Shown here: positions 1-64,000 of the stretch, piece by piece | How the letters are laid out: each line of letters begins with the position of its first letter | Numbering within the stretch: position 1 is the stretch's first letter | Origin: Anaerococcus vaginalis ATCC 51170 | Lineage (GTDB): Bacteria > Bacillota > Clostridia > Tissierellales > Peptoniphilaceae | Direction: 5' to 3' | DNA length: 64,000 nt | NCBI RefSeq assembly: GCF_000163295.1 | Contig: NZ_GG700527.1 | Location: 451,453 to 515,452, forward strand | The notes under the pieces: generated by a model | Told to the model about the DNA's origin: nothing | Databases searched by the model: none | The model's input: only the letters and a program-made list of their open reading frames with translations | Position numbers and translations under genes: made by a program

Positions 1-1119
1 GAAGATATTAAAAATGTTGAGCCTTATAGAGAAGTAGATAAAAATTTAAAAGAAGATAATAAATTTACCTCTCTAATTATTGACGGAAAGAAGTATATAG
101 ATAAGAAAATAGCTGGAGAGTTTTTGTTGAACAAAATTAAGGGAGTTAAAATATATAGGGAAATGGATAAAGATGGAGAAAAAATAGGTGATTATAGAAA
201 TTTTGATTTATCCATAAAATATGATTCTTTTTTCAATAAATATAACTTTATATTAAAAGGTAAGGGAGAATATAGAGGAGAGTTTGGAACAGATGAAATA
301 GGTAATATAACAAGAATGGATAATGTATTGGATAAATTACCAGAAAGATTAGAAAATACAATTTCAAAACTAAAAGATATAGAGGAGCAATTTCAAACAG
401 CTAAAATTGAAATACAAAAGACATTTCCACAAGCTGAACTTTTAAAGGATAAGACACTAAGACTTGCAGAAGTAAATAATTTACTAGATATGGGAAAAAG
501 TGAAGATATAAGCCAAGATAATCCATTGCTAGAAGAAGTAAAGGAAGAATTGATAGATTTCCTTAACAGAGAATATGATGAAGAAAACAGGTTAGAGGAC
601 TTTGATACTATATTTCCTGACTTAACAGATATAGGAATAGCTTATACAACTACACCAGATGAAAAACATGAAATACAAGTAAGTTTAGATTTAATAAATT
701 ACAAGATGAACACCTATGTAGATAAGAACCTAATTGACAGCTTTCAATACACCTATGATCCCTTAGATGCAAGTGATTTGGAAGAGTTAATACAAATAAA
801 GACGGATATTGGCTTTTGGGATTTTAGTGAGCTTTTAGCAGTTGATGAAAAAAAGTTAAAGGAAATTCTTGGATTTGAAATAGATGATGAAGGTAATTTT
901 TATGATCCATTAAATTTAGACTTGGATAATGATGGAATTCCTGATAGATATGATAATGACTTTAAAGATTCTGATTATTTTGAATCTACTTATGATGTTG
1001 AAGATAATTTTCATGCTAAAGAAGAAAAGCAGTCTATATTAGAAAAAATTGCAGAATTTAAAGAGCAAGAAAGAATAGAAGAGATAAAAGATAAAAATGA
1101 TAAGATACAAGAAAGGTAA
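1..1119 (+). CDS. SNF2-type helicase / N6-DNA methylase of a conjugative element, C-terminal part
   Basis: The frame is open from the first base of the window, so the 5' part lies outside; about 372 codons are visible. The segment near 75-140 (FTSLIIDGKKYIDKK) and the leucine- and glutamate-rich coiled part around 330-540 (KLPERLENTISKLKDIEEQF) match the C-terminal end of the very large SNF2 helicase/methylase proteins of Tn1549/CTn-type elements. Near the end (about 910-970) is an acidic loop DLDNDGIPDRYDNDF, which looks like an EF-hand/calcium-loop motif often seen in cargo proteins of these elements. The last 30 residues are a charged helix. No catalytic motif is visible in this fragment, so the assignment rests on family resemblance of the tail. 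It marks this end of the window as conjugative-element DNA. Confidence 0.7.
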   Translation, partial: EDIKNVEPYREVDKNLKEDNKFTSLIIDGKKYIDKKIAGEFLLNKIKGVKIYREMDKDGEKIGDYRNFDLSIKYDSFFNKYNFILKGKGEYRGEFGTDEIGNITRMDNVLDKLPERLENTISKLKDIEEQFQTAKIEIQKTFPQAELLKDKTLRLAEVNNLLDMGKSEDISQDNPLLEEVKEELIDFLNREYDEENRLEDFDTIFPDLTDIGIAYTTTPDEKHEIQVSLDLINYKMNTYVDKNLIDSFQYTYDPLDASDLEELIQIKTDIGFWDFSELLAVDEKKLKEILGFEIDDEGNFYDPLNLDLDNDGIPDRYDNDFKDSDYFESTYDVEDNFHAKEEKQSILEKIAEFKEQERIEEIKDKNDKIQER

Positions 1120-1381
1120 TAAGAGGGTCAGATTTTGTTCTTATATTTATTTTAAAGGTAGATATGGGATTTGAAAAAGATAAGTTTGAAGATTTTCTTA
1201 GAGGGAAAATTTACATTTGATGTAAAAATTCAAAAAATTAATATCAAGCTTATTAGAACAGGAAATAGAAAATTTAGATAATAATAAATTTTAGTTAACA
1301 GATTTTATCGAAAAAGATGTAGACGAACCAGTATTAACATTGGATAAAATAAAGCAATTTGAAATACAGGAGGATAAATAT
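1120..1381 (+). other. Decayed intergenic stretch between helicase and SSB-like gene
   Basis: No intact gene is seen. Short protein-like pieces occur in shifting frames, for example MGFEKDKFEDFL near 1164 and DEPVLTLDKIKQFEIQ just before 1382. This suggests a small gene ruined by frameshifts. A TTG at 1340 would extend the next gene by 14 codons, but the good ribosome-binding site favours 1382. Confidence 0.4.
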
Positions 1382-2038
1382 ATGTATTACAAAGATATTA
1401 GAGAGAATATTAAAAAAATGGCAAATGACAATTACAAGGATTTTATAAAAGCGATTGTAGGTATAGAAAAAGGAATAGATGACGAAAAGGCTCTTGAGGA
1501 GATATATGATAAGTATATGGAAAATGATACAAGTGTATTATTGAGTGAAGGTTTCGATTATATGATTGATGAAATGAAAGAGCAAGGGAAAATTGTTGAA
1601 AATGAAAATAGTATTGAAGAAAAAGATGATTTAGTAAATTTGGTAGGAAATATAGTTGGAGAAGTTAAAAATCTAGAAAAAGAAAATGCAAATGGTGAAA
1701 AATTTAAAGTAAGTAATTTTTCAGTAGTATCAAAAGACGAGAAAGGAAATAAAATCTATACAAGATGTTCGGCTTATGGAGAAAAAGCAAAGGATGTAGC
1801 AAACTATAGAAAAGGAGATTTCGTAAAGATATTTGGACAAGTAAAGACATTTATAGATAATAATGGAAAAGAATATAAGAACGTGCGTATTCTATCTACT
1901 AAACTTTTAAAAACAAGAGAACAGTTAAAGAAGAAAAATAAAGGAAAGAAATCTATATTAGGGCAAATAGGCGATTTAAAAAGTAAGAATAAAGAAAATA
2001 TAAAAAAGTTGGAGCATCATAAAGGAGTTGAGAGGTAG
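1382..2038 (+). CDS. SSB-like OB-fold DNA-binding protein of the conjugative element
   Basis: The 218-aa product has an acidic helical N-terminal half and an OB-fold-like segment at about residues 87-175 (LVGNIVGEVKNLE, FSVVSKDEKGNKIYTRC, GDFVKIFGQVKTF, RILSTKLL). This arrangement is typical of single-stranded DNA-binding proteins encoded with relaxases and helicases. The tail is very lysine-rich and may add non-specific DNA contacts. The start at 1382 is chosen because AGGAGG lies at 1368-1373, eight bases upstream. The gene ends in a strong terminator. A decayed copy of its 3' third lies at 10021-10300, on the far side of the RiPP cargo. A role in protecting transferred single strands is inferred from the family and the neighbours. 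Confidence 0.6.
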   Translation: MYYKDIRENIKKMANDNYKDFIKAIVGIEKGIDDEKALEEIYDKYMENDTSVLLSEGFDYMIDEMKEQGKIVENENSIEEKDDLVNLVGNIVGEVKNLEKENANGEKFKVSNFSVVSKDEKGNKIYTRCSAYGEKAKDVANYRKGDFVKIFGQVKTFIDNNGKEYKNVRILSTKLLKTREQLKKKNKGKKSILGQIGDLKSKNKENIKKLEHHKGVER

Positions 2039-2039
2039 T

Positions 2040-2069
2040 ATGGCGGTCTTCGGACTGCCATGTTTTTTT
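2040..2069 (+). terminator. Rho-independent terminator after the SSB-like gene
   Basis: Stem ATGGCGGTC / GACTGCCAT with a TTCG tetraloop and one G-T pair, followed by a run of seven T. A worn copy (GGCGGTATTCGTACTGC) follows the SSB remnant near 10276. Confidence 0.85.
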
Positions 2070-2090
2070 ATTGCTGAATTGAATGTAATA

Positions 2091-2119
2091 TTGAATAATC
2101 AGTTAAGATATCATATACT
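2091..2119 (+). promoter_or_regulatory. Promoter of the two-component system
   Basis: TTGAAT at 2091-2096 and TATACT at 2114-2119 with a 17-base spacer. It lies downstream of the SSB terminator and about 105 bases before the response regulator. Confidence 0.5.
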
Positions 2120-2225
2120 ATTTGTAATAGAATACTGTAAGTAAGATGATTATTTTGCATATTTAAAAACAAGGTATTAATAAAGATAAATAAAAAAATA
2201 TAAATTGAGAGTAAGAGGTAGACTA

Positions 2226-2912
2226 TTGAAAAAAAACATTGTAATTGTAGATGACGATGAAAGGTTAGCAGATCTAATGAGAATTTATTTAGAAAATGCT
2301 AATTATAATGTTGTAACTTTTTTGTCACCAGTCAATGCATTAGAATATTTAATCGACAACATTCCCGATATCTTGTTGTTAGATATAATGATGCCGGAAA
2401 TAGATGGTATAGAGATGTTAATAAAATTGAGAGATAAGTATAAGTATCCGATTATTCTTGTTAGTGCAAGAAATACCAATTTAGATGTAATAGATGGATT
2501 AGGCAAGGGAGCTGATGATTATTTGAAAAAACCTTTTGATCCAAGTGAATTGGTTGCTAGAGTTAATGCAATGATTAGGCGAAATGAAGAATATAGCAAA
2601 AATTCAAATTATACCATCATATATTATAAAGATTTAGAAATCGATATGGACAAACAGATGGTATTTAAAAATGATAAAAAGTTAGATCTTACCCAATCAG
2701 AATATAAGATTTTAAAAGAGCTAATAAAATGTAAAGGGAAAATTATATCAACTGAAAATTTATTTAAGTTAATTAGTGGAGATGATTACTATAATAGAGA
2801 ATGTAATTCAGTGGCTGTACATATTAGAAATTTAAGATTGAAGTTAAATGATAGTTTTGATAATCATAAATATATAAAAACGTCATGGGGAGTTGGCTAT
2901 TATGTTGACTAA
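2226..2912 (+). CDS. OmpR/VanR-family response regulator
   Basis: The 228-aa protein has a receiver domain at residues 1-118. The acidic pair is D9/D10, the phosphoacceptor is D53 in LLLDIMMPE, the conserved T/S is in ILVSARNT, and the lysine is in DDYLKKPF. A winged-helix OmpR/PhoB effector domain follows at about 130-228 (LDLTQSEYKILKEL, VHIRNLRLKL, GVGYYVD). The TTG at 2226 is preferred over TTG 2205 because AAGAGG (2213-2218) is well placed and the residues then match the family start MKKNIVIVDDD. The gene overlaps the histidine kinase by 11 bases. It most likely controls the radical SAM peptide operon that follows; this target is inferred from adjacency. Confidence 0.88.
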   Translation: MKKNIVIVDDDERLADLMRIYLENANYNVVTFLSPVNALEYLIDNIPDILLLDIMMPEIDGIEMLIKLRDKYKYPIILVSARNTNLDVIDGLGKGADDYLKKPFDPSELVARVNAMIRRNEEYSKNSNYTIIYYKDLEIDMDKQMVFKNDKKLDLTQSEYKILKELIKCKGKIISTENLFKLISGDDYYNRECNSVAVHIRNLRLKLNDSFDNHKYIKTSWGVGYYVD

Positions 2913-3981
2913 AGAAAAAAGATTATTAATAAAAAGTTTGTTGTTTTTCCTACTTATTTTGTTTATAGTTTATATAATACTTGGGAGTAATATACATGAT
3001 ATTTTTGTAAAGAACTATTTGTTTGAAACAAAAGAAGTTAAGTACTTAGGTAAAGTATATACTAGTGGAATTTTAGATTGGCAAATTTTAAGAAATCATA
3101 TTGTTATTGGTATAATCTGTGTGTTTATTATCACTTTTTATATTAATTATATATTTTTTCAAAATGAAAGTAAGAACTTTGTTAATAATATTACTCAGAG
3201 AATTATAAGTATAAGAAAAGGTGAGAAAGTTAAAGATGGATTGGAATTTATTTCTATAGATAGAGAAATAGAAGAACTAATAAAATTAGAAAATGATTTA
3301 TCTGAAAAAATAAAAGCTCAATTTATAGAGTACAATCAAGAGATGATGTTTTTAGCTCATGATCTTAAAACACCATTAACAGCGATAATAGGTTACACAA
3401 ATTTATTAATAGATAATCCAGAATTAGATAGACAAAAAGGGAATAAGTATTTAGAAATAGTTTTGGATAGTTCTCATCAGTTAGAAACTTTAATAAATAA
3501 ATTTTTTGAGTTATCAAAATATAGTGTTCAATCTGATTTATTAACTAAACAAAATATAAAATTAGAAGACATAATTATTGAGATACAAGAATCCTTATAT
3601 GTTGAAAGAAAAAAACATGATATAACACTTAGTAATAATTTAGAAGAAAACGTGTACGTTGATGTGAATTCAGAGCTTTTTGCAAGAGCATTGATAAATA
3701 TATATAGGAATGCTGTTAAATATGCAGATAGAGGCTCAGAAGTTATAACGAATTTAACAGTAAATAATCAAGATAAAGTTTCTTTGTCCATTACAAATAA
3801 ATTTTCGAGTGTAAATAAAGTTGATGTAAATAAAATATTTAATACTTTTTATAGAGGAGAAAATAGTTACGAAGGAAATGGATTAGGGCTAGCTATTGCA
3901 AAAACAATAATAGAAAAACAAGGGAGTACAATAAAAGCATTTCAAGAAAATAATGAATTGACAATTGTAGTTGAAATATAA
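2902..3981 (+). CDS. VanS-like sensor histidine kinase
   Basis: The protein has about 359 residues. Two membrane segments (about 7-27 and 66-86) enclose a short outside loop of roughly 38 residues, so the sensor region is small. The DHp helix carries FLAHDLKTPLTAIIGY with phosphoacceptor His153; the HDLKTPL form is typical of VanS-type kinases. The ATPase domain has an N box (NIYRNAVKYA) and a G box (GNGLGLAIAK). ATG 2902 overlaps the regulator stop and has GGGGAG upstream. The signal is unknown. In this context a cell-envelope stress or the peptide itself is plausible. Confidence 0.88.
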   Translation: MLTKEKRLLIKSLLFFLLILFIVYIILGSNIHDIFVKNYLFETKEVKYLGKVYTSGILDWQILRNHIVIGIICVFIITFYINYIFFQNESKNFVNNITQRIISIRKGEKVKDGLEFISIDREIEELIKLENDLSEKIKAQFIEYNQEMMFLAHDLKTPLTAIIGYTNLLIDNPELDRQKGNKYLEIVLDSSHQLETLINKFFELSKYSVQSDLLTKQNIKLEDIIIEIQESLYVERKKHDITLSNNLEENVYVDVNSELFARALINIYRNAVKYADRGSEVITNLTVNNQDKVSLSITNKFSSVNKVDVNKIFNTFYRGENSYEGNGLGLAIAKTIIEKQGSTIKAFQENNELTIVVEI

Positions 3982-4004
3982 TGACAAAGAAATATTAATT
4001 TTTT

Positions 4005-4038
4005 AACCTTCACTAGTTGAAAACTAGTGGAGGTTTTA
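4005..4038 (+). terminator. Terminator after the histidine kinase
   Basis: Stem AACCTTCACTAGT / ACTAGTGGAGGTT with one G-T pair and a 5-base loop, followed by TTTTATAT. It separates the regulator pair from the peptide operon. Confidence 0.7.
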
Positions 4039-4072
4039 TATTGAAATAAATTAAGGAATGTTATATATTAGC

Positions 4073-4099
4073 ATTTCTTTATCAGGAAAATAAAGAAAT
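4073..4099. repeat. Perfect 10-bp inverted repeat upstream of the RiPP operon
   Basis: ATTTCTTTAT at 4073-4082 and ATAAAGAAAT at 4090-4099 around a 7-base centre. It lies about 110 bases before the radical SAM gene, a likely place for a regulator site or a leader hairpin. No convincing -35/-10 pair was found between it and the gene, which would suit an activator-dependent promoter. Confidence 0.4.
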
Positions 4100-4207
4100 C
4101 TTAATATTTTTATTTTTAAATATTTACTATATCTATATGGTTTTTTAATAAACAAATTCACATAAGTTGTTATAGTTAAGTTAAATAAAGCGGGGGTGAA
4201 TGATAAA

Positions 4208-5767
4208 ATGCTTGATTCAAAGTATCTAATAAAATTAGAAAATAATAGAGAAGTAAAGCGAATATTAAGTGATTACTATACACCTAGACTAGGAAGAGTG
4301 TTTAAAGCTGAAGAAAAGAAATATTTTTATGATACGGGTACAGGGAAAATAGCTGAAATAACTGATGAAGTTTATAAAATATTAAAGACGGTTTTAGAAA
4401 ATGGAAAAATACAAGACCTTAATAAACTGAATTTAACAGACGAACAATTAGAAGAAGGTTTTTTAGATATTTTCAAGGCTATAAAAGAAGAAAATGTTTT
4501 ATCTGCAAATCCAGTAGTTAAATTAACTGGAGAGGGAGTATACAATCTAGAATATAGTTTATCCAATAATCTCACAAGTTTATTGCTAGAGGTTACAGAA
4601 AAATGCAATCTAAGATGCAAATATTGTATTTATAATCCTAATCATCCAGAATTTAGAGACTTTGGACATAGAGATATGAATATAGATATTGCAATCAAAG
4701 CTGTTAATATGTTGTTTGAAAATTCGAATGACACAAACGAAGATATATGCATAGGCTTTTATGGTGGAGAGCCATTATTAAATAAGAAATTGATAAAAGA
4801 AATTGTTGAGTACTCTAAAGTAAAATCTATTGAATATGATAAAAATGTTATATTTGCAATGACTTGTAACGGAACATTAATGGATATAGATACTGCTCAA
4901 TATATAGTTGAAAATAATTTCAATATCATTTTTAGTATAGATGGACCAGAGGAAATACATAATGAGAATAGAATTTTTGCTAATGGAAAAGGAAGTTTTC
5001 AAAGTGCTATTCAAGGTGTTAAAAACTATCAATATGTAAAAGAAAAAAGCGGAAAAGAAATGGAGAACCCATTAGTATTTAACATGGTAGTAGATGGTCA
5101 AGATATTTTAGGTAAATACACTAAGATTCAAAACTTTATTGATAGTAATGAATGGCTACCAGAAAATTTACAGATTTTGATTACCGCAATAGATTTAGGA
5201 CCAGAAGAGTCTGAATACATACTTCCAATGAGTATTGAAGAAAGAGAAATCACTAAAAATAAAATTGATCCTTCGTTATATTGGCTTAGGAAGCAAAATA
5301 CTAATAGAAAAGAGAAAACAATAATTGATCAGTCATTGTATAAAGGGCTTGAGAGAATACATAAGCGCCTTTGTATTGATAAACCAGTTACTCATTATGG
5401 AATGAATGGATGTTGTGTTCCTGGCAAACAAAGGATGTATGTAACAGTAGATGGAGAAATTTATCCGTGTGAAAAGACTGGTAATATACCGTCTTTAGGC
5501 AACGTTGAAAAAGGATTTGATATAAATAAAATAAAAAGATTTTATATAAAAGATTTCATTAATGAATCTTCTAAATACTGCAAAAATTGCTGGGCAATAA
5601 ACTTATGTGGTTTATGCTATACGAACTGTTTTGATAGCAATTCTATACATTATAGCTATAGACATAAAAGTTGTATAGAAGAAAGGATTTATCTTTCTAA
5701 TCTTCTAAGTGAATATTGTGCGTGTTTGGAAAATTTTCCAGATATCATAAAAAATTTGGAAGACTAG
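4208..5767 (+). CDS. Radical SAM/SPASM peptide maturase
   Basis: The 519-aa protein begins with a domain of about 120 residues that resembles the peptide-binding (RRE-like) N-terminus of RiPP maturases. The radical SAM core carries C133xxxC137xxC140 (CNLRCKYC), then GFYGGEPLL and FSIDGP. A cysteine-rich SPASM region follows from about residue 400 (CCVPG, YVTVDGEIYPCEKTG, CKNCWAINLCGLCYTNC) and should hold auxiliary Fe-S clusters. Such enzymes make thioether or C-C links in small peptides. GTG 4196 is in frame, but ATG 4208 has GGGGG nine bases upstream. The short precursor gene follows after 34 bases. It resembles maturases paired with Cys-rich clostridial peptides (CcpM-type), but the subfamily is not certain. 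Confidence 0.85.
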   Translation: MLDSKYLIKLENNREVKRILSDYYTPRLGRVFKAEEKKYFYDTGTGKIAEITDEVYKILKTVLENGKIQDLNKLNLTDEQLEEGFLDIFKAIKEENVLSANPVVKLTGEGVYNLEYSLSNNLTSLLLEVTEKCNLRCKYCIYNPNHPEFRDFGHRDMNIDIAIKAVNMLFENSNDTNEDICIGFYGGEPLLNKKLIKEIVEYSKVKSIEYDKNVIFAMTCNGTLMDIDTAQYIVENNFNIIFSIDGPEEIHNENRIFANGKGSFQSAIQGVKNYQYVKEKSGKEMENPLVFNMVVDGQDILGKYTKIQNFIDSNEWLPENLQILITAIDLGPEESEYILPMSIEEREITKNKIDPSLYWLRKQNTNRKEKTIIDQSLYKGLERIHKRLCIDKPVTHYGMNGCCVPGKQRMYVTVDGEIYPCEKTGNIPSLGNVEKGFDINKIKRFYIKDFINESSKYCKNCWAINLCGLCYTNCFDSNSIHYSYRHKSCIEERIYLSNLLSEYCACLENFPDIIKNLED

Positions 5768-5801
5768 ATTTTGATAAAAATATTAAATAGGAGGTGAGAA
5801 A

Positions 5802-5996
5802 ATGAAATTTATTTCTACAGGAAATGGTGGAGCTAGACCATTTGCATGTATGTGTAGTACAACTACAGGACATGCTGATGCAAGACATACTAGCTGGATA
5901 CCACCTTGTTTACATTGTGGTTGTTCATGTGGTTCCAAAGGTGAATACAAAACTGGAAATAGAGTTGCATCTTTAAGAACAATAGGACAGAAGTAA
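5802..5996 (+). CDS. Six-cysteine RiPP precursor peptide
   Basis: A 64-aa peptide with AGGAGGTGA at 5789-5797. Cysteines fall at 16, 18, 36, 39, 41 and 43, that is CxC, a 17-residue loop, then CxxCxCxC, rich in Gly, Ser, Thr and His. The tail (about 46-64) has no cysteine and is basic. Only 15 residues precede the first Cys, so the leader is unusually short or the recognition element sits in the tail. The peptide lies between its putative radical SAM maturase and ABC export genes, the usual place for a substrate. Thioether (ranthipeptide/sactipeptide-type) bridges are an inference. The sequence does not match the six-Cys SCIFF pattern well, and a CLI_3235-type Cys-rich peptide is the closest family I can name. 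Confidence 0.75.
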   Translation: MKFISTGNGGARPFACMCSTTTGHADARHTSWIPPCLHCGCSCGSKGEYKTGNRVASLRTIGQK

Positions 5997-6038
5997 TTAT
6001 AAACAGCTCTTGAGCTTTTACTCAAGAGCTGTTTATAA
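5997..6038 (+). terminator. 18-bp perfect hairpin after the precursor gene (partial terminator)
   Basis: The arms 5997-6014 and 6021-6038 are fully complementary (core AAACAGCTCTTGAG) with a CTTTTA loop. Only a weak T stretch (AATTTTAG) follows, so read-through into the ABC genes is likely. It would give much more precursor mRNA than transporter mRNA and would protect its 3' end. Confidence 0.7.
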
Positions 6039-6099
6039 AATTTTAGTTACATTTAAAAATTATTTAGTGTGGATTATTTTATATATTGGAGATAGAAAT

Positions 6100-6978
6100 A
6101 TGGACAGATTAGAAATTTCAAATTTAAGCAAATCATATGATAAGAAAGTGCTAAATGATATTAATTTAATTTTAGAACCAGGATTATACGGACTTTTAGG
6201 AGCTAATGGATCTGGGAAAAGTACGTTGATGAAAATTTTAGCTACTCTTTTAAAGCCTAGCTCAGGGAATGTAGTTTTTAATGGTGAAAAAGTAAAGAGA
6301 AATAATAGTAAATATTTAGATAAAATATCATATTTACCCCAAGATTTTGGGGTGTATTCAAATTTTAGCGGTAAGGAATTTATAGATTATATAGGAAAAC
6401 TAAAAGGAGTTCCGACAGGAAAATTAAGAGAACGTAGTGAGATACTATTTAAGAAATTTGAATTACGTGATTATAAAAGTAGAAATGTTGCAAAATATTC
6501 CGGTGGAATGAAAAGAAGGATAGGAATAATACAAGCTTTTATTAATAATCCATCAATAATACTTTTAGATGAACCAACGGCTGGTCTTGACCCGATGCAA
6601 AGATTGACTTTTAAGAATTTTATTTCTGAGGAGAGTAAAAATAGAATTATTATATATTCTACACATATAACCGAAGATATTGAATCTATTTGCGATAATA
6701 TAATTATGATAAAATCTGGAGAAATAATTTCTGAAGGTACTGAAGAAGAAGTATTAAAAGCTTTAGAAAATAAAATTTATGAAATTATAATATCAAAATC
6801 TGGTTTGTTAGATTTTTTAGAAAATAATTTAGTAGTAAATTATAAAGAACAGGATAATTGCTATAGGGTTAGATATATTAGTAATAAACAAACATGCAAT
6901 TCTAAATTAGTTAAACCTAATTTGGAAGATTTGTATTTATACTATAATAAAAGAGTCGGAGATGTTAAAAATGTTTAG
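6100..6978 (+). CDS. ABC transporter ATPase (BcrA/LanF-like), RiPP export or immunity
   Basis: The 292-aa ATPase has Walker A GANGSGKST, Q-loop LPQDFG, signature YSGGMKRR, Walker B IILLDEPTAGLDP and switch STH, all intact. A roughly 80-residue C-terminal extension follows, as in drug/bacteriocin ABC-2 systems. ATG 6100 is chosen because GGAGAT lies at 6088-6093; longer in-frame starts would lie inside the hairpin. The gene overlaps the permease gene. With the permease it probably protects the producer or exports the peptide. Confidence 0.85.
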   Translation: MDRLEISNLSKSYDKKVLNDINLILEPGLYGLLGANGSGKSTLMKILATLLKPSSGNVVFNGEKVKRNNSKYLDKISYLPQDFGVYSNFSGKEFIDYIGKLKGVPTGKLRERSEILFKKFELRDYKSRNVAKYSGGMKRRIGIIQAFINNPSIILLDEPTAGLDPMQRLTFKNFISEESKNRIIIYSTHITEDIESICDNIIMIKSGEIISEGTEEEVLKALENKIYEIIISKSGLLDFLENNLVVNYKEQDNCYRVRYISNKQTCNSKLVKPNLEDLYLYYNKRVGDVKNV

Positions 6979-8212
6979 TTTAATCGGATATGAATTTAAA
7001 AAAATAATAAAGAATAAAGTTAATATAATTTCAATTCTTATTATGACCTTAATAATTTTATATTCATTTATTCCAAAAATAATCAATTATAGTACAACAA
7101 CAGAAGATAATGACTTATTGAAAGGTAAAAAAGCAGTTAGATATGAAACAAATTATTTGAATGAGAGATTTGATAAGCCATTAGCTTCAAATAAAATATT
7201 AGGTGATATTAAAGATTTAAAAAAATTAACTAAAAATACTAATGAAGAATTTTATGATCCTAAAAATTATATGGATAAGAAAGATTATAACTCTTTATTT
7301 CTTCCATTAGGGGGATATTATTCTTGGATATCAGAAAGTTATGAAGGATTAGATGATAAACCTTATTGGGTATTATCTGATTTGTTAAATTATAATGATA
7401 AGTTAGATGATTTTTATAATTATAGAATGATGAAAGTGGAGAAGAGTATTAATAATTCACAGACTATAAAAAATCATCCTAAAGAAAGACAATATTGGAA
7501 AGAAAAGGCAATTCGTACAAATGGTCCGTATAATTATGGGTATTATGAAGGATGGAGCTCAATAAATGATACCTTCGATATATATGTCTTATTAATACTA
7601 TTAGTTGTAGCCATCTCTATTTCAGGTGTTTTTTCTAGAGAGAACGAAAGTAATATGGTTTCTATTATTTTATCATCTAGAAATGGTGTCAAAAAATTAT
7701 CTAAAGCTAAAATAATAGCTTCTGGTTTGTATATAGTACTGCTTTCATTAATTATGATATTAATATTAACTATTCCAAATTTATGTTTCTACGGGACTAG
7801 TGGTTGGGATTTTCCAGTACAAATTTTAAACACCAAAATACTATATAGTTGGAATTTATTAGATTTATATTTGATTAGAATAGCTATAAGTTTAGTTACT
7901 GCATTATCATTTGGATCACTATGTTTGTTTTTATCATCAATAACTAAAAAAACTTATATAGTAAATGTTATTTCAATGTTATTTATAATAGCTTCTTTTT
8001 TACTACCTGATGTGAGGAACAGATTATTTGTACAAATAGCAATGTTATTACCTCTTCAGTTAAATGGAGTTTTATATTATTCATATATAAGTTATTCATT
8101 ATTTGGAAAGATATTTAATATATATCAAATAGGACCAGTTATTAATGTGTTAATTATGATATTGCTCTCTTTAATAGCTGCGTTATACTTCCGAAAGCAA
8201 GAATTAAAATAA
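6971..8212 (+). CDS. ABC-2 type permease, partner of the ATPase upstream
   Basis: About 413 residues. One membrane segment lies at about 17-37, followed by a large outside domain of roughly 150 residues rich in Tyr, Asp and Lys (KNYMDKKDYNSLFLPLGGYY). A cluster of five to six membrane segments runs from about residue 200 to the end. This single-helix, large-loop, multi-helix plan is common in ABC-2 permeases of bacteriocin immunity. ATG 6971 has GGAG nine bases upstream; ATG 6962 is too close to it. The two genes overlap by eight bases. Confidence 0.75.
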   Translation: MFSLIGYEFKKIIKNKVNIISILIMTLIILYSFIPKIINYSTTTEDNDLLKGKKAVRYETNYLNERFDKPLASNKILGDIKDLKKLTKNTNEEFYDPKNYMDKKDYNSLFLPLGGYYSWISESYEGLDDKPYWVLSDLLNYNDKLDDFYNYRMMKVEKSINNSQTIKNHPKERQYWKEKAIRTNGPYNYGYYEGWSSINDTFDIYVLLILLVVAISISGVFSRENESNMVSIILSSRNGVKKLSKAKIIASGLYIVLLSLIMILILTIPNLCFYGTSGWDFPVQILNTKILYSWNLLDLYLIRIAISLVTALSFGSLCLFLSSITKKTYIVNVISMLFIIASFLLPDVRNRLFVQIAMLLPLQLNGVLYYSYISYSLFGKIFNIYQIGPVINVLIMILLSLIAALYFRKQELK

Positions 8213-8232
8213 TATATAGAAGGGAGAAAATA

Positions 8233-9873
8233 GTGAGAAATATTAAAAGATGTATAGAGATTGCATATAATAGTAACAGAAATCATATGATAATTTATAT
8301 TTTACTTACAATTTTAAATGGTATTTTCTCTGGCATATCTATCTTCTCTCTACAAAACTTGGTAAATGTTATACAAGTGAGTTACCAAAATGACAATTCA
8401 ATGATCATTCCAGTAGGGAAATTTTTAATAATAAATATAGCATTTATATTAATAAGTTCATTGCAGCAATATTCGTATAGCATATTGAGCTTTTCGATGG
8501 ATAAGTATTTATGTGTAGTATTTGCTGAGAATTGTAATGAATTAAGCGTAAAGGATTTTGAAAACGAAGAAGTTTATAATAAAATAGGCCAAATAAACAG
8601 ATTTGGTAAAGATAAAGTTGTAGAAATATTTTTTAATATAGTACAGTTTATAGAAAGTGTAATAGCTATTATTACTATTTCAGGAATTATTTTCTCAAGC
8701 TCAAACAATAGTTGGGTTATAATAATTTTGATACCTATTATTAATTTCTTGATAAACATTAGATTTGGGAAATATATCTATAATATCGAAAATGATAATA
8801 TAGTTTTATATAGAAAACAAGAGTATTGCAATTATTTGATTAGTAATAATATTGCTTGTAAAGAGAGAATATTCTATAACTTTGGTGAAAGTTTGATAAA
8901 AAAATTGGATCAAGTTACAGATGCTATAATACTTAAGAACAAAAAGATCACTGTTTTGACTTTATTAATAAACAGCATTTTTAATATTATTGAGCTGATT
9001 GCAAAAGTATATCTAATTTTAGTAGAAAGTATTAGTGTTTTTACAAATGACGGTCTGCTAGGTTCAATACTTGCATATATTTATTCTTTAGACATTGTCA
9101 TGCAGAAGACCAATTTGTTACTTGGAAATATGCTGCTTATTATTAGTAATAGACTCTATGTAGAAACTTTTTTTGGGCTAATAGATAAAAATAATACTAA
9201 TAATAAAAAAACAGATGATTTAAGAAAAATAAATAAAATAAATCAGATTGAACTTAAAAATATTTCTTATTCTTATGATGGAAATAAAAATGTGCTTAGC
9301 AATATCAATATAAAATTCGATCACAATGGGTTATATATAATCAAAGGGGGTAATGGAAGAGGAAAAAGCACTTTACTTAAGTTATTATGCGGGTTATACT
9401 TTGATTATACAGGAGAAATAAGGGTTAATGGTTTGAATATTTCGAGCTATAGTTTATTAGAATATAGGGCTAGAATAGGTGTAGTATTTCAGGACTTTAA
9501 TAGATATGAAACTAGTGTAAAAGCAAACATAGCATTAAATAAAATGAATGAAACAGATTGTGTATTGAAAATCAAGAAATTGTTAAACTCTAAAGGAATT
9601 AAAATAAAAGATATCAATCCAAATACAATTTTAGGAAATTGGTTTGGAGGAAAAGAATTGTCAGGAGGAGAGTGGCAAAAAATTGCTTTTTTGAGATCTT
9701 TATACAATGAAAATGATATATTGATAGCAGATGAACCCACTTCAAATCTTGACTTTCAGTCAAAACAGAAGCTTGTAGAATTTTTCATAGAGGAATCAAA
9801 GAAAAAAATAATAATTTTGGCTACTCATGATGATATATTTGATACAATAGAGCATATTCCAATTGTTATATAG
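8233..9873 (+). CDS. ABC half-transporter (exporter fold), probable RiPP exporter
   Basis: The 546-aa protein has six predicted membrane segments over residues 1-310 and a nucleotide-binding domain with Walker A GGNGRGKST, Q-loop VVFQDF, signature LSGGEWQK, Walker B ILIADEPTSNLD and switch ATHDD. The GTG start at 8233 has GGGAG upstream. It has no N-terminal C39 peptidase domain, and no other protease is seen in the locus. The leader must therefore be cut by a host enzyme or not at all. It is the last gene of the peptide operon. Confidence 0.8.
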   Translation: MRNIKRCIEIAYNSNRNHMIIYILLTILNGIFSGISIFSLQNLVNVIQVSYQNDNSMIIPVGKFLIINIAFILISSLQQYSYSILSFSMDKYLCVVFAENCNELSVKDFENEEVYNKIGQINRFGKDKVVEIFFNIVQFIESVIAIITISGIIFSSSNNSWVIIILIPIINFLINIRFGKYIYNIENDNIVLYRKQEYCNYLISNNIACKERIFYNFGESLIKKLDQVTDAIILKNKKITVLTLLINSIFNIIELIAKVYLILVESISVFTNDGLLGSILAYIYSLDIVMQKTNLLLGNMLLIISNRLYVETFFGLIDKNNTNNKKTDDLRKINKINQIELKNISYSYDGNKNVLSNINIKFDHNGLYIIKGGNGRGKSTLLKLLCGLYFDYTGEIRVNGLNISSYSLLEYRARIGVVFQDFNRYETSVKANIALNKMNETDCVLKIKKLLNSKGIKIKDINPNTILGNWFGGKELSGGEWQKIAFLRSLYNENDILIADEPTSNLDFQSKQKLVEFFIEESKKKIIILATHDDIFDTIEHIPIVI

Positions 9874-10020
9874 TATTCCGTTTTAATTTATAAATATAGA
9901 TGTAATAAGGTGAGGGGAAAATAATGCTAAAATGATGATTTTAAGTTTGTTTTTTAGTTTTGAGTACATAAATAATTTGAAAATAATATATATTAATAAT
10001 TAATGTTGGTAGATAAAAAA
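9874..10020. other. No gene recognised between the RiPP operon and the SSB remnant
   Basis: Very A+T-rich. A ribosome-binding-like AGGTGAGGGG near 9909 precedes a three-codon frame only, which looks like the leftover of a gene start. Confidence 0.35.
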
Positions 10021-10300
10021 CGTGAGAAATACCTAAATCATTTTAAAGATGTAAAAATAAAAAAAGATTTAGTGAAGATATTTTAGAGGATAAGGACATC
10101 TATTTATAATAATTATAAAGAACATAAAAATTTATGAATATTATTTATAAATTTTTTGAAGCTAAGAAAACACTAAAAGAACAAAATAAAGAAAAGAAAT
10201 CTATATTAGAAAATATAAATGGTTTTTAAAGATGAAGATGAGAAAAAGGTAAAAATGGAATTTTATAAAAGATATTGGCGGTATTCGTACTGCTTTTATT
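10021..10300 (+). pseudogene. Decayed 3' end of a second SSB-like gene
   Basis: The stretch follows the 3' third of the gene at 1382-2038. For example, GATTTAGTGAAGATATTT matches GATTTCGTAAAGATATTT, AACACTAAAAGAACAAAA matches AACAAGAGAACAGTTAAAG, and GAAAAGAAATCTATATTAGA is almost identical. Frameshifts and stops are frequent. A worn form of the same terminator follows at about 10274-10295. The RiPP cargo is thus bracketed by an intact and a ruined copy of the same element sequence. 10301-10470 shows nothing further. Confidence 0.65.
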
Positions 10301-10470
10301 ATAGAGCTATTTATTTAATATTTTTTTGTATCAGAAAATTTTAGTTTTTTAATATGATCTTAGTAGCTATTTTATAGTTTAGTTTATACATAATATTTTA
10401 CACTATCATTCTCAAAAATTTAGAGTTGAAGTTTTTTGGGGGAAGTAAGTGTAGATCAAGGGATATATAC

Positions 10471-11883
10471 TTAAATTTTCTTAACATTCTTGTGAATATT
10501 TAACAGTATTTGCCACTTACCAAGCTCATTATTAATATACTTATCTGTATTTTTTCTTAATTGAGTAAGCTCGTAAATCAAGATGTTCTTATTGGAATAT
10601 TCTACCATAAGAATATCTTTTTTACTTTTATATTCATCGTAAATATTTGATAGTTCTTTTATGCTTAAATTTTTATACTTGTTTTTATCTAAAATAGTTA
10701 TTGATTTTTCGTATGCAATAATTTGAGTTTTGTATTCGGCATAAAATTCTTTATCTTTAGAGTTTGATTTATAGATTTCATAAATAGATTTATTTATTTT
10801 TAAAGTGTTTAAAGCCTCAATTGCAGTATAGATTTTGTTCAAATCTTTTTCTATATCCTTAATTTTATCTAAAGTTTTTTGCCTATTAATGGCTTCTTGT
10901 TGAAGTTTATTTTCTAGATCTATATTAGATGTCAGCCCATACTTTCTGAGTTGATTTAAAGTGTCAGCCATAGTATTCATATTGTGCTTCTTTGCCCATA
11001 TTTCATAAGCTTTAGAAGATTGTATCTTTTTATTATTTTTTAAGTCTATTATATTATCAACTTTTTTGTATGCTTTCGTAGAAGAATCAAAATCAATTTT
11101 TACGAACTTTTTATTCATATTATTCTCGATTCTTTCCTTGATCTTTTCATTGGTATAATCTTTTCCAAGAGTAGTTTCTTTAGCACGAATAAATCGTCCT
11201 TTTTCTCCTTGCTCTTTATGACGAAAAGATAGGTACTTGCCTAATTTGATTTCGTATCCATATTCTTCCATAGTTTTTAAAAAGTTATCATAGCTATTAG
11301 ACTTTTGAATAGCATGATCAATAGATATTTGAAGTCTATATTTCCAAGATGTTCCTTTTTTAAATTCCATATATTCTTTATATGATTTCCCATTAGTTTT
11401 ATATTTATTTTTAAACTTCATATAGTCTTCATCTATAACAGACAACTTATATTTTCTACACAAGTCATCACTATAATTTCTAATTTGATGGTAAGATTTT
11501 TTATTGCTTTGATAGGCTTTACCTGTATGAAAAGAAACATTATTAAATAGAATATGGTTATGAATATGCTCCTTATCAACATGGGTAGTTATTACGTATT
11601 CATATTTTCCTTGCAGTACCTTCTCACATAATTCAATTCCAATTTTGTGAGCCTCTTCAGGTGTAGTTTCTCCAGGTGCAAAAGCTTGAATTAAATGTCT
11701 AGCTAAAACTTTTACCTTAGAATTACATTCTATTTTTGTTTGTTCAAACTCTAAATGAGCAGTTATAGGGTTGCAATTTAGAGATGAGATTAGAATTTTT
11801 TCGTCTGTTTTATTGCTATTCATAATATAATCAAGGGCAGCTTTTAAGGTAGATTTAATAGGATGGATTTTAGTAACAGCCAT
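10471..11883 (-). CDS. mobA: MOBP-type relaxase, copy A
   Basis: A 470-aa relaxase/mobilization nuclease. The N-terminus MAVTKIHPIKSTLKAAL is typical. The active-site region holds the metal-binding histidines in THVDKEHIHNHILFNN, and the conserved LARHLIQAFAPGE lies upstream of it. The C-terminal half is a long charged helical region. It would nick oriT and lead the strand into a recipient. Its ATG overlaps the mobC stop by one base. A relaxase with roughly 55 percent identity by eye lies at 61700-63031, also on the minus strand, and the 3' end of a third copy lies at 55700-56035. Confidence 0.9.
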   Translation of the reverse strand: MAVTKIHPIKSTLKAALDYIMNSNKTDEKILISSLNCNPITAHLEFEQTKIECNSKVKVLARHLIQAFAPGETTPEEAHKIGIELCEKVLQGKYEYVITTHVDKEHIHNHILFNNVSFHTGKAYQSNKKSYHQIRNYSDDLCRKYKLSVIDEDYMKFKNKYKTNGKSYKEYMEFKKGTSWKYRLQISIDHAIQKSNSYDNFLKTMEEYGYEIKLGKYLSFRHKEQGEKGRFIRAKETTLGKDYTNEKIKERIENNMNKKFVKIDFDSSTKAYKKVDNIIDLKNNKKIQSSKAYEIWAKKHNMNTMADTLNQLRKYGLTSNIDLENKLQQEAINRQKTLDKIKDIEKDLNKIYTAIEALNTLKINKSIYEIYKSNSKDKEFYAEYKTQIIAYEKSITILDKNKYKNLSIKELSNIYDEYKSKKDILMVEYSNKNILIYELTQLRKNTDKYINNELGKWQILLNIHKNVKKI

Positions 11884-12251
11884 TATTTTTTCTCCTTATT
11901 AAAACTATTGGAATAGGTAAGAGAGTATATTTTTTTACGCATGGCTAAAATATCTTTTGCTTGTTTTTCTAATGATTTTTTCAAATCATCTACATCATTT
12001 TTATATATAAGGGATGTTGAGTTTACTCTTTTTGCAATTTGATTTATACTACTTGAAGTACGACTTATATTTGTTGACATTTCACGAAAAACATCCATAT
12101 CTAGAATAAAGATATCTTTTTCTAAAATACATTTTATAATAAATTGTCTAAGAGATTTGCATTTAGATGCTTTATATTTTTTGTTCAGTAATTCTAATTC
12201 TTCATCAGATAGCATTAGATATATCCCGTTATTTCTAGTTCTATTTGCCAT
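11883..12251 (-). CDS. mobC: MobC-like relaxosome accessory protein, copy A
   Basis: A 122-aa protein with a short ribbon-helix-helix-like N-terminus (IYLMLSDEELELLNKKY) and the MobC signature region around NISRTSSSINQIAKRVNST, ending in a coiled helix. AAGGAGGG precedes the ATG on the minus strand. It lies between the oriT-like site and the relaxase and probably helps open oriT. Confidence 0.85.
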   Translation of the reverse strand: MANRTRNNGIYLMLSDEELELLNKKYKASKCKSLRQFIIKCILEKDIFILDMDVFREMSTNISRTSSSINQIAKRVNSTSLIYKNDVDDLKKSLEKQAKDILAMRKKIYSLTYSNSFNKEKK

Positions 12252-12275
12252 AGATTACCCTCCTTTATATAGTTA

Positions 12276-12330
12276 AGTAAAAAAAAGAAAAACCTGTAAA
12301 AGCAAGTATAGCAACTTGTTTTACAGGTTT
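12276..12330 (-). terminator. Hairpin with T-run in the mobC leader (attenuator)
   Basis: AAACCTGTAAAA at 12290-12301 pairs with TTTTACAGGTTT at 12319-12330, extended by GCAAGT/ACTTG with one bulged base. On the minus strand it is followed by TTTCTTTTTTTT and then the mobC ribosome-binding site. It may stop transcription arriving from the oriT side. Confidence 0.55.
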
Positions 12331-12483
12331 AATTTATTATATATTCTTTAAGAAAACTCCTGAGTTTTGCTTCTAATTATTTTATATTTTATCACCTTTA
12401 AAAAGAATAATCAAATTTCATATAGGAGAGAATGTAAATATTTTTTATAAGGATAGCTAATGCAAGTTAAAAAAATTAGGGGT

Positions 12484-12591
12484 TTGGGGATATTCCCCAA
12501 CAAGCAAAATAGATTAAAACAAACAGTAGCTTTATAGTTGATTTAATCTATTTTTTCGTAAGTGCATATGCACTTACTGTGCTTGCTATTT
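12484..12591. other. Putative origin of transfer (oriT), copy A
   Basis: Three dyads stand in a row before mobC-mobA: TTGGGGA-TAT-TCCCCAA (12484-12500), a 12-bp stem around AATAGATTAAA/TTTAATCTATT (about 12509-12552), and the palindrome TAAGTGCATATGCACTTA (12559-12576), followed by CTGTGCTTGCTAT. The same order recurs at 63423-63526 upstream of the second mobC with different stem bases but the same CGTAAGTG and ACTTACTGTGCTTGC edges. A nick site is expected in or next to CTGTGCTTGC. 12592-12671 holds only GCTATTTTT repeats. Confidence 0.65.
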
Positions 12592-12671
12592 TTGCTATTT
12601 TTGCTATTTTTGTTTAATAAAAATACACTATTTTATGATAACTTAAATTTTAAAAAATTAAAAAAATCACT

Positions 12672-12699
12672 TTGAAATAGATACTTTTACAACTATAAT
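12672..12699 (+). promoter_or_regulatory. Promoter of the DtxR-like regulator
   Basis: TTGAAA at 12672-12677 and TATAAT at 12694-12699 with a 16-base spacer, about 95 bases before the gene. Confidence 0.5.
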
Positions 12700-12754
12700 A
12701 ATATGTATGATATTAAAAAATATTTTAAATTATCATATTTAAAGATATTTAATT

Positions 12755-12777
12755 AAATTATTAGTTACTAACAATTT
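12755..12777. promoter_or_regulatory. 23-bp palindrome overlapping the leader of the DtxR-like gene
   Basis: Centred at 12766 with core TTAGT-T-ACTAA and flanks AAATT/AATTT; ten of eleven pairs are complementary. It sits directly before the ribosome-binding site of the regulator, so autoregulation is likely. Confidence 0.5.
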
Positions 12778-12794
12778 AAGAGGGGGAATAATTT

Positions 12795-13166
12795 ATTTTA
12801 CACAGAGAATTTGCTGAAGAAAATTATTTAGAAGCCATATATATTTTATCTTTGGAAAATGAAGAGGTTAGAAATATAGACATTGCTAACTATTTGGATT
12901 ACAAAAGACCGACGGTTACAAGAATGCTAAAAAAACTTGACAATAAAGGTAGGATAACTTATGGAGATGATAAAATAATTCGTTTAACAGACGAATCAAA
13001 AAAATTTTGTGAAAAGATGTATAAAAAACATATGTATCTTACTAGCGTATTCATTAAACTTGGAGTTAATCCTAAACAAGCAGAAAGTGAAGCTTGTCTT
13101 ATAGAACACGTTATATCAGATGAAACGTTTAAAAAATTAAAAAAACATTTTAATGAAACCTTATAA
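12795..13166 (+). CDS. DtxR/MntR-family metal-dependent repressor (AUU start)
   Basis: About 123 aa. The frame contains the whole family N-terminus (HREFAEENYLEAIYIL), a winged helix (NIDIANYLDYKRPTVTRMLKKL) and a dimerization/metal helix with KKHMYLTSVF and EACLIEHVIS, which carry the expected His and Glu ligands. No ATG, GTG or suitable TTG exists upstream. The frame is closed by a stop at 12789, and AAGAGGGGG (12778-12786) points to ATT at 12795. A start at TTG 12852 would remove helix 1 and the first metal ligands. It stands first in the island and probably represses the metallophore operon when iron or manganese is plentiful. Confidence 0.8.
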   Translation: MLHREFAEENYLEAIYILSLENEEVRNIDIANYLDYKRPTVTRMLKKLDNKGRITYGDDKIIRLTDESKKFCEKMYKKHMYLTSVFIKLGVNPKQAESEACLIEHVISDETFKKLKKHFNETL

Positions 13167-13168
13167 TT

Positions 13169-13214
13169 AATAGCATAGATAACTTTTAAATAAGTTTTTT
13201 ATGCTATTTTTTTT
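13169..13214 (+). terminator. Terminator after the DtxR-like gene
   Basis: AATAGCATA at 13169-13177 pairs with TATGCTATT at 13200-13208, with an inner AACTT/AAGTT helix, followed by T8. Confidence 0.7.
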
Positions 13215-13244
13215 AATTATTTTACAAAAAAGTTCAAAAACTCA

Positions 13245-13273
13245 TTGATAAATGTTATCAAATGGTATATAAT
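13245..13273 (+). promoter_or_regulatory. Promoter of the metallophore operon with an overlapping dyad
   Basis: TTGATA at 13245-13250 and TATAAT at 13268-13273 with a 17-base spacer, a near-consensus promoter. The -35 hexamer is the left end of the perfect dyad TTGATAAATGTTATCAA (13245-13261), so a bound repressor would block RNA polymerase. Confidence 0.7.
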
Positions 13274-13281
13274 GAATAAAA

Positions 13282-13297
13282 GTTAGCTATTGCTAAC
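13282..13297. promoter_or_regulatory. Operator-like dyad at the transcription start of the metallophore operon
   Basis: GTTAGCTATTGCTAAC, perfect 6-bp arms with a 4-base centre. The GTTAGC/GCTAAC halves resemble the core of DtxR/IdeR boxes. It covers the expected start point about 8 bases after the -10 box. Confidence 0.6.
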
Positions 13298-13322
13298 AAA
13301 AAATATATTAAAAGGTGAATTT

Positions 13323-14081
13323 ATGTCAAAAAATTTTGAAATGCTAAATAAAGAATTAGACGAAAACAATATTAAAGCTAGTCTTGTTATATTTCCGTTT
13401 GCAGGAGGTGGAGTATCTGCATTTAGAAATTGGAAATATGAATTTGAAGATGTAAGGGTATTTGTTGCTCAATATCCAGGAAGAGAAAATAGATTTTCTG
13501 AAAAGGCTACAAGTGATATTAATATTTTAGTTGAAACATTATTCAATGATATGAAAGAAAATTTTGATTTTGGAAAACCTTACTATTTATTTGGACATAG
13601 TATGGGAACAAAAATTGTTTATGAAATAGCCTTAAAGATCAAAAATTCAAGTTATGAAAATCCAAGAGGAATAATAATTTCAGGTGGACGTGCTCCAGTG
13701 TATAAAGAACCAAATCCAATCTATCACCTTGATGACGAAGGTTTTATAGAAGGGCTAAGAAGATATGAGGGAACCCCGAAAGAGATATTAGATAATAAAG
13801 AATTGATTTCAATTTTTTTACCGACACTTAGAGCAGATTTTGTAATAGACGAAGACTATCAAGATACAAAACATGAAAAATTAGAAAGTCCCATACTTGG
13901 CCTTATGGGAGATAAAGATCAAGAAATGAAATTAGAAGAACTTAAAAAATGGCAAGATTATACAACAAAAGAATTTGTCTATAAATATATAGATGGCAAG
14001 CATATGTTTGTAAATACATCTACTGAAATGGTTATAAGGGAAATAAAAAGCTATATTAATGAAAACGTTAAAAATAATTAA
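13323..14081 (+). CDS. Type II thioesterase (YbtT/PchC-like)
   Basis: The 252-aa alpha/beta hydrolase is typical of type II thioesterases that clear mis-primed carrier proteins. FPFAGGGVSAFRNW forms the oxyanion region, the nucleophile is Ser93 in FGHSMGTK, an acid lies in LMGDKDQEM, and the histidine is in DGKHMFV near the end. ATG 13323 is preferred to the upstream in-frame start because AAAGGTGA lies at 13311-13318. It is the first gene of a tightly packed operon running to 36802, and its end overlaps the next gene by 23 bases. Confidence 0.9.
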   Translation: MSKNFEMLNKELDENNIKASLVIFPFAGGGVSAFRNWKYEFEDVRVFVAQYPGRENRFSEKATSDINILVETLFNDMKENFDFGKPYYLFGHSMGTKIVYEIALKIKNSSYENPRGIIISGGRAPVYKEPNPIYHLDDEGFIEGLRRYEGTPKEILDNKELISIFLPTLRADFVIDEDYQDTKHEKLESPILGLMGDKDQEMKLEELKKWQDYTTKEFVYKYIDGKHMFVNTSTEMVIREIKSYINENVKNN

Positions 14082-14733
14082 AATTACAGAATTAACAAAA
14101 TTTGACATTAATGAGGTAGTTCAATTTATACATGATGATTGTATAGCAGTAGTTGCTGTAGAAACAAATAGTTATGGAATTATAAGTGAATGTATTCCAT
14201 ATTTAAGTAAAGATCAAATTGAAATTATGTGGAAGTATAGAAAAGAAAGTGACAGAATTAATTATGTTGTAACAAAAGCAATAGTAAACTTGCTATTTTC
14301 TAAAATTGAGAAACTAAAATTCGAAGAGATTAGATGGCGTTACGGTAAATATAATAAACCATATATTAGAAATCATTTGAATTTACATTTTAATATATCA
14401 CATACCACAGGATTTTCAATAGTAGCTTTCTCAAGAAATGATATAGGAGTTGATATTGAAAATATAGAAAGAAATATAGATTATAGTGAAATTAAGAATA
14501 ATTTTTTTATTAACAATGAAAAAATATTAGGTTTGAAAGACTTTTACAAATATTGGGTTTGCAAAGAAGCTTATTTAAAATATAAAGGAGTCGGTTTAAT
14601 TCAAAATTTGGAAACAGTTGATGTTATTAATAAAAATAATAATGTAATGAAAGTTATAGATAAAGAAAATAATATTCAAAAGGAGATTTTGATTTTTGAA
14701 AAAGAAAAATTTGTTTTTGCGTTATGCTATTAA
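14059..14733 (+). CDS. 4'-phosphopantetheinyl transferase (Sfp-type)
   Basis: The 224-aa protein has the Sfp hallmarks: KPYIRNHLNLHFNISHTTG, the magnesium-binding GVDIENIE near residue 130, and the WVCKEAYLKYKG block near 167-178. It would attach the phosphopantetheine arm to the ArCP and PCP serines of the synthetases downstream. Its presence makes the operon independent of host priming enzymes, useful for a mobile cluster. The start lies inside the thioesterase gene, so translation is probably coupled. Confidence 0.9.
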   Translation: MKTLKIIKITELTKFDINEVVQFIHDDCIAVVAVETNSYGIISECIPYLSKDQIEIMWKYRKESDRINYVVTKAIVNLLFSKIEKLKFEEIRWRYGKYNKPYIRNHLNLHFNISHTTGFSIVAFSRNDIGVDIENIERNIDYSEIKNNFFINNEKILGLKDFYKYWVCKEAYLKYKGVGLIQNLETVDVINKNNNVMKVIDKENNIQKEILIFEKEKFVFALCY

Positions 14734-14751
14734 AAAGGTAGGGCAAATATT

Positions 14752-16341
14752 ATGAATTTAGAGATTAAGAGACAATTAATCAACTTTTATGATAAAGATG
14801 TTTGGGAGCATCTAACTGTTGGCGAACATTTGAAAATGTGGTCAAATACATACGCCGATAGAGTAGCAGTTGTAGATGAAAATGAAGAATTGACATATAG
14901 ACAACTTAAAGATGAAGTGGATTGTTATGCTAATGGACTTTTAAATCAAGGCTTCCGTAAGGGAGATAAAGTATTATTTCAACTTCCTAATAGCAAAGAA
15001 TTCATTATAATTTTATTTGCAATGATGAGTATAGGAGTGATTCCTGTAATTATCTTGATGGGTCATAGATATTCAGAAGTTAAGGGAATTTTAAATAAAA
15101 CAAATGCAAAAGCATATATTGGAATTAACAGGTACTTAGGATTTTCATATGAAGATATGGTGTCTAATATTATAGAAGATACGAAAGAAGATTTACAAGT
15201 TTATTTGATTGGCGAAACAGAGAAATATGAGAAGTTATGTACCTTAAGACAAAATAGAAAAAATAAATTTGTTGAAGAATTAGAGTATAAGGAAACAGCT
15301 ATATTTTTATTGTCAGGAGGTACAACCGGCTTTCCGAAACTAATACCTAATAGGCATTGTGAATTTATATATTTAGCAAAAGAACTGGCAAATGCAACAG
15401 ATATGAATGAAGATACAGTGTATTTGGCAGCTTTACCTATGAGCCATAAATTTGCACTTTGTTGTCCGGGAATGATTGGGACATTGTCAAAAGGTGGTAA
15501 GGTAGTTACTTGTAGAGTATCCAGTCCTGATGAAATAATACCTTTGATTGAGGAACAGGAAGTTAGCATTATGGCATTGGTACCTACTTTAGCTAATATG
15601 TGTATAGAATATCTTGAAAATGATGATGCTGATATCAGCAGTTTGAAGTATATACAGATAGGTGGATCTGTTCTTGATTCTAACTTAGCAAAAAAGATTC
15701 AGGAAGAATTTAATTGTAAATTATTGCAATTGTATGGCATGAGTGAGTCGTTGATTACTTGCTCTAGGGTTTTGGACGATGATTATGACAGATTACATAC
15801 TCAAGGGAAGAAGTTAAGTGAGTTTGACGAAGCTCGTATTGTTGATGAAAACGGGAAAGAGGTTCCTGATGGAGATTTTGGAGAGCTAATAGTTAGGGGA
15901 CCATATACTATTTTGGAATATTATGATTCATCAAAACTAAATAATACTCAGTTTACAGAAGAATGTTTTTTAAGAACAGGAGATAGAGCCGCTAAGTTAT
16001 ATGGAGACAATTATAAAATTGTTGGTCGTGTGTTGGAGATGATAAATCGTGCTGGAGAAAAAATAGTTCCTTCTGAGTTGGAAAATATTTTGCTTACAAA
16101 TAAGAATATTAGAGAAGTGCAAATTGTTGGCATACCCGATGAGACTCTCGGAGAAAAAATAGGTGTATTTATTTTGAAGGGGAGTACCGTTCTTACACTT
16201 AGAGATATAAAGAATTATTTGGTAGAAAGAGGACTTGCTTCTTTTAAGTTACCGGATGAAGTACAGTATGTTGATCAATGGCCATTAACAAGCGTTGGAA
16301 AGGTAGATAAAAGTAAATTAAAACAACAAATGATTAAATAG
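14752..16341 (+). CDS. Aryl acid-AMP ligase (EntE/DhbE/YbtE-like) for the starter unit
   Basis: The 529-aa stand-alone adenylation enzyme has A3 LLSGGTTGFPK (about 186-196), A5 LYGMSES, A7 LRTGD, A8 YKIVGRVLEMINRAGEKI and the A10 lysine in SVGKVDK. The N-terminal GVIPVIILMGHRYSEV matches the EntE group. In the pocket block MSHKFALCCPG, Lys233 stands where DhbE has Asn235 and Cys238 where DhbE has Ser240. Cys at the latter place is reported for salicylate-activating members, but Lys at the former is unusual. It should load the ArCP of the next protein. No isochorismate or salicylate synthase gene occurs in the window, so the aryl acid comes from elsewhere. Confidence 0.88.
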   Translation: MNLEIKRQLINFYDKDVWEHLTVGEHLKMWSNTYADRVAVVDENEELTYRQLKDEVDCYANGLLNQGFRKGDKVLFQLPNSKEFIIILFAMMSIGVIPVIILMGHRYSEVKGILNKTNAKAYIGINRYLGFSYEDMVSNIIEDTKEDLQVYLIGETEKYEKLCTLRQNRKNKFVEELEYKETAIFLLSGGTTGFPKLIPNRHCEFIYLAKELANATDMNEDTVYLAALPMSHKFALCCPGMIGTLSKGGKVVTCRVSSPDEIIPLIEEQEVSIMALVPTLANMCIEYLENDDADISSLKYIQIGGSVLDSNLAKKIQEEFNCKLLQLYGMSESLITCSRVLDDDYDRLHTQGKKLSEFDEARIVDENGKEVPDGDFGELIVRGPYTILEYYDSSKLNNTQFTEECFLRTGDRAAKLYGDNYKIVGRVLEMINRAGEKIVPSELENILLTNKNIREVQIVGIPDETLGEKIGVFILKGSTVLTLRDIKNYLVERGLASFKLPDEVQYVDQWPLTSVGKVDKSKLKQQMIK

Positions 16342-16357
16342 ATAAGGAGGCTACAAT

Positions 16358-19300
16358 ATGGAAACATATCAAACTAGACAACAGGCAGTACGACTTCTTG
16401 ATGAAGTGTTACAAGCAAACTTAGATGGATTTAAACCTTCAGGAAAAGACAATTTGATTGAAAAGGGTTTAGGCTCTATCCAAATCATGCAAATAGTTTC
16501 AGAGCTTAAAAAATTAGGGATAAAATTATCATTTGCAAAACTAATGGAAAATCCTACACTTGAAGATTGGATTAGACTTATTGAAAAAGCAAATATTAAA
16601 AATATTGATAAAAAGACTGAATCAAGAGAAAAGAATATTTCGGAAGAGTTCCCTTTAACGGATGTACAGTATGCTTATTTTGTAGGGAGAGAAGAAGATC
16701 AGGTTCTAGGTGGTATTGGGTGTCACGCATACTTAGAAATTGATGGACAAGAGATTGTAACAGATAAATTAACTGCTGCTTGGAACTGTTTACAAATGGA
16801 AAATCCAATGCTTAGAGCAAAATTTAACCGTAATGGTACTCAGCAAATTATGGAAGAACCATACTCAAAAGAAGTTAAAATTTTTAATTATACTTCACTA
16901 TCTGAAGAAGATGCAGACATAAAATTATTGGAAATGAGAAAAGAAATGTCTCATAGAAAATTTGATATAGAAGTTGGAGAAGTAGCTAGCCTTAGCATTG
17001 CGTTACTAAAGGATAAAAAACATAGAATATTTTTAGATATTGATATTCTAGTTGCAGATATAATGAGCATAGGCATTATAATGAGTAGACTTGTAGAGCT
17101 GTACTGCGGAGAAGATAAAGTTTCAATAGATAGCAATTATACTTTTAAAAATTATCTGGAGGAACGAAAAATAGATGACGAAATATACAAAAAAGATAAG
17201 GAATTCTGGAAGAAAAAAATTGAATCCAGTTTTCCTTTAGAGGCACCTAACTTACCCATTAACAAAAAACCAGAAATGATTGAAAAAGTGGTTTTTTCAA
17301 GAAGAAAGAAAATTATTAGCAAAGAAAACTGGATTAAGATTAAAGAAAATGCATATAAAAATAAAGTTACCCCATCAATGGTTCTGTTATCAGCATATTC
17401 AATGATTATTGAAAGATGGACAAATCAAGAAAAATTTGTGATCAATGTGCCATTATTCAATAGAGATGTAAATGATAATAGTGTTAAAAGAATGGTTGCA
17501 GATTTTACTAATCTTCTATTAGTTGAGTGTGAAAGAAAGAATGAAAAATTTTTAGATAGAGTGAAAACTATATCTGGCACATTTTTAGAAAATGCCTCTC
17601 ACAGCTCATACTCTGGAGTGCAGGTACAAAGAGATGTTTATAAAGAAGTTGGAAAAACTATCAATATTGCACCTGTGGTGTTTGCTTGTAATATAGATTA
17701 TCCTTTAGAGACTCAGGAAACAAGAAAAATATTCGGGAAAATAAACTATATGGTATCACAAACTCCACAAGTTTGGCTCGATTTTCAAACTTATTTAGTA
17801 GATGATGAGATTGTATTATGCTGGGATGTGGTTGATGAATTATATCCAGATGGAATGATTGATGATATGTTCGACTCTTTATACACTTTATTACAATCAT
17901 TAAGTGATAATGAAAATTGGTATAGATTGCCTGAAATTCTTCCGTTGAATCAGATTGAAGATAGAGAAAAAGAATTAAAAAATATTTTGCCTTTGAGTTA
18001 CCCTAAACAAACTCTCTATACAGAATTTCTTGATAGGATTAAAGTAAACCCGGAAAAAGTTGCTATTGTGGATGCACAATCCGGTATTGAATTAACTTAT
18101 GGAGATTTATACAAAAAGGCGTTAATTATTGCAACAAATTTAATTTCTTTTGGAGTAAAAAAGAATGACTACGTGGGAATAACATTGCCAAGGGGATATA
18201 GTCAAATAGTTGGTATTTTAGGAATTTTATTTGCCGGCGCAGCATATGTTCCTATCGGTATTAATCAACCCAACGAAAGAAGAAGGAAAATATATGAACA
18301 GATAGGAATAAAACATGTCTTATCCAATAAAAATACAATAAGGGATTTTAATTTAGATGATACAGATATCACATTTGTTGATATAGATCAATCAACTATT
18401 CAAAGTATAATTGAAAAACCTGTCAATATTAGTCCGTTTGATACAGCCTATGTAATTATGACATCAGGAACGACGGGAATTCCTAAAGGTGTGGAAATTG
18501 CACACAATAGTGCTGTTAATACAATCAATGACTTAAATGAAAGATATGAAGTAAATGCCAATGATAGCGTAATAATGGTATCAGCAATTGATTTTGATTT
18601 ATCAGTTTATGATATTTTTGGAATATTATCGGCTGGAGGAACCATCATTACTTTAGATGATAATAATTTCAAAGATCCGGAACTTTGGTTAAAACTTATT
18701 GAAAAATATGAAGTAACAATGTGGAATTCGGTGCCAATTCTTTTTGATATGCTAGTAACTATGGCAGAGGGTAAAGATGTTTCTATTCCATTGAGATTAG
18801 TTTTTCTTTCTGGAGACTGGATTGCAACAACATTACCTAAAAGATTTTATAACAGAAGCAAAAATTCTCTTGTAGTTGGAATGGGAGGAGGAACAGAGGC
18901 TTCCATTTGGTCAAATTATATCAATGTTCCAAAGGAAATACCTAAAAATTGGATTTCTATTCCATATGGAAAAGCGTTAAAGAACCAAGTCTATAGAGTA
19001 GTTGATGGTTTAGGAAGAATATGTCCTAACTATGTTAAAGGAGAATTGTTAATTGGTGGGGTTGGTGTTGCAAAGGGATATAGGGGAGATAAGGAATTAA
19101 CAGAAAAGAAATTTATAGAATCGGATGGAGTTAAATGGTATAGAACTGGAGATGCTGGAAGAACATGGAATGATGGAACTATTGAATTTTTAGGAAGGCT
19201 TGATAATCAGGTAAAAGTTAAAGGGCATCGAATAGAACTTGGAGAAATTGAAGATGCTTTAATTGGAAATCCTAAAATTAATAAAGCTGTTGTTGATGTT

Positions 19301-22300
19301 ATTAAGATAGGCACTAATAATCAATTGGTCGCATTTATTGAAAGTAATGAGAGTAAGGATTATACATTAACTAGATTAAGTAGTAATGAAAAAATAAATA
19401 AACTGAAATCTGAATACATTGATTATGATGAGTATCTAAATAGTGAAAATAATATGGTTTTAGGTTTGATATTTTCTATTTTCATGGATTTGGGTATTAG
19501 TCAAGGAAAAAGGTATTCTTTTGATGAAATAATGAAATTTGGAGAAATAGATATAGGATACGAATTGCTCGTAAAAAGATGGCTATTATTATTGCAAGAG
19601 CATAGTATGATAAGTTTAGAAGATGGTATTTACTTATTTAAAAAAATAGATATAGCATTAGACACAACAGTCAACCTAGATAATTTCAAAAATAATGTGG
19701 TAGATATTATACAGGGTAAGAAACAAGCTATTGATGTGTTTTATGCTTCTGAATCTAAACCTAGTCCTTCCAGACTTTTGAGAAAACTGAAAAATTATAG
19801 AGAAAATATAAATGAACTTATTGAAACTATAAAGATGGTATTTGATGGCAAAAATAAAAAGCTTAAGATTTTAGAAATAGGTGGAAGAAATAGCGAATTA
19901 ACAGAAGAGGTAATTACAAACTTTGAAGATAAAATCGAAAAATATGTTTATACGGACAATTCACTATATTTTGCAAATGAGTTTGAAGACATAAAAAATA
20001 AATATACTTGTTTCGAGTTTATAAAAATAAATTCTTCAAGTAAGTATTTGGAAAATTTTAAAACGGAAAATTTTGATATTGTCATATTATATAATTCACT
20101 ACATCGTTCTCATAATATTTCAGATATGTTGCGTAATATAAAAACCATATTATCTCCTATGGGCGTTGTGATTGGAACTGAAATAAATGATGAATTATTA
20201 TTACCAGAAATTAGTGCATCTGTATTAGAACGTGGTTTTATTGATTTTGATTTGTTAGAGCGTAATGGAAAAATTATTCCAAATATTAAAAACATTAAAA
20301 ATGCAAGTGAAAATTGTAAATATAAAATTGAGTATTTATCTAATGAGACTGAAATTAACAAAATGGGAAGTATGATATATGTTCTTAAAAATAACAAAAT
20401 AGATGTTGAACAAGATGAATTAATTAAATTTTTAAAGAACAAGCTTCCTGAATACATGATTCCATTTGAATTTGTAATAGTAGGAGAAATGCCTTTAAAT
20501 AAAAATGGTAAAATTGATAGAAAAGAATTAAGGAAATTGATAGAAGGACATGATAATCAAGATTCTGGTTATGATAGCAAAAGTATTGAAGGTAAAAATG
20601 AAACAGAAAAGTATGATGAAATTACAAGGAAATTAGTCAATATTTATAAAGAAATTTTAAATGATATGAATGTATTATCGACTTCTAATTATTTTCAATT
20701 AGGAGGAGATTCTCTTACAGCGACGAAAATTGTTTCCGAAGTACAGAAAGAATTGTGTGTACAAATATCAATTGGAGACATCTTCAAATATCCTGTTTTG
20801 AGAGAACTTTCAGAGTATATTAAAAAAATTGACAAAAAGAGAAATTTATCATTTCAAAAAATTATACCTGATGTTGAAAATATAAATGAGCCATTTCCAT
20901 TAACGGATGTGCAATTTGCATATTGGATAGGAAGAAACAAAATGTATTCTTTAGGTTCAGTAGCAACACATTGTTACTTCGAATTAGATTGTTTGAATAT
21001 TGAGCCTAATAAACTTCAAAAGATAATAAATGATATGATTAAGTATCATTCTATGTTAAGGGCGATAATTTTAAACAATGGAACACAACAGATATTGGAA
21101 AAAGTTCCACCATTTATGTTAGATATTAATAACTTATCATGTCTTAATAAGGTTGAACAAGAGGAAGCTTTAAAATTGACTAGAGATATTATGTCTCACG
21201 AAATATTAAAGATAGATAAATGGCCTATATTTAATTTCAAACTTAGCATTTTAGATGAAATTAAATCCAGACTCCACATTAGTTTAGATAATATTATTTT
21301 AGACGGTTGGAGTATGTTCTATATTCTAGATGAATTGAAATTAAGATATAATGATGAAAATTTTTATAAGGAATTACCAGATGTTTCATTTAGAGATTAT
21401 GTTTTAGAAATTAGAAAAGTAAAAAACACATCTAAATATCAGGTTGATAAAAAATATTGGCTGAATAGATTGAATGGATTTTTGGAAGCCCCTAAATTTG
21501 AAATAGCAAAGTTAGAAAGTGATATAGAAGAACAAACTTTTAATAGAAGAGAAAAAATCATTGATTCTTGTGGATTGAATAAATTAAAAGGAATCGCAAG
21601 AGAAAATAACATAACATTGACAATTTTATTAATAACATTATTTTCTGAAATAATTAGGAAATATTCATTAAATGATGAATTTGTATTAAATATTACACAG
21701 TTTAACAAGGAACAAATTCATCCGGATATAAATAAAATCATAGGAGATTTTACTAACCTAACATTTCTTGAAGTAAAAAATTGTACTAGCGATTCATTGC
21801 TAGAAAAATCCAAAATGTTGCAAAAACAATTATTAGAAGATACAAAACACAATTCATATAGTGCTGTAGAATTTGGAAGAGAATTAAGGAATAAATACTC
21901 TAACAATAGATATTCTTTAATGCCTATAGTATTTACAAGTGGATTAGGTTTGTCTGAAGGCAGGAAAGATACTTGGCTAGGAGAACTTGTATATAATATT
22001 TCTCAAACACCACAAGTTTGGCTTGATCATCAAGTTATGGAAATGGACGGCAAATTAAAAATAATTTGGGATTCCATTGATGAAATATTTACGGCACAGT
22101 TGCTAGATAGGATGTTTGAGTCTTATGGAAACTTATTGGATACTATAATAAATAATACCAATACATTTTCCACTAAAATTAATTATAAGGAAAATAAAGA
22201 TACTGAAAATAATGTATGTATTAGAGAAGACTTATCAGTTTATCAAAATAATGAACCTGATGAAGATATTCATAAATCAAACAAGAAAACAGAAGATAAA

Positions 22301-22531
22301 CTGAACACTGAGCTACTTTATTCTATATCAGAAATTTGGAAAGAAATTTTAAAAATTGAAGAAATAAAAAAAGAAGATAACTTCTTTAAACTAGGAGGGA
22401 ATTCTTTAAATATGATACAACTATCTAATACATTAATGGAACGATATGGTTTTCATTTAGAATTAGGAGAATTTATGGAAACTCCATATATTGAAAATTT
22501 GGTAATAAAGTTGATGGATTTTTTGAAATGA
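16358..22531 (+). CDS. NRPS, HMWP2-like: ArCP-Cy-A(Cys)-[MT/E-like]-PCP-Cy-PCP
   Basis: 2057 aa, close to the length and order of yersiniabactin HMWP2. ArCP lies at about 10-80 with Ser40 in EKGLGSIQIM. Cy1 (about 97-530) has DxxxxDxxS at D229-S237. The A domain (about 560-1000) has TSGTTGIPKG near 700. Its pocket residues, D-L-Y from FDLSVYD, N from WNSVP, L-S from FLSGDW and I-W from TEASIW, fit the cysteine code DLYN-LS-xIW. A methyltransferase-like domain (about 1010-1350) is inserted before A10; its SAM loop is altered (LEIGGRNSE), as in the epimerase-like insert of HMWP2/PchE. PCP1 has LGGDS near 1450, Cy2 has DNIILDGWS near 1644 and PCP2 has LGGNS near 2013. It should build aryl-thiazoline-thiazoline, the first possibly D-configured. 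Confidence 0.92.
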   Translation: METYQTRQQAVRLLDEVLQANLDGFKPSGKDNLIEKGLGSIQIMQIVSELKKLGIKLSFAKLMENPTLEDWIRLIEKANIKNIDKKTESREKNISEEFPLTDVQYAYFVGREEDQVLGGIGCHAYLEIDGQEIVTDKLTAAWNCLQMENPMLRAKFNRNGTQQIMEEPYSKEVKIFNYTSLSEEDADIKLLEMRKEMSHRKFDIEVGEVASLSIALLKDKKHRIFLDIDILVADIMSIGIIMSRLVELYCGEDKVSIDSNYTFKNYLEERKIDDEIYKKDKEFWKKKIESSFPLEAPNLPINKKPEMIEKVVFSRRKKIISKENWIKIKENAYKNKVTPSMVLLSAYSMIIERWTNQEKFVINVPLFNRDVNDNSVKRMVADFTNLLLVECERKNEKFLDRVKTISGTFLENASHSSYSGVQVQRDVYKEVGKTINIAPVVFACNIDYPLETQETRKIFGKINYMVSQTPQVWLDFQTYLVDDEIVLCWDVVDELYPDGMIDDMFDSLYTLLQSLSDNENWYRLPEILPLNQIEDREKELKNILPLSYPKQTLYTEFLDRIKVNPEKVAIVDAQSGIELTYGDLYKKALIIATNLISFGVKKNDYVGITLPRGYSQIVGILGILFAGAAYVPIGINQPNERRRKIYEQIGIKHVLSNKNTIRDFNLDDTDITFVDIDQSTIQSIIEKPVNISPFDTAYVIMTSGTTGIPKGVEIAHNSAVNTINDLNERYEVNANDSVIMVSAIDFDLSVYDIFGILSAGGTIITLDDNNFKDPELWLKLIEKYEVTMWNSVPILFDMLVTMAEGKDVSIPLRLVFLSGDWIATTLPKRFYNRSKNSLVVGMGGGTEASIWSNYINVPKEIPKNWISIPYGKALKNQVYRVVDGLGRICPNYVKGELLIGGVGVAKGYRGDKELTEKKFIESDGVKWYRTGDAGRTWNDGTIEFLGRLDNQVKVKGHRIELGEIEDALIGNPKINKAVVDVIKIGTNNQLVAFIESNESKDYTLTRLSSNEKINKLKSEYIDYDEYLNSENNMVLGLIFSIFMDLGISQGKRYSFDEIMKFGEIDIGYELLVKRWLLLLQEHSMISLEDGIYLFKKIDIALDTTVNLDNFKNNVVDIIQGKKQAIDVFYASESKPSPSRLLRKLKNYRENINELIETIKMVFDGKNKKLKILEIGGRNSELTEEVITNFEDKIEKYVYTDNSLYFANEFEDIKNKYTCFEFIKINSSSKYLENFKTENFDIVILYNSLHRSHNISDMLRNIKTILSPMGVVIGTEINDELLLPEISASVLERGFIDFDLLERNGKIIPNIKNIKNASENCKYKIEYLSNETEINKMGSMIYVLKNNKIDVEQDELIKFLKNKLPEYMIPFEFVIVGEMPLNKNGKIDRKELRKLIEGHDNQDSGYDSKSIEGKNETEKYDEITRKLVNIYKEILNDMNVLSTSNYFQLGGDSLTATKIVSEVQKELCVQISIGDIFKYPVLRELSEYIKKIDKKRNLSFQKIIPDVENINEPFPLTDVQFAYWIGRNKMYSLGSVATHCYFELDCLNIEPNKLQKIINDMIKYHSMLRAIILNNGTQQILEKVPPFMLDINNLSCLNKVEQEEALKLTRDIMSHEILKIDKWPIFNFKLSILDEIKSRLHISLDNIILDGWSMFYILDELKLRYNDENFYKELPDVSFRDYVLEIRKVKNTSKYQVDKKYWLNRLNGFLEAPKFEIAKLESDIEEQTFNRREKIIDSCGLNKLKGIARENNITLTILLITLFSEIIRKYSLNDEFVLNITQFNKEQIHPDINKIIGDFTNLTFLEVKNCTSDSLLEKSKMLQKQLLEDTKHNSYSAVEFGRELRNKYSNNRYSLMPIVFTSGLGLSEGRKDTWLGELVYNISQTPQVWLDHQVMEMDGKLKIIWDSIDEIFTAQLLDRMFESYGNLLDTIINNTNTFSTKINYKENKDTENNVCIREDLSVYQNNEPDEDIHKSNKKTEDKLNTELLYSISEIWKEILKIEEIKKEDNFFKLGGNSLNMIQLSNTLMERYGFHLELGEFMETPYIENLVIKLMDFLK

Positions 22532-22553
22532 TGTATTTGGAGAGAGGAACATT

Positions 22554-23618
22554 ATGATGAAAGCGATAGTTTGTGGAACAACTTTTGGTCAATCCTATAT
22601 AAATGCGATAAAAAAAATAAATAATATTGAATTGGTAGGTATATTAGCTTTTGGAAGTAGTCGTTCTAAGAGGTGTGCAGAAGAACATAATGTTCCACTA
22701 TATGTTGATGTAGATTCTATTCCAGGAAATATAGATATTGCATTTGTTATAATTAAATCTTCTGTATTGGGAGGTAAGGGAACTGAATTGTCAGAGAGTC
22801 TCTTAAAAAAAGGAATTCATGTGATACAGGAACATCCAATTCATTATAGAGAGATAGAGAACTGCTTAAAGTTGGCTCATGAATTCAACTCATATTATAT
22901 AGTAGGGAATTTATATAATTCATTGGAAACTATTGAAAAATTTATTGAAGCTGCAAAATATTTAAATAAAAAAGATGTTCTTGAACATGTAGATATCATG
23001 ACATCTTCGCAACTTCTTTATTCTTTGATAGGTATTCTGAACGAAGCATTACCTCTTCTTAGAAGTTTTAATATAATTCCAACGTTAACAGAGAAAAGAT
23101 ACCCTTTTAATCGTGTTGTTTTGTCAAATGGGCAATTGGATGTAAACTTACAAATTCATAATGAGGTTTCTGATGTGGATGGGAATAACCATATGCATCT
23201 TCTTCATAAAATTACTTTTTTTTATAAAAGTGGAAGATTAGATCTTGAAGATACCTTTGGATCTGTAATATGGAGGGATAGAATGAATATATCTGATAAT
23301 ATTGTGTTAGATTCAAAACAAATTGATGTTAATTATTTAAATAAGCCAATAAAATTTAGCTTGGCAAATTACAGTAACTTGACATATGAAACTATACTTT
23401 ATGATGTTTTTCCGAATGCCATAAGGAAAGAAATTGAAAAATTTATTGAAAATGTTAAACAAAGAAAAAATAATATTACAAGAATGCAAAAGGAAATAAT
23501 AGTTTCGAAAAAATGGGGAGAAATAATGAAAGAAATAGGGTTTCCTAAAAATGTTAAATTTGGTGAAGAACATCTTAACCATTTACAAGCTTTAAAAAAT
23601 TTAGGGATGAAAAAATGA
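22554..23618 (+). CDS. Thiazolinyl imide reductase (Irp3/YbtU/PchG-like), paralog 1
   Basis: The 354-aa Gfo/Idh-like oxidoreductase has an NADPH-binding VCGTTFGQSY, the serine/arginine patch GSSRSKRCAEEHNVPLY and the family block HVIQEHPIHYREI with both histidines of the EHP-H motif. It should reduce one thiazoline to thiazolidine on the assembly line. Of three related domains in the operon, this is the most typical. GAGAGG precedes the paired ATGs at 22554/22557. Its stop overlaps the next start by four bases (ATGA). Confidence 0.9.
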   Translation: MMKAIVCGTTFGQSYINAIKKINNIELVGILAFGSSRSKRCAEEHNVPLYVDVDSIPGNIDIAFVIIKSSVLGGKGTELSESLLKKGIHVIQEHPIHYREIENCLKLAHEFNSYYIVGNLYNSLETIEKFIEAAKYLNKKDVLEHVDIMTSSQLLYSLIGILNEALPLLRSFNIIPTLTEKRYPFNRVVLSNGQLDVNLQIHNEVSDVDGNNHMHLLHKITFFYKSGRLDLEDTFGSVIWRDRMNISDNIVLDSKQIDVNYLNKPIKFSLANYSNLTYETILYDVFPNAIRKEIEKFIENVKQRKNNITRMQKEIIVSKKWGEIMKEIGFPKNVKFGEEHLNHLQALKNLGMKK

Positions 23619-25072
23619 AACTAAAAAATGATAGTACAGACTTAGAATTATTTGATTATGTAAATGAGCTGAGAAAACAGGGAATGTTTTTATTTGTGGA
23701 AGATAAAAAATTAAAATATAGAATCAAAAAAGAATTATACAATGAAGAGGTAATCAACGAAATTAAAGTTAACAAAGAGGATTTACTCAGATATTTATCA
23801 AAAGCACAAGAAAACACTTTGGAATTGAGTTCACTTCAGTTGGCATATATGGCTGGACAAGTAGATGGGGAATTTTTAAATAAAGTTAATGCTCATTATT
23901 ATATTGAATTTGAAAAGCAAAATTTAAATATTGCTAATCTTGAAAAAAACATTAATTTGATGATTAGAAAAAATGATATTTTAAGATTGATTTTATTATC
24001 GGATGGTAGAGGGATTATACTGGAAAAAGTTCCTGAATATAAAGTTTTTAAATATCAATATAATTCTAAAGAGGATAGGTATAAAATGCGAAAGATTTTA
24101 TCGCATATGAAGTATAATATCGAAACATGGCCTATGTTTAAATTCGTAGTTGGAAAGAAAATTAATGGCGGGAATAAAAATGATGTACTCCACATAAGTT
24201 TTGATTGTTCTATATTAGATGCGTGGAGTGCAGGTAATATGATATATAAGCTTTTTGCGTTATACGAAGGAGAAAAAATAAGTTTTTCCGATGTATCTTA
24301 TAAAGATTATGTAATGAATTTAAGAATATATAAGGAACTTGCGTTTAATAAGAGACTTTTAGATGAGGCTGAAAAATATTGGAATAAAATGATAAAAACA
24401 CTACCAAAAGCACCGAATTTAAGAACGAAAATGCCGATTAATGACTTAGAAGAATACAATTTTAAAAGAAAAGAATATCGTTTTAGTAAAGAACAAACTG
24501 ACAATTTAATACATTATTCAAAACTAAGAGGTGTAACGTTGTCTGCTATATTAATCACTATTTATATGAAAGTATTGTCTGACTTAATTGAGACTGACGA
24601 ATTAACAATAACAACAACATTATTTGGGAAATTACCAGTAGTTAAAAATGCAGATGAATTGTTGGGAGAATTTACAAATATAGGATTAATTAGCTATAAA
24701 GATGAATATAAATCTATATTAGAGTCCATCAAAAAAACCCAAAAACAAATATTTAAGTTATTAGAATATAGATGTTTTGATGGGATTAATGTTATAAATA
24801 AAGCTAGGCAAGAGAATGGAATAAATAAATTGTTTCCAATAGTAGTTACCTGTATGATTGGAGAGAGTTATAACAATTGTAAAAATGGATTCCATGAAAT
24901 ATGTTCATTAAGTCAAACACCTCAAGTTTATCTAGATCATCATATAAGAATGATTGATGATAGTATTGTGATTACTTTTGATTATATAGATGAATTATTA
25001 TATGAAGAGGATATTATTTGGATGGTAGGTAAGTATATTGATGTTTCAAATGAAATATGCTCTAATTTTTGA
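23615..25072 (+). CDS. Stand-alone NRPS cyclization (Cy) domain with TubC-type docking domain
   Basis: 485 aa. Residues 1-60 (LFDYVNELRKQGMFLFVEDKKLKYR, shown here only to place the domain, with INEIKVNKEDLLRYLS) form a TubC-like N-terminal docking domain. A full condensation/cyclization domain follows. The Cy signature is intact: D-C-S-I-L-D-A-W-S gives DxxxxDxxS near residue 200. The late motif LSQTPQVYLDHH is present as in the other Cy domains. It lacks A, PCP and TE domains. It probably takes the chain from PCP2 of the HMWP2-like protein and joins it to cysteine on the PCP of the next gene product. Confidence 0.88.
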   Translation: MKLKNDSTDLELFDYVNELRKQGMFLFVEDKKLKYRIKKELYNEEVINEIKVNKEDLLRYLSKAQENTLELSSLQLAYMAGQVDGEFLNKVNAHYYIEFEKQNLNIANLEKNINLMIRKNDILRLILLSDGRGIILEKVPEYKVFKYQYNSKEDRYKMRKILSHMKYNIETWPMFKFVVGKKINGGNKNDVLHISFDCSILDAWSAGNMIYKLFALYEGEKISFSDVSYKDYVMNLRIYKELAFNKRLLDEAEKYWNKMIKTLPKAPNLRTKMPINDLEEYNFKRKEYRFSKEQTDNLIHYSKLRGVTLSAILITIYMKVLSDLIETDELTITTTLFGKLPVVKNADELLGEFTNIGLISYKDEYKSILESIKKTQKQIFKLLEYRCFDGINVINKARQENGINKLFPIVVTCMIGESYNNCKNGFHEICSLSQTPQVYLDHHIRMIDDSIVITFDYIDELLYEEDIIWMVGKYIDVSNEICSNF

Positions 25073-25096
25073 TAAATCAACTATGGAGGGAATAAT

Positions 25097-26473
25097 ATGA
25101 AAAGAAAAAAGTTTAATATTGAGTATCAAAAAAGAATTTATAGTGGTAAATATAAAACAATAATCTCACAAGAAAATGTTAAAACGCTCCTGGTTGAACC
25201 AGAATTAGAGGAAGATAAATCGGAATTTAAGATAAATTATATTGATAATATTAATACAGACAATGAAGTAAAAAAGAGAAAGTATTTTGTCCAAAAATTT
25301 TTATTAGATTTATTAACTGAAATTAATGTTAAAAAAATAAAAATAGACAACAAGAATGAAAATATAATTAAATACTGGTTGAAATATGTGAAAGATTTTA
25401 AAGCAGATGAGATGAATGAAGTAAAAATCGCAGAGGATTCTTTATATAGAAAACTACAACTAAAAAAGAATTTATTTGTAGATATACTTGAGAATAATAA
25501 TAAAAAAGAGCTTTTGCTTTTAGATAATGAAATATCCCCAGCAAAACTAGGCATTAGAAGTGAGTTTACTGAGAGTTTATTAGATAAATTAATTAAAAAC
25601 ATCAATAATGAAAGTAAAGATATTAAAAGGTTAACAATAGGCATTGTTAATGATGTAGATTGCACAATAAAAGATAACTTAGTCAGCAGAATTAAATATT
25701 TAAACAATGTAATTTTATTAAATGATTGCAATGATAAGAAATTTTTAAAAGATAATTACTTAAGTAGATTTGATCACATTATTTCTGTTAATTTTTTACA
25801 TCAAATTGAAGATGTTGAATCTTTTTTCAAAACCTCAAAACTAATGTTAAAAAGAAACGGAAAAATTCATGTAATTGATTTTGGTAAAATGGATCCAATA
25901 TCTATACTTACAGCCATATTTTTTCAAGAAAAAAATCTTAATGTAGAAACTGAAAAACGTACGCAGTTTTTTTATAAAGTTGATTATATTAAGAAAATAG
26001 CCAAAAAATATTTTTTTAAAAATACTATGTTTTCGATAGAAAATAATATTGCTTATTATCTCGAATCAGAAAACTATACAGATCATCTTGAGTTGACAAA
26101 TAACTTAGAAAATGAAATTGGGTTAGATTTCGATAAGAAGATTGTTTTGCTGTCATTGGACTCTTTTGATGTGGATGTCTCTGATAAAGCAACAATAAAA
26201 GAACAATTAAAAAATTATAATGAAAATTTAGAAGAAATCTTAAAAATAATATGGATGCAAAATTTGGATATAGATGATGTAGATAGAAATTCTAATTATT
26301 TTAAGCTTGGAGGAAATAGCTTATCTGCAACAAAGCTTCTAGTTGAGATAGAAAGAAGATTAAAATGCAAACTCACATTAAATGAAATTTTTTCAAATCC
26401 TGAATTTGAAAAAATGTTAAATTCGATAAATTCAAAACAGTTAGGTATGGAGGTAGTAGAAGGTGAAATATGA
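25097..26473 (+). CDS. A-less NRPS fragment: degenerate MT-like domain plus PCP
   Basis: 458 aa. The final 85 residues are a clear carrier protein (NYFKLGGNSLSATKLL). Residues about 50-340 align in layout with the MT-like inserts of the neighbouring synthetases (NIIKYWLKYVKDF like KIINKWITQL, ILENNNKKELLLLDNEISP like the NLKNIL-NKIDP block). The SAM-binding glycine loop is lost (LTIGIVNDVD), so methyl transfer is doubtful. No adenylation domain is present. With the free Cy upstream it forms a split Cy-MT-PCP module like Cy3-MT-PCP3 of HMWP1. Its PCP must be charged with cysteine in trans, probably by the A domain of the 2057-aa synthetase. Confidence 0.82.
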   Translation: MKRKKFNIEYQKRIYSGKYKTIISQENVKTLLVEPELEEDKSEFKINYIDNINTDNEVKKRKYFVQKFLLDLLTEINVKKIKIDNKNENIIKYWLKYVKDFKADEMNEVKIAEDSLYRKLQLKKNLFVDILENNNKKELLLLDNEISPAKLGIRSEFTESLLDKLIKNINNESKDIKRLTIGIVNDVDCTIKDNLVSRIKYLNNVILLNDCNDKKFLKDNYLSRFDHIISVNFLHQIEDVESFFKTSKLMLKRNGKIHVIDFGKMDPISILTAIFFQEKNLNVETEKRTQFFYKVDYIKKIAKKYFFKNTMFSIENNIAYYLESENYTDHLELTNNLENEIGLDFDKKIVLLSLDSFDVDVSDKATIKEQLKNYNENLEEILKIIWMQNLDIDDVDRNSNYFKLGGNSLSATKLLVEIERRLKCKLTLNEIFSNPEFEKMLNSINSKQLGMEVVEGEI

Positions 26474-27543
26474 TAGGAATAATTGGAGCTACTGGAGATA
26501 TTGGTTCAGAATGTACTAAAATTTTGAATGATTATGGAATCAAAGATATAAAGTTGGGATATAGAAGAAAAGAAAAAGTTTATAAGAGTAAGAATACTTT
26601 TGCATTTATAGATTTGGATGATATAAATACTTGTATTGAGTTTGTTGATGGATGTGACTGTATTATAAACTGTTCAGGGTATTCAGATTCATCAATATTT
26701 AATTTAATAGATACAGTTAATAAAAACAAATGTATTCTCATTGACTTAAGTTATTATAATTTCTATGAGAAATCTGTTTTTGAAGGAGGAACAATATATC
26801 ATGGAGTTGGTTCATCGCCAGGATTAATAGAAGCATTGCCAGTTATTATTTCTAGAGTTTTTGATAAAACCCTTAGTTTTCAAATGTATTACGCCTCTAA
26901 TGGAGAATTTACTTATAATGCAGCCAAAGAATACTTGAGATATTTAAGTGAAGATGGTTTTTATGCAAGATCAATCTTAAATTCAGGAAAGATAGAACCC
27001 TATTTGGCAGGAAATAAAACAATAACATTGCCAATAAGCAGCGAAAGATGGGTGCCATTTCCGTATATTGATAAAAGAACTCTTAAAGTTTGTAGGCAAA
27101 TAGGTGTGGAAAATGCCATATTTTATATGTGCATAAAGAACGGATATGTTTGCAATTTTTTAAAGAATATTCGTTCTGATAACATTGAAAATATAAATGT
27201 AATGGCACAAAAATTAGTGGATTTATCCAATTTGGATAATATTGAAAAAAAAGAATTTGGAGGATTTATCTTAGAGGCAACAGGAATAAAAAATAAAAAT
27301 ACTATAGATGCTAATATGATTTTAAAAAGCATTTCACCAACTAGATTAACGGCTCTAACAGTAGCAGCTGTTTCTATTTTAGCTCTAGAACATGGTAATA
27401 AAACTGAAATCAAAGATATGAGTGAGTTTCCTTTATTAAATAGTTTACTTGATAAGATGATGGAAATGGATACAACATTTTATTACAAATTGATGAAAGG
27501 AACAAATTTGAAATTGAATAATATCTTTGAAGGAGAAATATAA
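26470..27543 (+). CDS. Saccharopine dehydrogenase-like NAD(P)-dependent oxidoreductase
   Basis: The 357-aa protein begins MIGIIGATGDIGSEC, a Rossmann GxxGxxG dinucleotide site. GCDCIINCSGY and YHGVGSSPGLIEALP follow, as in the saccharopine dehydrogenase/homospermidine-like superfamily. It overlaps the gene before it by four bases and is nearly fused to the second imide reductase gene, so it belongs to the pathway. It might reduce or oxidise a heterocycle, or make an opine-type C-N bond as in staphylopine-type metallophores. Sequence alone does not decide this. It is not part of the yersiniabactin or pyochelin gene sets. Confidence 0.7.
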   Translation: MIGIIGATGDIGSECTKILNDYGIKDIKLGYRRKEKVYKSKNTFAFIDLDDINTCIEFVDGCDCIINCSGYSDSSIFNLIDTVNKNKCILIDLSYYNFYEKSVFEGGTIYHGVGSSPGLIEALPVIISRVFDKTLSFQMYYASNGEFTYNAAKEYLRYLSEDGFYARSILNSGKIEPYLAGNKTITLPISSERWVPFPYIDKRTLKVCRQIGVENAIFYMCIKNGYVCNFLKNIRSDNIENINVMAQKLVDLSNLDNIEKKEFGGFILEATGIKNKNTIDANMILKSISPTRLTALTVAAVSILALEHGNKTEIKDMSEFPLLNSLLDKMMEMDTTFYYKLMKGTNLKLNNIFEGEI

Positions 27544-27544
27544 A

Positions 27545-28594
27545 ATGAAAAAAAGATTGAAAGCCATAGTTTGTGGCACGAATTTTGGGGAATTTTATTT
27601 AAAAGCATTAAAGAGAGCCGAATCAGATTTTCAAATTGTTGGTATTATCGGAAGAGGCAGTGAAAGGTCAAAGACACTTTCAAAGAAATATAATGTACCA
27701 CTGTATTTTAATGTTGAAGAATTGCCATCAGATATAGATTTAGCTTGCGTTATTGTTAGAAGTGAGGGAACAGGTGGGGATGGAACAGAATTGTGCATAG
27801 ATTTACTAAATAAAGGAATAAACGTAATTCAAGAGCAACCTGTTTATCAAGAACATTTATATAAATGTTATAAGCTAGCAAGAGAGAAAAACCTTATTTA
27901 TTTGACTGCAAATCTATATTCAAATTTATCAAATATGCAGAGCTTTGCAGTGTATGCAAAAAAATTAAATATATATTCTAAGTTAGAATATATAAGCGTT
28001 TCTTTTTCTACACAATTATCATATGTAGCTTTGGATTTATTAGCTATTTCTGGTATTTTAGGTGATTTAGAGTTGGATAATAATATAATAAAGGGATTAG
28101 GCCCATTTGATATATTATATGGAAATATAGGGAAATTGCCTATTTTAATAGAATTCAATAATCAATTAAATCCCAAAACACCTGATTATAATATGCAATT
28201 AATGTATAGTTTTAAACTTTATTATGAAGATGGAGTATTATCGCTAAATGATGCTTATGGAGATGTTGCTTGGCGTCCAAGAACATATTTAAAAGGAGCT
28301 AAAGACGATTTAAATATAGGTAAAGAGTCAATCTACAAGGTTTTGAATTCTTTAAAAGAAACGAGTACTTCAAAATTTTTTCAAACATACTGGATTGATT
28401 CAATAACAGCAGAATTGATTAAAATGAAGAAATATATGAATTCAGGCAAACTTGATATTCGTCGAGTAAACAGGGAACTATCAACATCTAAAAAATGGGA
28501 AATTTTGCAGAAAAAAGCGGGATATGCAAAGTTTATGGAGACTAGTAAAGAGAAGCTGCTTTTGCTGAGTGATATAAAAATTTTTGATGAATAA
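27545..28594 (+). CDS. Thiazolinyl imide reductase, paralog 2 (altered motif)
   Basis: 349 aa. ATG 27545 is chosen because AAGGAG lies at about 27530-27535; an earlier in-frame start would overlap the preceding gene more. The cofactor motif is VCGTNFGEFY. The block equivalent to EHP-H reads NVIQEQPVYQEHL, so both histidines are replaced (Gln, Tyr). Fold and length are normal, and GGDGTELCIDLLNKG is kept. It may act on a different ring, or have a changed proton donor. Its presence suggests two separate reductions in the product. Confidence 0.85.
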   Translation: MKKRLKAIVCGTNFGEFYLKALKRAESDFQIVGIIGRGSERSKTLSKKYNVPLYFNVEELPSDIDLACVIVRSEGTGGDGTELCIDLLNKGINVIQEQPVYQEHLYKCYKLAREKNLIYLTANLYSNLSNMQSFAVYAKKLNIYSKLEYISVSFSTQLSYVALDLLAISGILGDLELDNNIIKGLGPFDILYGNIGKLPILIEFNNQLNPKTPDYNMQLMYSFKLYYEDGVLSLNDAYGDVAWRPRTYLKGAKDDLNIGKESIYKVLNSLKETSTSKFFQTYWIDSITAELIKMKKYMNSGKLDIRRVNRELSTSKKWEILQKKAGYAKFMETSKEKLLLLSDIKIFDE

Positions 28595-28613
28595 TTTAAT
28601 AAGGAGGTAAATA

Positions 28614-31600
28614 ATGGAGAACGGTTATAAAGAAATAATTGAAAAATATTCTAAGCAAGGTATTGAGTTGTATGTTGATGGTGAAAAGTTAAAATATAAA
28701 TCCATAAATGGTCAGTTAGATGAAGATATTTTAATGGAATTAAAATTAAATAAAGAGGGACTTAAAGAATACATTAAAAAACTTGAGAATAAATATGATG
28801 TTAAAGATGATTACGCACCATTTCCATTATCTCCAGTTCAGACATCATATCTTTATGGAAGAGATGACTTACATTCATATGGAAATGTATCTTGTCACAT
28901 TTATCAAGAATTTTTATATGATAATTTAGACGTTTCAAAAGTACAAGATACATGGAATTACTTGATAAATAAACATGAAATGCTGAGGGCAGTTATATTT
29001 AAAGAAGGATATCAAAAAATACTACAAAAAGTTCCAGAATATGAGGTTGTTACTGGAGATAGGATATCTATTAGAGAACAGTTAGAGGATAAAGTTTATC
29101 AATTAGAAAAATGGCCAATGTTTGATATTGGAGTATCAAATTATGGAGAAAAATCAATTTTACACTTTTCGATGGATTTTATGATATGTGATTGGTCAAG
29201 TATATGGCAACTTTTATTAGAGTTTGAGATGAAGTATTTTAAAGGAATAGAGAATGATAGACAATCTAAGATATCATTTAGGAATTATATAATAAGTGAA
29301 GAAAAGACAAAAGAAAACTCGGAATACAAGAAGGCGAAAGCATATTGGAGTCAAAAGACTAGAAAATTAAAGACATCTCCAGTAATACCTTTAAAAACGC
29401 TAAAAGAAACGGACGTTTGCAAGTTTAAAAGATTGTCTTTCACATTAGATAAGGATATGTGGGATAAATTTAAAATTTTAGCTCAAAACCATGCTTTAAC
29501 ACCGACAGCATCAGTATTGACTGTATATAGTGAAGTACTAAAAAAATGGAGTACAGAAAAAGAATTTCTTATAAATTTAACTTTATTTAACAAGAAAAAT
29601 TTAGGGGAAAATATAGAATATTTAGTAGGCGATTTTACAAATACATCGGTAATTTCGATAAAAAACATAAAAGAATCTTTTTCAGAGTTAGCAAGAGAAG
29701 TTAATAAAGAATTATTCAGCTCAATAGATAATAGTGCATATCCTGGAGTTAATATATTAAGAGATATTGCTAAACTGCATAACTCCAAAGAATTTTTAGC
29801 ACCATATGTATTTACAAGTGCAATAGGTTTAATTAAAAAGAGGTTGATAGGAAGATATGTGTATGGAATATCTCAAACACCGCAAGTATTTATTGATTGT
29901 CAAGCTATGGATACTGAATTAGGTTTACAGATTAATTGGGATGTTCGTGAAGGAATATTTGAAGATGATATGTTGGAGGATATGTTTAGTGAGTTTAAAA
30001 AGATTTTAATAAATTTATCGAACAATAAAGAATTTTGGGAGAAACGTCTTGAAATTGATCTACCTAAGTGGCAACGTGAAATTAGAGAAAAAGTTAATGC
30101 TACAAATAAAAAAATTAATAATAAGACATTATTAGAAGATTTTATAGAAAAAGTAAAATCTTATCCAGATAAGGCGGCTGTTATAGACTCTAGAGGTTCA
30201 ATTTCTTATAAAGAATTATATAATAAGTCTGTATCTATAGCTTTAGCATTGAAAGAAAAAAATGTAAAAAAAGGTGAGCATATAATTGTAAAACTACCAC
30301 ATAATAAAAGTCAAGTTTATACTATTCTTGGAATACTTATGGTAGGAGCTATATATGTTCCAGTAGATTTTAATATAGAAGAAAAAAGATTAGAGAATAT
30401 TTTAAAACAATGTAATTGTAAAGTTATTTTGACAAATGGCAGTTGTTATTATAGCAGACAAAGAAATTTTGTGAACATTGATGATGTAAATTATAGGTTG
30501 GATTTGATAAATATGTTTAATATAGAACATGTTGATTCGAATGATGCAGCTTATATCATGTTTACGTCAGAGACTACTGAAAATCCAAAAGGTGCTGTAA
30601 TAAATCATGGCGCAGTATTTAATACTATATATGATATAAATCAAAAATTCGAAATATCTGAGAGAGATTGCTTATTAAGAATATCAAAATTAGATTTCGA
30701 CTTATCTGTTTATGATATTTTTGGAATGTTATCAGTTGGAGGAACTATTGTATATCCTGATGAAAGTGAGTATTTAAATCCTGCTCATTGGGATAAATTG
30801 ATTGAAGAAAATTCTGTGTCTATATTAAATATGGTACCAGAATTAATGAAACTATATTTAAATTATTTAGAAAATTTATCAAAAAAACAAAATTTTATTA
30901 AACTAATATTGCTGTCAAGAGATTGGATTCCTTTAAATATGCCTAATGCGGTGCAAAAAACTTTTGTAGAATCTAAAATAATAGTATTGGGAGGTGCTAC
31001 AGAAGCCTCTATATGGTCTAACTATCATGAATATAAAGGTATTAAAAAGGGATGGAAAAGCATTCCGTATGGGAAACCGCTCACTAATCAACAAATTTAT
31101 GTATTAGATAAAAATTTTGAAGATTGTCCAGTTTATTGCGAAGGTAATTTATATATAGCTGGTAGAGGCTTGGCGGAAGGGTATTTAGGAGATAAAAAGT
31201 TAACAGAAGAAAAGTTCTTTATTCATCCTCTAAAGCAGGTCAGACTTTATTCTACTGGAGATTTGGGTCGCTATTTATCAAGTGGAGAAATAGAATTTTT
31301 AGGTACGGAAGATACTCAGGTAAAAATAAGAGGCAATAGAATAGAACTTGGAGAGATAAAAAACACCTTAATGAAACAGGAAGGAATTGATGATTTAATT
31401 GTTAGAGTCAACTATAATAAGGAGGATAAACCGATTGAAGTTATTGCCAAAATAGGGGTTGATATTAGTGAGGTTGACGAACAATACGATAAATATTTTG
31501 ATGGGTTTGAGGCAATAGAAGAAAATATTCAGAGAAATATAGACTATGATTGTTATCAATATATTTGCAAACAAAGGGATATAGTTTGCCTTAATTCGAT

Positions 31601-33977
31601 GTTAAATACTTTGATAGATTTAGGGGTATTAAAAAATATTGGTTTAAATTTATATAATTATGAAAAAAATTCAACTGATATAGATTTAAAATATCATAAA
31701 ATTATAAATAAGTGGATAACTCAGCTTAAAATAAATAATGTTATTTATTCAAAGGGAGAATCAATTGTAATTCCTAAAATAATAAAGAAAGAATTATTAG
31801 ATAAGTTATGGAATAATTGTATTTTAATGTGGGATAATGCATTCGGAGATATTAATATAATGTATTATATTAAGGAAAATATAGATAATTTAAAAAACAT
31901 TTTAACAAACAAGATTGATCCAAGAGGAATTCTTTATCCTAATGGCTCAAAGAAATATACAGAATCTCTTTATGAAAAAAGTATATTTTCAGCCTTGATT
32001 AATGACTATTATTGCCAGTTTTTAGAAAATTATTTAAAGTACAATAAAAAGAAAAAGATAAGAGTTTTAGAAATTGGTGCAGGTACTGGTGCAACAACAA
32101 AAAAACTATTAAAAATACTTGATGGTCATGACTATGAATATCATTTTACAGATTTGCAAAAATATTTTTTACCACAGGCTAAAGAGAATTTTAAAAATAA
32201 TAAGAATATATTAGTTTACCAACTAGATATAAATGAAGATCCAATTAAAAATGGCCTACAACCAAATTATTTTGATATTATTATAGGAGCATATGTATTG
32301 GAAAATGTTAAAGATATTGCTAAAAGCATGTCTTACATTAAGACATTGATGGCACCTAAAGGATATTTGTTATTCTCAGAAGCTATAAAAAACGAACCTT
32401 GGCTATTGGTATCGCAAGCATTAATGATGGAAGAAGCAACTGATAGCATAAGAGAAGAAACTGTATTTATAGACACAAAAACATGGGAAAATATATTGCT
32501 TAAGGTTGATGATAGCAATAAAGTTTATAAATTTCCATATGAGAATAAATCGTTAGGGATTTTTGGGGCAACTCTTTTTATTAAAAAGTTTAAAACGAAG
32601 TTTATGGAAATAGATAGGGAAAAAATAAACGAGAGTATTAAGGGATATTTGCCAAATTATATGATTCCATCTAAAGTTTACTATGTAGAATCTATAATGT
32701 TGAATAGTAATGGCAAAATTGATCAGGAAAAGAATTTTGATATAATTAATGCTGAGAATAATGAAGAAAAAGTTTATACAGCTAACAATGAAGCGACATC
32801 TGAAACTGAAGAAAAAATTCTTAAAATTTGCAAAAATTTGTTGGAAACTGAAGATTTAACACTGGAATCAAATTTTTATGACTTTGGTGCAGATTCACTT
32901 ATTATTGCAAAAATAGCAACCGAAGTGAAAAATAAGCTAAATAAGGAAATTTCTTTTGAAGAATTATTGAGAGAAATAATTAATTTTCCTTTTGTATCTG
33001 AAATTTCTGCGTTTCTGGAAAAAAGTGATGACAAGGACGTAGAAAAAGATTATAGTGATGAAGAAATGGTATATACAAAAATTTTTAAAGGTTCAAACAA
33101 TTTGGAGACCTCAAGGTTAAGGGTACTTGTACACGGCGCTTTTGGAAGTTGGGAAAATTTCAAGTATTTAGCTACAGAATTATGCCAACAAAATGCAGGA
33201 GATGTTTTGATATTGGGAGTTTCAAATATAAAAAAATATTTAGAACTTGATAAGAAAAACCTGGTGCCTATGTTAGCGGATATGTATTGTAAAAAGATAG
33301 TTGGATTTGATGTCAAAGAAGTGCAGCTAATAGGATATAGTTTTAGTGGAGTCGTAGCAATAGAAATGGCAAGAAGACTTTTAGAAATGGGAATCAATGT
33401 TGTTAATTTATCTATAATTGAAGGCGGAACAATTCCAGAGAATAGTTTTGATGAATTACCACTTGAATTAATATTCATATATGCGTTTGGTATAAACTTA
33501 GAAGATTTAGGAATTAGACAAATTGATATATTTGATGATATTTATACTTCAATTGATACTAATAAAAACATACTAACGATATCAAATATTTTAGATCATT
33601 TAAATAATGAAGAAGATAAAAATCTTATTATAGAATTAAACAATATGATACAGAGTGATAGATTTATTAAGTATCATAGTCTTATTAATAAAAAGCAGAA
33701 ACAGGCGTTATCTATGTACTCTTTGTTTGAACTATATAAAATATTTAGACATTCAGTAGAAGCTCAAAAATATAATCCCGATCTTTTCTTTGGGGATCTT
33801 GATTATTATATTGCTAAAGATAACAAAGGAGCATATAAATATATTGAGCATTTAGTTGATAAATGGAAAGATTCAATTATAGGCGATATAAACAAATTCT
33901 ATATTGATGGAAATCACTACAGTTGTGTACAAAATAAAAATAATGCTAAACAATTGGCGATGTTAATAAAAAAATAA
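28614..33977 (+). CDS. NRPS, PchF-like: TubC dock-Cy-A-MT-PCP-TE
   Basis: 1787 aa, about the length of pyochelin PchF, with AAGGAGG before the ATG. A TubC-type docking domain covers about 1-58. Cy (about 65-490) has D-F-M-I-C-D-W-S-S near 185. The A domain has cysteine-type pocket residues (FDLSVYD, LNMVP, LLS, TEASIW), but core motifs are damaged: A3 reads TSETTENPKG instead of TSGTTGxPKG, LSRDW replaces LSGDW, and GTEDTQ replaces GRxDxQ. The MT domain has an intact SAM loop (LEIGAGTGAT near 1150). PCP has FGADSL near 1427. TE has nucleophile GYSFSG near 1577 and His in GNHYSC near the end. It should add and N-methylate the last ring and release the product. The A domain may be weak or inactive. 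Confidence 0.9.
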   Translation: MENGYKEIIEKYSKQGIELYVDGEKLKYKSINGQLDEDILMELKLNKEGLKEYIKKLENKYDVKDDYAPFPLSPVQTSYLYGRDDLHSYGNVSCHIYQEFLYDNLDVSKVQDTWNYLINKHEMLRAVIFKEGYQKILQKVPEYEVVTGDRISIREQLEDKVYQLEKWPMFDIGVSNYGEKSILHFSMDFMICDWSSIWQLLLEFEMKYFKGIENDRQSKISFRNYIISEEKTKENSEYKKAKAYWSQKTRKLKTSPVIPLKTLKETDVCKFKRLSFTLDKDMWDKFKILAQNHALTPTASVLTVYSEVLKKWSTEKEFLINLTLFNKKNLGENIEYLVGDFTNTSVISIKNIKESFSELAREVNKELFSSIDNSAYPGVNILRDIAKLHNSKEFLAPYVFTSAIGLIKKRLIGRYVYGISQTPQVFIDCQAMDTELGLQINWDVREGIFEDDMLEDMFSEFKKILINLSNNKEFWEKRLEIDLPKWQREIREKVNATNKKINNKTLLEDFIEKVKSYPDKAAVIDSRGSISYKELYNKSVSIALALKEKNVKKGEHIIVKLPHNKSQVYTILGILMVGAIYVPVDFNIEEKRLENILKQCNCKVILTNGSCYYSRQRNFVNIDDVNYRLDLINMFNIEHVDSNDAAYIMFTSETTENPKGAVINHGAVFNTIYDINQKFEISERDCLLRISKLDFDLSVYDIFGMLSVGGTIVYPDESEYLNPAHWDKLIEENSVSILNMVPELMKLYLNYLENLSKKQNFIKLILLSRDWIPLNMPNAVQKTFVESKIIVLGGATEASIWSNYHEYKGIKKGWKSIPYGKPLTNQQIYVLDKNFEDCPVYCEGNLYIAGRGLAEGYLGDKKLTEEKFFIHPLKQVRLYSTGDLGRYLSSGEIEFLGTEDTQVKIRGNRIELGEIKNTLMKQEGIDDLIVRVNYNKEDKPIEVIAKIGVDISEVDEQYDKYFDGFEAIEENIQRNIDYDCYQYICKQRDIVCLNSMLNTLIDLGVLKNIGLNLYNYEKNSTDIDLKYHKIINKWITQLKINNVIYSKGESIVIPKIIKKELLDKLWNNCILMWDNAFGDINIMYYIKENIDNLKNILTNKIDPRGILYPNGSKKYTESLYEKSIFSALINDYYCQFLENYLKYNKKKKIRVLEIGAGTGATTKKLLKILDGHDYEYHFTDLQKYFLPQAKENFKNNKNILVYQLDINEDPIKNGLQPNYFDIIIGAYVLENVKDIAKSMSYIKTLMAPKGYLLFSEAIKNEPWLLVSQALMMEEATDSIREETVFIDTKTWENILLKVDDSNKVYKFPYENKSLGIFGATLFIKKFKTKFMEIDREKINESIKGYLPNYMIPSKVYYVESIMLNSNGKIDQEKNFDIINAENNEEKVYTANNEATSETEEKILKICKNLLETEDLTLESNFYDFGADSLIIAKIATEVKNKLNKEISFEELLREIINFPFVSEISAFLEKSDDKDVEKDYSDEEMVYTKIFKGSNNLETSRLRVLVHGAFGSWENFKYLATELCQQNAGDVLILGVSNIKKYLELDKKNLVPMLADMYCKKIVGFDVKEVQLIGYSFSGVVAIEMARRLLEMGINVVNLSIIEGGTIPENSFDELPLELIFIYAFGINLEDLGIRQIDIFDDIYTSIDTNKNILTISNILDHLNNEEDKNLIIELNNMIQSDRFIKYHSLINKKQKQALSMYSLFELYKIFRHSVEAQKYNPDLFFGDLDYYIAKDNKGAYKYIEHLVDKWKDSIIGDINKFYIDGNHYSCVQNKNNAKQLAMLIKK

Positions 33978-33996
33978 ACGTCTAAAGGAGATGTAA

Positions 33997-36108
33997 ATGA
34001 AGGTGTCAAATGTTTTGATATGTGGTAATCCAGAAAATTTACATTATTTGCAAGCAAAAACTAAATTATGTATATTAGATTCTGAAGATGAGTTAGCTGA
34101 GAAAAATGCTTATTTTAAAAATCTAAAACTATACAAATTTGTTTCGCAGTTACCATCAGATATTAAATGGGCGTATATTCCTCAAAAATCCTTGATAGCT
34201 TCTAACAATCCCTATTTAAGAATGGAATTGTTAGAAGCCGGAATTTCTATAGTTGATCAGATGCCATTGGATGTAGATCAAATAAAAGATTGTGTAAAAA
34301 TTGCAAATAATAAAAAAGTTTATTATATTCCAGAAATACCAAGTGAAAATGATATTTTTTTTAAACAGTGTACAAATACGATATATGAAGAATTTAGTAA
34401 GAACAATATTTTATATATTGATGGGTTATTTTCAAAGTTTTTGATATATTATATTTTTAAAATACTGAAAGAAGGATTGAAGACAAATCAAAAAGTAAAT
34501 ATAACAAATAATCATGGTAATTCAATGATAAAATCATTTTCAGGATATATTGCAAGTGTTCCGTTTTGCATAAGAATATATAGACCTAATCTTAATGAAG
34601 AATATCAATTTACTGCGTACAATGATGAGTTAAAAATTTTCACAAAAAATTGTTGCATAACAATTAACTTTATTCAGAAAAATATATTATATGGTTATAA
34701 TATAATAAAAAAAACAGCAGGAAATATTAGCGGTTTTAATCAAACATTGAAGAACAATTATAAGTTGAATTTAAGTACAGTTATTGAGGAGGGCATAGAT
34801 ATAAATGAAATTAATTATCGCTCTCATATTCAAGAAGCATTAAACGATTTATCTTTTATTCAAGATATAAATAAAGTATTATCATGTGATAAAATGACAG
34901 GAATAGGAGAATATAAAAGAAAAAATAATTGGTTTCAAACTTTGAAACAAGGAGATGGATTTAATTATAATAATTCAGTTACAATAAATATGAGTAAAGA
35001 AATTGCTAATATAGAGAGGAATTATTCATATATCTCGAAAGAATATTTATTAAAGTATAAAGAAACGTTGGATACTTATATATTAGGAGAAATATTTAAA
35101 TTTTTTAAAGACAACGGTGCTTTTAACGATCAAAATATAAAATATTCTGAGGAAAAGATCATTAAAAACTGCTTCCATAGCAAAAATAGTAAGATAGTAA
35201 AGAGATGGTTAAAAATGCTTGTTTTGCATGGATTTATAGAAAATAATGAAGGAAGTTTTTATTTGACTAAGAATTTACAAATCAATACAGAACAACTTTT
35301 TTGTGAGTTGCGTGAATTATGGGATTGGAAATTAGGTGATCCCTCTTCGATAGATTATATCAGAGAAAATATAAAAAATTTGAAAGAGTTGTTTTATGGG
35401 GAAATTGATTGTAATGCTATATTATTCCCGGAAGCTGATATAAAATATGCTACAGCTCTGTATAAAAATAATTTAATATACAGATTTTTAAACGAAATAA
35501 TCGGAATTCAGGTCGCTGATTATGTAAACCGACATTTTGAAAGCAAGCTTAGGAAAATAACCATACTTGAGGTTGGCGCTGGTATAGGTGCGTCAACAGA
35601 TAGTATAATTACAAAATTAAATGAATATAGTTTGATACAAAAAATAAATTATTTATATACTGATATTTCGAAGTTCTTTTTAGATATTGGAAAAGAGAAG
35701 TTTAAAAATAATTCAGCAATTAAGTATTTAAGGCTTAATATTGATAATTTAGAAGAGATAGAATCTTTAGATAAGGTAGATATTATTGTTGCAGCAGGGG
35801 TTTTAAATAATTCTAGTAATCTTGAGAAAGTAATGAAGGCATTTTTAAAAAAGATAAGACCAGATGGAGTAATGTTGATTACAGAACCAATAGGTAATCC
35901 AATTGAGATGCTAGTATCACAAGTATTTATGATGGAAGAACCTGATGATATACGAAAGATTAAAAATAGCACTTTTTTAGAATTAAATGATTGGATAGAA
36001 CTTATTAATCGATGTGGGGATTTTGATATTAGTATTTTCCCTAGAGAAAATTTCAAATTGAATATATTTGGGCAAAAGTTATTAATAATTAAAGATAAAG
36101 TGAGGTGA
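33997..36108 (+). CDS. Degenerate imide reductase-like domain fused to a SAM methyltransferase
   Basis: 703 aa. Residues 1-340 follow the layout of the two imide reductases (LPSDIKWAYIPQKSL, LLEAGISIVDQMPLDVDQI, CVKIANNKKVYYIP). The cofactor motif has decayed to ICGNPENLHY and the catalytic block to DQMPLD, so it is probably not a working reductase. Residues about 345-703 are a methyltransferase closely like the MT insert of the PchF-like protein (ENIKNLKELFYGEIDCNAIL, MVSQ-like LVSQVFMMEEP) with a good SAM loop LEVGAGIGASTD near 523. This looks like an MT domain freed from an A domain and joined to a dead reductase that may act as a docking or substrate-binding part. I know no described protein with this order. 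Confidence 0.75.
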   Translation: MKVSNVLICGNPENLHYLQAKTKLCILDSEDELAEKNAYFKNLKLYKFVSQLPSDIKWAYIPQKSLIASNNPYLRMELLEAGISIVDQMPLDVDQIKDCVKIANNKKVYYIPEIPSENDIFFKQCTNTIYEEFSKNNILYIDGLFSKFLIYYIFKILKEGLKTNQKVNITNNHGNSMIKSFSGYIASVPFCIRIYRPNLNEEYQFTAYNDELKIFTKNCCITINFIQKNILYGYNIIKKTAGNISGFNQTLKNNYKLNLSTVIEEGIDINEINYRSHIQEALNDLSFIQDINKVLSCDKMTGIGEYKRKNNWFQTLKQGDGFNYNNSVTINMSKEIANIERNYSYISKEYLLKYKETLDTYILGEIFKFFKDNGAFNDQNIKYSEEKIIKNCFHSKNSKIVKRWLKMLVLHGFIENNEGSFYLTKNLQINTEQLFCELRELWDWKLGDPSSIDYIRENIKNLKELFYGEIDCNAILFPEADIKYATALYKNNLIYRFLNEIIGIQVADYVNRHFESKLRKITILEVGAGIGASTDSIITKLNEYSLIQKINYLYTDISKFFLDIGKEKFKNNSAIKYLRLNIDNLEEIESLDKVDIIVAAGVLNNSSNLEKVMKAFLKKIRPDGVMLITEPIGNPIEMLVSQVFMMEEPDDIRKIKNSTFLELNDWIELINRCGDFDISIFPRENFKLNIFGQKLLIIKDKVR

Positions 36109-36112
36109 AAAT

Positions 36113-36802
36113 ATGGTAACACAAAAATATAATATTGTTTTTATATGTGGAGCATCACATGCTGAATGGTGTTGGGATGAAAATTTTACTAAATATTTTA
36201 TAAAGAAAGGCTATAGTGTTAATATCCACGTTCTGTCTAAAAATGCGAGAAATGTTAGGAACTCTGTTTTAATGTTAGAAGAAATTATAAGAAAGATAAA
36301 AAGAGAAAGTAATAGTAAATTAGCGATAGTTTCTCATTCAATGGGCAATTTAATCTTAAATGAATATTTACAAGATGATAAAAATATTAATAATGTAAAT
36401 GCAATAGTATTACTTTCACCTTATCCAATTAGTAATAGGTTATTGAATGCTATAAAAATTTCTTTTAATTATTACGGAAAAACGAAGGAAGAACTTTTCT
36501 TTTCTGGAAGAGTAGATAAAGCTGAAGAATATGTAGCTAAAATGAAAGAAGAAGCTAAAAATATAAGATTGTTGACATTAACATATTCTTCTATTAAATT
36601 TTTTTGCAAATTTGTACCAACTTTTATAATTGGCTCAAAAAATGATAGATGCATACCTGTAAAGTCTCTGATTGATAGTATGAATTATTATGGTGCAACT
36701 TTGAAGATTTATAATGAATTATGTCATGATTGTATGCTTGATCCACATTGGGAAAAAGTTGCCGAAGACATACATTTATTCTTACAAAATAATCGTTCAT
36801 GA
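36113..36802 (+). CDS. Alpha/beta hydrolase, last gene of the metallophore operon
   Basis: The 229-aa protein has an oxyanion-type FICGASHAEWCW, nucleophile Ser in VSHSMGN near residue 78, acid in IGSKNDRC and histidine in ELCHDC. It lies four bases after the methyltransferase gene. Roles could be ester hydrolysis of the metal-bound product, release or editing. It differs from the type II thioesterase at the operon start. 36803-36849 shows no clear terminator. Confidence 0.75.
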   Translation: MVTQKYNIVFICGASHAEWCWDENFTKYFIKKGYSVNIHVLSKNARNVRNSVLMLEEIIRKIKRESNSKLAIVSHSMGNLILNEYLQDDKNINNVNAIVLLSPYPISNRLLNAIKISFNYYGKTKEELFFSGRVDKAEEYVAKMKEEAKNIRLLTLTYSSIKFFCKFVPTFIIGSKNDRCIPVKSLIDSMNYYGATLKIYNELCHDCMLDPHWEKVAEDIHLFLQNNRS

Positions 36803-36849
36803 ATATGGATGTTGTAAATTCATAAAAATCATGTCTCTTCTAAATTCTC

Positions 36850-36878
36850 TTGACTTAAAATGGAATATATAGTAAAAT
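36850..36878 (+). promoter_or_regulatory. Promoter of the TetR-family regulator
   Basis: TTGACT at 36850-36855 and TAAAAT at 36873-36878 with a 17-base spacer, directly followed by the operator at 36882. Confidence 0.6.
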
Positions 36879-36881
36879 TTT

Positions 36882-36898
36882 AGATAACAAAGTTATCT
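36882..36898. promoter_or_regulatory. TetR-type operator, site 1
   Basis: AGATAACAAAGTTATCT, perfect 7-bp arms with a 3-base centre, placed over the expected start point of the regulator gene. A close copy lies before the ABC genes at 37566-37582. Confidence 0.7.
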
Positions 36899-36921
36899 GC
36901 ATATAGGAAGAGGTGAATAAC

Positions 36922-37545
36922 ATGAAAAATCTGAAAGGATTTGATGTTACACACGAAAACATTTTGAAAAGTGGGAAAATTAATTTTTTAAATGATGGAT
37001 ATGAACGAGCTAATTTAAGAAAGATATGTAAAGATGCCGGTGTTACTACAGGGGCTTTTTATAGACATTTTGAGGATAAGGAAGCTCTATTTGTTGCATT
37101 AGTTGAACCACTCGCTAAAGAGATTTTAGATTTATATACAAAATTTGAAGAAGAATCATTTAGAAGTATTGATGAGAAACACATTAAAGATTTAGCTGAA
37201 ATTAATATTGATGGATCAATTGAAACCGCAATATATATATTTAGAAAAAAAGATATATTTGAACTTTTAGTGTATAAAGCGTATGGAACAAAATATGATA
37301 ATTTCATTGAAAAATTAGTAAAAATGGAAGATTTAAATAGAAATAAAATCTCAAAAATAGTTTTAAAAGATAATTATAAATACATTAATATATCTGAAAA
37401 ATCAATGCACTTACTTAATCATGCATATATTAATGCATTGTGTGAAATTATTATGCATTCTGACAATATTGAAGAGGTTAAACAAAACTCAGAAATTGTT
37501 GCGAGATTTTTTCGTGAAGGGTGGAAAAAATTGCAAGGATTTTAA
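36922..37545 (+). CDS. TetR-family transcriptional regulator
   Basis: About 207 aa. The N-terminal helix-turn-helix is clear (NLRKICKDAGVTTGAFYRHFEDKEALF without a break in helix 3; quoted only to locate it at about 25-52), and the C-terminal helical ligand domain is variable. ATG 36922 has GGAAGAGG upstream. It stands between the metallophore operon and the uptake operon. The matching dyads before its own gene and before the ABC pair suggest that it represses both until a ligand, perhaps the metallophore, is bound. Confidence 0.88.
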   Translation: MKNLKGFDVTHENILKSGKINFLNDGYERANLRKICKDAGVTTGAFYRHFEDKEALFVALVEPLAKEILDLYTKFEEESFRSIDEKHIKDLAEINIDGSIETAIYIFRKKDIFELLVYKAYGTKYDNFIEKLVKMEDLNRNKISKIVLKDNYKYINISEKSMHLLNHAYINALCEIIMHSDNIEEVKQNSEIVARFFREGWKKLQGF

Positions 37546-37565
37546 GGGTTAGTTTTTTGCATAAA

Positions 37566-37582
37566 TGATAACTAAGTTAGCT
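37566..37582. promoter_or_regulatory. TetR-type operator, site 2, before the ABC/ECF operon
   Basis: TGATAACTAAGTTAGCT differs from site 1 at only three positions. It lies 32 bases before the first ABC start, between TTGCAT (37557) and TAATAA (37582), which could be a weak promoter. Confidence 0.6.
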
Positions 37583-37613
37583 AATAATGTTATTTTATTT
37601 GGAGGTGTTGATT

Positions 37614-39359
37614 ATGAAACAAAAAAGTCCTGCTGCTATATTGTGGGAGCTTGCAAAAAAGGAACATTCAAAGTTAAAAACATCTGTATTTATAGCGAGT
37701 ATCGGTGTTATTGCAGGGATTGTTCCATATATTGCAGCAAGTCGTATTTTAGTTGAATTGTTAAAGGGAAATGAGGATTTTAAAATTTATTCTTTATGGT
37801 TAGGAATAGGATTGTTATCCTACATCTTAAAATCATTTTTATACTCTATGGCTTTATCTGTATCCCATAAAGCAACTTTTAGTGTACTGAAAGATGTTCG
37901 TTTAAGAATGCTTGAAAAACTTCCAAAGATGCCATTAGGAGAAATAATCTCTGTTCCAAGCGGAAACTTTAAGCAGATTATAGTGGATCAGGTTGAAAGT
38001 ATGGAGAAACCGCTCGCTCACCTGTTGCCTGAAATGACATCGAATCTCTTAGGTTCTTTGAGTATATTTATTTACTTATTATTTCTTGATTGGAGAATGG
38101 CTCTTTTATCATTAGTATCCATTCCTGTGGGAATGCTTTTTATGGGACTCGTAATGAAAAATTATGCTGTTCAATATGAAGGATCTGTAAAGGTAAATCG
38201 AGAAATGAATTCTGCAATTATTGAGTATGTCAATGGAATAGAAGTGATAAAAACATTTAATCAAGACAAGAGATCGTACGCAAAGTACAAAGATAAAGTC
38301 ATTGCAAATGCAAGATACTTTTATGAATGGATGAAGAGCTGTCAGTTACCTGTATCTTTATCTAAAAATATATCTCCTACTACAATGATAACAGTGCTTC
38401 CATTTGGTTGGTATTTCTACATTAGCGGCAGTTTAAGTGCAGAAGTATTTATATCTGTAATTATTCTATCTTTAGGTATTGCAGGACCTTTACTTGAAAC
38501 AATCAATTTTGTTGATGGTCTTGCTAAGATAGGAACTATTGCTAATTCTATTAACTTAATTTTAGAAGGAAAAGAACAAAAGCATTCTGATAGAGAAGTA
38601 ACTATCCAGCAATATAATATTGATTTACAAAATGTAAAGTTTGGATATGAAGAAGAAAAAGAAATTCTTCATGGAATATCCCTAAACATAAAAGAAGGAA
38701 CAACAGTGGCTTTTGTTGGACCAAGTGGAAGTGGCAAGTCAACTTTAGCAAAATTAATAGCTGGATATTGGGATATTACGGAAGGAAATATAAATATTGG
38801 TGGATACAATCTTAATGAAATTCCATTAAAGCAATTATATAGTTTAACAGCCTTTGTTTCGCAGGATAATTTTTTGTTCAACGAAAGTATTAGGGAAAAT
38901 ATCCGAATGGGTAATCCAAGTGCCAGTGATAAAGAAGTAGAAGACATTGCTAAGAAATCGGGTTGTCATGATTTTATTATGAAAATGGAACATGGTTACG
39001 ATACGGTTGTCGGAAGTAGTGGTAGCCATGTTTCTGGTGGAGAAAGGCAAAGAATATCTATAGCAAGAGCAATGCTCAAAAATGCACCTATTGTAATACT
39101 TGATGAAGCTACTTCATATATAGATCCTGAAAATGAAGTGATTATAAAGCAAGCTTTATCAAAGCTTATAAAAGATAAAACGGTGATTATTATTGCTCAT
39201 AGATTATCAACTATAACAGATGCAGAACAAATATTCTTAATTGAGAATGGAAAACTTGTTTCATACGGTAAGCATGATGAATTATTAAAAGGTTGTGAAT
39301 TATACCGAAATATGTGGAACGCTCATATAGGAACAAAGGATGGTGGGATGAAATGTTAA
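37614..39359 (+). CDS. ABC transporter, YbtP-like (exporter-fold importer or exporter)
   Basis: 581 aa with six membrane segments in residues 1-310 and a nucleotide-binding domain with Walker A GPSGSGKST, Q-loop VSQDN, signature VSGGERQR, Walker B IVILDEATSYIDPENE and switch IAHR. GGAGGTG at 37601-37607 fixes ATG 37614. It forms a heterodimer pair with the next gene, with which it overlaps by seven bases. Next to a yersiniabactin-like operon the pair resembles YbtP/YbtQ, which use this fold to import the iron complex. Direction cannot be read from sequence. Codon use looks slightly less A+T-rich than in the NRPS genes, which hints at a separate origin. Confidence 0.82.
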   Translation: MKQKSPAAILWELAKKEHSKLKTSVFIASIGVIAGIVPYIAASRILVELLKGNEDFKIYSLWLGIGLLSYILKSFLYSMALSVSHKATFSVLKDVRLRMLEKLPKMPLGEIISVPSGNFKQIIVDQVESMEKPLAHLLPEMTSNLLGSLSIFIYLLFLDWRMALLSLVSIPVGMLFMGLVMKNYAVQYEGSVKVNREMNSAIIEYVNGIEVIKTFNQDKRSYAKYKDKVIANARYFYEWMKSCQLPVSLSKNISPTTMITVLPFGWYFYISGSLSAEVFISVIILSLGIAGPLLETINFVDGLAKIGTIANSINLILEGKEQKHSDREVTIQQYNIDLQNVKFGYEEEKEILHGISLNIKEGTTVAFVGPSGSGKSTLAKLIAGYWDITEGNINIGGYNLNEIPLKQLYSLTAFVSQDNFLFNESIRENIRMGNPSASDKEVEDIAKKSGCHDFIMKMEHGYDTVVGSSGSHVSGGERQRISIARAMLKNAPIVILDEATSYIDPENEVIIKQALSKLIKDKTVIIIAHRLSTITDAEQIFLIENGKLVSYGKHDELLKGCELYRNMWNAHIGTKDGGMKC

Positions 39360-41086
39360 GTGCTTTAAAAAAGATTTTAGATTTCTCAGGTGATGAAAAG
39401 AAAAATGTATATCACTCTATATGGGTAAGTTTTTTGTTTGCGATTTTTCATATGCTTCAAATCAGTGCTATTTATTTTATAGTGAAAGCAATTGTCCAAA
39501 AAGACATGAGCATGATGCCCGCGTGGATCGCATTAATACTTCTTGTTATTAGCATAATCGGAAGAAGTGTTACAAATTATTTTTCACAATTACAGCAATG
39601 CCATGCAAGTTATTTCATGGTGGCAAATAAAAGAGTAGCAATAGGTGAAATGTTAAAAAAAATACCTATGGGATTTTTCAATGAAAACAATATTGGTGAA
39701 GTGGTTGGAATTTCTACAACTGTTTTAGAAGATGTAGAAAATACCGCAGCAATGGTTATGGTAAATACATTATCAGGTTTTATAAACACGATAATATTTA
39801 CAATAATGATTTTAGCATTTGAGTGGAGAATAGGTTTTATTGTTGCAATTGGATGCCTATTGTACTTATTTGTTCTCTCAAAAATGGAAAGCAAATCAAG
39901 GAGTGTTCTTCCTAAAAGACAAAAAGCATCTGCTAAATTAGTTGATGCCATTTTAGAACAAATTGGAGGAATGTCTGTTATAAAATCCTTCAATTTAACA
40001 GGGAAAGGAGATGAAAAAGTCAGAGGTGCTATTGAAAATAGTAGAAAAATAAATCTTGATTGTGAAAAACTGTTTACACCTTATACGATTTTGCAAAATA
40101 TTCTTTTGGATTTGTTTAGCATTTTGATAATAGGTGCAGGTATTTTCTTTTATATCAATGGAGAACTCTCATTCTTAAATACAGTTATGACGATTATAAT
40201 TTCTTTTCTTGCTTTTTCTCAAATAAAATTGGCAGGAAGTGCAACAACTTCTCTCAGAGTTGTTAGTGGATCTATTGAGCAAACAAAGAAGTTAGAGAAA
40301 TTTCCACAGATGGATATTGATGGAAAAGACATAAAGCCTACTACTTTCGATATTTCTTTTGATAATGTAGAGTTTTCTTATTCAGGCAAAAAAATCCTTG
40401 ATGATATTTCTGTCAAGATACCACAAAACCAAATGACAGCTATAGTTGGACCTTCAGGAGCTGGAAAAACTACATTTTGCAATTTGATAGCGAGATTTTG
40501 GGATGTAGAGAAAGGAGAAATCAGCATAGGTAAACATAATATTAAAGAATATTCATTGGAGTCATTAATGAGACAAATTAGTATGGTTTTTCAAAATGTT
40601 TATTTATTTCAAGACACTATTGAGAACAATATAAAGTTTGCTAAGCCAGATGCTACACATGAGGAAGTTATAGAAGCTGCAAAGAAAGCGTGTTGTCATG
40701 AATTTATTATGAAGCTTCCTGAACAATATGAAACAGTTATAGGAGAGGGAGGTGCAAGTTTATCTGGTGGAGAAAGACAAAGAATATCAATTGCAAGAGC
40801 AATGATAAAGAATGCACCTATTATTATTTTCGATGAAGCTACTGCAAATGTAGACCCTGAAAATGAGGATAAATTGCAGGTTGCTATGGAGGAACTCACA
40901 AGAAATAAAACAGTAATAATGATAGCACACAGACTAAAGACAATAAAAAATGCAAACCAAATACTTGTTTTAGCAAATGGAAAAATAAATCAAAAAGGCA
41001 CACATGAAGAGCTAATTCAAGCAGAAGGTATCTATAAAAATTTTGTTGAGGCACGACAAAAGGCAGTTAATTGGAAATTGTCATGA
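39353..41086 (+). CDS. ABC transporter, YbtQ-like partner
   Basis: 577 aa with six membrane segments and a nucleotide-binding domain with GPSGAGKTT, VFQNV, LSGGERQR and IIFDEATANVDPENE. In the first partner the residue before DPENE is Ile, here Val. Both catalytic glutamates are present, so both ATP sites could be active. The start ATG lies within the end of the upstream gene. Confidence 0.82.
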   Translation: MLSALKKILDFSGDEKKNVYHSIWVSFLFAIFHMLQISAIYFIVKAIVQKDMSMMPAWIALILLVISIIGRSVTNYFSQLQQCHASYFMVANKRVAIGEMLKKIPMGFFNENNIGEVVGISTTVLEDVENTAAMVMVNTLSGFINTIIFTIMILAFEWRIGFIVAIGCLLYLFVLSKMESKSRSVLPKRQKASAKLVDAILEQIGGMSVIKSFNLTGKGDEKVRGAIENSRKINLDCEKLFTPYTILQNILLDLFSILIIGAGIFFYINGELSFLNTVMTIIISFLAFSQIKLAGSATTSLRVVSGSIEQTKKLEKFPQMDIDGKDIKPTTFDISFDNVEFSYSGKKILDDISVKIPQNQMTAIVGPSGAGKTTFCNLIARFWDVEKGEISIGKHNIKEYSLESLMRQISMVFQNVYLFQDTIENNIKFAKPDATHEEVIEAAKKACCHEFIMKLPEQYETVIGEGGASLSGGERQRISIARAMIKNAPIIIFDEATANVDPENEDKLQVAMEELTRNKTVIMIAHRLKTIKNANQILVLANGKINQKGTHEELIQAEGIYKNFVEARQKAVNWKLS

Positions 41087-41167
41087 GTGAAAATGATTTA
41101 TATGAGAATTATTCAAATATAGCTCATGTAGATTTATATTATTTTAATTTAAGGAGGATTAAAAAAA

Positions 41168-41749
41168 ATGAAAAAAGGATTGTCAGCTAAAGATCTAATC
41201 AATGTAGGAATTTATACAGCCATTTATTTAGTTCTGTTTTTTGTAGTAGGGATGATGAATGCAATTCCTATCTTATACCCAGCTATCTATCTTCTCATTC
41301 CTATAGTCACAGGAATTCCATTTATGTTGTTTTTAACCAAAATAGAAAAATTTGGCATGGTTACGATTATGTCAATTATTATTGGTGTGTTTTGGTATTT
41401 TATGGGCTATACATGGTTAGCGTTAGTGGGATATATTCCATTTGGAATTATCAGTGATCTGGTTATGAAATCAGGTGGTTTTAAGAGTTTTAAAAAGAAT
41501 GTTATTGGATTTTGGCTATTTTCTTGTGGAATGATAGGTTGTCAAATGCCAATGTGGGTAATGGCAGATACCTATATGGAAGGTGTTAAGCAACAAATGG
41601 GAGAACAATATGCACTTGCACTCGCAAAATATATGCCTTCTTGGATGGGTATTGCTGCATTTGGAATTATTTTTATCGGCTCATTTATTGGTGCAAATTT
41701 AGGGAGGAAAATGCTTAAGAAACACTTTGAGAGAGCGGGTATCATTTAA
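41168..41749 (+). CDS. ECF transporter substrate-binding (S) component, MptD/Trep_Strep family
   Basis: A 193-aa integral membrane protein of about five to six helices, beginning KKGLSAKDLINVGIYTAIY, as in the MptD/Trep_Strep family of S components. AAGGAGG precedes the ATG. It is followed without gap by the T and A components, so this is a complete dedicated ECF module. The family's substrate is not settled. Next to the YbtPQ-like pair a metal chelate or a precursor of the metallophore is plausible. Confidence 0.85.
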   Translation: MKKGLSAKDLINVGIYTAIYLVLFFVVGMMNAIPILYPAIYLLIPIVTGIPFMLFLTKIEKFGMVTIMSIIIGVFWYFMGYTWLALVGYIPFGIISDLVMKSGGFKSFKKNVIGFWLFSCGMIGCQMPMWVMADTYMEGVKQQMGEQYALALAKYMPSWMGIAAFGIIFIGSFIGANLGRKMLKKHFERAGII

Positions 41750-42483
41750 TGGAAGAGTATGAGGTATACGAACCGAATAAACCAAAGGGCTTTTTCTTAG
41801 ATCCTCGTACTAAAATTTTATTTATGATATTTATAACAACCATAATGTCTGTCGGATATAAGGATATTTTAGTTAGCCTTATATCCGCCATTGTGGCAAT
41901 AGCATTATTATTATCTAATAAACAAGTTAAGATAGCTTTCATTTATGGAGGGCTATTTACCTTGGCTATTATGGCACACTTTACGAAAGATATGTACACA
42001 TTGCCTACACTCATAAATACAATTTCAGTATTGTTGAATGCCTTAATTTTAAGACTATTTCCAATTTTCATGTTGGGATATTATGTTGTAATGTCCACAA
42101 AAACGAGCGAGTTTATAGCAGCCATGGTAAAGTGGAAAATTCCCAATGCATTTATTATTCCAACAGCAGTTGCATTCAGGTTTATTCCAACTTTGAAAGA
42201 AGAACACAACTCTATTAAGACTGCTATGAAAATGAGAGGAATTAGTTTTAAAAATAAAAAGGCGTGGAAAAATCCAAGCTTATACTTGGAATATGTAACA
42301 ATACCTTTAATCGTTTCTATTGCAAAAATAGGTGATGAATTGTCGGCGGCGGCAATAAGTAGAGGATTGGGAGCTTTGAAAAAGAGAACTACTGTAGTAA
42401 AAGTAAAGTTTACTATATATGATTTGCTCATTTTACTCTTTTCAATTGCCTTTACAGGACTATTTTTTTATAGGAGGGGATAG
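41749..42483 (+). CDS. ECF transporter transmembrane (T) component
   Basis: A 244-aa EcfT-like protein with an N-terminal DPRTKILFMIFITTI and two coupling-helix motifs of the Ala-Arg-Gly type (MKMRGIS near 160 and ISRGLGALKKR near 205). It shares its start with the stop of the S component gene (TAATG). Confidence 0.87.
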   Translation: MEEYEVYEPNKPKGFFLDPRTKILFMIFITTIMSVGYKDILVSLISAIVAIALLLSNKQVKIAFIYGGLFTLAIMAHFTKDMYTLPTLINTISVLLNALILRLFPIFMLGYYVVMSTKTSEFIAAMVKWKIPNAFIIPTAVAFRFIPTLKEEHNSIKTAMKMRGISFKNKKAWKNPSLYLEYVTIPLIVSIAKIGDELSAAAISRGLGALKKRTTVVKVKFTIYDLLILLFSIAFTGLFFYRRG

Positions 42484-42485
42484 CA

Positions 42486-43949
42486 TTGATTGAATTTAAA
42501 GACGTGTCATTTACTTATGATAGCGGGAATAAGAATGCTGGAATTTATAATATTAATTTAAATATCAATGCTGGTGAAGTAGTTGTATTTTGTGGTGAGT
42601 CCGGTTGCGGAAAAACTACAATAAGTAGGTTGATAAATGGGTTAATTCCCGGGTATTATTCCGGAAATTTGACTGGTAGCGTTATTGTAAATGAACATGA
42701 AATTTCTAAAAATTCTATTAATGAATTGAGTCAATATGTAGGATCAGTATTTCAAAATCCAAGAACTCAATTTTTCAATGTAGATTCAACAAGCGAAATT
42801 GCATTCGCCTGTGAAAATTTTGGGATTTCAAGAGAAGAAATTTGTAGAAGAATTGGCAAGGTAACAAAAGAATTAAATATAAAAGATTTGCTTGATAAGA
42901 GCTTGTTTTCTATGTCAGGAGGAGAAAAACAAAAAATTGCTTGTGCTTCTGCTGCTGTTATGGAGCCTGAAATCTATGTATTAGATGAGCCATCTTCTAA
43001 TTTAGATATACAAACTATAAAAATGTTAAAATATATCATAAAAAAATGGAAAGAAAAAAAGTCAACTGTGGTTATTGCAGAGCATAGACTACAATATTTA
43101 ATAGATATTGCAGATAGATTTATTTATATGAAAGATGGAAAAATTAACAAAGAATTTTCTTGTGTTGAGTTCAAGAAATTACCTAACAGCATTTTAAATA
43201 ATATGGGGTTAAGGAGCATACACCCTATTGATACCAGTAGCCGTATAAAAAATATAGAATCTAAGGAACAAATAGAGATTAAGAATTTTATGTTTAGTTA
43301 TGGAAAAGAGCCGTTTTTTGAAATTAATGATGCTGTATTACCTCAAAAATCTATTGTGGCTGTTTTAGGAAATAATGGTTCTGGAAAATCAACTTTTTCA
43401 AAATGCTTATGTGGAGTTGAAGAAAAAGCAAAAGGAACTTTAAATATACAAACAGAAAGTTATGCTACAAGAGAAAGGCTAAAAAAATGTTTTATGGTGA
43501 TGCAGGATGTTAATCATCAATTATTTACCGAATCAGTTAAAGAAGAAATTCTTTTGAGTATAGAGAACGATGAGAATAAAGAAGAAAAGATCGATGAAAT
43601 ATGTAAAAAGTTAAATTTAATGGATTTTATAGATTGCCATCCAATGTCATTATCCGGAGGGCAAAAACAAAGGGTTGCAATTGCAAGTGCTATCGCTTCT
43701 GATAGGACAATACTGATTTTGGACGAACCTACAAGTGGTTTGGATTTTAAGAATATGAAAGAAGTTTCTAATGAAATGATAAGGCTTAAAGAGGACGGAA
43801 AAACTATTTTTATTATCACACATGATCCGGAATTAGTAGAATGTTGTTGTGATTATTTTATGTTTATGGAGAATGGAAAAGTCAAATGGCATGGTATTAA
43901 AGATGAAAAGAATATGGGAAAAATTAGGGAATTCTTCGATCAAACTTAA
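42486..43949 (+). CDS. ECF transporter duplicated ATPase (A-A' fusion)
   Basis: 487 aa with two ATPase domains in one chain. The first has GESGCGKTT, VFQNPRTQFF, SMSGGEKQK and YVLDEPSSNLD; the second has GNNGSGKST, VMQDVNHQLF, LSGGQKQR and LILDEPTSGLD. The Q-loop QxQLF-type sequences are typical of ECF ATPases. The TTG start at 42486 has AGGAGGGGA upstream. Confidence 0.88.
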   Translation: MIEFKDVSFTYDSGNKNAGIYNINLNINAGEVVVFCGESGCGKTTISRLINGLIPGYYSGNLTGSVIVNEHEISKNSINELSQYVGSVFQNPRTQFFNVDSTSEIAFACENFGISREEICRRIGKVTKELNIKDLLDKSLFSMSGGEKQKIACASAAVMEPEIYVLDEPSSNLDIQTIKMLKYIIKKWKEKKSTVVIAEHRLQYLIDIADRFIYMKDGKINKEFSCVEFKKLPNSILNNMGLRSIHPIDTSSRIKNIESKEQIEIKNFMFSYGKEPFFEINDAVLPQKSIVAVLGNNGSGKSTFSKCLCGVEEKAKGTLNIQTESYATRERLKKCFMVMQDVNHQLFTESVKEEILLSIENDENKEEKIDEICKKLNLMDFIDCHPMSLSGGQKQRVAIASAIASDRTILILDEPTSGLDFKNMKEVSNEMIRLKEDGKTIFIITHDPELVECCCDYFMFMENGKVKWHGIKDEKNMGKIREFFDQT

Positions 43950-43991
43950 AATTTGCTAAAAAAATCTGGATAAAAAAAAGGAGGTAATTTT

Positions 43992-45356
43992 ATGAAACAA
44001 GATATGAAAGAACAATTATTAACAAAAAGACCTATAGATTTACTTTTTCAATTATCTATCCCTGCTGTAATAGGAATGATAGTAATAGGTCTTTATCCAC
44101 TAATGGATGGAATTTTTGCAGGAAATATTATAGGACAAACAGCAATGACAGCTTGTGGTGTAGCTATGCCACTTACATTTTTCAATAGTGGTGTATCTAC
44201 ACTTATTGGTGTAGGTTCAGCATCGGTTTTATCAAGAGCTATAGGAAAGGGCGACAAAAAAACAGTTGATAAAATTATGGGGAATTTAATCTTTTGGGTT
44301 ATTCTATTCTCATCAATTATTACAATAGGCGGAATTTTACTTGCACCACATTTTTTAGATATGGTTGGAGCAAGTGGAGAAATTAAAGAATATGGTATCA
44401 GATATTTACGAGTAATTTTTATTGGTTCTTTATTTGTAAACTTTACTCAATCAGCAAACATGGTTATGCGTGGAGAAGGATTAATGAAAAAAGCAATGCT
44501 CATTATGGGGCTAGGGGCTTTTTTAAACATAATTCTTGATCCCATTCTAATGAAATTAATGGGAAAATATTCAATTGAAGGAGCTGCACTTGCAACTATT
44601 ACAGCACAATTTGTTCAAGCAATAATAACACTCCATTACTTCAAATATAAAAGTAAAGCAGTAAAAATAAATAAAATCAAACCTGATCAGGAAATAAAAA
44701 AAGAAATGTTTGGCGTAGGGTCATCTGCTATGATGATGCAAATTTTATTTATGATTCAACAAACAATGCTATATAAAATGTCATTTAAATATGGCGGAGA
44801 TACAAATGCTATCTTGATGGCAGCGACACTTAGAATATATGCCTTTTCATTCATTCCACTTTGGGGAATGAGTCAAGGTTTACAACCTGTAGTTGGTACA
44901 AATTTTGGAGCGAAAAAATACGACAGAGTAAAAGAAGCTATGAAAGTATTTTCTATCGGAGGATTAGTTCTTGCATCAATATTTTGGATACCAGCATTAG
45001 CATTTTCAAAGAATATACTTTCCTTATTTGGAGTAGAAGAAAGTATTATAACTCAAGGGATAGGGAACTTTAGATTATTTTATTCTATCTTTATCCTATA
45101 TGGAGTAATGGTAATGACTATAACATTCTTCCAATCAATAGGAAATGCTAAAAAAGCTGGCATAATAGTAATGCTAAGACAGCTATTTTTATTCGTACCT
45201 GCAATGATTATTTTACCAATGATATTTGGAGTTAAAGCAGTATGGTTTGCTGAACCCCTTGTAGATCTAATTATGATAATAGCTGGTGTAGTAATGATGT
45301 TTGGGGAATTAAATAGGATGGATAAAATTAGTTTGAAAAATTCAAGTAATGAATAA
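43992..45356 (+). CDS. MATE-family efflux protein (MepA-like)
   Basis: 454 aa with twelve predicted membrane segments in two pseudo-repeats. The N-terminal LLFQLSIPAVIGMIVIGLY and the central GSSAMMMQILFMIQQ are typical of the MepA branch. AAGGAGG at 43979-43985 precedes the ATG. In this position it could export the free metallophore, but many mobile elements carry MATE pumps against drugs or dyes, so the role is open. Confidence 0.85.
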   Translation: MKQDMKEQLLTKRPIDLLFQLSIPAVIGMIVIGLYPLMDGIFAGNIIGQTAMTACGVAMPLTFFNSGVSTLIGVGSASVLSRAIGKGDKKTVDKIMGNLIFWVILFSSIITIGGILLAPHFLDMVGASGEIKEYGIRYLRVIFIGSLFVNFTQSANMVMRGEGLMKKAMLIMGLGAFLNIILDPILMKLMGKYSIEGAALATITAQFVQAIITLHYFKYKSKAVKINKIKPDQEIKKEMFGVGSSAMMMQILFMIQQTMLYKMSFKYGGDTNAILMAATLRIYAFSFIPLWGMSQGLQPVVGTNFGAKKYDRVKEAMKVFSIGGLVLASIFWIPALAFSKNILSLFGVEESIITQGIGNFRLFYSIFILYGVMVMTITFFQSIGNAKKAGIIVMLRQLFLFVPAMIILPMIFGVKAVWFAEPLVDLIMIIAGVVMMFGELNRMDKISLKNSSNE

Positions 45357-45389
45357 TAAGTGGGTTTATTTAAAAGAATGGAGGGAAAT

Positions 45390-45458
45390 ATGCAAATAAA
45401 TATAATTAAATTACATTTACCTTTTTTCTTTGGTTTACGCTGTTTACAAGTTAGATAA
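45390..45458 (+). CDS. Possible 22-aa leader peptide or gene remnant
   Basis: ATG 45390 with GGAGGG directly upstream encodes a short hydrophobic/basic peptide (IIKLHLPFFFGLRC) before a hairpin terminator and the sigma-like gene. Short leaders of this kind precede resistance genes in transposons; here no such gene follows, so it may be all that is left of one. Confidence 0.3.
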   Translation: MQINIIKLHLPFFFGLRCLQVR

Positions 45459-45510
45459 CTCAGTTAAAAAATTAAATACAATTACTATTAGAAAGAGTTT
45501 CTTTCATTCT

Positions 45511-45553
45511 AGAGGACTAACCATGCCCAAGAGCAGGAGTCCTCCTTTTTTTG
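45511..45553 (+). terminator. Terminator upstream of the sigma-like gene
   Basis: GAGGACT at 45512-45518 pairs with AGTCCTC at 45538-45544, loop of 19 bases, followed by T7. It separates the MATE operon from the recombination module. Confidence 0.65.
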
Positions 45554-45594
45554 TCTGAAAACATAAAGACAAAAAAAGAATGGAGGAAACATAA

Positions 45595-46005
45595 ATGACA
45601 AAAGAATATTACCTTTATGTCGGTGGGCAAAAAATCAAAGTAAGTGAGCAGATATACAAAGTCTACTGGCAAGAAAGAGAACACGAAAAATATTTAGAGC
45701 AGGTGGACAAGAAAAACCACTTGCTCTTTTTTTCGTCCCTAAATCATGATGGGAATTTCGAAGATAATTTAGAGGATAAAAACGTTGATGTAGAAAAAGT
45801 TGTAGCTACACAAATGATGATTGAAGCACTAAAAAGTGCTTTGTCAAAGTTAAATAGGGATGAGCGGGAAATCATAGAAAGATTATATTTCAATGATGAA
45901 ACACTTCGTGCAGTAGCAAAGACTAAAAATATCTCACATCCAACTTTAATTAAAAGACGAGATAAAATTTTAGAAAAACTAAAGAAATTTATAGAAGAAT
46001 TATAA
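45595..46005 (+). CDS. Sigma-70 region 4-like small regulator of the mobile element
   Basis: A 136-aa protein. The C-terminal half has a sigma-4 helix-turn-helix pattern (LNRDEREIIERLYFNDETL, VAKTKNISHPTLIKRRDKI); the N-terminal part (EYYLYVGGQKIKVSEQIYKVYW) is typical of small sigma-like proteins found just before integrase genes in Clostridia-type ICEs. ATGGAGGAAAC precedes the start. It probably controls excision genes. Confidence 0.75.
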   Translation: MTKEYYLYVGGQKIKVSEQIYKVYWQEREHEKYLEQVDKKNHLLFFSSLNHDGNFEDNLEDKNVDVEKVVATQMMIEALKSALSKLNRDEREIIERLYFNDETLRAVAKTKNISHPTLIKRRDKILEKLKKFIEEL

Positions 46006-46125
46006 ATTCTGGTTACCAAAGAGGGCAAATTTTCCTTTATAAAGTGAAGGGGAATTTTGTCCTCTTTTATATAAAAAAGAAATTAATAGAAATTTGAACC
46101 GTGACAACTGAATAGACCAAGACAG

Positions 46126-46382
46126 GACATTAACCATTTGTGGAGCTTTATAATTTCTTCGCCATGACTTTTCTGCTGATAAGGATTTCGGTTTAAATAA
46201 ATACTCTAGCTAAAGGAAGGATATAAGAAAACGAGCGACAAAAAGAAATTATATATTCAGCCTAGGAAACTGATGCATTGAAGCAAATGGGGATAATGAT
46301 ACTTCTACAGTTGTTGCCGGCTCATCTTGAAAAGGGGCGGTGGTGAAATTCCAATGTCGTGACCTACACGCCTGTTAATGTC
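46126..46382 (+). ncRNA. Candidate structured RNA between sigma-like gene and recombinases
   Basis: About 260 bases without a reading frame but with higher G+C and complexity than the surroundings. GACATTAAC at 46126-46134 is exactly complementary to GTTAATGTC at 46374-46382, a possible long-range closing helix. GGCGGTGGT near 46336 can pair with ACCTACACGCC near 46362. It lies just upstream of a ribosome-binding site (AAGGAGA, 46407). Alternatives are a regulatory leader, an attachment region or the ruin of a gene. I cannot match it to a known RNA family. Confidence 0.45.
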
Positions 46383-46420
46383 AAAAAACTTAAAAAAATT
46401 AAAGATAAGGAGAAGATATT

Positions 46421-46588
46421 ATGTGTGATGAACATAATATAAATACAGAAATGAAAACAGATAAAAAAGATAAACAGATGATAAATCAAATTGATGGTTG
46501 GAATATAGAAGTTAAATTTAATGAAAATGGATTTAGTTTAGAAAATTTAGTAGAGGAATACATCAAAGAAAAAATTTCTGTCTATTAG
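46421..46588 (+). CDS. Small 55-aa protein before the recombinase genes
   Basis: ATG 46421 with AAGGAGA at 46407-46413. The product is acidic and lysine-rich, with the C-terminal part VKFNENGFSLENLVEEYIKEK looking like a short amphipathic helix. Function is unknown. Its position directly before three recombinases suggests a directionality factor or regulator, by context only. Confidence 0.55.
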   Translation: MCDEHNINTEMKTDKKDKQMINQIDGWNIEVKFNENGFSLENLVEEYIKEKISVY

Positions 46589-46686
46589 GGGCTGACAAAA
46601 AATATAAGGAGCGTTATAATATTTTTGTGGAAGCCTAACCTTGGTTCGATTTATTGTATGTAAATTGAATTAAAGGAGGCTTTTTT

Positions 46687-48405
46687 ATGTTTAAAAACAA
46701 TTTAGCAAAAGAAAATTTGGCAGTTATGTATTTAAGATTATCAAAAGAAGATGGCGAAAAAACAGAAAGTAACTCTATATCCAATCAAAGAGAAATTATA
46801 AACTCTTATGCAAGAAAAAATCAAATTCCAATAGTAAAAGAGTATGTAGATGATGGGTATTCAGGTGCAAATTTTGATCGTCCCAATTTTAAAGAAATGA
46901 TAAAGGCTGCCTATGATAGAAAGTTCAATACAATTATTGTAAAGGACTTATCAAGATTCGGAAGAGATTATATAGAAGCTGGAAAATATATTCAAAGAAT
47001 ATTTCCGGAAAATGGTATAAGATTTATATCAGTAAATGACAATTACGATAGTAAAAGTGCAGATATAAACGATACACATCTTATACTTCCTATAAAAAAC
47101 TTCATCAATGATAGTTATTGCCGAGATATTTCCAATAAGGTAAAAAGCTCTCAAAAGATAAAAAGAGAAAAAGGAGATTTTATCAGTGCTTTTGCACCTT
47201 ATGGATATAAAAAGTCTGAGGAGAATAAAAACAAGTTAGTGATTGATAAAAAGATATCGGATATTATCAAAAATATATTTGATATGAAACTCTTGGGATA
47301 TTCCTCAAAGGCAATTGCAGATGAACTAAATCATTTAGGAGTTTTAAATCCAAGAAAATATAAAGAAAGTCAAGGATTTAAGTGTAATGGATTTCAAAAT
47401 ACAAAAGGTGGAACTTGGTCAGCAAAGACAGTAAATAGAATTATAGAAAATGAAGTATATATTGGAAATACTTTACAAGGAAAGAGTGTTACTTTAAGTT
47501 ATAAAAATAAAAAGCAGATAGAAAAAGAGAAAGAAGAATGGATAAGAGTAGAAAATACCCATGAAGCAATTATAAGTAAAGAAGTTTTTACTATTGCAAA
47601 TACTATGTTAAAAAGAGATTTGAATAATTCTCGTGGAAAGGACAAAATTGATATTTTTACAGGAATGCTTTTTTGTAAAGAATGTGGAAGTTCTTTGATT
47701 AGAAGGACTGTAAAGTATAAAAAAAGAGAAGAGATATTCTATATCTGTTCAAAGTACAACAAGGGAAAATCTTGCACAAGACACAGCATAAAAGAAGAAA
47801 CTTTAATAAAAGCAGTATCTAAAATAATGAAGTCCTACATTGAATTTAATGAAAATCTATATTCTAAAGTTCAGCGTATAGATATAAATAAAAATTTGAA
47901 AGACAATCAAATTCCTATACTAAAACGAGAAAAAGCAATGACAGAAGAACTCTTATCTTCCCTTTACCTTGATCTAAAAGAAGATGTTATTAGTAAAGAA
48001 GAATATCAACTTTTTAGAAAAAACTATACAGAGAAATTGACTAAATTAGATGAAAGTATCGAGTATAGATTAAAAAAACAGGAAGATACTAAGGAGAAGA
48101 TTGACAAAAATAAAAGTTGGATCATCGACATTAACAAGTATAAAAATTTATCGGAAATAGATAGATTATCTGTTGTGATGCTTATTGATAAAATTTTTAT
48201 TTCTGAAGATAAGACGATATATGTTAGGTTTAATCATACCGAAGAATTATCTTTACTTGAAGAAATGACAAAAATGGATAAGTCTGACATTAAAGCTAAC
48301 ACCATAAAAAAGAAAAGTATCGATATAAGCAGGAAGTCAAAAACTATACCCACTGTTATGAATAAAAGTCTTGTAAGGGCTGAAAGTGAGGTATGCTATG
48401 GCTAG
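46687..48405 (+). CDS. Large serine recombinase 1
   Basis: 572 aa. The resolvase catalytic domain has the nucleophile in MYLRLSKED, then VDDGYSGANFDRPNF and VKDLSRFGRDYIEAGKY with the catalytic arginines. A recombinase domain (APYGYKK) and a zinc ribbon (CKECG and CSKYNKGKSC) follow, and then a coiled coil. The TndX/TnpX group is the closest. AAAGGAGG precedes the ATG. Its end overlaps the next gene by eight bases. Confidence 0.9.
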   Translation: MFKNNLAKENLAVMYLRLSKEDGEKTESNSISNQREIINSYARKNQIPIVKEYVDDGYSGANFDRPNFKEMIKAAYDRKFNTIIVKDLSRFGRDYIEAGKYIQRIFPENGIRFISVNDNYDSKSADINDTHLILPIKNFINDSYCRDISNKVKSSQKIKREKGDFISAFAPYGYKKSEENKNKLVIDKKISDIIKNIFDMKLLGYSSKAIADELNHLGVLNPRKYKESQGFKCNGFQNTKGGTWSAKTVNRIIENEVYIGNTLQGKSVTLSYKNKKQIEKEKEEWIRVENTHEAIISKEVFTIANTMLKRDLNNSRGKDKIDIFTGMLFCKECGSSLIRRTVKYKKREEIFYICSKYNKGKSCTRHSIKEETLIKAVSKIMKSYIEFNENLYSKVQRIDINKNLKDNQIPILKREKAMTEELLSSLYLDLKEDVISKEEYQLFRKNYTEKLTKLDESIEYRLKKQEDTKEKIDKNKSWIIDINKYKNLSEIDRLSVVMLIDKIFISEDKTIYVRFNHTEELSLLEEMTKMDKSDIKANTIKKKSIDISRKSKTIPTVMNKSLVRAESEVCYG

Positions 48406-50140
48406 AACAAAAAATAGGCATATATCACAATCAGAAACAGAAGTTGTAAAAGTGATTGAAAAAATATACATTGCCGGTATTTATGCTAGATTATCACAGG
48501 AAAGAAAGGAAGCTTATAGGGATAAAAGTAATTCACTTGAAATGCAGGAAGAACTTTGCATAAAAGCTGCAAACGAAAAAGATATAAAGATTTTAAGAGT
48601 ATACAAGGACTATGAGTATTCTGGAACAAATTTTAAAAGACCTGCATTTATTGAAATGATGGAAGATATCCGAACAGGTAGGATAAATTGTATCATCGTA
48701 AAAGATATGTCAAGGTTTGGTAGAGAGTATTTAGAAATCGCAAACTATATCGAAAAAGTATTTCCATTTTTGGGAGTTCGATTTATTTCCGTAAATGATA
48801 ATCTGGATACCAAAGACGGTATAAAATCAGATCAGAGTTATGAAATAGCAATAAAAAATATCTTCAATGATTTATACGCAAAAGATATTTCAAAGAAAAT
48901 AAAAGCCTCTAAAGAAATAAAAATGAAACAAGGGTCTTTTATAGGAGCGATGGCTCCGTATGGCTATAAGGTTGATAAAATTGATGGAAAAAGAGTTCTG
49001 GTGATGGACGAAAAGGCATCAGATGTAGTAAGACTTATCTTTTATATGGCAGGTCAAGGTAAATCCAATATGCAAATAGCAAGAGAATTGACTAAAACAT
49101 ATACGACACCTGATGAATATAAAAGAACAGGTAAAATTTTTAAGGATAAAGAAGATACAAAACAATGGGATATTTCTTATATATCAAAAATGCTTTCTGA
49201 TGAAGTATATATTGGGAATTTGATTCAAAGAGTATACTCAAATAGACATGATCCAAGTAGGAAAAGTAAGTTTCGTGATAAAGAAGAGTGGATTATAACA
49301 GAGAACACCCACGAAGGGTTAATAGACAAAACTACATTTAAAAATATCAGAGAGATAAAGGAGAAAAAACAAAACTATCTACCTTACCATTCACTGAAAA
49401 ACATAATAAAAGACGGAAAAGAAAATGTTGGAGTAAAAATTCAAAGAGATTATAAAAAAGAAGGAAAGTATGACGGCCTCATACAATGCAGTGTTTGTGG
49501 TAGAAATTTGAAAAAACAATATGGACCACGAGGACTGAAATATCATGATGAGATTTGCTATTGCTATTATTGTAAAGGTGGAGACAGATTAAAATTAGAA
49601 AAATCTCATGTCAGAATATATGAAACAGACCTAGACAAAATTTTAGTAGATACCTTTAAAAGACTGTTTTCAAGCTTTTATAAAAAGGATAAAAGATTAC
49701 AACTAAAAATATATTTAGAAAATATAAGTGCTGAAAAGATAAATCAAGTTTCTATAAAAACAGATGTAAATAATAAAAAGATTGCTTCTCTTAGGATCAA
49801 TCTACAAGAACAATATGAAAACTATGTTAAAGGAGAGGTTCTTTTAAGTGATTTTAAAATAGAAAGTAAAAAAATAAATAATCAAATAAAAACCTTAAAA
49901 AATGAGTTAAAAGTTTTTGATGAAAGAATAAGAAATATAAAAAAGAAAAAAAGAGAAATTATAGAATTTATAGATGTACTATTTTGCTGCTTGGATGCTA
50001 AAAGCATAGAAGTTGATAAAGAATTGGTCGATACATTAATTAGCCATATAGAAATATCAGAGTATAAGCAGGTTACCATATATTTTAAGTTTAATCTTGA
50101 TAAAGATATGGAAAAGCAGTTGGAGGTAGAGCATGAATAA
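48398..50140 (+). CDS. Large serine recombinase 2
   Basis: 580 aa. Catalytic domain with IYARLSQER, DYEYSGTNFKRPAF and VKDMSRFGREYLE; zinc ribbon CSVCGRN with CYCYYC; C-terminal coiled coil. ATG 48398 is chosen because GTGAGG at 48386 is its ribosome-binding site. All catalytic residues are present. Confidence 0.9.
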   Translation: MARTKNRHISQSETEVVKVIEKIYIAGIYARLSQERKEAYRDKSNSLEMQEELCIKAANEKDIKILRVYKDYEYSGTNFKRPAFIEMMEDIRTGRINCIIVKDMSRFGREYLEIANYIEKVFPFLGVRFISVNDNLDTKDGIKSDQSYEIAIKNIFNDLYAKDISKKIKASKEIKMKQGSFIGAMAPYGYKVDKIDGKRVLVMDEKASDVVRLIFYMAGQGKSNMQIARELTKTYTTPDEYKRTGKIFKDKEDTKQWDISYISKMLSDEVYIGNLIQRVYSNRHDPSRKSKFRDKEEWIITENTHEGLIDKTTFKNIREIKEKKQNYLPYHSLKNIIKDGKENVGVKIQRDYKKEGKYDGLIQCSVCGRNLKKQYGPRGLKYHDEICYCYYCKGGDRLKLEKSHVRIYETDLDKILVDTFKRLFSSFYKKDKRLQLKIYLENISAEKINQVSIKTDVNNKKIASLRINLQEQYENYVKGEVLLSDFKIESKKINNQIKTLKNELKVFDERIRNIKKKKREIIEFIDVLFCCLDAKSIEVDKELVDTLISHIEISEYKQVTIYFKFNLDKDMEKQLEVEHE

Positions 50141-51653
50141 GATAGCTATATATTTAAGACTTTCTGAAGAAGATTATCACAAAGTAGATGAAAGTGTAAG
50201 TATAGTAAATCAAAGAGATTATATAAAAAGCTACATTGAAAATGAAACATCTTTAAAAAGTTGTGAAATAGAAGAATATGTAGATGATGGATATTCTGCT
50301 ACTAATACAAATAGACCTTCATTTTTAAGGCTTATTGAGGATATAAAGAGTGGTAAAGTAGGAACTATAATTGTAAAAGATATGTCTAGGTTTTCAAGAG
50401 ATTATATTTTGCTTGGGGATTACTTAAGCAATATATTACCATTTCTAAAAATACGATTTATTGCTATTAATGACAACTATGATTCTTTAAAAGAACAAGG
50501 CAATGGCTTAGATACAGATACACAGTTTAAGACATTGTATTATGATTTATTCAGTAAGGAATTATCTGAAAAGGTAAGAAGTTCTATTAGGCAAATTAAA
50601 TCGCAGGGGAAAAATATAAATTGGGCAGCACCTTTTGGATATATTAAAGATCCTAAAGATAAACATAGTATCATCATTGATGAAAAAACAGCTTTTATAG
50701 TTAAAGAAGCTTTTGATTTATTGCTAAAAGGATATTCCTGTAATCAAGTGGCTAATATATTTAATGAAAAAGGTTATATTACACGCTCTGAACGAAAAGA
50801 AGAACTGAAACTTTCTGATTATACTGGAAATTTAATTACTGGAAGTGAGGTAAAGAAAAGAGTTTGGACAAACGCAGCTATCTCACAGATTACAAGGAAC
50901 GAACTATATACAGGAGATTATGTATATAATAAATTCAAAGAAACAAAAATAGGTGGAAGAAAAAGAATTTTACTTCCTGAAGAGGAGTGGAAAATACTTC
51001 CAAATACCCATGAAGCGATTATTTCAAGAGAAGTATTTGATGAGGTAAAGAAAATAAAAGAAAAAAGAAGTTTTGGGGGATATACAGGAAACAAAAATCG
51101 TTCTATTTTTTCTGATAAGATTTTTTGTAAAGAATGTGGTAGACATATGAGTTTTCGCAGTGATATTAGACAAAAGAAAAATTCGGATAAAATATACAAG
51201 TATAAAAGTTATTATTGTAATTTATGTAAAGCTGAGAAAAAACCAAACAATATCAAAGAGAAAGATATTATTGAACTTATAAAACCCAAATTAAAAGATT
51301 TTAAGATACAAAACACATTAAATGAAGAGAAAGTCATAGAACACAAGAATGTGAAAGAAGAGATTCTAAAGGAAATATCCATATTAAACAGTAATTTACA
51401 AATCATCTATGAAAACTATAAAAGGAAAAATATTTCAAAAGATGACTATTTAAAGGAAAAATCTTTTATCCAAGATAAAAAGATATTATTGGAGAGTAAG
51501 TTGGAAGAATTGAAGTCGGAGAATATTGATTCAAAGAAAGAAACGGATATTGTTATCTTAGATGAGGAAGGTTTGCTGAAAGTTTATGTGAAAAGTTTAA
51601 TTGATAAAATAATCGTATCAAGAAGTGGAGAAATAGAAATTGTAGAAAAATAG
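50133..51653 (+). CDS. Large serine recombinase 3
   Basis: 506 aa, the shortest of the three. Catalytic domain with IYLRLSEED, VDDGYSATNTNRPSF and VKDMSRFSRDYILLG (Ser replaces the usual Gly after RF); zinc ribbon CKECGRH with YYCNLC; short C-terminal helix. It overlaps recombinase 2 by eight bases, so all three are made from one mRNA and may act together. Confidence 0.9.
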   Translation: MNKIAIYLRLSEEDYHKVDESVSIVNQRDYIKSYIENETSLKSCEIEEYVDDGYSATNTNRPSFLRLIEDIKSGKVGTIIVKDMSRFSRDYILLGDYLSNILPFLKIRFIAINDNYDSLKEQGNGLDTDTQFKTLYYDLFSKELSEKVRSSIRQIKSQGKNINWAAPFGYIKDPKDKHSIIIDEKTAFIVKEAFDLLLKGYSCNQVANIFNEKGYITRSERKEELKLSDYTGNLITGSEVKKRVWTNAAISQITRNELYTGDYVYNKFKETKIGGRKRILLPEEEWKILPNTHEAIISREVFDEVKKIKEKRSFGGYTGNKNRSIFSDKIFCKECGRHMSFRSDIRQKKNSDKIYKYKSYYCNLCKAEKKPNNIKEKDIIELIKPKLKDFKIQNTLNEEKVIEHKNVKEEILKEISILNSNLQIIYENYKRKNISKDDYLKEKSFIQDKKILLESKLEELKSENIDSKKETDIVILDEEGLLKVYVKSLIDKIIVSRSGEIEIVEK

Positions 51654-51671
51654 ATGAATAGCATTAAAAGT

Positions 51672-51766
51672 AACTCATAATCTCGCCAACTTTAATTTAA
51701 ATACGCCAAAGTGAAAATAATGGCGAGGAAATTTGCGGAAATAAATAGTACTGTTTACTATGAGTT
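51672..51766. repeat. Nested inverted repeats after the recombinases (possible attachment end)
   Basis: AACTCATA (51672-51679) with TATGAGTT (51759-51766), and inside them CTCGCCA (51682-51688) with TGGCGAG (51721-51727). Dyads directly after serine recombinase genes are common near attachment sites. A TATAAT at 51803 probably serves the next gene. Confidence 0.4.
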
Positions 51767-51842
51767 GATAGGGTAAATATTTAGGAACAAATAAAAAAAT
51801 GATATAATTATAGTTAAAATGAGATATTGTGAGGTGATTTTT

Positions 51843-52646
51843 GTGTCTAAAATAAATGTAGAAGGATCAGAAATTAGCATTATTGCCATAGATAATAGAG
51901 ATTATATTTCTTTAACCGACATGGTTAGAAATGTTGAAAATGGTGTGGCACTAATAGAAAAATGGCTAAGGAATAAAAATACAATTGAATTTTTAGGAAT
52001 ATGGGAAGAAATGTATAATGCGAATTTTAATTCCACCGAATTCGAGGGAATTAAAAATGAAGCAGGTTTTAATCGTTTTATTTTATCGGTTAAACAATGG
52101 GTCAATAAGACGAATTCTATTGGAATTATTGCCAAAGCAGGAAGATATGGTGGAACATATGCACATAAAGACATAGCTTTTGAATTTGCGTCGTGGGTAT
52201 CACCTTATTTTAAGCTCTATCTTATTAAAGAGTTTGAGCGCTTAAAAGAAGAAGAACAAAAACAATTAGGTTGGGATATCAAGAGGAATTTAGCTAAGAT
52301 AAATTACAAAATTCATACAGATGCAATTAAGAATAAACTTGTCCCTGAGAAATTATCAAAGGAAAGAATAAACTATATCTATGCAAGTGAAGCAGATATA
52401 TTAAATGTAGCTTTGTTTGGAATGACAGCAAAAGAATGGCGTGAAAATAATCCGGAGTTAAAAGGAAATATGAGAGACTATGCTGATATATCACAATTAG
52501 TGTGTTTATCAAATCTTGAGAACTTAAATGCTGTTTTTATAAATGAGGGAATGGATGCAACTGAAAGGATAGAAAAATTAAATGCAATTGCTATTGAACA
52601 AATGAGGATTCTAACAGAAAGTGAACGTATAAAAAAGTTAAAATAA
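51843..52646 (+). CDS. KilA-N domain protein
   Basis: 267 aa. Residues about 10-120 form a KilA-N domain (DYISLTDMVRN, IEKWLRNKNTIEFLGIWE, GRYGGTYAHKDIAFEFASW and YFKLYLIKEFERLK). KilA-N proteins are DNA-binding and common in phages and mobile elements. The C-terminal half is helical. GTG 51843 has GAGGTGA upstream; the ATG at 51819 has none. It may be part of the mobile element or of an older insertion at the same place. Confidence 0.8.
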   Translation: MSKINVEGSEISIIAIDNRDYISLTDMVRNVENGVALIEKWLRNKNTIEFLGIWEEMYNANFNSTEFEGIKNEAGFNRFILSVKQWVNKTNSIGIIAKAGRYGGTYAHKDIAFEFASWVSPYFKLYLIKEFERLKEEEQKQLGWDIKRNLAKINYKIHTDAIKNKLVPEKLSKERINYIYASEADILNVALFGMTAKEWRENNPELKGNMRDYADISQLVCLSNLENLNAVFINEGMDATERIEKLNAIAIEQMRILTESERIKKLK

Positions 52647-52660
52647 AAGTTTTGTATATA

Positions 52661-52692
52661 AATTAGGCGATAGAAATATCGTCTAATTTTAT
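52661..52692 (+). terminator. Terminator after the KilA-N gene
   Basis: AATTAGGCGAT pairs with ATCGTCTAATT (one G-T pair) around AGAAAT, followed by TTTAT. Confidence 0.65.
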
Positions 52693-52715
52693 GTAACAAT
52701 TGCTTGACATTGTAG

Positions 52716-53267
52716 GGGAAGACAACATTGTTAAATCTTATAGGAGGGATTGATCATCAAACAGAGGGGAAAATTATGTTTGATGATGTGGAATTAAATA
52801 ATTTAAATGAGGAAGAATTAACAGAGTATCGTAGAAAGAATATAGGGTTTATATTCCAAGAATACAATCTAATTCCCATCTTAAATGTTCGAGAAAATAT
52901 AATTTTACCTTTAAATTTAGATGGCAAAGAAGCCGATAACGACTATTTAGATGAAATTTTAGATTTGTTAGAGATAAAACAAAAAATATCTGCTTTCCCA
53001 AACCAATTGTCAGGAGGACAACAACAAAGAGTAGCTATTGCCAGAGCTCTCATTTCGAAACCAAAAGTAATTTTAGCAGACGAACCAACAGGAAATTTGG
53101 ATCAAAGAAATAGTCAAAATATAATGGAGCTATTTGTTCAGATGAATAAAAAATTTAATCAAACAATTATAATGATTACACACAATTTAGAATTAACAAA
53201 GTATTGCGATAGAGTTATACGCATATTAGATGGTCAAATTGTGGAGGATAAAAAAAATGAAAAATAA
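52716..53267 (+). pseudogene. ABC ATPase cut off inside its P-loop (BceA/MacB-like)
   Basis: The frame opens after a stop at 52713 with Gly-Lys-Thr-Thr-Leu-Leu-Asn, that is the end of a Walker A motif (normally GxSGSGKST/T). From there on it is a normal ATPase: FIFQEYNLIP, LSGGQQQRVAIARAL, VILADEPTGNLD and ITHN. About 40 residues with the start and most of the P-loop are missing, and no matching 5' part is seen elsewhere in the window. A TTG at 52728 could still give a 179-aa product, but it could not bind ATP normally. The break marks the end of an inserted or deleted segment. Its permease partner is intact. Confidence 0.8.
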
Positions 53268-55608
53268 TATCCTGAAAACATATGTCAAAAGAGATTTGAA
53301 AGTTAATAAAATTAAAAGTTCTACAATATTGCTGACTATAATTTTATCTTTTGTCTTTATTAGCATAATGAGTTTGTATTCTATAAGTGCTAAATTAATG
53401 TTTCAGGAAAAACTAGAAAATGGACATCAAGCATCATTAATTAAAGTAAATCCTAAACAAGTTGAAGGGATAAAATCAGAGAAGAGCATAAAAAAAGCAG
53501 GAATAGGATATATTTTTCCAGAAGTTAGTATAGGTGATATAAATCTAAGAGTTGCATATATGGATTCAGATTTACGTGACTTAGGGAATGTAAATAGTAT
53601 AGAAGGATCTTATCCTCAAAAAGATAATGAGATAATAGTGTCTGAAAACTACTTAAAACGTATTAACAAAAAAATTGGTATTAGAGAAAGTATAAACCTA
53701 AATTTAGGTAATGGTTCAAAAAAATATATAATAAGTGGAATTTTATATAAAGAAGGTGTAGAAGGAACTTATCCCATATTTGTATCTAAATCTTATGTTG
53801 ATAAATTTGGTCAAGTTGATAATTACTTAGTACAACTAAGTATGAAATCACCAAATTCATACTCTGAAGATATGCTAAAAAATGAGATAAATTCAATAGC
53901 AGCTAAATATAAAGTAGAAGAATCTGACGTTCACTTTTTTGATATGTATTTTAGTTATATGAATTTGGTTAATACAGATCAATATATTATGCTTTTAATA
54001 TTGGCAGTTTTGTTAGGGGTAGTTTCATATCTCATTATCCATAATATTTTGTATGTTTTTACATTAGAAGATAGGAAAAACATAGCGATTCTGCGATTGA
54101 TAGGAGCAAGTAGAAAACAGTCAATGATTATTCTAAATAAAAGGATATTATATATTGGTTTAATAGGAATTTGCTTAGGAATTTTAGGGACTTTTAGCAT
54201 ATTTTTTATCAATAACAGAAATGGACTAATATTTTTATTAGAACATAATCCATTATATATAATAGTCACTTTAATACTTAGCAGTTTGTATATTTTTATG
54301 GTTCTTAAATCTTCGGCAATCTCTATAAGAAAAGATATAAATAGAATTTCTGCTAAAGAACTTTTTACAAGTGGTCAATCTACAAGCCATCTGGTAAAGA
54401 GAAAGGAAAATAGTTTTGTTACACCTAAATTTATAGCATGGCTTAATATAAAAAGAGATCCTAGAAAGACAATAACTATGATTCTATCACTAAGTATTGG
54501 AGGAGTATTACTTGTTTCATCTTATGCTTTTTTAAAATCCTTTGATCCAGAACAATTAGCAAGAAAAAGTTATACAAATTATGAAATAAGTATTATGTCA
54601 AATGAAGATTCTATTTTGGGCAGTTCTAATGATGAAATTAATGGTGATATGGAAAAAAGAAATCCATTAGATAATAACTTAATTCGTTCATTAGAAGAGA
54701 TTGATAATGTAGAAAAAATTGAAGTGGTAAAAGGTACAAATGCAACTTTCGTAAGTCCAAATGGAAACTCAGAAGATTTGAGTATTGTAGGATATACTCA
54801 TCAACAAGAAAGCTTTCTTAATAACAAACTTATAGAGGGAAATACCTCATACTCGAAGTTGACCAAAGAAAAGGGAGTTATTGTTAATCAGCCAAAAGAA
54901 ATAAAAAAATATTATGGATGGGATGTACAAATAGGTGACGAAGTAAAATTTCAACAAAATGGCAAAGATTTTACGGCTAAAGTAATGGGTATAACCGATA
55001 CTTTAAGTAGTGGGATATACTTTTATATTCCAGATAATTCATTGAATTATTTTGGAGATAATAATACTAATTTTAATTATGAATTGAGACTTGAATTAAA
55101 AGATAAGACATTAAAGGCTCAAAAAAGTACTGTAAATAAAGTAAAACAATTGATTAATATGCATCCATTAAAAATGGAAACTTATTTAAATGCGGTAGAT
55201 GAATATAAAGTGTCTTTAAAAACTAGTAAAAAGTTTCTTTTATCAATAACTATATTAATTTTGATTATGGGTGTTGGAAACTTAATAAATACTTACTTTA
55301 CAAATGTGATTAGTAGGAAGAAAGAGATTTCTTTCTTAAATCTTGTAGGTATGAGTAAATCTCAACGTATTAGTATGCTCATGAACGAAAATCGTTACTA
55401 TATGAAGAGAATTCTTATAATTACTTTAATAGGTGGAGTTATTATTTCGTATGGTCTTCACGTTTATACAAATAATGATCCGATTCTTGGTGGATTGCAA
55501 TATAGATTCCCAATTGTAGAATTTATATTGTATTCTATTATTATGTATGTCATTGGAAGAATTGTTTTGAGGATTGTTGATACCATATTGATTACTAAGA
55601 GGAAATAG
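53257..55608 (+). CDS. FtsX/MacB-like ABC permease
   Basis: About 783 aa. A membrane segment lies near residue 25-47, then a large outside domain, three helices around 245-350, a second outside domain (about 420-660) and three C-terminal helices, with two FtsX-like regions (AILRLIGASRKQS and FLNLVGMSKSQR). ATG 53257 has GGAGG at 53242-53246 and overlaps the ATPase end. Such permeases export or sense antimicrobial peptides. Without its ATPase it may be silent. Confidence 0.8.
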   Translation: MKNNILKTYVKRDLKVNKIKSSTILLTIILSFVFISIMSLYSISAKLMFQEKLENGHQASLIKVNPKQVEGIKSEKSIKKAGIGYIFPEVSIGDINLRVAYMDSDLRDLGNVNSIEGSYPQKDNEIIVSENYLKRINKKIGIRESINLNLGNGSKKYIISGILYKEGVEGTYPIFVSKSYVDKFGQVDNYLVQLSMKSPNSYSEDMLKNEINSIAAKYKVEESDVHFFDMYFSYMNLVNTDQYIMLLILAVLLGVVSYLIIHNILYVFTLEDRKNIAILRLIGASRKQSMIILNKRILYIGLIGICLGILGTFSIFFINNRNGLIFLLEHNPLYIIVTLILSSLYIFMVLKSSAISIRKDINRISAKELFTSGQSTSHLVKRKENSFVTPKFIAWLNIKRDPRKTITMILSLSIGGVLLVSSYAFLKSFDPEQLARKSYTNYEISIMSNEDSILGSSNDEINGDMEKRNPLDNNLIRSLEEIDNVEKIEVVKGTNATFVSPNGNSEDLSIVGYTHQQESFLNNKLIEGNTSYSKLTKEKGVIVNQPKEIKKYYGWDVQIGDEVKFQQNGKDFTAKVMGITDTLSSGIYFYIPDNSLNYFGDNNTNFNYELRLELKDKTLKAQKSTVNKVKQLINMHPLKMETYLNAVDEYKVSLKTSKKFLLSITILILIMGVGNLINTYFTNVISRKKEISFLNLVGMSKSQRISMLMNENRYYMKRILIITLIGGVIISYGLHVYTNNDPILGGLQYRFPIVEFILYSIIMYVIGRIVLRIVDTILITKRK

Positions 55609-55699
55609 TATGGGTAAAAAATAAAAAATCAAATTACAATATTTGAGGATTTAGATTGATACACAAAATTATTTACAGATCCATTATAGAAGTTATATT

Positions 55700-56035
55700 C
55701 TATCTCTCCACCTCCTTTCCATAATAATTTTCATAGTTTTTTCTATACTGAACAAGGTCAGAAAATTGTTCTTTATTCAAAGAATACTCTTGCATAAGGG
55801 TGTTCTTTTTTCTTGCAATTTATTAAGTTTAGATAGTATTTCTTTTGTCTTTGGTAGTTTTTATAGTTTTCTAAGATTTCTTTAACGTCTATTTTGTAGA
55901 CAGAAAGTTCACTATAATATTCTTTGACAAATTGTTTATCTTCAGGATTTTTCTTGTGGTATTTATAAATCTCATGATATTTATTTATAATATTTACATT
56001 TTATCATATCTTGTGACTGACTTTTTTATTTCGGT
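55700..56035 (-). pseudogene. Remnant of a relaxase 3' end
   Basis: The stretch is highly similar to 61700-62035, the 3' end of relaxase copy B (for example CTTTCCATAATAATTTTCAT and AAAGAATACTCTTGCATAAG in both). The stop codon is kept, but small insertions and deletions break the frame. It shows that a relaxase once ended here and that the 55.7-61.7 kb segment was added or that the rest was deleted. 55609-55699 holds nothing recognisable. Confidence 0.75.
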
Positions 56036-56398
56036 TTATACATCAGAAAAAGAACAAAAATATCAGGCTAACTAGGATAAAGACATGCTTAACATTCTTT
56101 GATTCATTTAAACGTAGCATTATCTGAGTTTTACATACAATTGAAGTAAAGAGCAATTTCTAAAATAAAAGGCAAAATTTAAAATAGTATTATAGTAATA
56201 ATTTTTTATGAACAAGGAATTCAAAAAGCAAGTGACGAAGTATTTTCAATGACTAAAAATTATATAGGAAAGATAATAAAAAATATTCACAAAAGTTAGC
56301 TGAAATATCTTATAAAAGACCTTATAATTATGTTAAAAGTAGGATATATAATATCATTATTTAGAATTCCTCATAAAATTATAGAAAGGAATAATCAA
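56036..56398. other. No intact gene; A+T-rich remnant DNA
   Basis: A short protein-like piece (EQGIQKASDEVFSMTKN) near 56208-56262 ends in a stop and has no start. GAAAGGA before 56399 is the ribosome-binding site of the next gene. Confidence 0.3.
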
Positions 56399-57298
56399 AT
56401 GAGCGAATATATATTAGAAACTAAAAATTTAGTAAAAAATTTCGGAAATTTTACAGCAATAGATAATGTTAATTTAAAAGTAAAAAAACAATCTATCTAT
56501 GGTTTAATAGGAGATAATGGAGCCGGAAAATCAACTATTATGAGGATGATATCTGGATTATCTAATAAGAGTAGTGGGAATATAGAGCTATTTGGTAAAA
56601 ATGTTAAAAAAAATTCTAGTTATTTTAGTAAAGTAGGCAATTTAATAGAAACACCAGCATTATATATGCAGCTAACAGCTTATGACAATTTGAAATTAAA
56701 ATGTTTATCTTATGATATAGAAAATGAAATGTATATAAAAGAAATACTTAAAATAGTTGGGTTGGAAAATTGTTATAATAAACAAGTTAAGAGTTTTTCA
56801 TTAGGAATGAAACAAAGACTTGGTATTGCAATGGCACTTATAGGATCTCCTGAAATTATTATTTTAGACGAGCCAATTAATGGGCTTGATCCTCAAGGAA
56901 TAGTCGATATTAGAAATATGTTAAAAGAAATTAATAAAAAATACGGCATTACCATAATTATATCAAGCCATATATTAGAAGAGTTATCTAAAATCGCAAC
57001 AGATTTTGGAGTAATTTCAAAAGGGAAGTTACTAGCTGAGTTTACAATAGAAGATTTGCATAAAAAATGTAGATCAAGAATAGAGATAATAACCAGCGAA
57101 ACGAATGAAGTATCAAAAATTTTAACTAAAAATGGATATGAAAATGAGATTATAAATAGTAAAAAAGTTATATTAAACGATTACTTTGATAAAATAAGTC
57201 TAATAAACTCTTTGTTAGTAAATTGTGGTATAGAAATAAGTTCAATTTCTGTAAAAGAAATGAGCTTTGAAGATTATTATATGGAGATATTAAGATGA
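56399..57298 (+). CDS. Lantibiotic-immunity type ABC ATPase (BcrA/LanF-like)
   Basis: 299 aa with GDNGAGKST, signature SLGMKQRLGIAMAL, Walker B IIILDEPINGLDPQG and switch SSH, the set typical of bacitracin/lantibiotic protection ATPases. The C-terminal 80 residues form the usual extra domain. ATG 56399 is chosen by GAAAGGA. It overlaps the permease gene by four bases. Confidence 0.88.
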   Translation: MSEYILETKNLVKNFGNFTAIDNVNLKVKKQSIYGLIGDNGAGKSTIMRMISGLSNKSSGNIELFGKNVKKNSSYFSKVGNLIETPALYMQLTAYDNLKLKCLSYDIENEMYIKEILKIVGLENCYNKQVKSFSLGMKQRLGIAMALIGSPEIIILDEPINGLDPQGIVDIRNMLKEINKKYGITIIISSHILEELSKIATDFGVISKGKLLAEFTIEDLHKKCRSRIEIITSETNEVSKILTKNGYENEIINSKKVILNDYFDKISLINSLLVNCGIEISSISVKEMSFEDYYMEILR

Positions 57299-58137
57299 GT
57301 AGAGCAATAAAATTAGAGTTATATAGACTACGAAGAAACAAATATCCATGGATAATTTTAATTCTTAGTAGCCTTATGATAATTGGATCTGTATATATGA
57401 CAAAAGTTGATTATCATTACTATATTAATGATAAAGCAGCACTAGAAAACTTGAAAATAAATTTCACACAGATAAATTGGGGGATTTATGTTGGAAGTGT
57501 GATTCCAGATTGGTTAGATTTAGGCTATATACCTATAACTGAATTATTTATGAGAAATATTCAAAGTAAAATTTTATTGATGTTTCAAACAGTTTTTATT
57601 GTGATGTATATAGGAGATGAACTTAAATCTAGTTTTCTAAAAAATATTAATCAAGTTTTTCCAAAAAAAATAGAGCTAATTTTAGGAAAAGTAATAATAA
57701 TATGTATATATACATTCGCAATATTTATTACCAGTTTTATTATTATGTCATTATCATTTTATATTATGGAAGGATATTTGAAATTCACAGAAACAGGAAT
57801 ATTCATAAAATATATACTCGCAGAATATTTATTATATATTACATATAGTATTGTAATAATGTTTTTAGCGTATTTGATAAGAAATTCTGCCGTTACACTT
57901 ATTATTGGTCTCCTTGAGTCAGCTGGAATATTACAAATAATTGATACAATATTCCATCAAATATCTGGAAATTTATCATTTTCAATTATGAATTATCTTA
58001 TATCAGGAAACATAGTATTATTATCAATTGATAGCAGTGTTTCTATTTATTTAAGAGTGACATTATTATCGATTATTTATTTGGTGATTATGATAATATT
58101 GAATACCATGATTCTTAGCAAAAGAGATATTTATTAA
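57295..58137 (+). CDS. ABC-2 type permease, lantibiotic-immunity (LanE/G-like)
   Basis: 280 aa with six predicted membrane segments, the first at about 18-38, followed by an outside loop of about 60 residues (YYINDKAALENLKINF, then WGIYVGSVIPDWL). It pairs with the ATPase upstream by ATGA overlap. It is followed by a broken radical SAM gene, so the pair may once have protected a peptide producer. Confidence 0.8.
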   Translation: MSRAIKLELYRLRRNKYPWIILILSSLMIIGSVYMTKVDYHYYINDKAALENLKINFTQINWGIYVGSVIPDWLDLGYIPITELFMRNIQSKILLMFQTVFIVMYIGDELKSSFLKNINQVFPKKIELILGKVIIICIYTFAIFITSFIIMSLSFYIMEGYLKFTETGIFIKYILAEYLLYITYSIVIMFLAYLIRNSAVTLIIGLLESAGILQIIDTIFHQISGNLSFSIMNYLISGNIVLLSIDSSVSIYLRVTLLSIIYLVIMIILNTMILSKRDIY

Positions 58138-58144
58138 ACTATAA

Positions 58145-58590
58145 ATGGAGGATTTTATAGCATATGATACATTGGGATTTGCTCTATTTAATAAATGCAC
58201 GGCAAAATGCAAACATTGTTGTTTTTCATGTTCTCCTGAATCTCAACAAAGACTTGATATCAATAGAGTGATACAATACATTAAAGAATCAGAAGAAATA
58301 AATGAAATAAAAACAATAGCTTTTACGGGAGGAGAAGTTTTTTTAGAATATCCGACATTATTAAAATTAGTTGAAATTTCAACAGAAGTTGGTAAGAATA
58401 CTAGTATTGCGACAAATGGATTTTGGGCTGTAAACGAATAAGCAACATACGATAAACTTCATCAGCTTAAGAAAGGCGGATTAAAACATTTAAGTATAAG
58501 TCATGATAGATATCACAGTGAGTTTATTAGTACTAATAATATAAAAAACATACTTAAAGTTTCTTTAAATTTAGATATACAAGGAGATAA
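58145..58590 (+). pseudogene. Radical SAM gene, interrupted and truncated
   Basis: The first 98 codons carry a radical SAM motif (NKCTAKCKHCCFSC, CxxxCxxC) and AFTGGEVF. A TAA at 58439-58441 stops the frame, after which the same frame goes on (KLHQLKKGGLKHLSISHDRY) until it runs into the ribosome-binding site of the next gene. The barrel is therefore only about half present, with no SPASM part. A peptide precursor is not seen nearby. It was probably the maturase of a second peptide locus. Confidence 0.8.
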
Positions 58591-58592
58591 AT

Positions 58593-59273
58593 ATGGAAAT
58601 ATTAAATATAAAAGCAATAAAAAAATATTATGGAACAGTAAATAATCAAGTAAAGGCTTTGGATGGGGTTGATTTAGAAGTTGGGAAAGGCGATTTTTTA
58701 ATAATCCAAGGAGCATCTGGTAGTGGTAAATCTACGCTCCTAAATATAATAGGAGGGCTGGATAGAGCGACAAGCGGAAGTATAAAAATTAATGGTATAA
58801 ATTTAGCGGATTTAGACGATAATGGATTGACTGAATTTAGAAGTAAAAATATTGGGTTTATTTTTCAAAGGTTTAATTTGATAAATATATTGAATATAAA
58901 AGAAAATATACTTTTTCCACTTAATATTAGTGGACTTGTAGAAGATGAGAAATACCTAAATAAAATAGTTGATACTTTAGGTATCGAAGATATATTACAA
59001 AAAATGCCAAATGAACTTTCGGGCGGACAGCAACAAAGAGTTGCTATTGCAAGAGCTTTAATAACAAATCCAAGTATATTATTGGCAGATGAACCTACTG
59101 GGAATCTAGACAGCAAAAATAGTAAAAATGTTATTGATTTACTTGTTTCAACTAATAGAAATTTTAACCAAACAATTATTTTAATTACCCATGATCAAAA
59201 TATAGTTGAGTATTTATTGGAGAATAAATATGCAAGTATAGTGCGTCTTGAAGATGGGAGGTTATCAAAATAA
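58593..59273 (+). CDS. ABC ATPase (MacB/BceA-like)
   Basis: 226 aa, complete: GASGSGKST, FIFQRFNLIN, LSGGQQQRVAIARAL, ILLADEPTGNLD and ITHD. It resembles the truncated ATPase at 52716 over its whole shared length, which shows what that gene has lost. AAGGAGA precedes the ATG. It is coupled to the permease by a TAATG junction. Confidence 0.9.
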   Translation: MEILNIKAIKKYYGTVNNQVKALDGVDLEVGKGDFLIIQGASGSGKSTLLNIIGGLDRATSGSIKINGINLADLDDNGLTEFRSKNIGFIFQRFNLINILNIKENILFPLNISGLVEDEKYLNKIVDTLGIEDILQKMPNELSGGQQQRVAIARALITNPSILLADEPTGNLDSKNSKNVIDLLVSTNRNFNQTIILITHDQNIVEYLLENKYASIVRLEDGRLSK

Positions 59274-61603
59274 TGAATTATATTAGTAGATTGGCAACTA
59301 AGTATATAAGAGGAGAAAATAAAAATTTCCTTATAGGTTTAACAATAATCTTTTCCGCATTTATTTTGTCATTGACACTTTCTTTTTCTGCATCAAATCA
59401 AATTGGCATACATAAGACTACAAAATACATGCCTCAAATAACAGTATTAAATAAATCTGATAAAATTAATGATATAAAATCAGATAGAAGCATAGATAAA
59501 ATTGTTACGTTAAATATTATTGATCAAGTAAAATTTCAAGGATCTCCAACTAATGTAATTTATTTAGACAATAATAATTATTTCGATTCAATAAAAGGTG
59601 AATTGCCAATAGATTCACATGATATTATGATAGAAAAATCTATTTCAGACAAATATGGTTTGAAAATCGGAGATGAAATAAAAGTCGATGATAATTCTGG
59701 AGAAAAAACATTTACTATATCATCTATAGCATATAGGGATATGGAAGTGAGTCAGGTTAATTTATACGTATCGGAAAATTATTTTAAGAATTCAAAAGTA
59801 AAAGTAAGTTCCTCTATGATATTTTTGAAAGATAAGTCAGAGAAGTTTGCTTATAGTAAAGCTAATGAAATAAGAGATAAGTTTGAAATTCCTAAAGAAA
59901 ACATTAATATTTATAATGAGTTTTTTACTTATTCCAATAATCAAAAAATTAGTGATTCTAGTATAGAACTAACGCTTATTTTGCTATTGCTTTCAATTAC
60001 AACTTCATTAGTTTTATATTCAATATATTATATATCTATAAATAGAAGCATCAATGAACTTGGTAAATTAAGAGCACTAGGTTTAAAGCGTAAAGATTTA
60101 AAAAAATTAATAATAAGACAGGCTCAGTTTATTGCAATTCCTTCAGGAATAGTGGGCGGATTATTGGGCATTTTGGTAAATATATTGATTAGACCAGGAA
60201 CTTTTGATTTCAAGATACATGGTTTGATTTTTATTGCAACAGTCATCTTTGTATTCACAATTGCTTGTATTTCTACATTAAGACCTGCAAATTACGCATC
60301 TAAAATTTCTCCAGTTGAAGCAATGAGTTATACTTCTTATACGGATGTTATAGCTCCAAGGCATAGCTCTAAAAAAGTTACTCCTTTATATCTAGGTATG
60401 TTAAATGCTAAAAGGAATAAAAAGCGTTCTATATTTACGTTAATATCTTTAGCGTTATGTAGTGTAATATTTATTGCTATGATAGGTGTTTTTTCTTCTA
60501 TTTCGACTGAAGATATAGCTAAAAATACTAAATTCAAATTAGGTGAATATAATATCACATTTAAATTTATGGAGTATAAACCAGATGATATAAATGCAAG
60601 CAATTATAAAAAAGCTTTTACACAAGCCGAAAACAATCCAATTGATGAAAAATTAATATCAAAAATTAAGGAAATAGATGAGATTGATCGTATTAATATT
60701 GAAAAAGCTACTACGGTAAATTTTGATATAGAAAAGAATGATATACGCAATCAGGTTACAACTATTGTGGGATATAAAGAAACTGATATTGATAAATTAA
60801 AGACTAAATTAGTATTGGGAGATATAAAAGATGAGAATGATTTGATAGTTAATAATGCTAACAATGTTTTTGAAGATGTGTATAAACTAAGTCCAAAGTT
60901 AGGGGACACTATTAGGTTAAAATTTAGAGGGAAAGATGGACATATTGATGAAAAAGATTTTACTATATCCGCTATTTTAAACGATACAAGTTCAGAATAT
61001 ATATTTGGTATTCCAGAAAAAAAATTAGAAGAATTATGCGACTATAACATTAACAATTCTATTTCATTAAAATTAAAGGACTCTATAAATAAGAAAAAAA
61101 TGAATATTATAGAGGATAAAGTTCGAAACATCTTGTCAGAAAATAAATTACTTGAATTCAATAAAGTTGATGATTATGTAAAAGAGCTTAACAAGCAATA
61201 CAAAACAATTTTGTTAGCATCACTGATATTTACGTGTGTTTTTTTGATATTTGCTTTGTTTAATGTCATTAATTTATCCATAACCACATTTATTGAAAGA
61301 AAAAATCAAATAGGAACTATGATGGCACTAGGGATGAAAAAATCACATTTTATACTATCAAGAATATTTGAAACACAAATAATAATAGTAATATCTAATA
61401 TTATTTCAATTATACTAGGGGGGATAATAGGGAAAACATTGATAGATATAATCGGAGATATAGTATTGAAGTTCGAATATAATTTTAACTTAATATATGT
61501 GTTGGCTTATCTAATATTAATTCATGTATTAGCGGCAATTATTGAGATTGTAATAGCTAAAACTGTAGACAATAAATCATTGATAAAATATATTGAGGAG
61601 TAA
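59273..61603 (+). CDS. FtsX/MacB-like ABC permease
   Basis: 776 aa with the same plan as the permease at 53257: one helix near 20-40, an outside domain, three helices at about 230-340 (ELGKLRALGLKRKDL), a second outside domain and three C-terminal helices (QIGTMMALGMKKSHF). With the ATPase it makes a complete peptide-antibiotic efflux or sensing unit. No two-component system lies next to it. 61604-61699 holds no gene. Confidence 0.85.
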   Translation: MNYISRLATKYIRGENKNFLIGLTIIFSAFILSLTLSFSASNQIGIHKTTKYMPQITVLNKSDKINDIKSDRSIDKIVTLNIIDQVKFQGSPTNVIYLDNNNYFDSIKGELPIDSHDIMIEKSISDKYGLKIGDEIKVDDNSGEKTFTISSIAYRDMEVSQVNLYVSENYFKNSKVKVSSSMIFLKDKSEKFAYSKANEIRDKFEIPKENINIYNEFFTYSNNQKISDSSIELTLILLLLSITTSLVLYSIYYISINRSINELGKLRALGLKRKDLKKLIIRQAQFIAIPSGIVGGLLGILVNILIRPGTFDFKIHGLIFIATVIFVFTIACISTLRPANYASKISPVEAMSYTSYTDVIAPRHSSKKVTPLYLGMLNAKRNKKRSIFTLISLALCSVIFIAMIGVFSSISTEDIAKNTKFKLGEYNITFKFMEYKPDDINASNYKKAFTQAENNPIDEKLISKIKEIDEIDRINIEKATTVNFDIEKNDIRNQVTTIVGYKETDIDKLKTKLVLGDIKDENDLIVNNANNVFEDVYKLSPKLGDTIRLKFRGKDGHIDEKDFTISAILNDTSSEYIFGIPEKKLEELCDYNINNSISLKLKDSINKKKMNIIEDKVRNILSENKLLEFNKVDDYVKELNKQYKTILLASLIFTCVFLIFALFNVINLSITTFIERKNQIGTMMALGMKKSHFILSRIFETQIIIVISNIISIILGGIIGKTLIDIIGDIVLKFEYNFNLIYVLAYLILIHVLAAIIEIVIAKTVDNKSLIKYIEE

Positions 61604-61699
61604 TTATAGACAAAGAAAAATATTCAGAAGAATATAATGAACTAAATATTTTATTCGAGTGGGAAAAGTAATAAATGTAAAAGAGGTAGTTAAGCAGTC

Positions 61700-63031
61700 C
61701 TACCTCTCTACTTCCTTTCCATAATAATTTTCATAGTTTTTCCTATATTGAACTAGGTAAGAAAATTGTTCTTTATTCAAAGAATACTCTTGCATAAGGG
61801 TGTTCTTTTTTTCTTGTAATTCATCAAGTTTGGATAGTACTTCTTTTGTGTTTGGTAGCTTTTTATAATTCTTTAGTATGTCTTGAGCAGCTATTTTATA
61901 GACAGAAAGTTCACTATAATATTCTTCTGCAAATTGCTTATCTTCAGGATTTTTCTTGTGGTATTTATATATTTCACGATACTTATTTATAGTATTTATA
62001 TTTTCCATATCTTGAGATAAACTCTTCATTTCAGTTTCGATTTTCTTTATTTTATCTAATAAGTCTTGTCTATCAACGGCAGATTTTTTTATTAGATCAT
62101 CGAGTTGAGTAATTGAATTAATTCCTTGCTCTCTAAGCTTAACTATCGAGTCAGCCATTGTTTTTATATTATGTTTCCTTGTCCAAACTTCATAACCTTT
62201 AGAGGATTGAGCTTTTTCATTAGTAGATATATCAATAACATTTCCTACTCGCTTTTTAATAGGATTAGCTTTATTTTTGATAGCTAAATCTATTCTATCT
62301 TTGATTTTCTCTTCAGTATAATCTTCTCCGATAGTCTTTGCTCTTGTAAATCTTTGCTTATCTTTATGACGAAAAGCAATATGTTTACCAAACTTAATTT
62401 CATAATCAAGGGATTTCATGTTTTCTAAAAACTCCTCCCAGGAGTTAGACTTATTAATCATTCTATCTATGTCAAATTGCAGTTTAGACTTCCAAGAATT
62501 TCCTTTCTTACTTTGGTCAAACTCATACCAAGATTTACCAGCAGTTTTATATTTTCTTTTGTAAGCTTCATAATATTCATCAATGACCGAAAGCTTATTT
62601 TCTTTACACAATTCATCACTTTGATACCTGATTTTATGGTAAGTTTTTTTGTTAGATTGGTAGCATTTACCAGTCTTGTAATTGACATTATTAAAAATAA
62701 TATGGTTATGGATATGCCCTCTATCTATATGAGTTGCAAGAACAAATTCATAATCTTCTTTTAAAATTTTCTTGCATAATTCCATTCCAATTTCGTGAGC
62801 TGTTATAGGATCAACCTCTCCTGGTAGAAAAGATTGGATTAAATGTCTAGCCAAAACTGTACCTTTAGTATCATTGTCTTCTCGTGTTTTCATAAATTGA
62901 ATATGGGCAGTAGATGGATGACATTTAAATGAAGATACCAAGATTTTTTCATAAGTTTTTTCACTCTTAGTAATGTAATCTATTGCCAAATTTAAAGTTG
63001 ATTTTATAGGATGTATTTTTGTAATTGCCAT
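61700..63031 (-). CDS. mobA: MOBP-type relaxase, copy B
   Basis: 443 aa. MAITKIHPIKSTLNLAIDYI starts the relaxase domain, with LARHLIQSFLPGE, the metal site HIDRGHIHNHIIFNN and YQSNKKTYHKIR. The start at 63031 (third in-frame codon after 63040) gives the same first residues as copy A. The C-terminal half is helical. It belongs with mobC and oriT copy B and is the same kind of module as 10471-12591. Confidence 0.9.
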   Translation of the reverse strand: MAITKIHPIKSTLNLAIDYITKSEKTYEKILVSSFKCHPSTAHIQFMKTREDNDTKGTVLARHLIQSFLPGEVDPITAHEIGMELCKKILKEDYEFVLATHIDRGHIHNHIIFNNVNYKTGKCYQSNKKTYHKIRYQSDELCKENKLSVIDEYYEAYKRKYKTAGKSWYEFDQSKKGNSWKSKLQFDIDRMINKSNSWEEFLENMKSLDYEIKFGKHIAFRHKDKQRFTRAKTIGEDYTEEKIKDRIDLAIKNKANPIKKRVGNVIDISTNEKAQSSKGYEVWTRKHNIKTMADSIVKLREQGINSITQLDDLIKKSAVDRQDLLDKIKKIETEMKSLSQDMENINTINKYREIYKYHKKNPEDKQFAEEYYSELSVYKIAAQDILKNYKKLPNTKEVLSKLDELQEKKNTLMQEYSLNKEQFSYLVQYRKNYENYYGKEVER

Positions 63032-63032
63032 A

Positions 63033-63389
63033 CTAATCACCAGAACTTTCTTTTGATTTATTTAGAAGTAGGGAATGGATTTGCCATATTTCTCTTGATA
63101 ATTTTTCTATTTCTTTATTCATTGCTTCAATTTCATTTTTGTATATAACACCAGTTGTATTAGTTGCTTTTGCAATCTGGTTTATATTATTTGTTGCATT
63201 TGAAAGTAGCCATTGTAGGTTTCTAAATGGTTCTAAATCTACAACATAAATCTCTTTTTCTAATACACATTTTCTAAGAAAGTGGGACATAGTTTTGCAG
63301 TTTGCAAGTTTCATTTTCTTTTCAAAAACTTCTTTTTCTTCTTTAGTTAGTTTTATTTCTATTCTTTCATTTCTAAATCTATTAGCCAT
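63033..63389 (-). CDS. mobC: MobC-like relaxosome accessory protein, copy B
   Basis: 118 aa. The N-terminus (RIEIKLTKEEKEVFEKK) is ribbon-helix-helix-like, followed by the MobC core (LSNATNNINQIAKATNTTG) and a C-terminal helix. AAGGAG precedes the ATG on the minus strand. It overlaps the usual relaxase start region. Confidence 0.87.
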   Translation of the reverse strand: MANRFRNERIEIKLTKEEKEVFEKKMKLANCKTMSHFLRKCVLEKEIYVVDLEPFRNLQWLLSNATNNINQIAKATNTTGVIYKNEIEAMNKEIEKLSREIWQIHSLLLNKSKESSGD

Positions 63390-63422
63390 TTTGTTCTCCT
63401 TTATAAGATATATTTCGGGGTC

Positions 63423-63526
63423 TTAGGGTTCTCCCTAACAAGGTAAAAATTAAAAAAATGGAGCATGCCATAAAGGTCTGCTCCATTAATTTTTTCGTAA
63501 GTGTCCGTACACTTACTGTGCTTGCT
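63423..63526. other. Putative origin of transfer (oriT), copy B
   Basis: TTAGGG-TTCT-CCCTAA (63423-63438), stem ATGGAGCA/TGCTCCAT (63458-63465 and 63479-63486) and TAAGTGT-CCGT-ACACTTA (63498-63515), then CTGTGCTTGCTAT. Order, spacing and the last block equal copy A while stem bases differ in a compensating way, which supports selection on the hairpins. Confidence 0.65.
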
Positions 63527-63560
63527 ATTAAAGTTATAAGCGTTAAGCGTGTATTAATAT

Positions 63561-64000
63561 TTAATTTTGATTTTTAAGTATACTTTCTATTACATTTTTA
63601 AATTCAAGTAATTCAGCAGATTTAATGTAATAACCTAAGTTAGTCATTATTGATGTTTTGCTTATTATTTTTTGTTGTGTAGGTATATCAATAGCAATTA
63701 TTTCTCCATTGGTATTAATAGTAGGACCAGCAAATAGAATACCTAAAAATATTAACCTGCTTTGTCCAATAATTATACCACCAGTTTTTTCTTTGTAACT
63801 ACCCTCATTTATAATATAAATTGGAGATCCTGATGATCCAGGGAATGCTGCAATATCAGCGAGAGCAATTCCTTTTTCATTAAAATCATATGATGGATGT
63901 GAAGAAGTATAACCCTTTCTAAAAATAGGATAATTATTTATTTTATCCCATAGTCCTATGGGATATCCTACCATTACTATTTCCTCTAAAGCAGAAAGAT
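63561..64000 (-). CDS. Trypsin-like serine protease, C-terminal part
   Basis: The frame runs on past the right edge of the window (…LEEIVMVGYPIGLWD), so the N-terminal part with His and Asp is not visible. The catalytic serine lies in AAFPGSSGSPIYI, the GxSGSP box of trypsin-like proteases. GIIIGQSRLIFLGILFAG follows. Its function in or beside the mobile element is unknown; related proteins occur as stress or defence-linked proteases. Confidence 0.75.
   Translation of the reverse strand, partial: LSALEEIVMVGYPIGLWDKINNYPIFRKGYTSSHPSYDFNEKGIALADIAAFPGSSGSPIYIINEGSYKEKTGGIIIGQSRLIFLGILFAGPTINTNGEIIAIDIPTQQKIISKTSIMTNLGYYIKSAELLEFKNVIESILKNQN

Follow-up and report, generated by a model that had tools for sequence, protein, structure and literature searches.

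What does a polyketide-free assembly line with four cyclization (Cy) domains make in an anaerobic coccus, and how mobile is it? The operon that raises this question occupies positions 13323-36802 of the window, the 64,000-nucleotide stretch of contig NZ_GG700527.1 from Anaerococcus vaginalis ATCC 51170 that was analysed. This anaerobe has kin among commensals of human skin and gut. With moderate confidence, we read the locus as an equibactin-like, PKS-free route to a thiazoline metallophore that is horizontally mobile, controlled by a DtxR-type regulator and enlarged to four modules.

Gene content of the operon

Domain calls, made with Pfam and NCBIfam profiles and self-built domain HMMs, give the order ArCP-Cy-A-E-PCP-Cy-PCP, a separate Cy, an MT-PCP protein and Cy-A-MT-PCP-TE. 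The large reading frames run without interruption in the ORF list, all on the plus strand. The first gene encodes a type II thioesterase with GHSMG intact (13323..14081; PF00975, 142.6 bits), and its start, re-examined here, is the ATG at 13323 given in a preliminary description of this DNA. A 4'-phosphopantetheinyl transferase (14059..14733; PF01648) and a stand-alone aryl-acid AMP ligase resembling DhbE and PchD (14752..16341) follow. The HMWP2-like synthetase (16358..22531), in which profile searches return the two Cy, two PCP and ArCP domains described earlier, consists of ArCP (16382-16594), Cy1 (16640-17983), a cysteine A domain (18008-19387), an MT-like epimerase region (19385-20527), PCP1 (20618-20833), Cy2 (20885-22213) and PCP2 (22310-22519).

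Downstream lie a thiazolinyl imine reductase of the YbtU/Irp3 type (22554..23618; TIGR01761, 232 bits, cut-off 188.8), a stand-alone TubC docking domain with Cy3 (23615..25072; PF18563, PF00668) and a protein joining an MT-like domain, recognized by our own HMM only, to PCP3 (25097..26473; PF00550). Of this split Cy plus MT-PCP module, as first described, Cy3 and PCP3 are intact, but a motif search did not find SAM motif I in the MT-like domain, which is probably dead judging from the sequence. The next gene encodes an NAD(P)-binding Rossmann protein (26470..27543; PF01370, 22.0 bits, cut-off 20.9). From its size and place we infer that it is EqbM/PchK-like; a PDB search with it matched only a de novo protein (E 0.06). 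PMC3672683 assigns EqbM to the saccharopine dehydrogenase Pfam family, and the Pf-5 gene table of PMC3377617 names PchK a saccharopine dehydrogenase.

A second thiazolinyl imine reductase (27527..28594; TIGR01761, 206 bits; YbtU match 4gmf, 108.7 bits) precedes the PchF-like synthetase (28614..33977). The latter has the reported Cy-A-MT-PCP-TE order behind a TubC domain: TubC (28623-28778), Cy4 (28812-30107), an A domain with a Cys-type pocket (30123-31463), an MT with its SAM motif intact (31467-32741), PCP4 (32802-33029) and TE (33054-33974). A fusion protein (33997..36108; profiles, own HMMs and hhalign) combines a degenerate thiazolinyl-imine-reductase-like part (about 33997-34761; 99.6% against reductases in hhalign) with an MT whose SAM motif is intact (about 34945-36105). 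An alpha/beta hydrolase, EqbN-like by place and family (36113..36802; Pfam), and a TetR-family regulator (36913..37545; PF00440) follow. The YbtU-type reductases as such, the Rossmann protein and the reductase-MT fusion go beyond the preliminary description, as do the missing SAM motif, the changed A3 loop of the last A domain and the surrounding mobile element.

Cyclization, tailoring and ring number

As had been noted, DxxxxDxxS is kept in all four Cy domains (DILVADIMS, DNIILDGWS, DCSILDAWS and DFMICDWSS), and so is QTPQV[WYF][LI]D. The dyad position holds T in Cy2-4 and A in Cy1. This alanine does not mark Cy1 as inactive because Cy1 of PchE (7emy) carries alanine at the same place. Carrier serines are intact in the ArCP (GLGSIQ) and in the four PCPs said to follow it (GG(D/N)SL or GADSL), and both thioesterases, type II and last-module, retain their serines. 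Domain profiles detected neither a ketosynthase nor any other PKS domain in the operon proteins, in line with the claim of a polyketide-free line. Four rings in the product are our best prediction from the sequence. In the proposed scheme, whose module order is likewise predicted, Cy1 to Cy4 would each condense and cyclize one cysteine.

A three-ring product of the same pathway, with one Cy/PCP pair (most likely Cy3/PCP3) skipped or with Cy3 as a helper, is unlikely. Equibactin has three Cy domains by its published description, as do the sister clusters in G013, G014, G025 and G044; in addition, the MT-PCP protein has a degenerate MT. However, all motifs of Cy3 and PCP3 are kept, and both are 97-100% identical in five other window-type clusters. 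In two clusters of Finegoldia magna, identity to the window versions is 45-48% for Cy3 and 31-32% for the MT-PCP protein. Four-Cy lines are not unique to the window, occurring in 9 of the 16 clusters examined. Cy3 and PCP3 sit on separate proteins and might be skipped or reused.

In the favored four-ring pathway, the two YbtU-type reductases, both above the TIGR01761 cut-off, and perhaps the Rossmann protein would turn two or more rings into thiazolidines. Reductase 2 has EQP in place of EHP. We rejected this as a sign of inactivity because four of seven single-reductase clusters have EQP as well (G013, G014, G023 and G445; EHP in G025, G035 and G044). N-methylation would be carried out by the last-module MT and possibly also by the reductase-MT fusion, and the last TE would free an aryl tetrakis(thiazoline/thiazolidine) carboxylic acid. 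With salicylate as starter, the calculated [M+H]+ would be 479.0334 for four thiazolines, 483.0647 after reduction of two rings, and 497.0804 when one methyl is added to the two reductions. To our knowledge, no such metal ligand has been described; if made, it would be new.

Loading of cysteine and the aryl starter

The A domain of the HMWP2-like synthetase has both an ATP loop (TSGTTGIPKG) and a Cys pocket. In the last module, the order first described for the PchF-like protein holds, but the ATP loop of its A domain is broken (TSETTENPKG), and this second Cys A domain is, by its sequence, probably dead. The loop reads TSETTENPKG or ASETTENPKG in all six window-type clusters, and in five relatives the last module contains no A domain. 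Both observations fit one A domain serving all PCPs, an arrangement that section 7 of PMC3672683 proposes for equibactin and yersiniabactin. All six share the change, and the relatives lacking this A domain retain everything else, so its loss seems to be tolerated. The A domain of the HMWP2-like synthetase probably charges each of the four PCPs, of which two belong to its own protein and two to others, and would be the sole working Cys A domain of the line.

The first step of the pathway would be adenylation of an external aryl acid by the stand-alone ligase and its loading on the ArCP. This ligase scores 453 bits against TIGR02275, under the cut-off of 723.55. Its code, read from an alignment with DhbE and PchD, is K F C A Q G L I, compared with N F C A Q G V I in PchD and N F C G Q G I I in EqbD as given in PMC3672683. 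It thus deviates from the salicylate/DHB code, with K replacing the conserved N235, which counts against the pathway as drawn. A profile search of the entire host genome (97.95% complete) gave no match to PF00425, the chorismate-utilising family, while all 14 control genomes gave one. The preliminary description had overlooked this absence of a PF00425 enzyme for salicylate or DHB precursors. Because no such enzyme is encoded, the aryl acid is probably supplied from outside, which raises a question of cross-feeding or host supply. The shikimate pathway is not missing altogether; chorismate synthase is present and only PF00425 enzymes are absent.

Regulation, transport and the metal

A DtxR-family metal-dependent repressor gene, EqbA-like by place and family, lies upstream of the operon (12801..13166, plus strand; PF01325, 45.2 bits; PF02742, 41.8 bits), bearing out the DtxR-like regulator reported before. 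It has no ATG start, and the ORF caller begins at TTG 12852. Read by eye, the protein carries N where DtxR has Met, as well as the C of SEACLIEH; PMC3672683 reports this residue pair for EqbA. A perfect inverted repeat, GTTAGC-TATT-GCTAAC (13282-13297, plus strand), stands ahead of the first biosynthetic gene and is likely the repressor site; the palindrome search gave one match against 0.04 expected, and 4 of 100 shuffles had one. Among ten upstream regions surveyed, arms are perfect in five of the six window-type regions (missing in G031) and have one mismatch in G014, G023 and G025; G053a has none. The promoter-like TTGATA-17-TATAAT (13245-13273, plus strand) is weak evidence since such sites are as frequent in shuffles (11 vs 10.5).

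Two ABC half-transporters resembling YbtPQ and IrtAB follow the TetR gene (37587..41086, plus strand; profile for the first gene, PDB matches for both). Among the best 60 PDB matches listed, the best of half size are the two chains of 6p6i/8vsi (273.5 and 271.8 bits), one of which is named YbtQ, and for the first gene the mycobactin importer IrtA comes next; full-length eukaryotic pumps outscore half-transporters because each matches twice. Next are an ECF-type importer (41168..43949, plus strand; S component PF09605, T component PF02361, double ATPase with PF00005 twice), by analogy probably the EqbHIJ counterpart, and a MATE exporter (43992..45356, plus strand; PF01554). According to PMC3672683, deletion of eqbHIJ stopped the iron-toxicity phenotype of S. 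equi and deletion of eqbKL did not. The YbtPQ-like pair put forward earlier in favor of a metal role says little for uptake, eqbKL being its counterparts in S. equi. The downstream transporters would export and re-import the product, and the ECF-type importer is, by the EqbHIJ analogy, the likelier uptake route.

The metal-binding role proposed at the outset is supported by the DtxR gene, the predicted repressor site and the equibactin parallel; that the metal is iron we infer. We consider it very unlikely that the product serves mainly to bind zinc or copper, to signal or to inhibit competitors rather than to carry iron. That idea draws on the TetR gene and MATE exporter beside the DtxR gene and on the equibactin report, where the compound was CAS-negative and the authors of PMC3672683 allow for low iron affinity, another metal or signalling. 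It fits poorly with a DtxR-type repressor that carries the Cys of iron-responsive members (as defined in PMC3672683) and a palindrome, with ECF and YbtPQ/IrtAB-like transporters in the locus, and with the S. equi result that 55Fe accumulation was significantly higher in an eqbA deletion than in an eqbA-eqbE double deletion (PMC3672683).

Relation to known pathways

Equibactin is encoded by eqbA-N on ICESe2 of Streptococcus equi (Heather et al. 2008, PMC3672683); all S. equi likenesses given here rest on descriptions in PMC3672683, not on sequences. As described there, equibactin has three Cy domains, no PKS and scavenged salicylate, its locus is carried on an ICE and its genes affect iron uptake; LC-MS showed the authors no compound and the CAS assay no chelation, and they state that the true structure may deviate from their proposal. 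Features in common, going by that description, are an upstream DtxR-like regulator, with a palindrome ahead of the first biosynthetic gene; a type II TE, a PPTase and an aryl-AMP ligase; an HMWP2-like synthetase that contains a single Cys A domain; Cy, MT, PCP and TE domains downstream of it with no PKS; a thiazoline reductase and a Rossmann oxidoreductase; an alpha/beta hydrolase; a three-gene importer and two fused ABC transporters; carriage on a mobile element, in S. equi an ICE; and lack of a salicylate synthase. The window operon differs from equibactin proper in having four Cy domains and two reductases rather than three and one, an extra reductase-MT fusion, one more A domain that is probably dead, an intact serine in the last TE, where EqbG has Ser to Ala, and K at 235 in the ligase, unlike EqbD.

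Clostridium kluyveri NRPS cluster 1 (Seedorf 2008, as cited in PMC3672683 and PMC6814731) probably matches the window locus in content and control and, judged by quoted gene numbers, in gene order: CKL_1504 is the ligase, 1505 a synthetase, 1506 and 1510 are reductases, 1509 is the Rossmann protein and 1511 the last synthetase. The unquoted 1507 and 1508 sit where the window has Cy3 and MT-PCP. A literature search for these gene numbers led, apart from PMC3672683, only to a maize paper on an unrelated subject. The suggestion of a new structure thus stands as possible, but the kind of cluster has been described before, in equibactin and probably in C. kluyveri. Among the papers listed by our literature searches, none describes such a cluster in anaerobic cocci, and a search on four-Cy or tetrathiazoline metallophores listed a cyanobacterial review only.

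The locus has the ArCP-Cy-A(E)-PCP-Cy-PCP protein and thiazolinyl imine reductases typical of equibactin/yersiniabactin-type pathways. With yersiniabactin it shares the HMWP2 domain order (30.5-30.7% identity to HMWP2 among the matches listed; against annotated HMWP2, 98% of the length aligns at 30.5-30.6%), the YbtU-type reductase, a YbtPQ-like pair and, following PMC3672683, the block of Cy, MT and PCP and probably the charging of all PCPs by one A domain. Unlike yersiniabactin, it has no HMWP1 PKS module among the operon proteins and no salicylate synthase in the whole genome, one more Cy module, and Cy and MT-PCP split over two proteins. Pyochelin assembly uses two Cy modules, each paired with a separate A domain, and its PchF has the order Cy-A-MT-PCP-TE. 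The window's last synthetase has this order and its Cy1 the VFA signature of PchE, but the line comprises four Cy domains with one intact Cys A domain, the last A being probably dead.

A mobile element with exchanged parts

Across Anaerococcus, Aedoeadaptatus, Peptoniphilus and Peptostreptococcus, DNA identity over the front half of the operon is 96-99%; Anaerococcus degeneri is one carrier that can be grown in culture. By comparison, the chorismate synthase protein is 41% or less identical in carriers of other genera and 75% in a same-genus carrier. The carrying element has a relaxase (PF03432) and a small protein (10471..12251, minus strand), called MobC-like from size and place only, and three serine recombinase genes near its right end (46687..51653, plus strand). 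The first of these matches PF00239, PF07508 and PF13408; the second and third were assigned through similarity to it. Homology between elements stops at 52726-53106. Near-identical DNA in distant hosts, together with the relaxase and recombinase genes, is what would be expected if the operon is cargo of an integrative conjugative or mobilizable element. The genome G036 of the same species (92% complete) has no PF21390 match. We rejected it as a clean empty site: it holds the MATE region at 98% plus several stretches resembling the second relaxase region, so the element ends are not readable there.

Some copies are decaying, which weighs against the pathway: the synthetase genes are broken in G111 (Peptoniphilus harei), and G031 has lost the palindrome region. 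We give very little credence to the view that the element carries the cluster along as a silent or decaying passenger. These two carriers and the apparently dead A and MT domains speak for it. Against it, every essential motif examined is intact in the window, the large reading frames are whole, all six window-type clusters share the changed A3 loop, and where relatives lack that A domain the remainder is retained.

DNA comparison of the carriers delimits an interval that is exchanged among related elements (31388..43702, plus strand). In five carriers the match ends at one shared point, directly past core A8 of the last A domain, and in the four with sequence beyond the joint homology returns near 43.7-44.0 kb. 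The interval ends within the ECF ATPase gene, whose last 82-83 codons are kept in G001, G022 and G031. Inside it, the MT-PCP-TE part, fusion protein, hydrolase, regulator and transporters are all present in diverged versions. Part of the line has been exchanged as a cassette with its transporters in close copies from other genera, and this part-swapping shows how metal scavengers can diversify through natural gene exchange.

We tentatively suggest, short of an even chance, that the element is a natural combinatorial platform, in which recombination after A8 swaps the methylating and releasing half, tailoring, regulator and transport together around a four-ring scaffold on an external, possibly non-salicylate aryl acid. 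Chemical type and uptake system would then change in a single step. The sharp joint in five carriers and the coupled transporter swap amount to a natural recutting of assembly lines; the joint may be useful for engineering, and it bears on whether new siderophores remain private to their makers.

A real, intact-looking cluster of the equibactin-like kind

The operon, running on the + strand from an ATG at 13323 to 36802, is real, looks intact and belongs to a known kind of cluster, the equibactin-like one. All on that strand, it encodes a type II thioesterase, a phosphopantetheinyl transferase, an aryl-AMP ligase, the HMWP2-like synthetase (ArCP-Cy1-A-E-PCP-Cy2-PCP, 16358-22531), reductase 1, a stand-alone Cy protein, an MT-like-PCP protein (25097-26473), a Rossmann oxidoreductase, reductase 2, the PchF-like synthetase (TubC-Cy4-A-MT-PCP-TE, 28614-33977), a reductase-MT fusion (33997-36108) and, last, an alpha/beta hydrolase. 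The DtxR-like regulator and YbtPQ-like transporters of the preliminary description are present: a DtxR-family gene lies upstream, and two YbtPQ/IrtAB-like half-transporters lie downstream, as do a TetR gene, an ECF-type importer and a MATE exporter. A perfect palindrome, GTTAGC-N4-GCTAAC, occupies 13282-13297, with 0.04 sites expected in the window when one mismatch is allowed. It is perfect in five of the six window-type clusters and absent from that of genome G031. There (locus L064) the promoter-like and palindrome region is missing upstream of the thioesterase gene, the coding DNA beyond is 99% identical to the window, and the operon may be silent or under different control.

Passages of the equibactin report describe EqbE and EqbG of S. 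equi as having three Cy domains and one A domain, without a PKS, and as ICE-borne (PMC3672683). The window cluster is of the same kind, with one extra Cy module. According to those passages, deletion of eqbHIJ stopped most product-dependent iron accumulation, the phenotype persisted after deletion of eqbKL, and activity in E. coli required eqbE, eqbG and eqbM; the product was not detected there, LC-MS and CAS being negative (PMC3672683). Gene numbers quoted in the same source suggest the same gene order in C. kluyveri. A related island is present in C. difficile clade 3 (PMC6814731).

Domain integrity

As had been claimed, all four Cy domains retain DxxxxDxxS, together with QTPQVxxD. The ArCP and four PCPs were also borne out, the carrier serine being intact in 5/5, and the thioesterase serine is intact in both thioesterases. 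A Cy dyad has been described (PMC9547227). Its threonine is found in Cy2-4, and alanine holds the position in Cy1. PchE, which is functional, likewise has alanine there in its Cy1. In the HMWP2-like A domain a Cys pocket accompanies the sequence TSGTTGIPKG. The last module does contain the A domain assigned to it earlier, and a Cys-type pocket is retained there, but the sequence of its A3 loop is TSETTENPKG (ASETTENPKG in G009, Anaerococcus degeneri). This altered loop recurs in all six window-type clusters examined, in an alignment that left out MV1 (Peptostreptococcus sp.), and TSG(T/S)TG is found in 13/13 HMWP2-type A domains with a complete region. No A domain was found in the last module of five relatives (G053a, G053b, G025, G014 and G023), and in a further genome, G013, a stretch without assigned domain lies where one would sit. 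One A domain probably charges all the PCPs.

The proposed MT-PCP module stands only in part: its PCP serine is intact, but SAM motif I was not found in its MT-like part. The motif is present in the last-module MT and in the fusion MT. By hhalign (99.6%) the fusion is homologous to the reductases in its N-terminal part, yet the reductase HMM gives that part only 37 bits, where reductases 1 and 2 reach 667-680, and its N-terminal CGxxFGxxY stretch is gone. Because the corresponding fusions of three relatives (G014, G023, G445) have a well-preserved reductase half (213-261 bits), the window protein looks like a worn descendant. At locus L077 of G445, in a different family, lies another fusion form: a 1216-aa protein with a reductase and two MT domains, next to a synthetase of 2970 aa that has two Cy-A-MT-PCP modules.

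Starter unit and predicted product

A profile search of the whole genome found no enzyme of PF00425, to which the salicylate, isochorismate and anthranilate synthases belong; 14/14 control genomes have one. Chorismate synthase is present. The aryl acid is therefore probably supplied from outside, as with equibactin, for which salicylate feeding is reported as required in defined medium (PMC3672683) and which a 2026 genome-mining paper cites as dependent on an outside precursor (PMC12971057). Read from alignments at the positions of Table 1 of PMC3672683, the window aryl ligase code is K F C A Q G L I. The first position is N in all nine aryl ligases of that table; it is K in all six window-type ligases and N in the five others aligned. 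The substitution may reflect a different aryl acid.

On the best reading, synthesis would start from aryl-S-ArCP; Cy1-Cy4 would condense and cyclodehydrate Cys in four rounds, at least two rings would be reduced, one or two N-methyl groups added and the product released by hydrolysis. We infer the protein order from gene order and from the TubC docking domains with which the Cy3 protein and the last synthetase begin. With a salicylate starter, the product predicted from sequence would have an [M+H]+ of 479.0334 to 513.1117, varying with reductions and methyls.

Distribution and natural recutting

The reductase domain PF21390 occurs in 14 of 130 genomes within the family and in 2 of 398 in an even phylum sample, one of these being the window's own. 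Near-identical clusters are found in A. degeneri, of the same genus as the window, Anaerococcus sp. Marseille-P3625, A. porci, Aedoeadaptatus coli, Peptoniphilus harei and Peptostreptococcus sp. MV1; Finegoldia magna DSM 20470 has two more distant ones and A. senegalensis one, and a two-Cy relative (G023) lies on an Anaerococcus prevotii plasmid. Four Cy domains were counted in 9/16 clusters, a count in which MV1 ends at a contig end with three seen and P. harei (G111) is included despite broken genes. In P. harei (L066, L067), stops or frameshifts split the two large synthetase genes, as well as the reductase-MT gene, and the cluster is probably dead.

The window cluster bears clear marks of natural recutting. 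The match to the window breaks off at 31388 in G001, G022, G031, G111 and MV1. With A. degeneri as the undisturbed control, ungapped identity across this joint falls in 50-base steps from 98-100% to 64-66% and then to at most 56%, as computed for G001, G031 and MV1. The last synthetase of G001 is 98.3% identical to that of the window over 925 residues and 46.0% beyond, the joint lying about 10 residues past core A8 (QVKIRGNRIELGEI, starting at residue 902). Homology returns at 43702 in G001, G031 and G022 and at 43974 in G111; the identity there is 94.6-97.7%, except in G022 (82.6%). The MV1 sequence stops short of this region. In G001, G022 and G031 the window-type ECF ATPase gene survives as its final 82-83 codons (80-88%) beside a full-length diverged copy, a scar which suggests that the replacement removed the window form. 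G044 is a third mosaic, matching at 12609-22090, 37600-41088 and 46086-52750 (94.8-97.3%) with a different last module between its matching segments.

The window and A. degeneri are 97.0% identical over 10526-52742. As far as 31388, the front half of the operon is 96.4% identical in G001, 97.0% in G022, 98.5% in G111, 99.3% in G031 and, from 20649, 98.6% in MV1. The relaxase stretch (10526-12285) reaches only 81-82% in G031, G111 and G022, and the 0.95 kb after it 89% in G031. As a host control, chorismate synthase protein identity is 75% in G022, 41% in G111 and lower, in pieces, in G001 and G044; no match was found in G009 or G031.

Between conserved parts, window positions 969-10526 hold about 9.5 kb, with a two-component system, a radical SAM protein and ABC transporter genes, against about 1.5 kb in G009, G031, G001 and G111. 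A second relaxase/MobC-like pair at 61700-63389 (- strand) is a sign of adjacent or nested mobile elements. The first serine recombinase gene is preceded by a pemK RNA (RF02913, 59.4 bits) at 46293-46357 (+). Locus L096 (20 kb to the left of the window) has topoisomerase, NlpC/P60 and CD1107-like genes, a sign that the cargo sits in a larger conjugative element.
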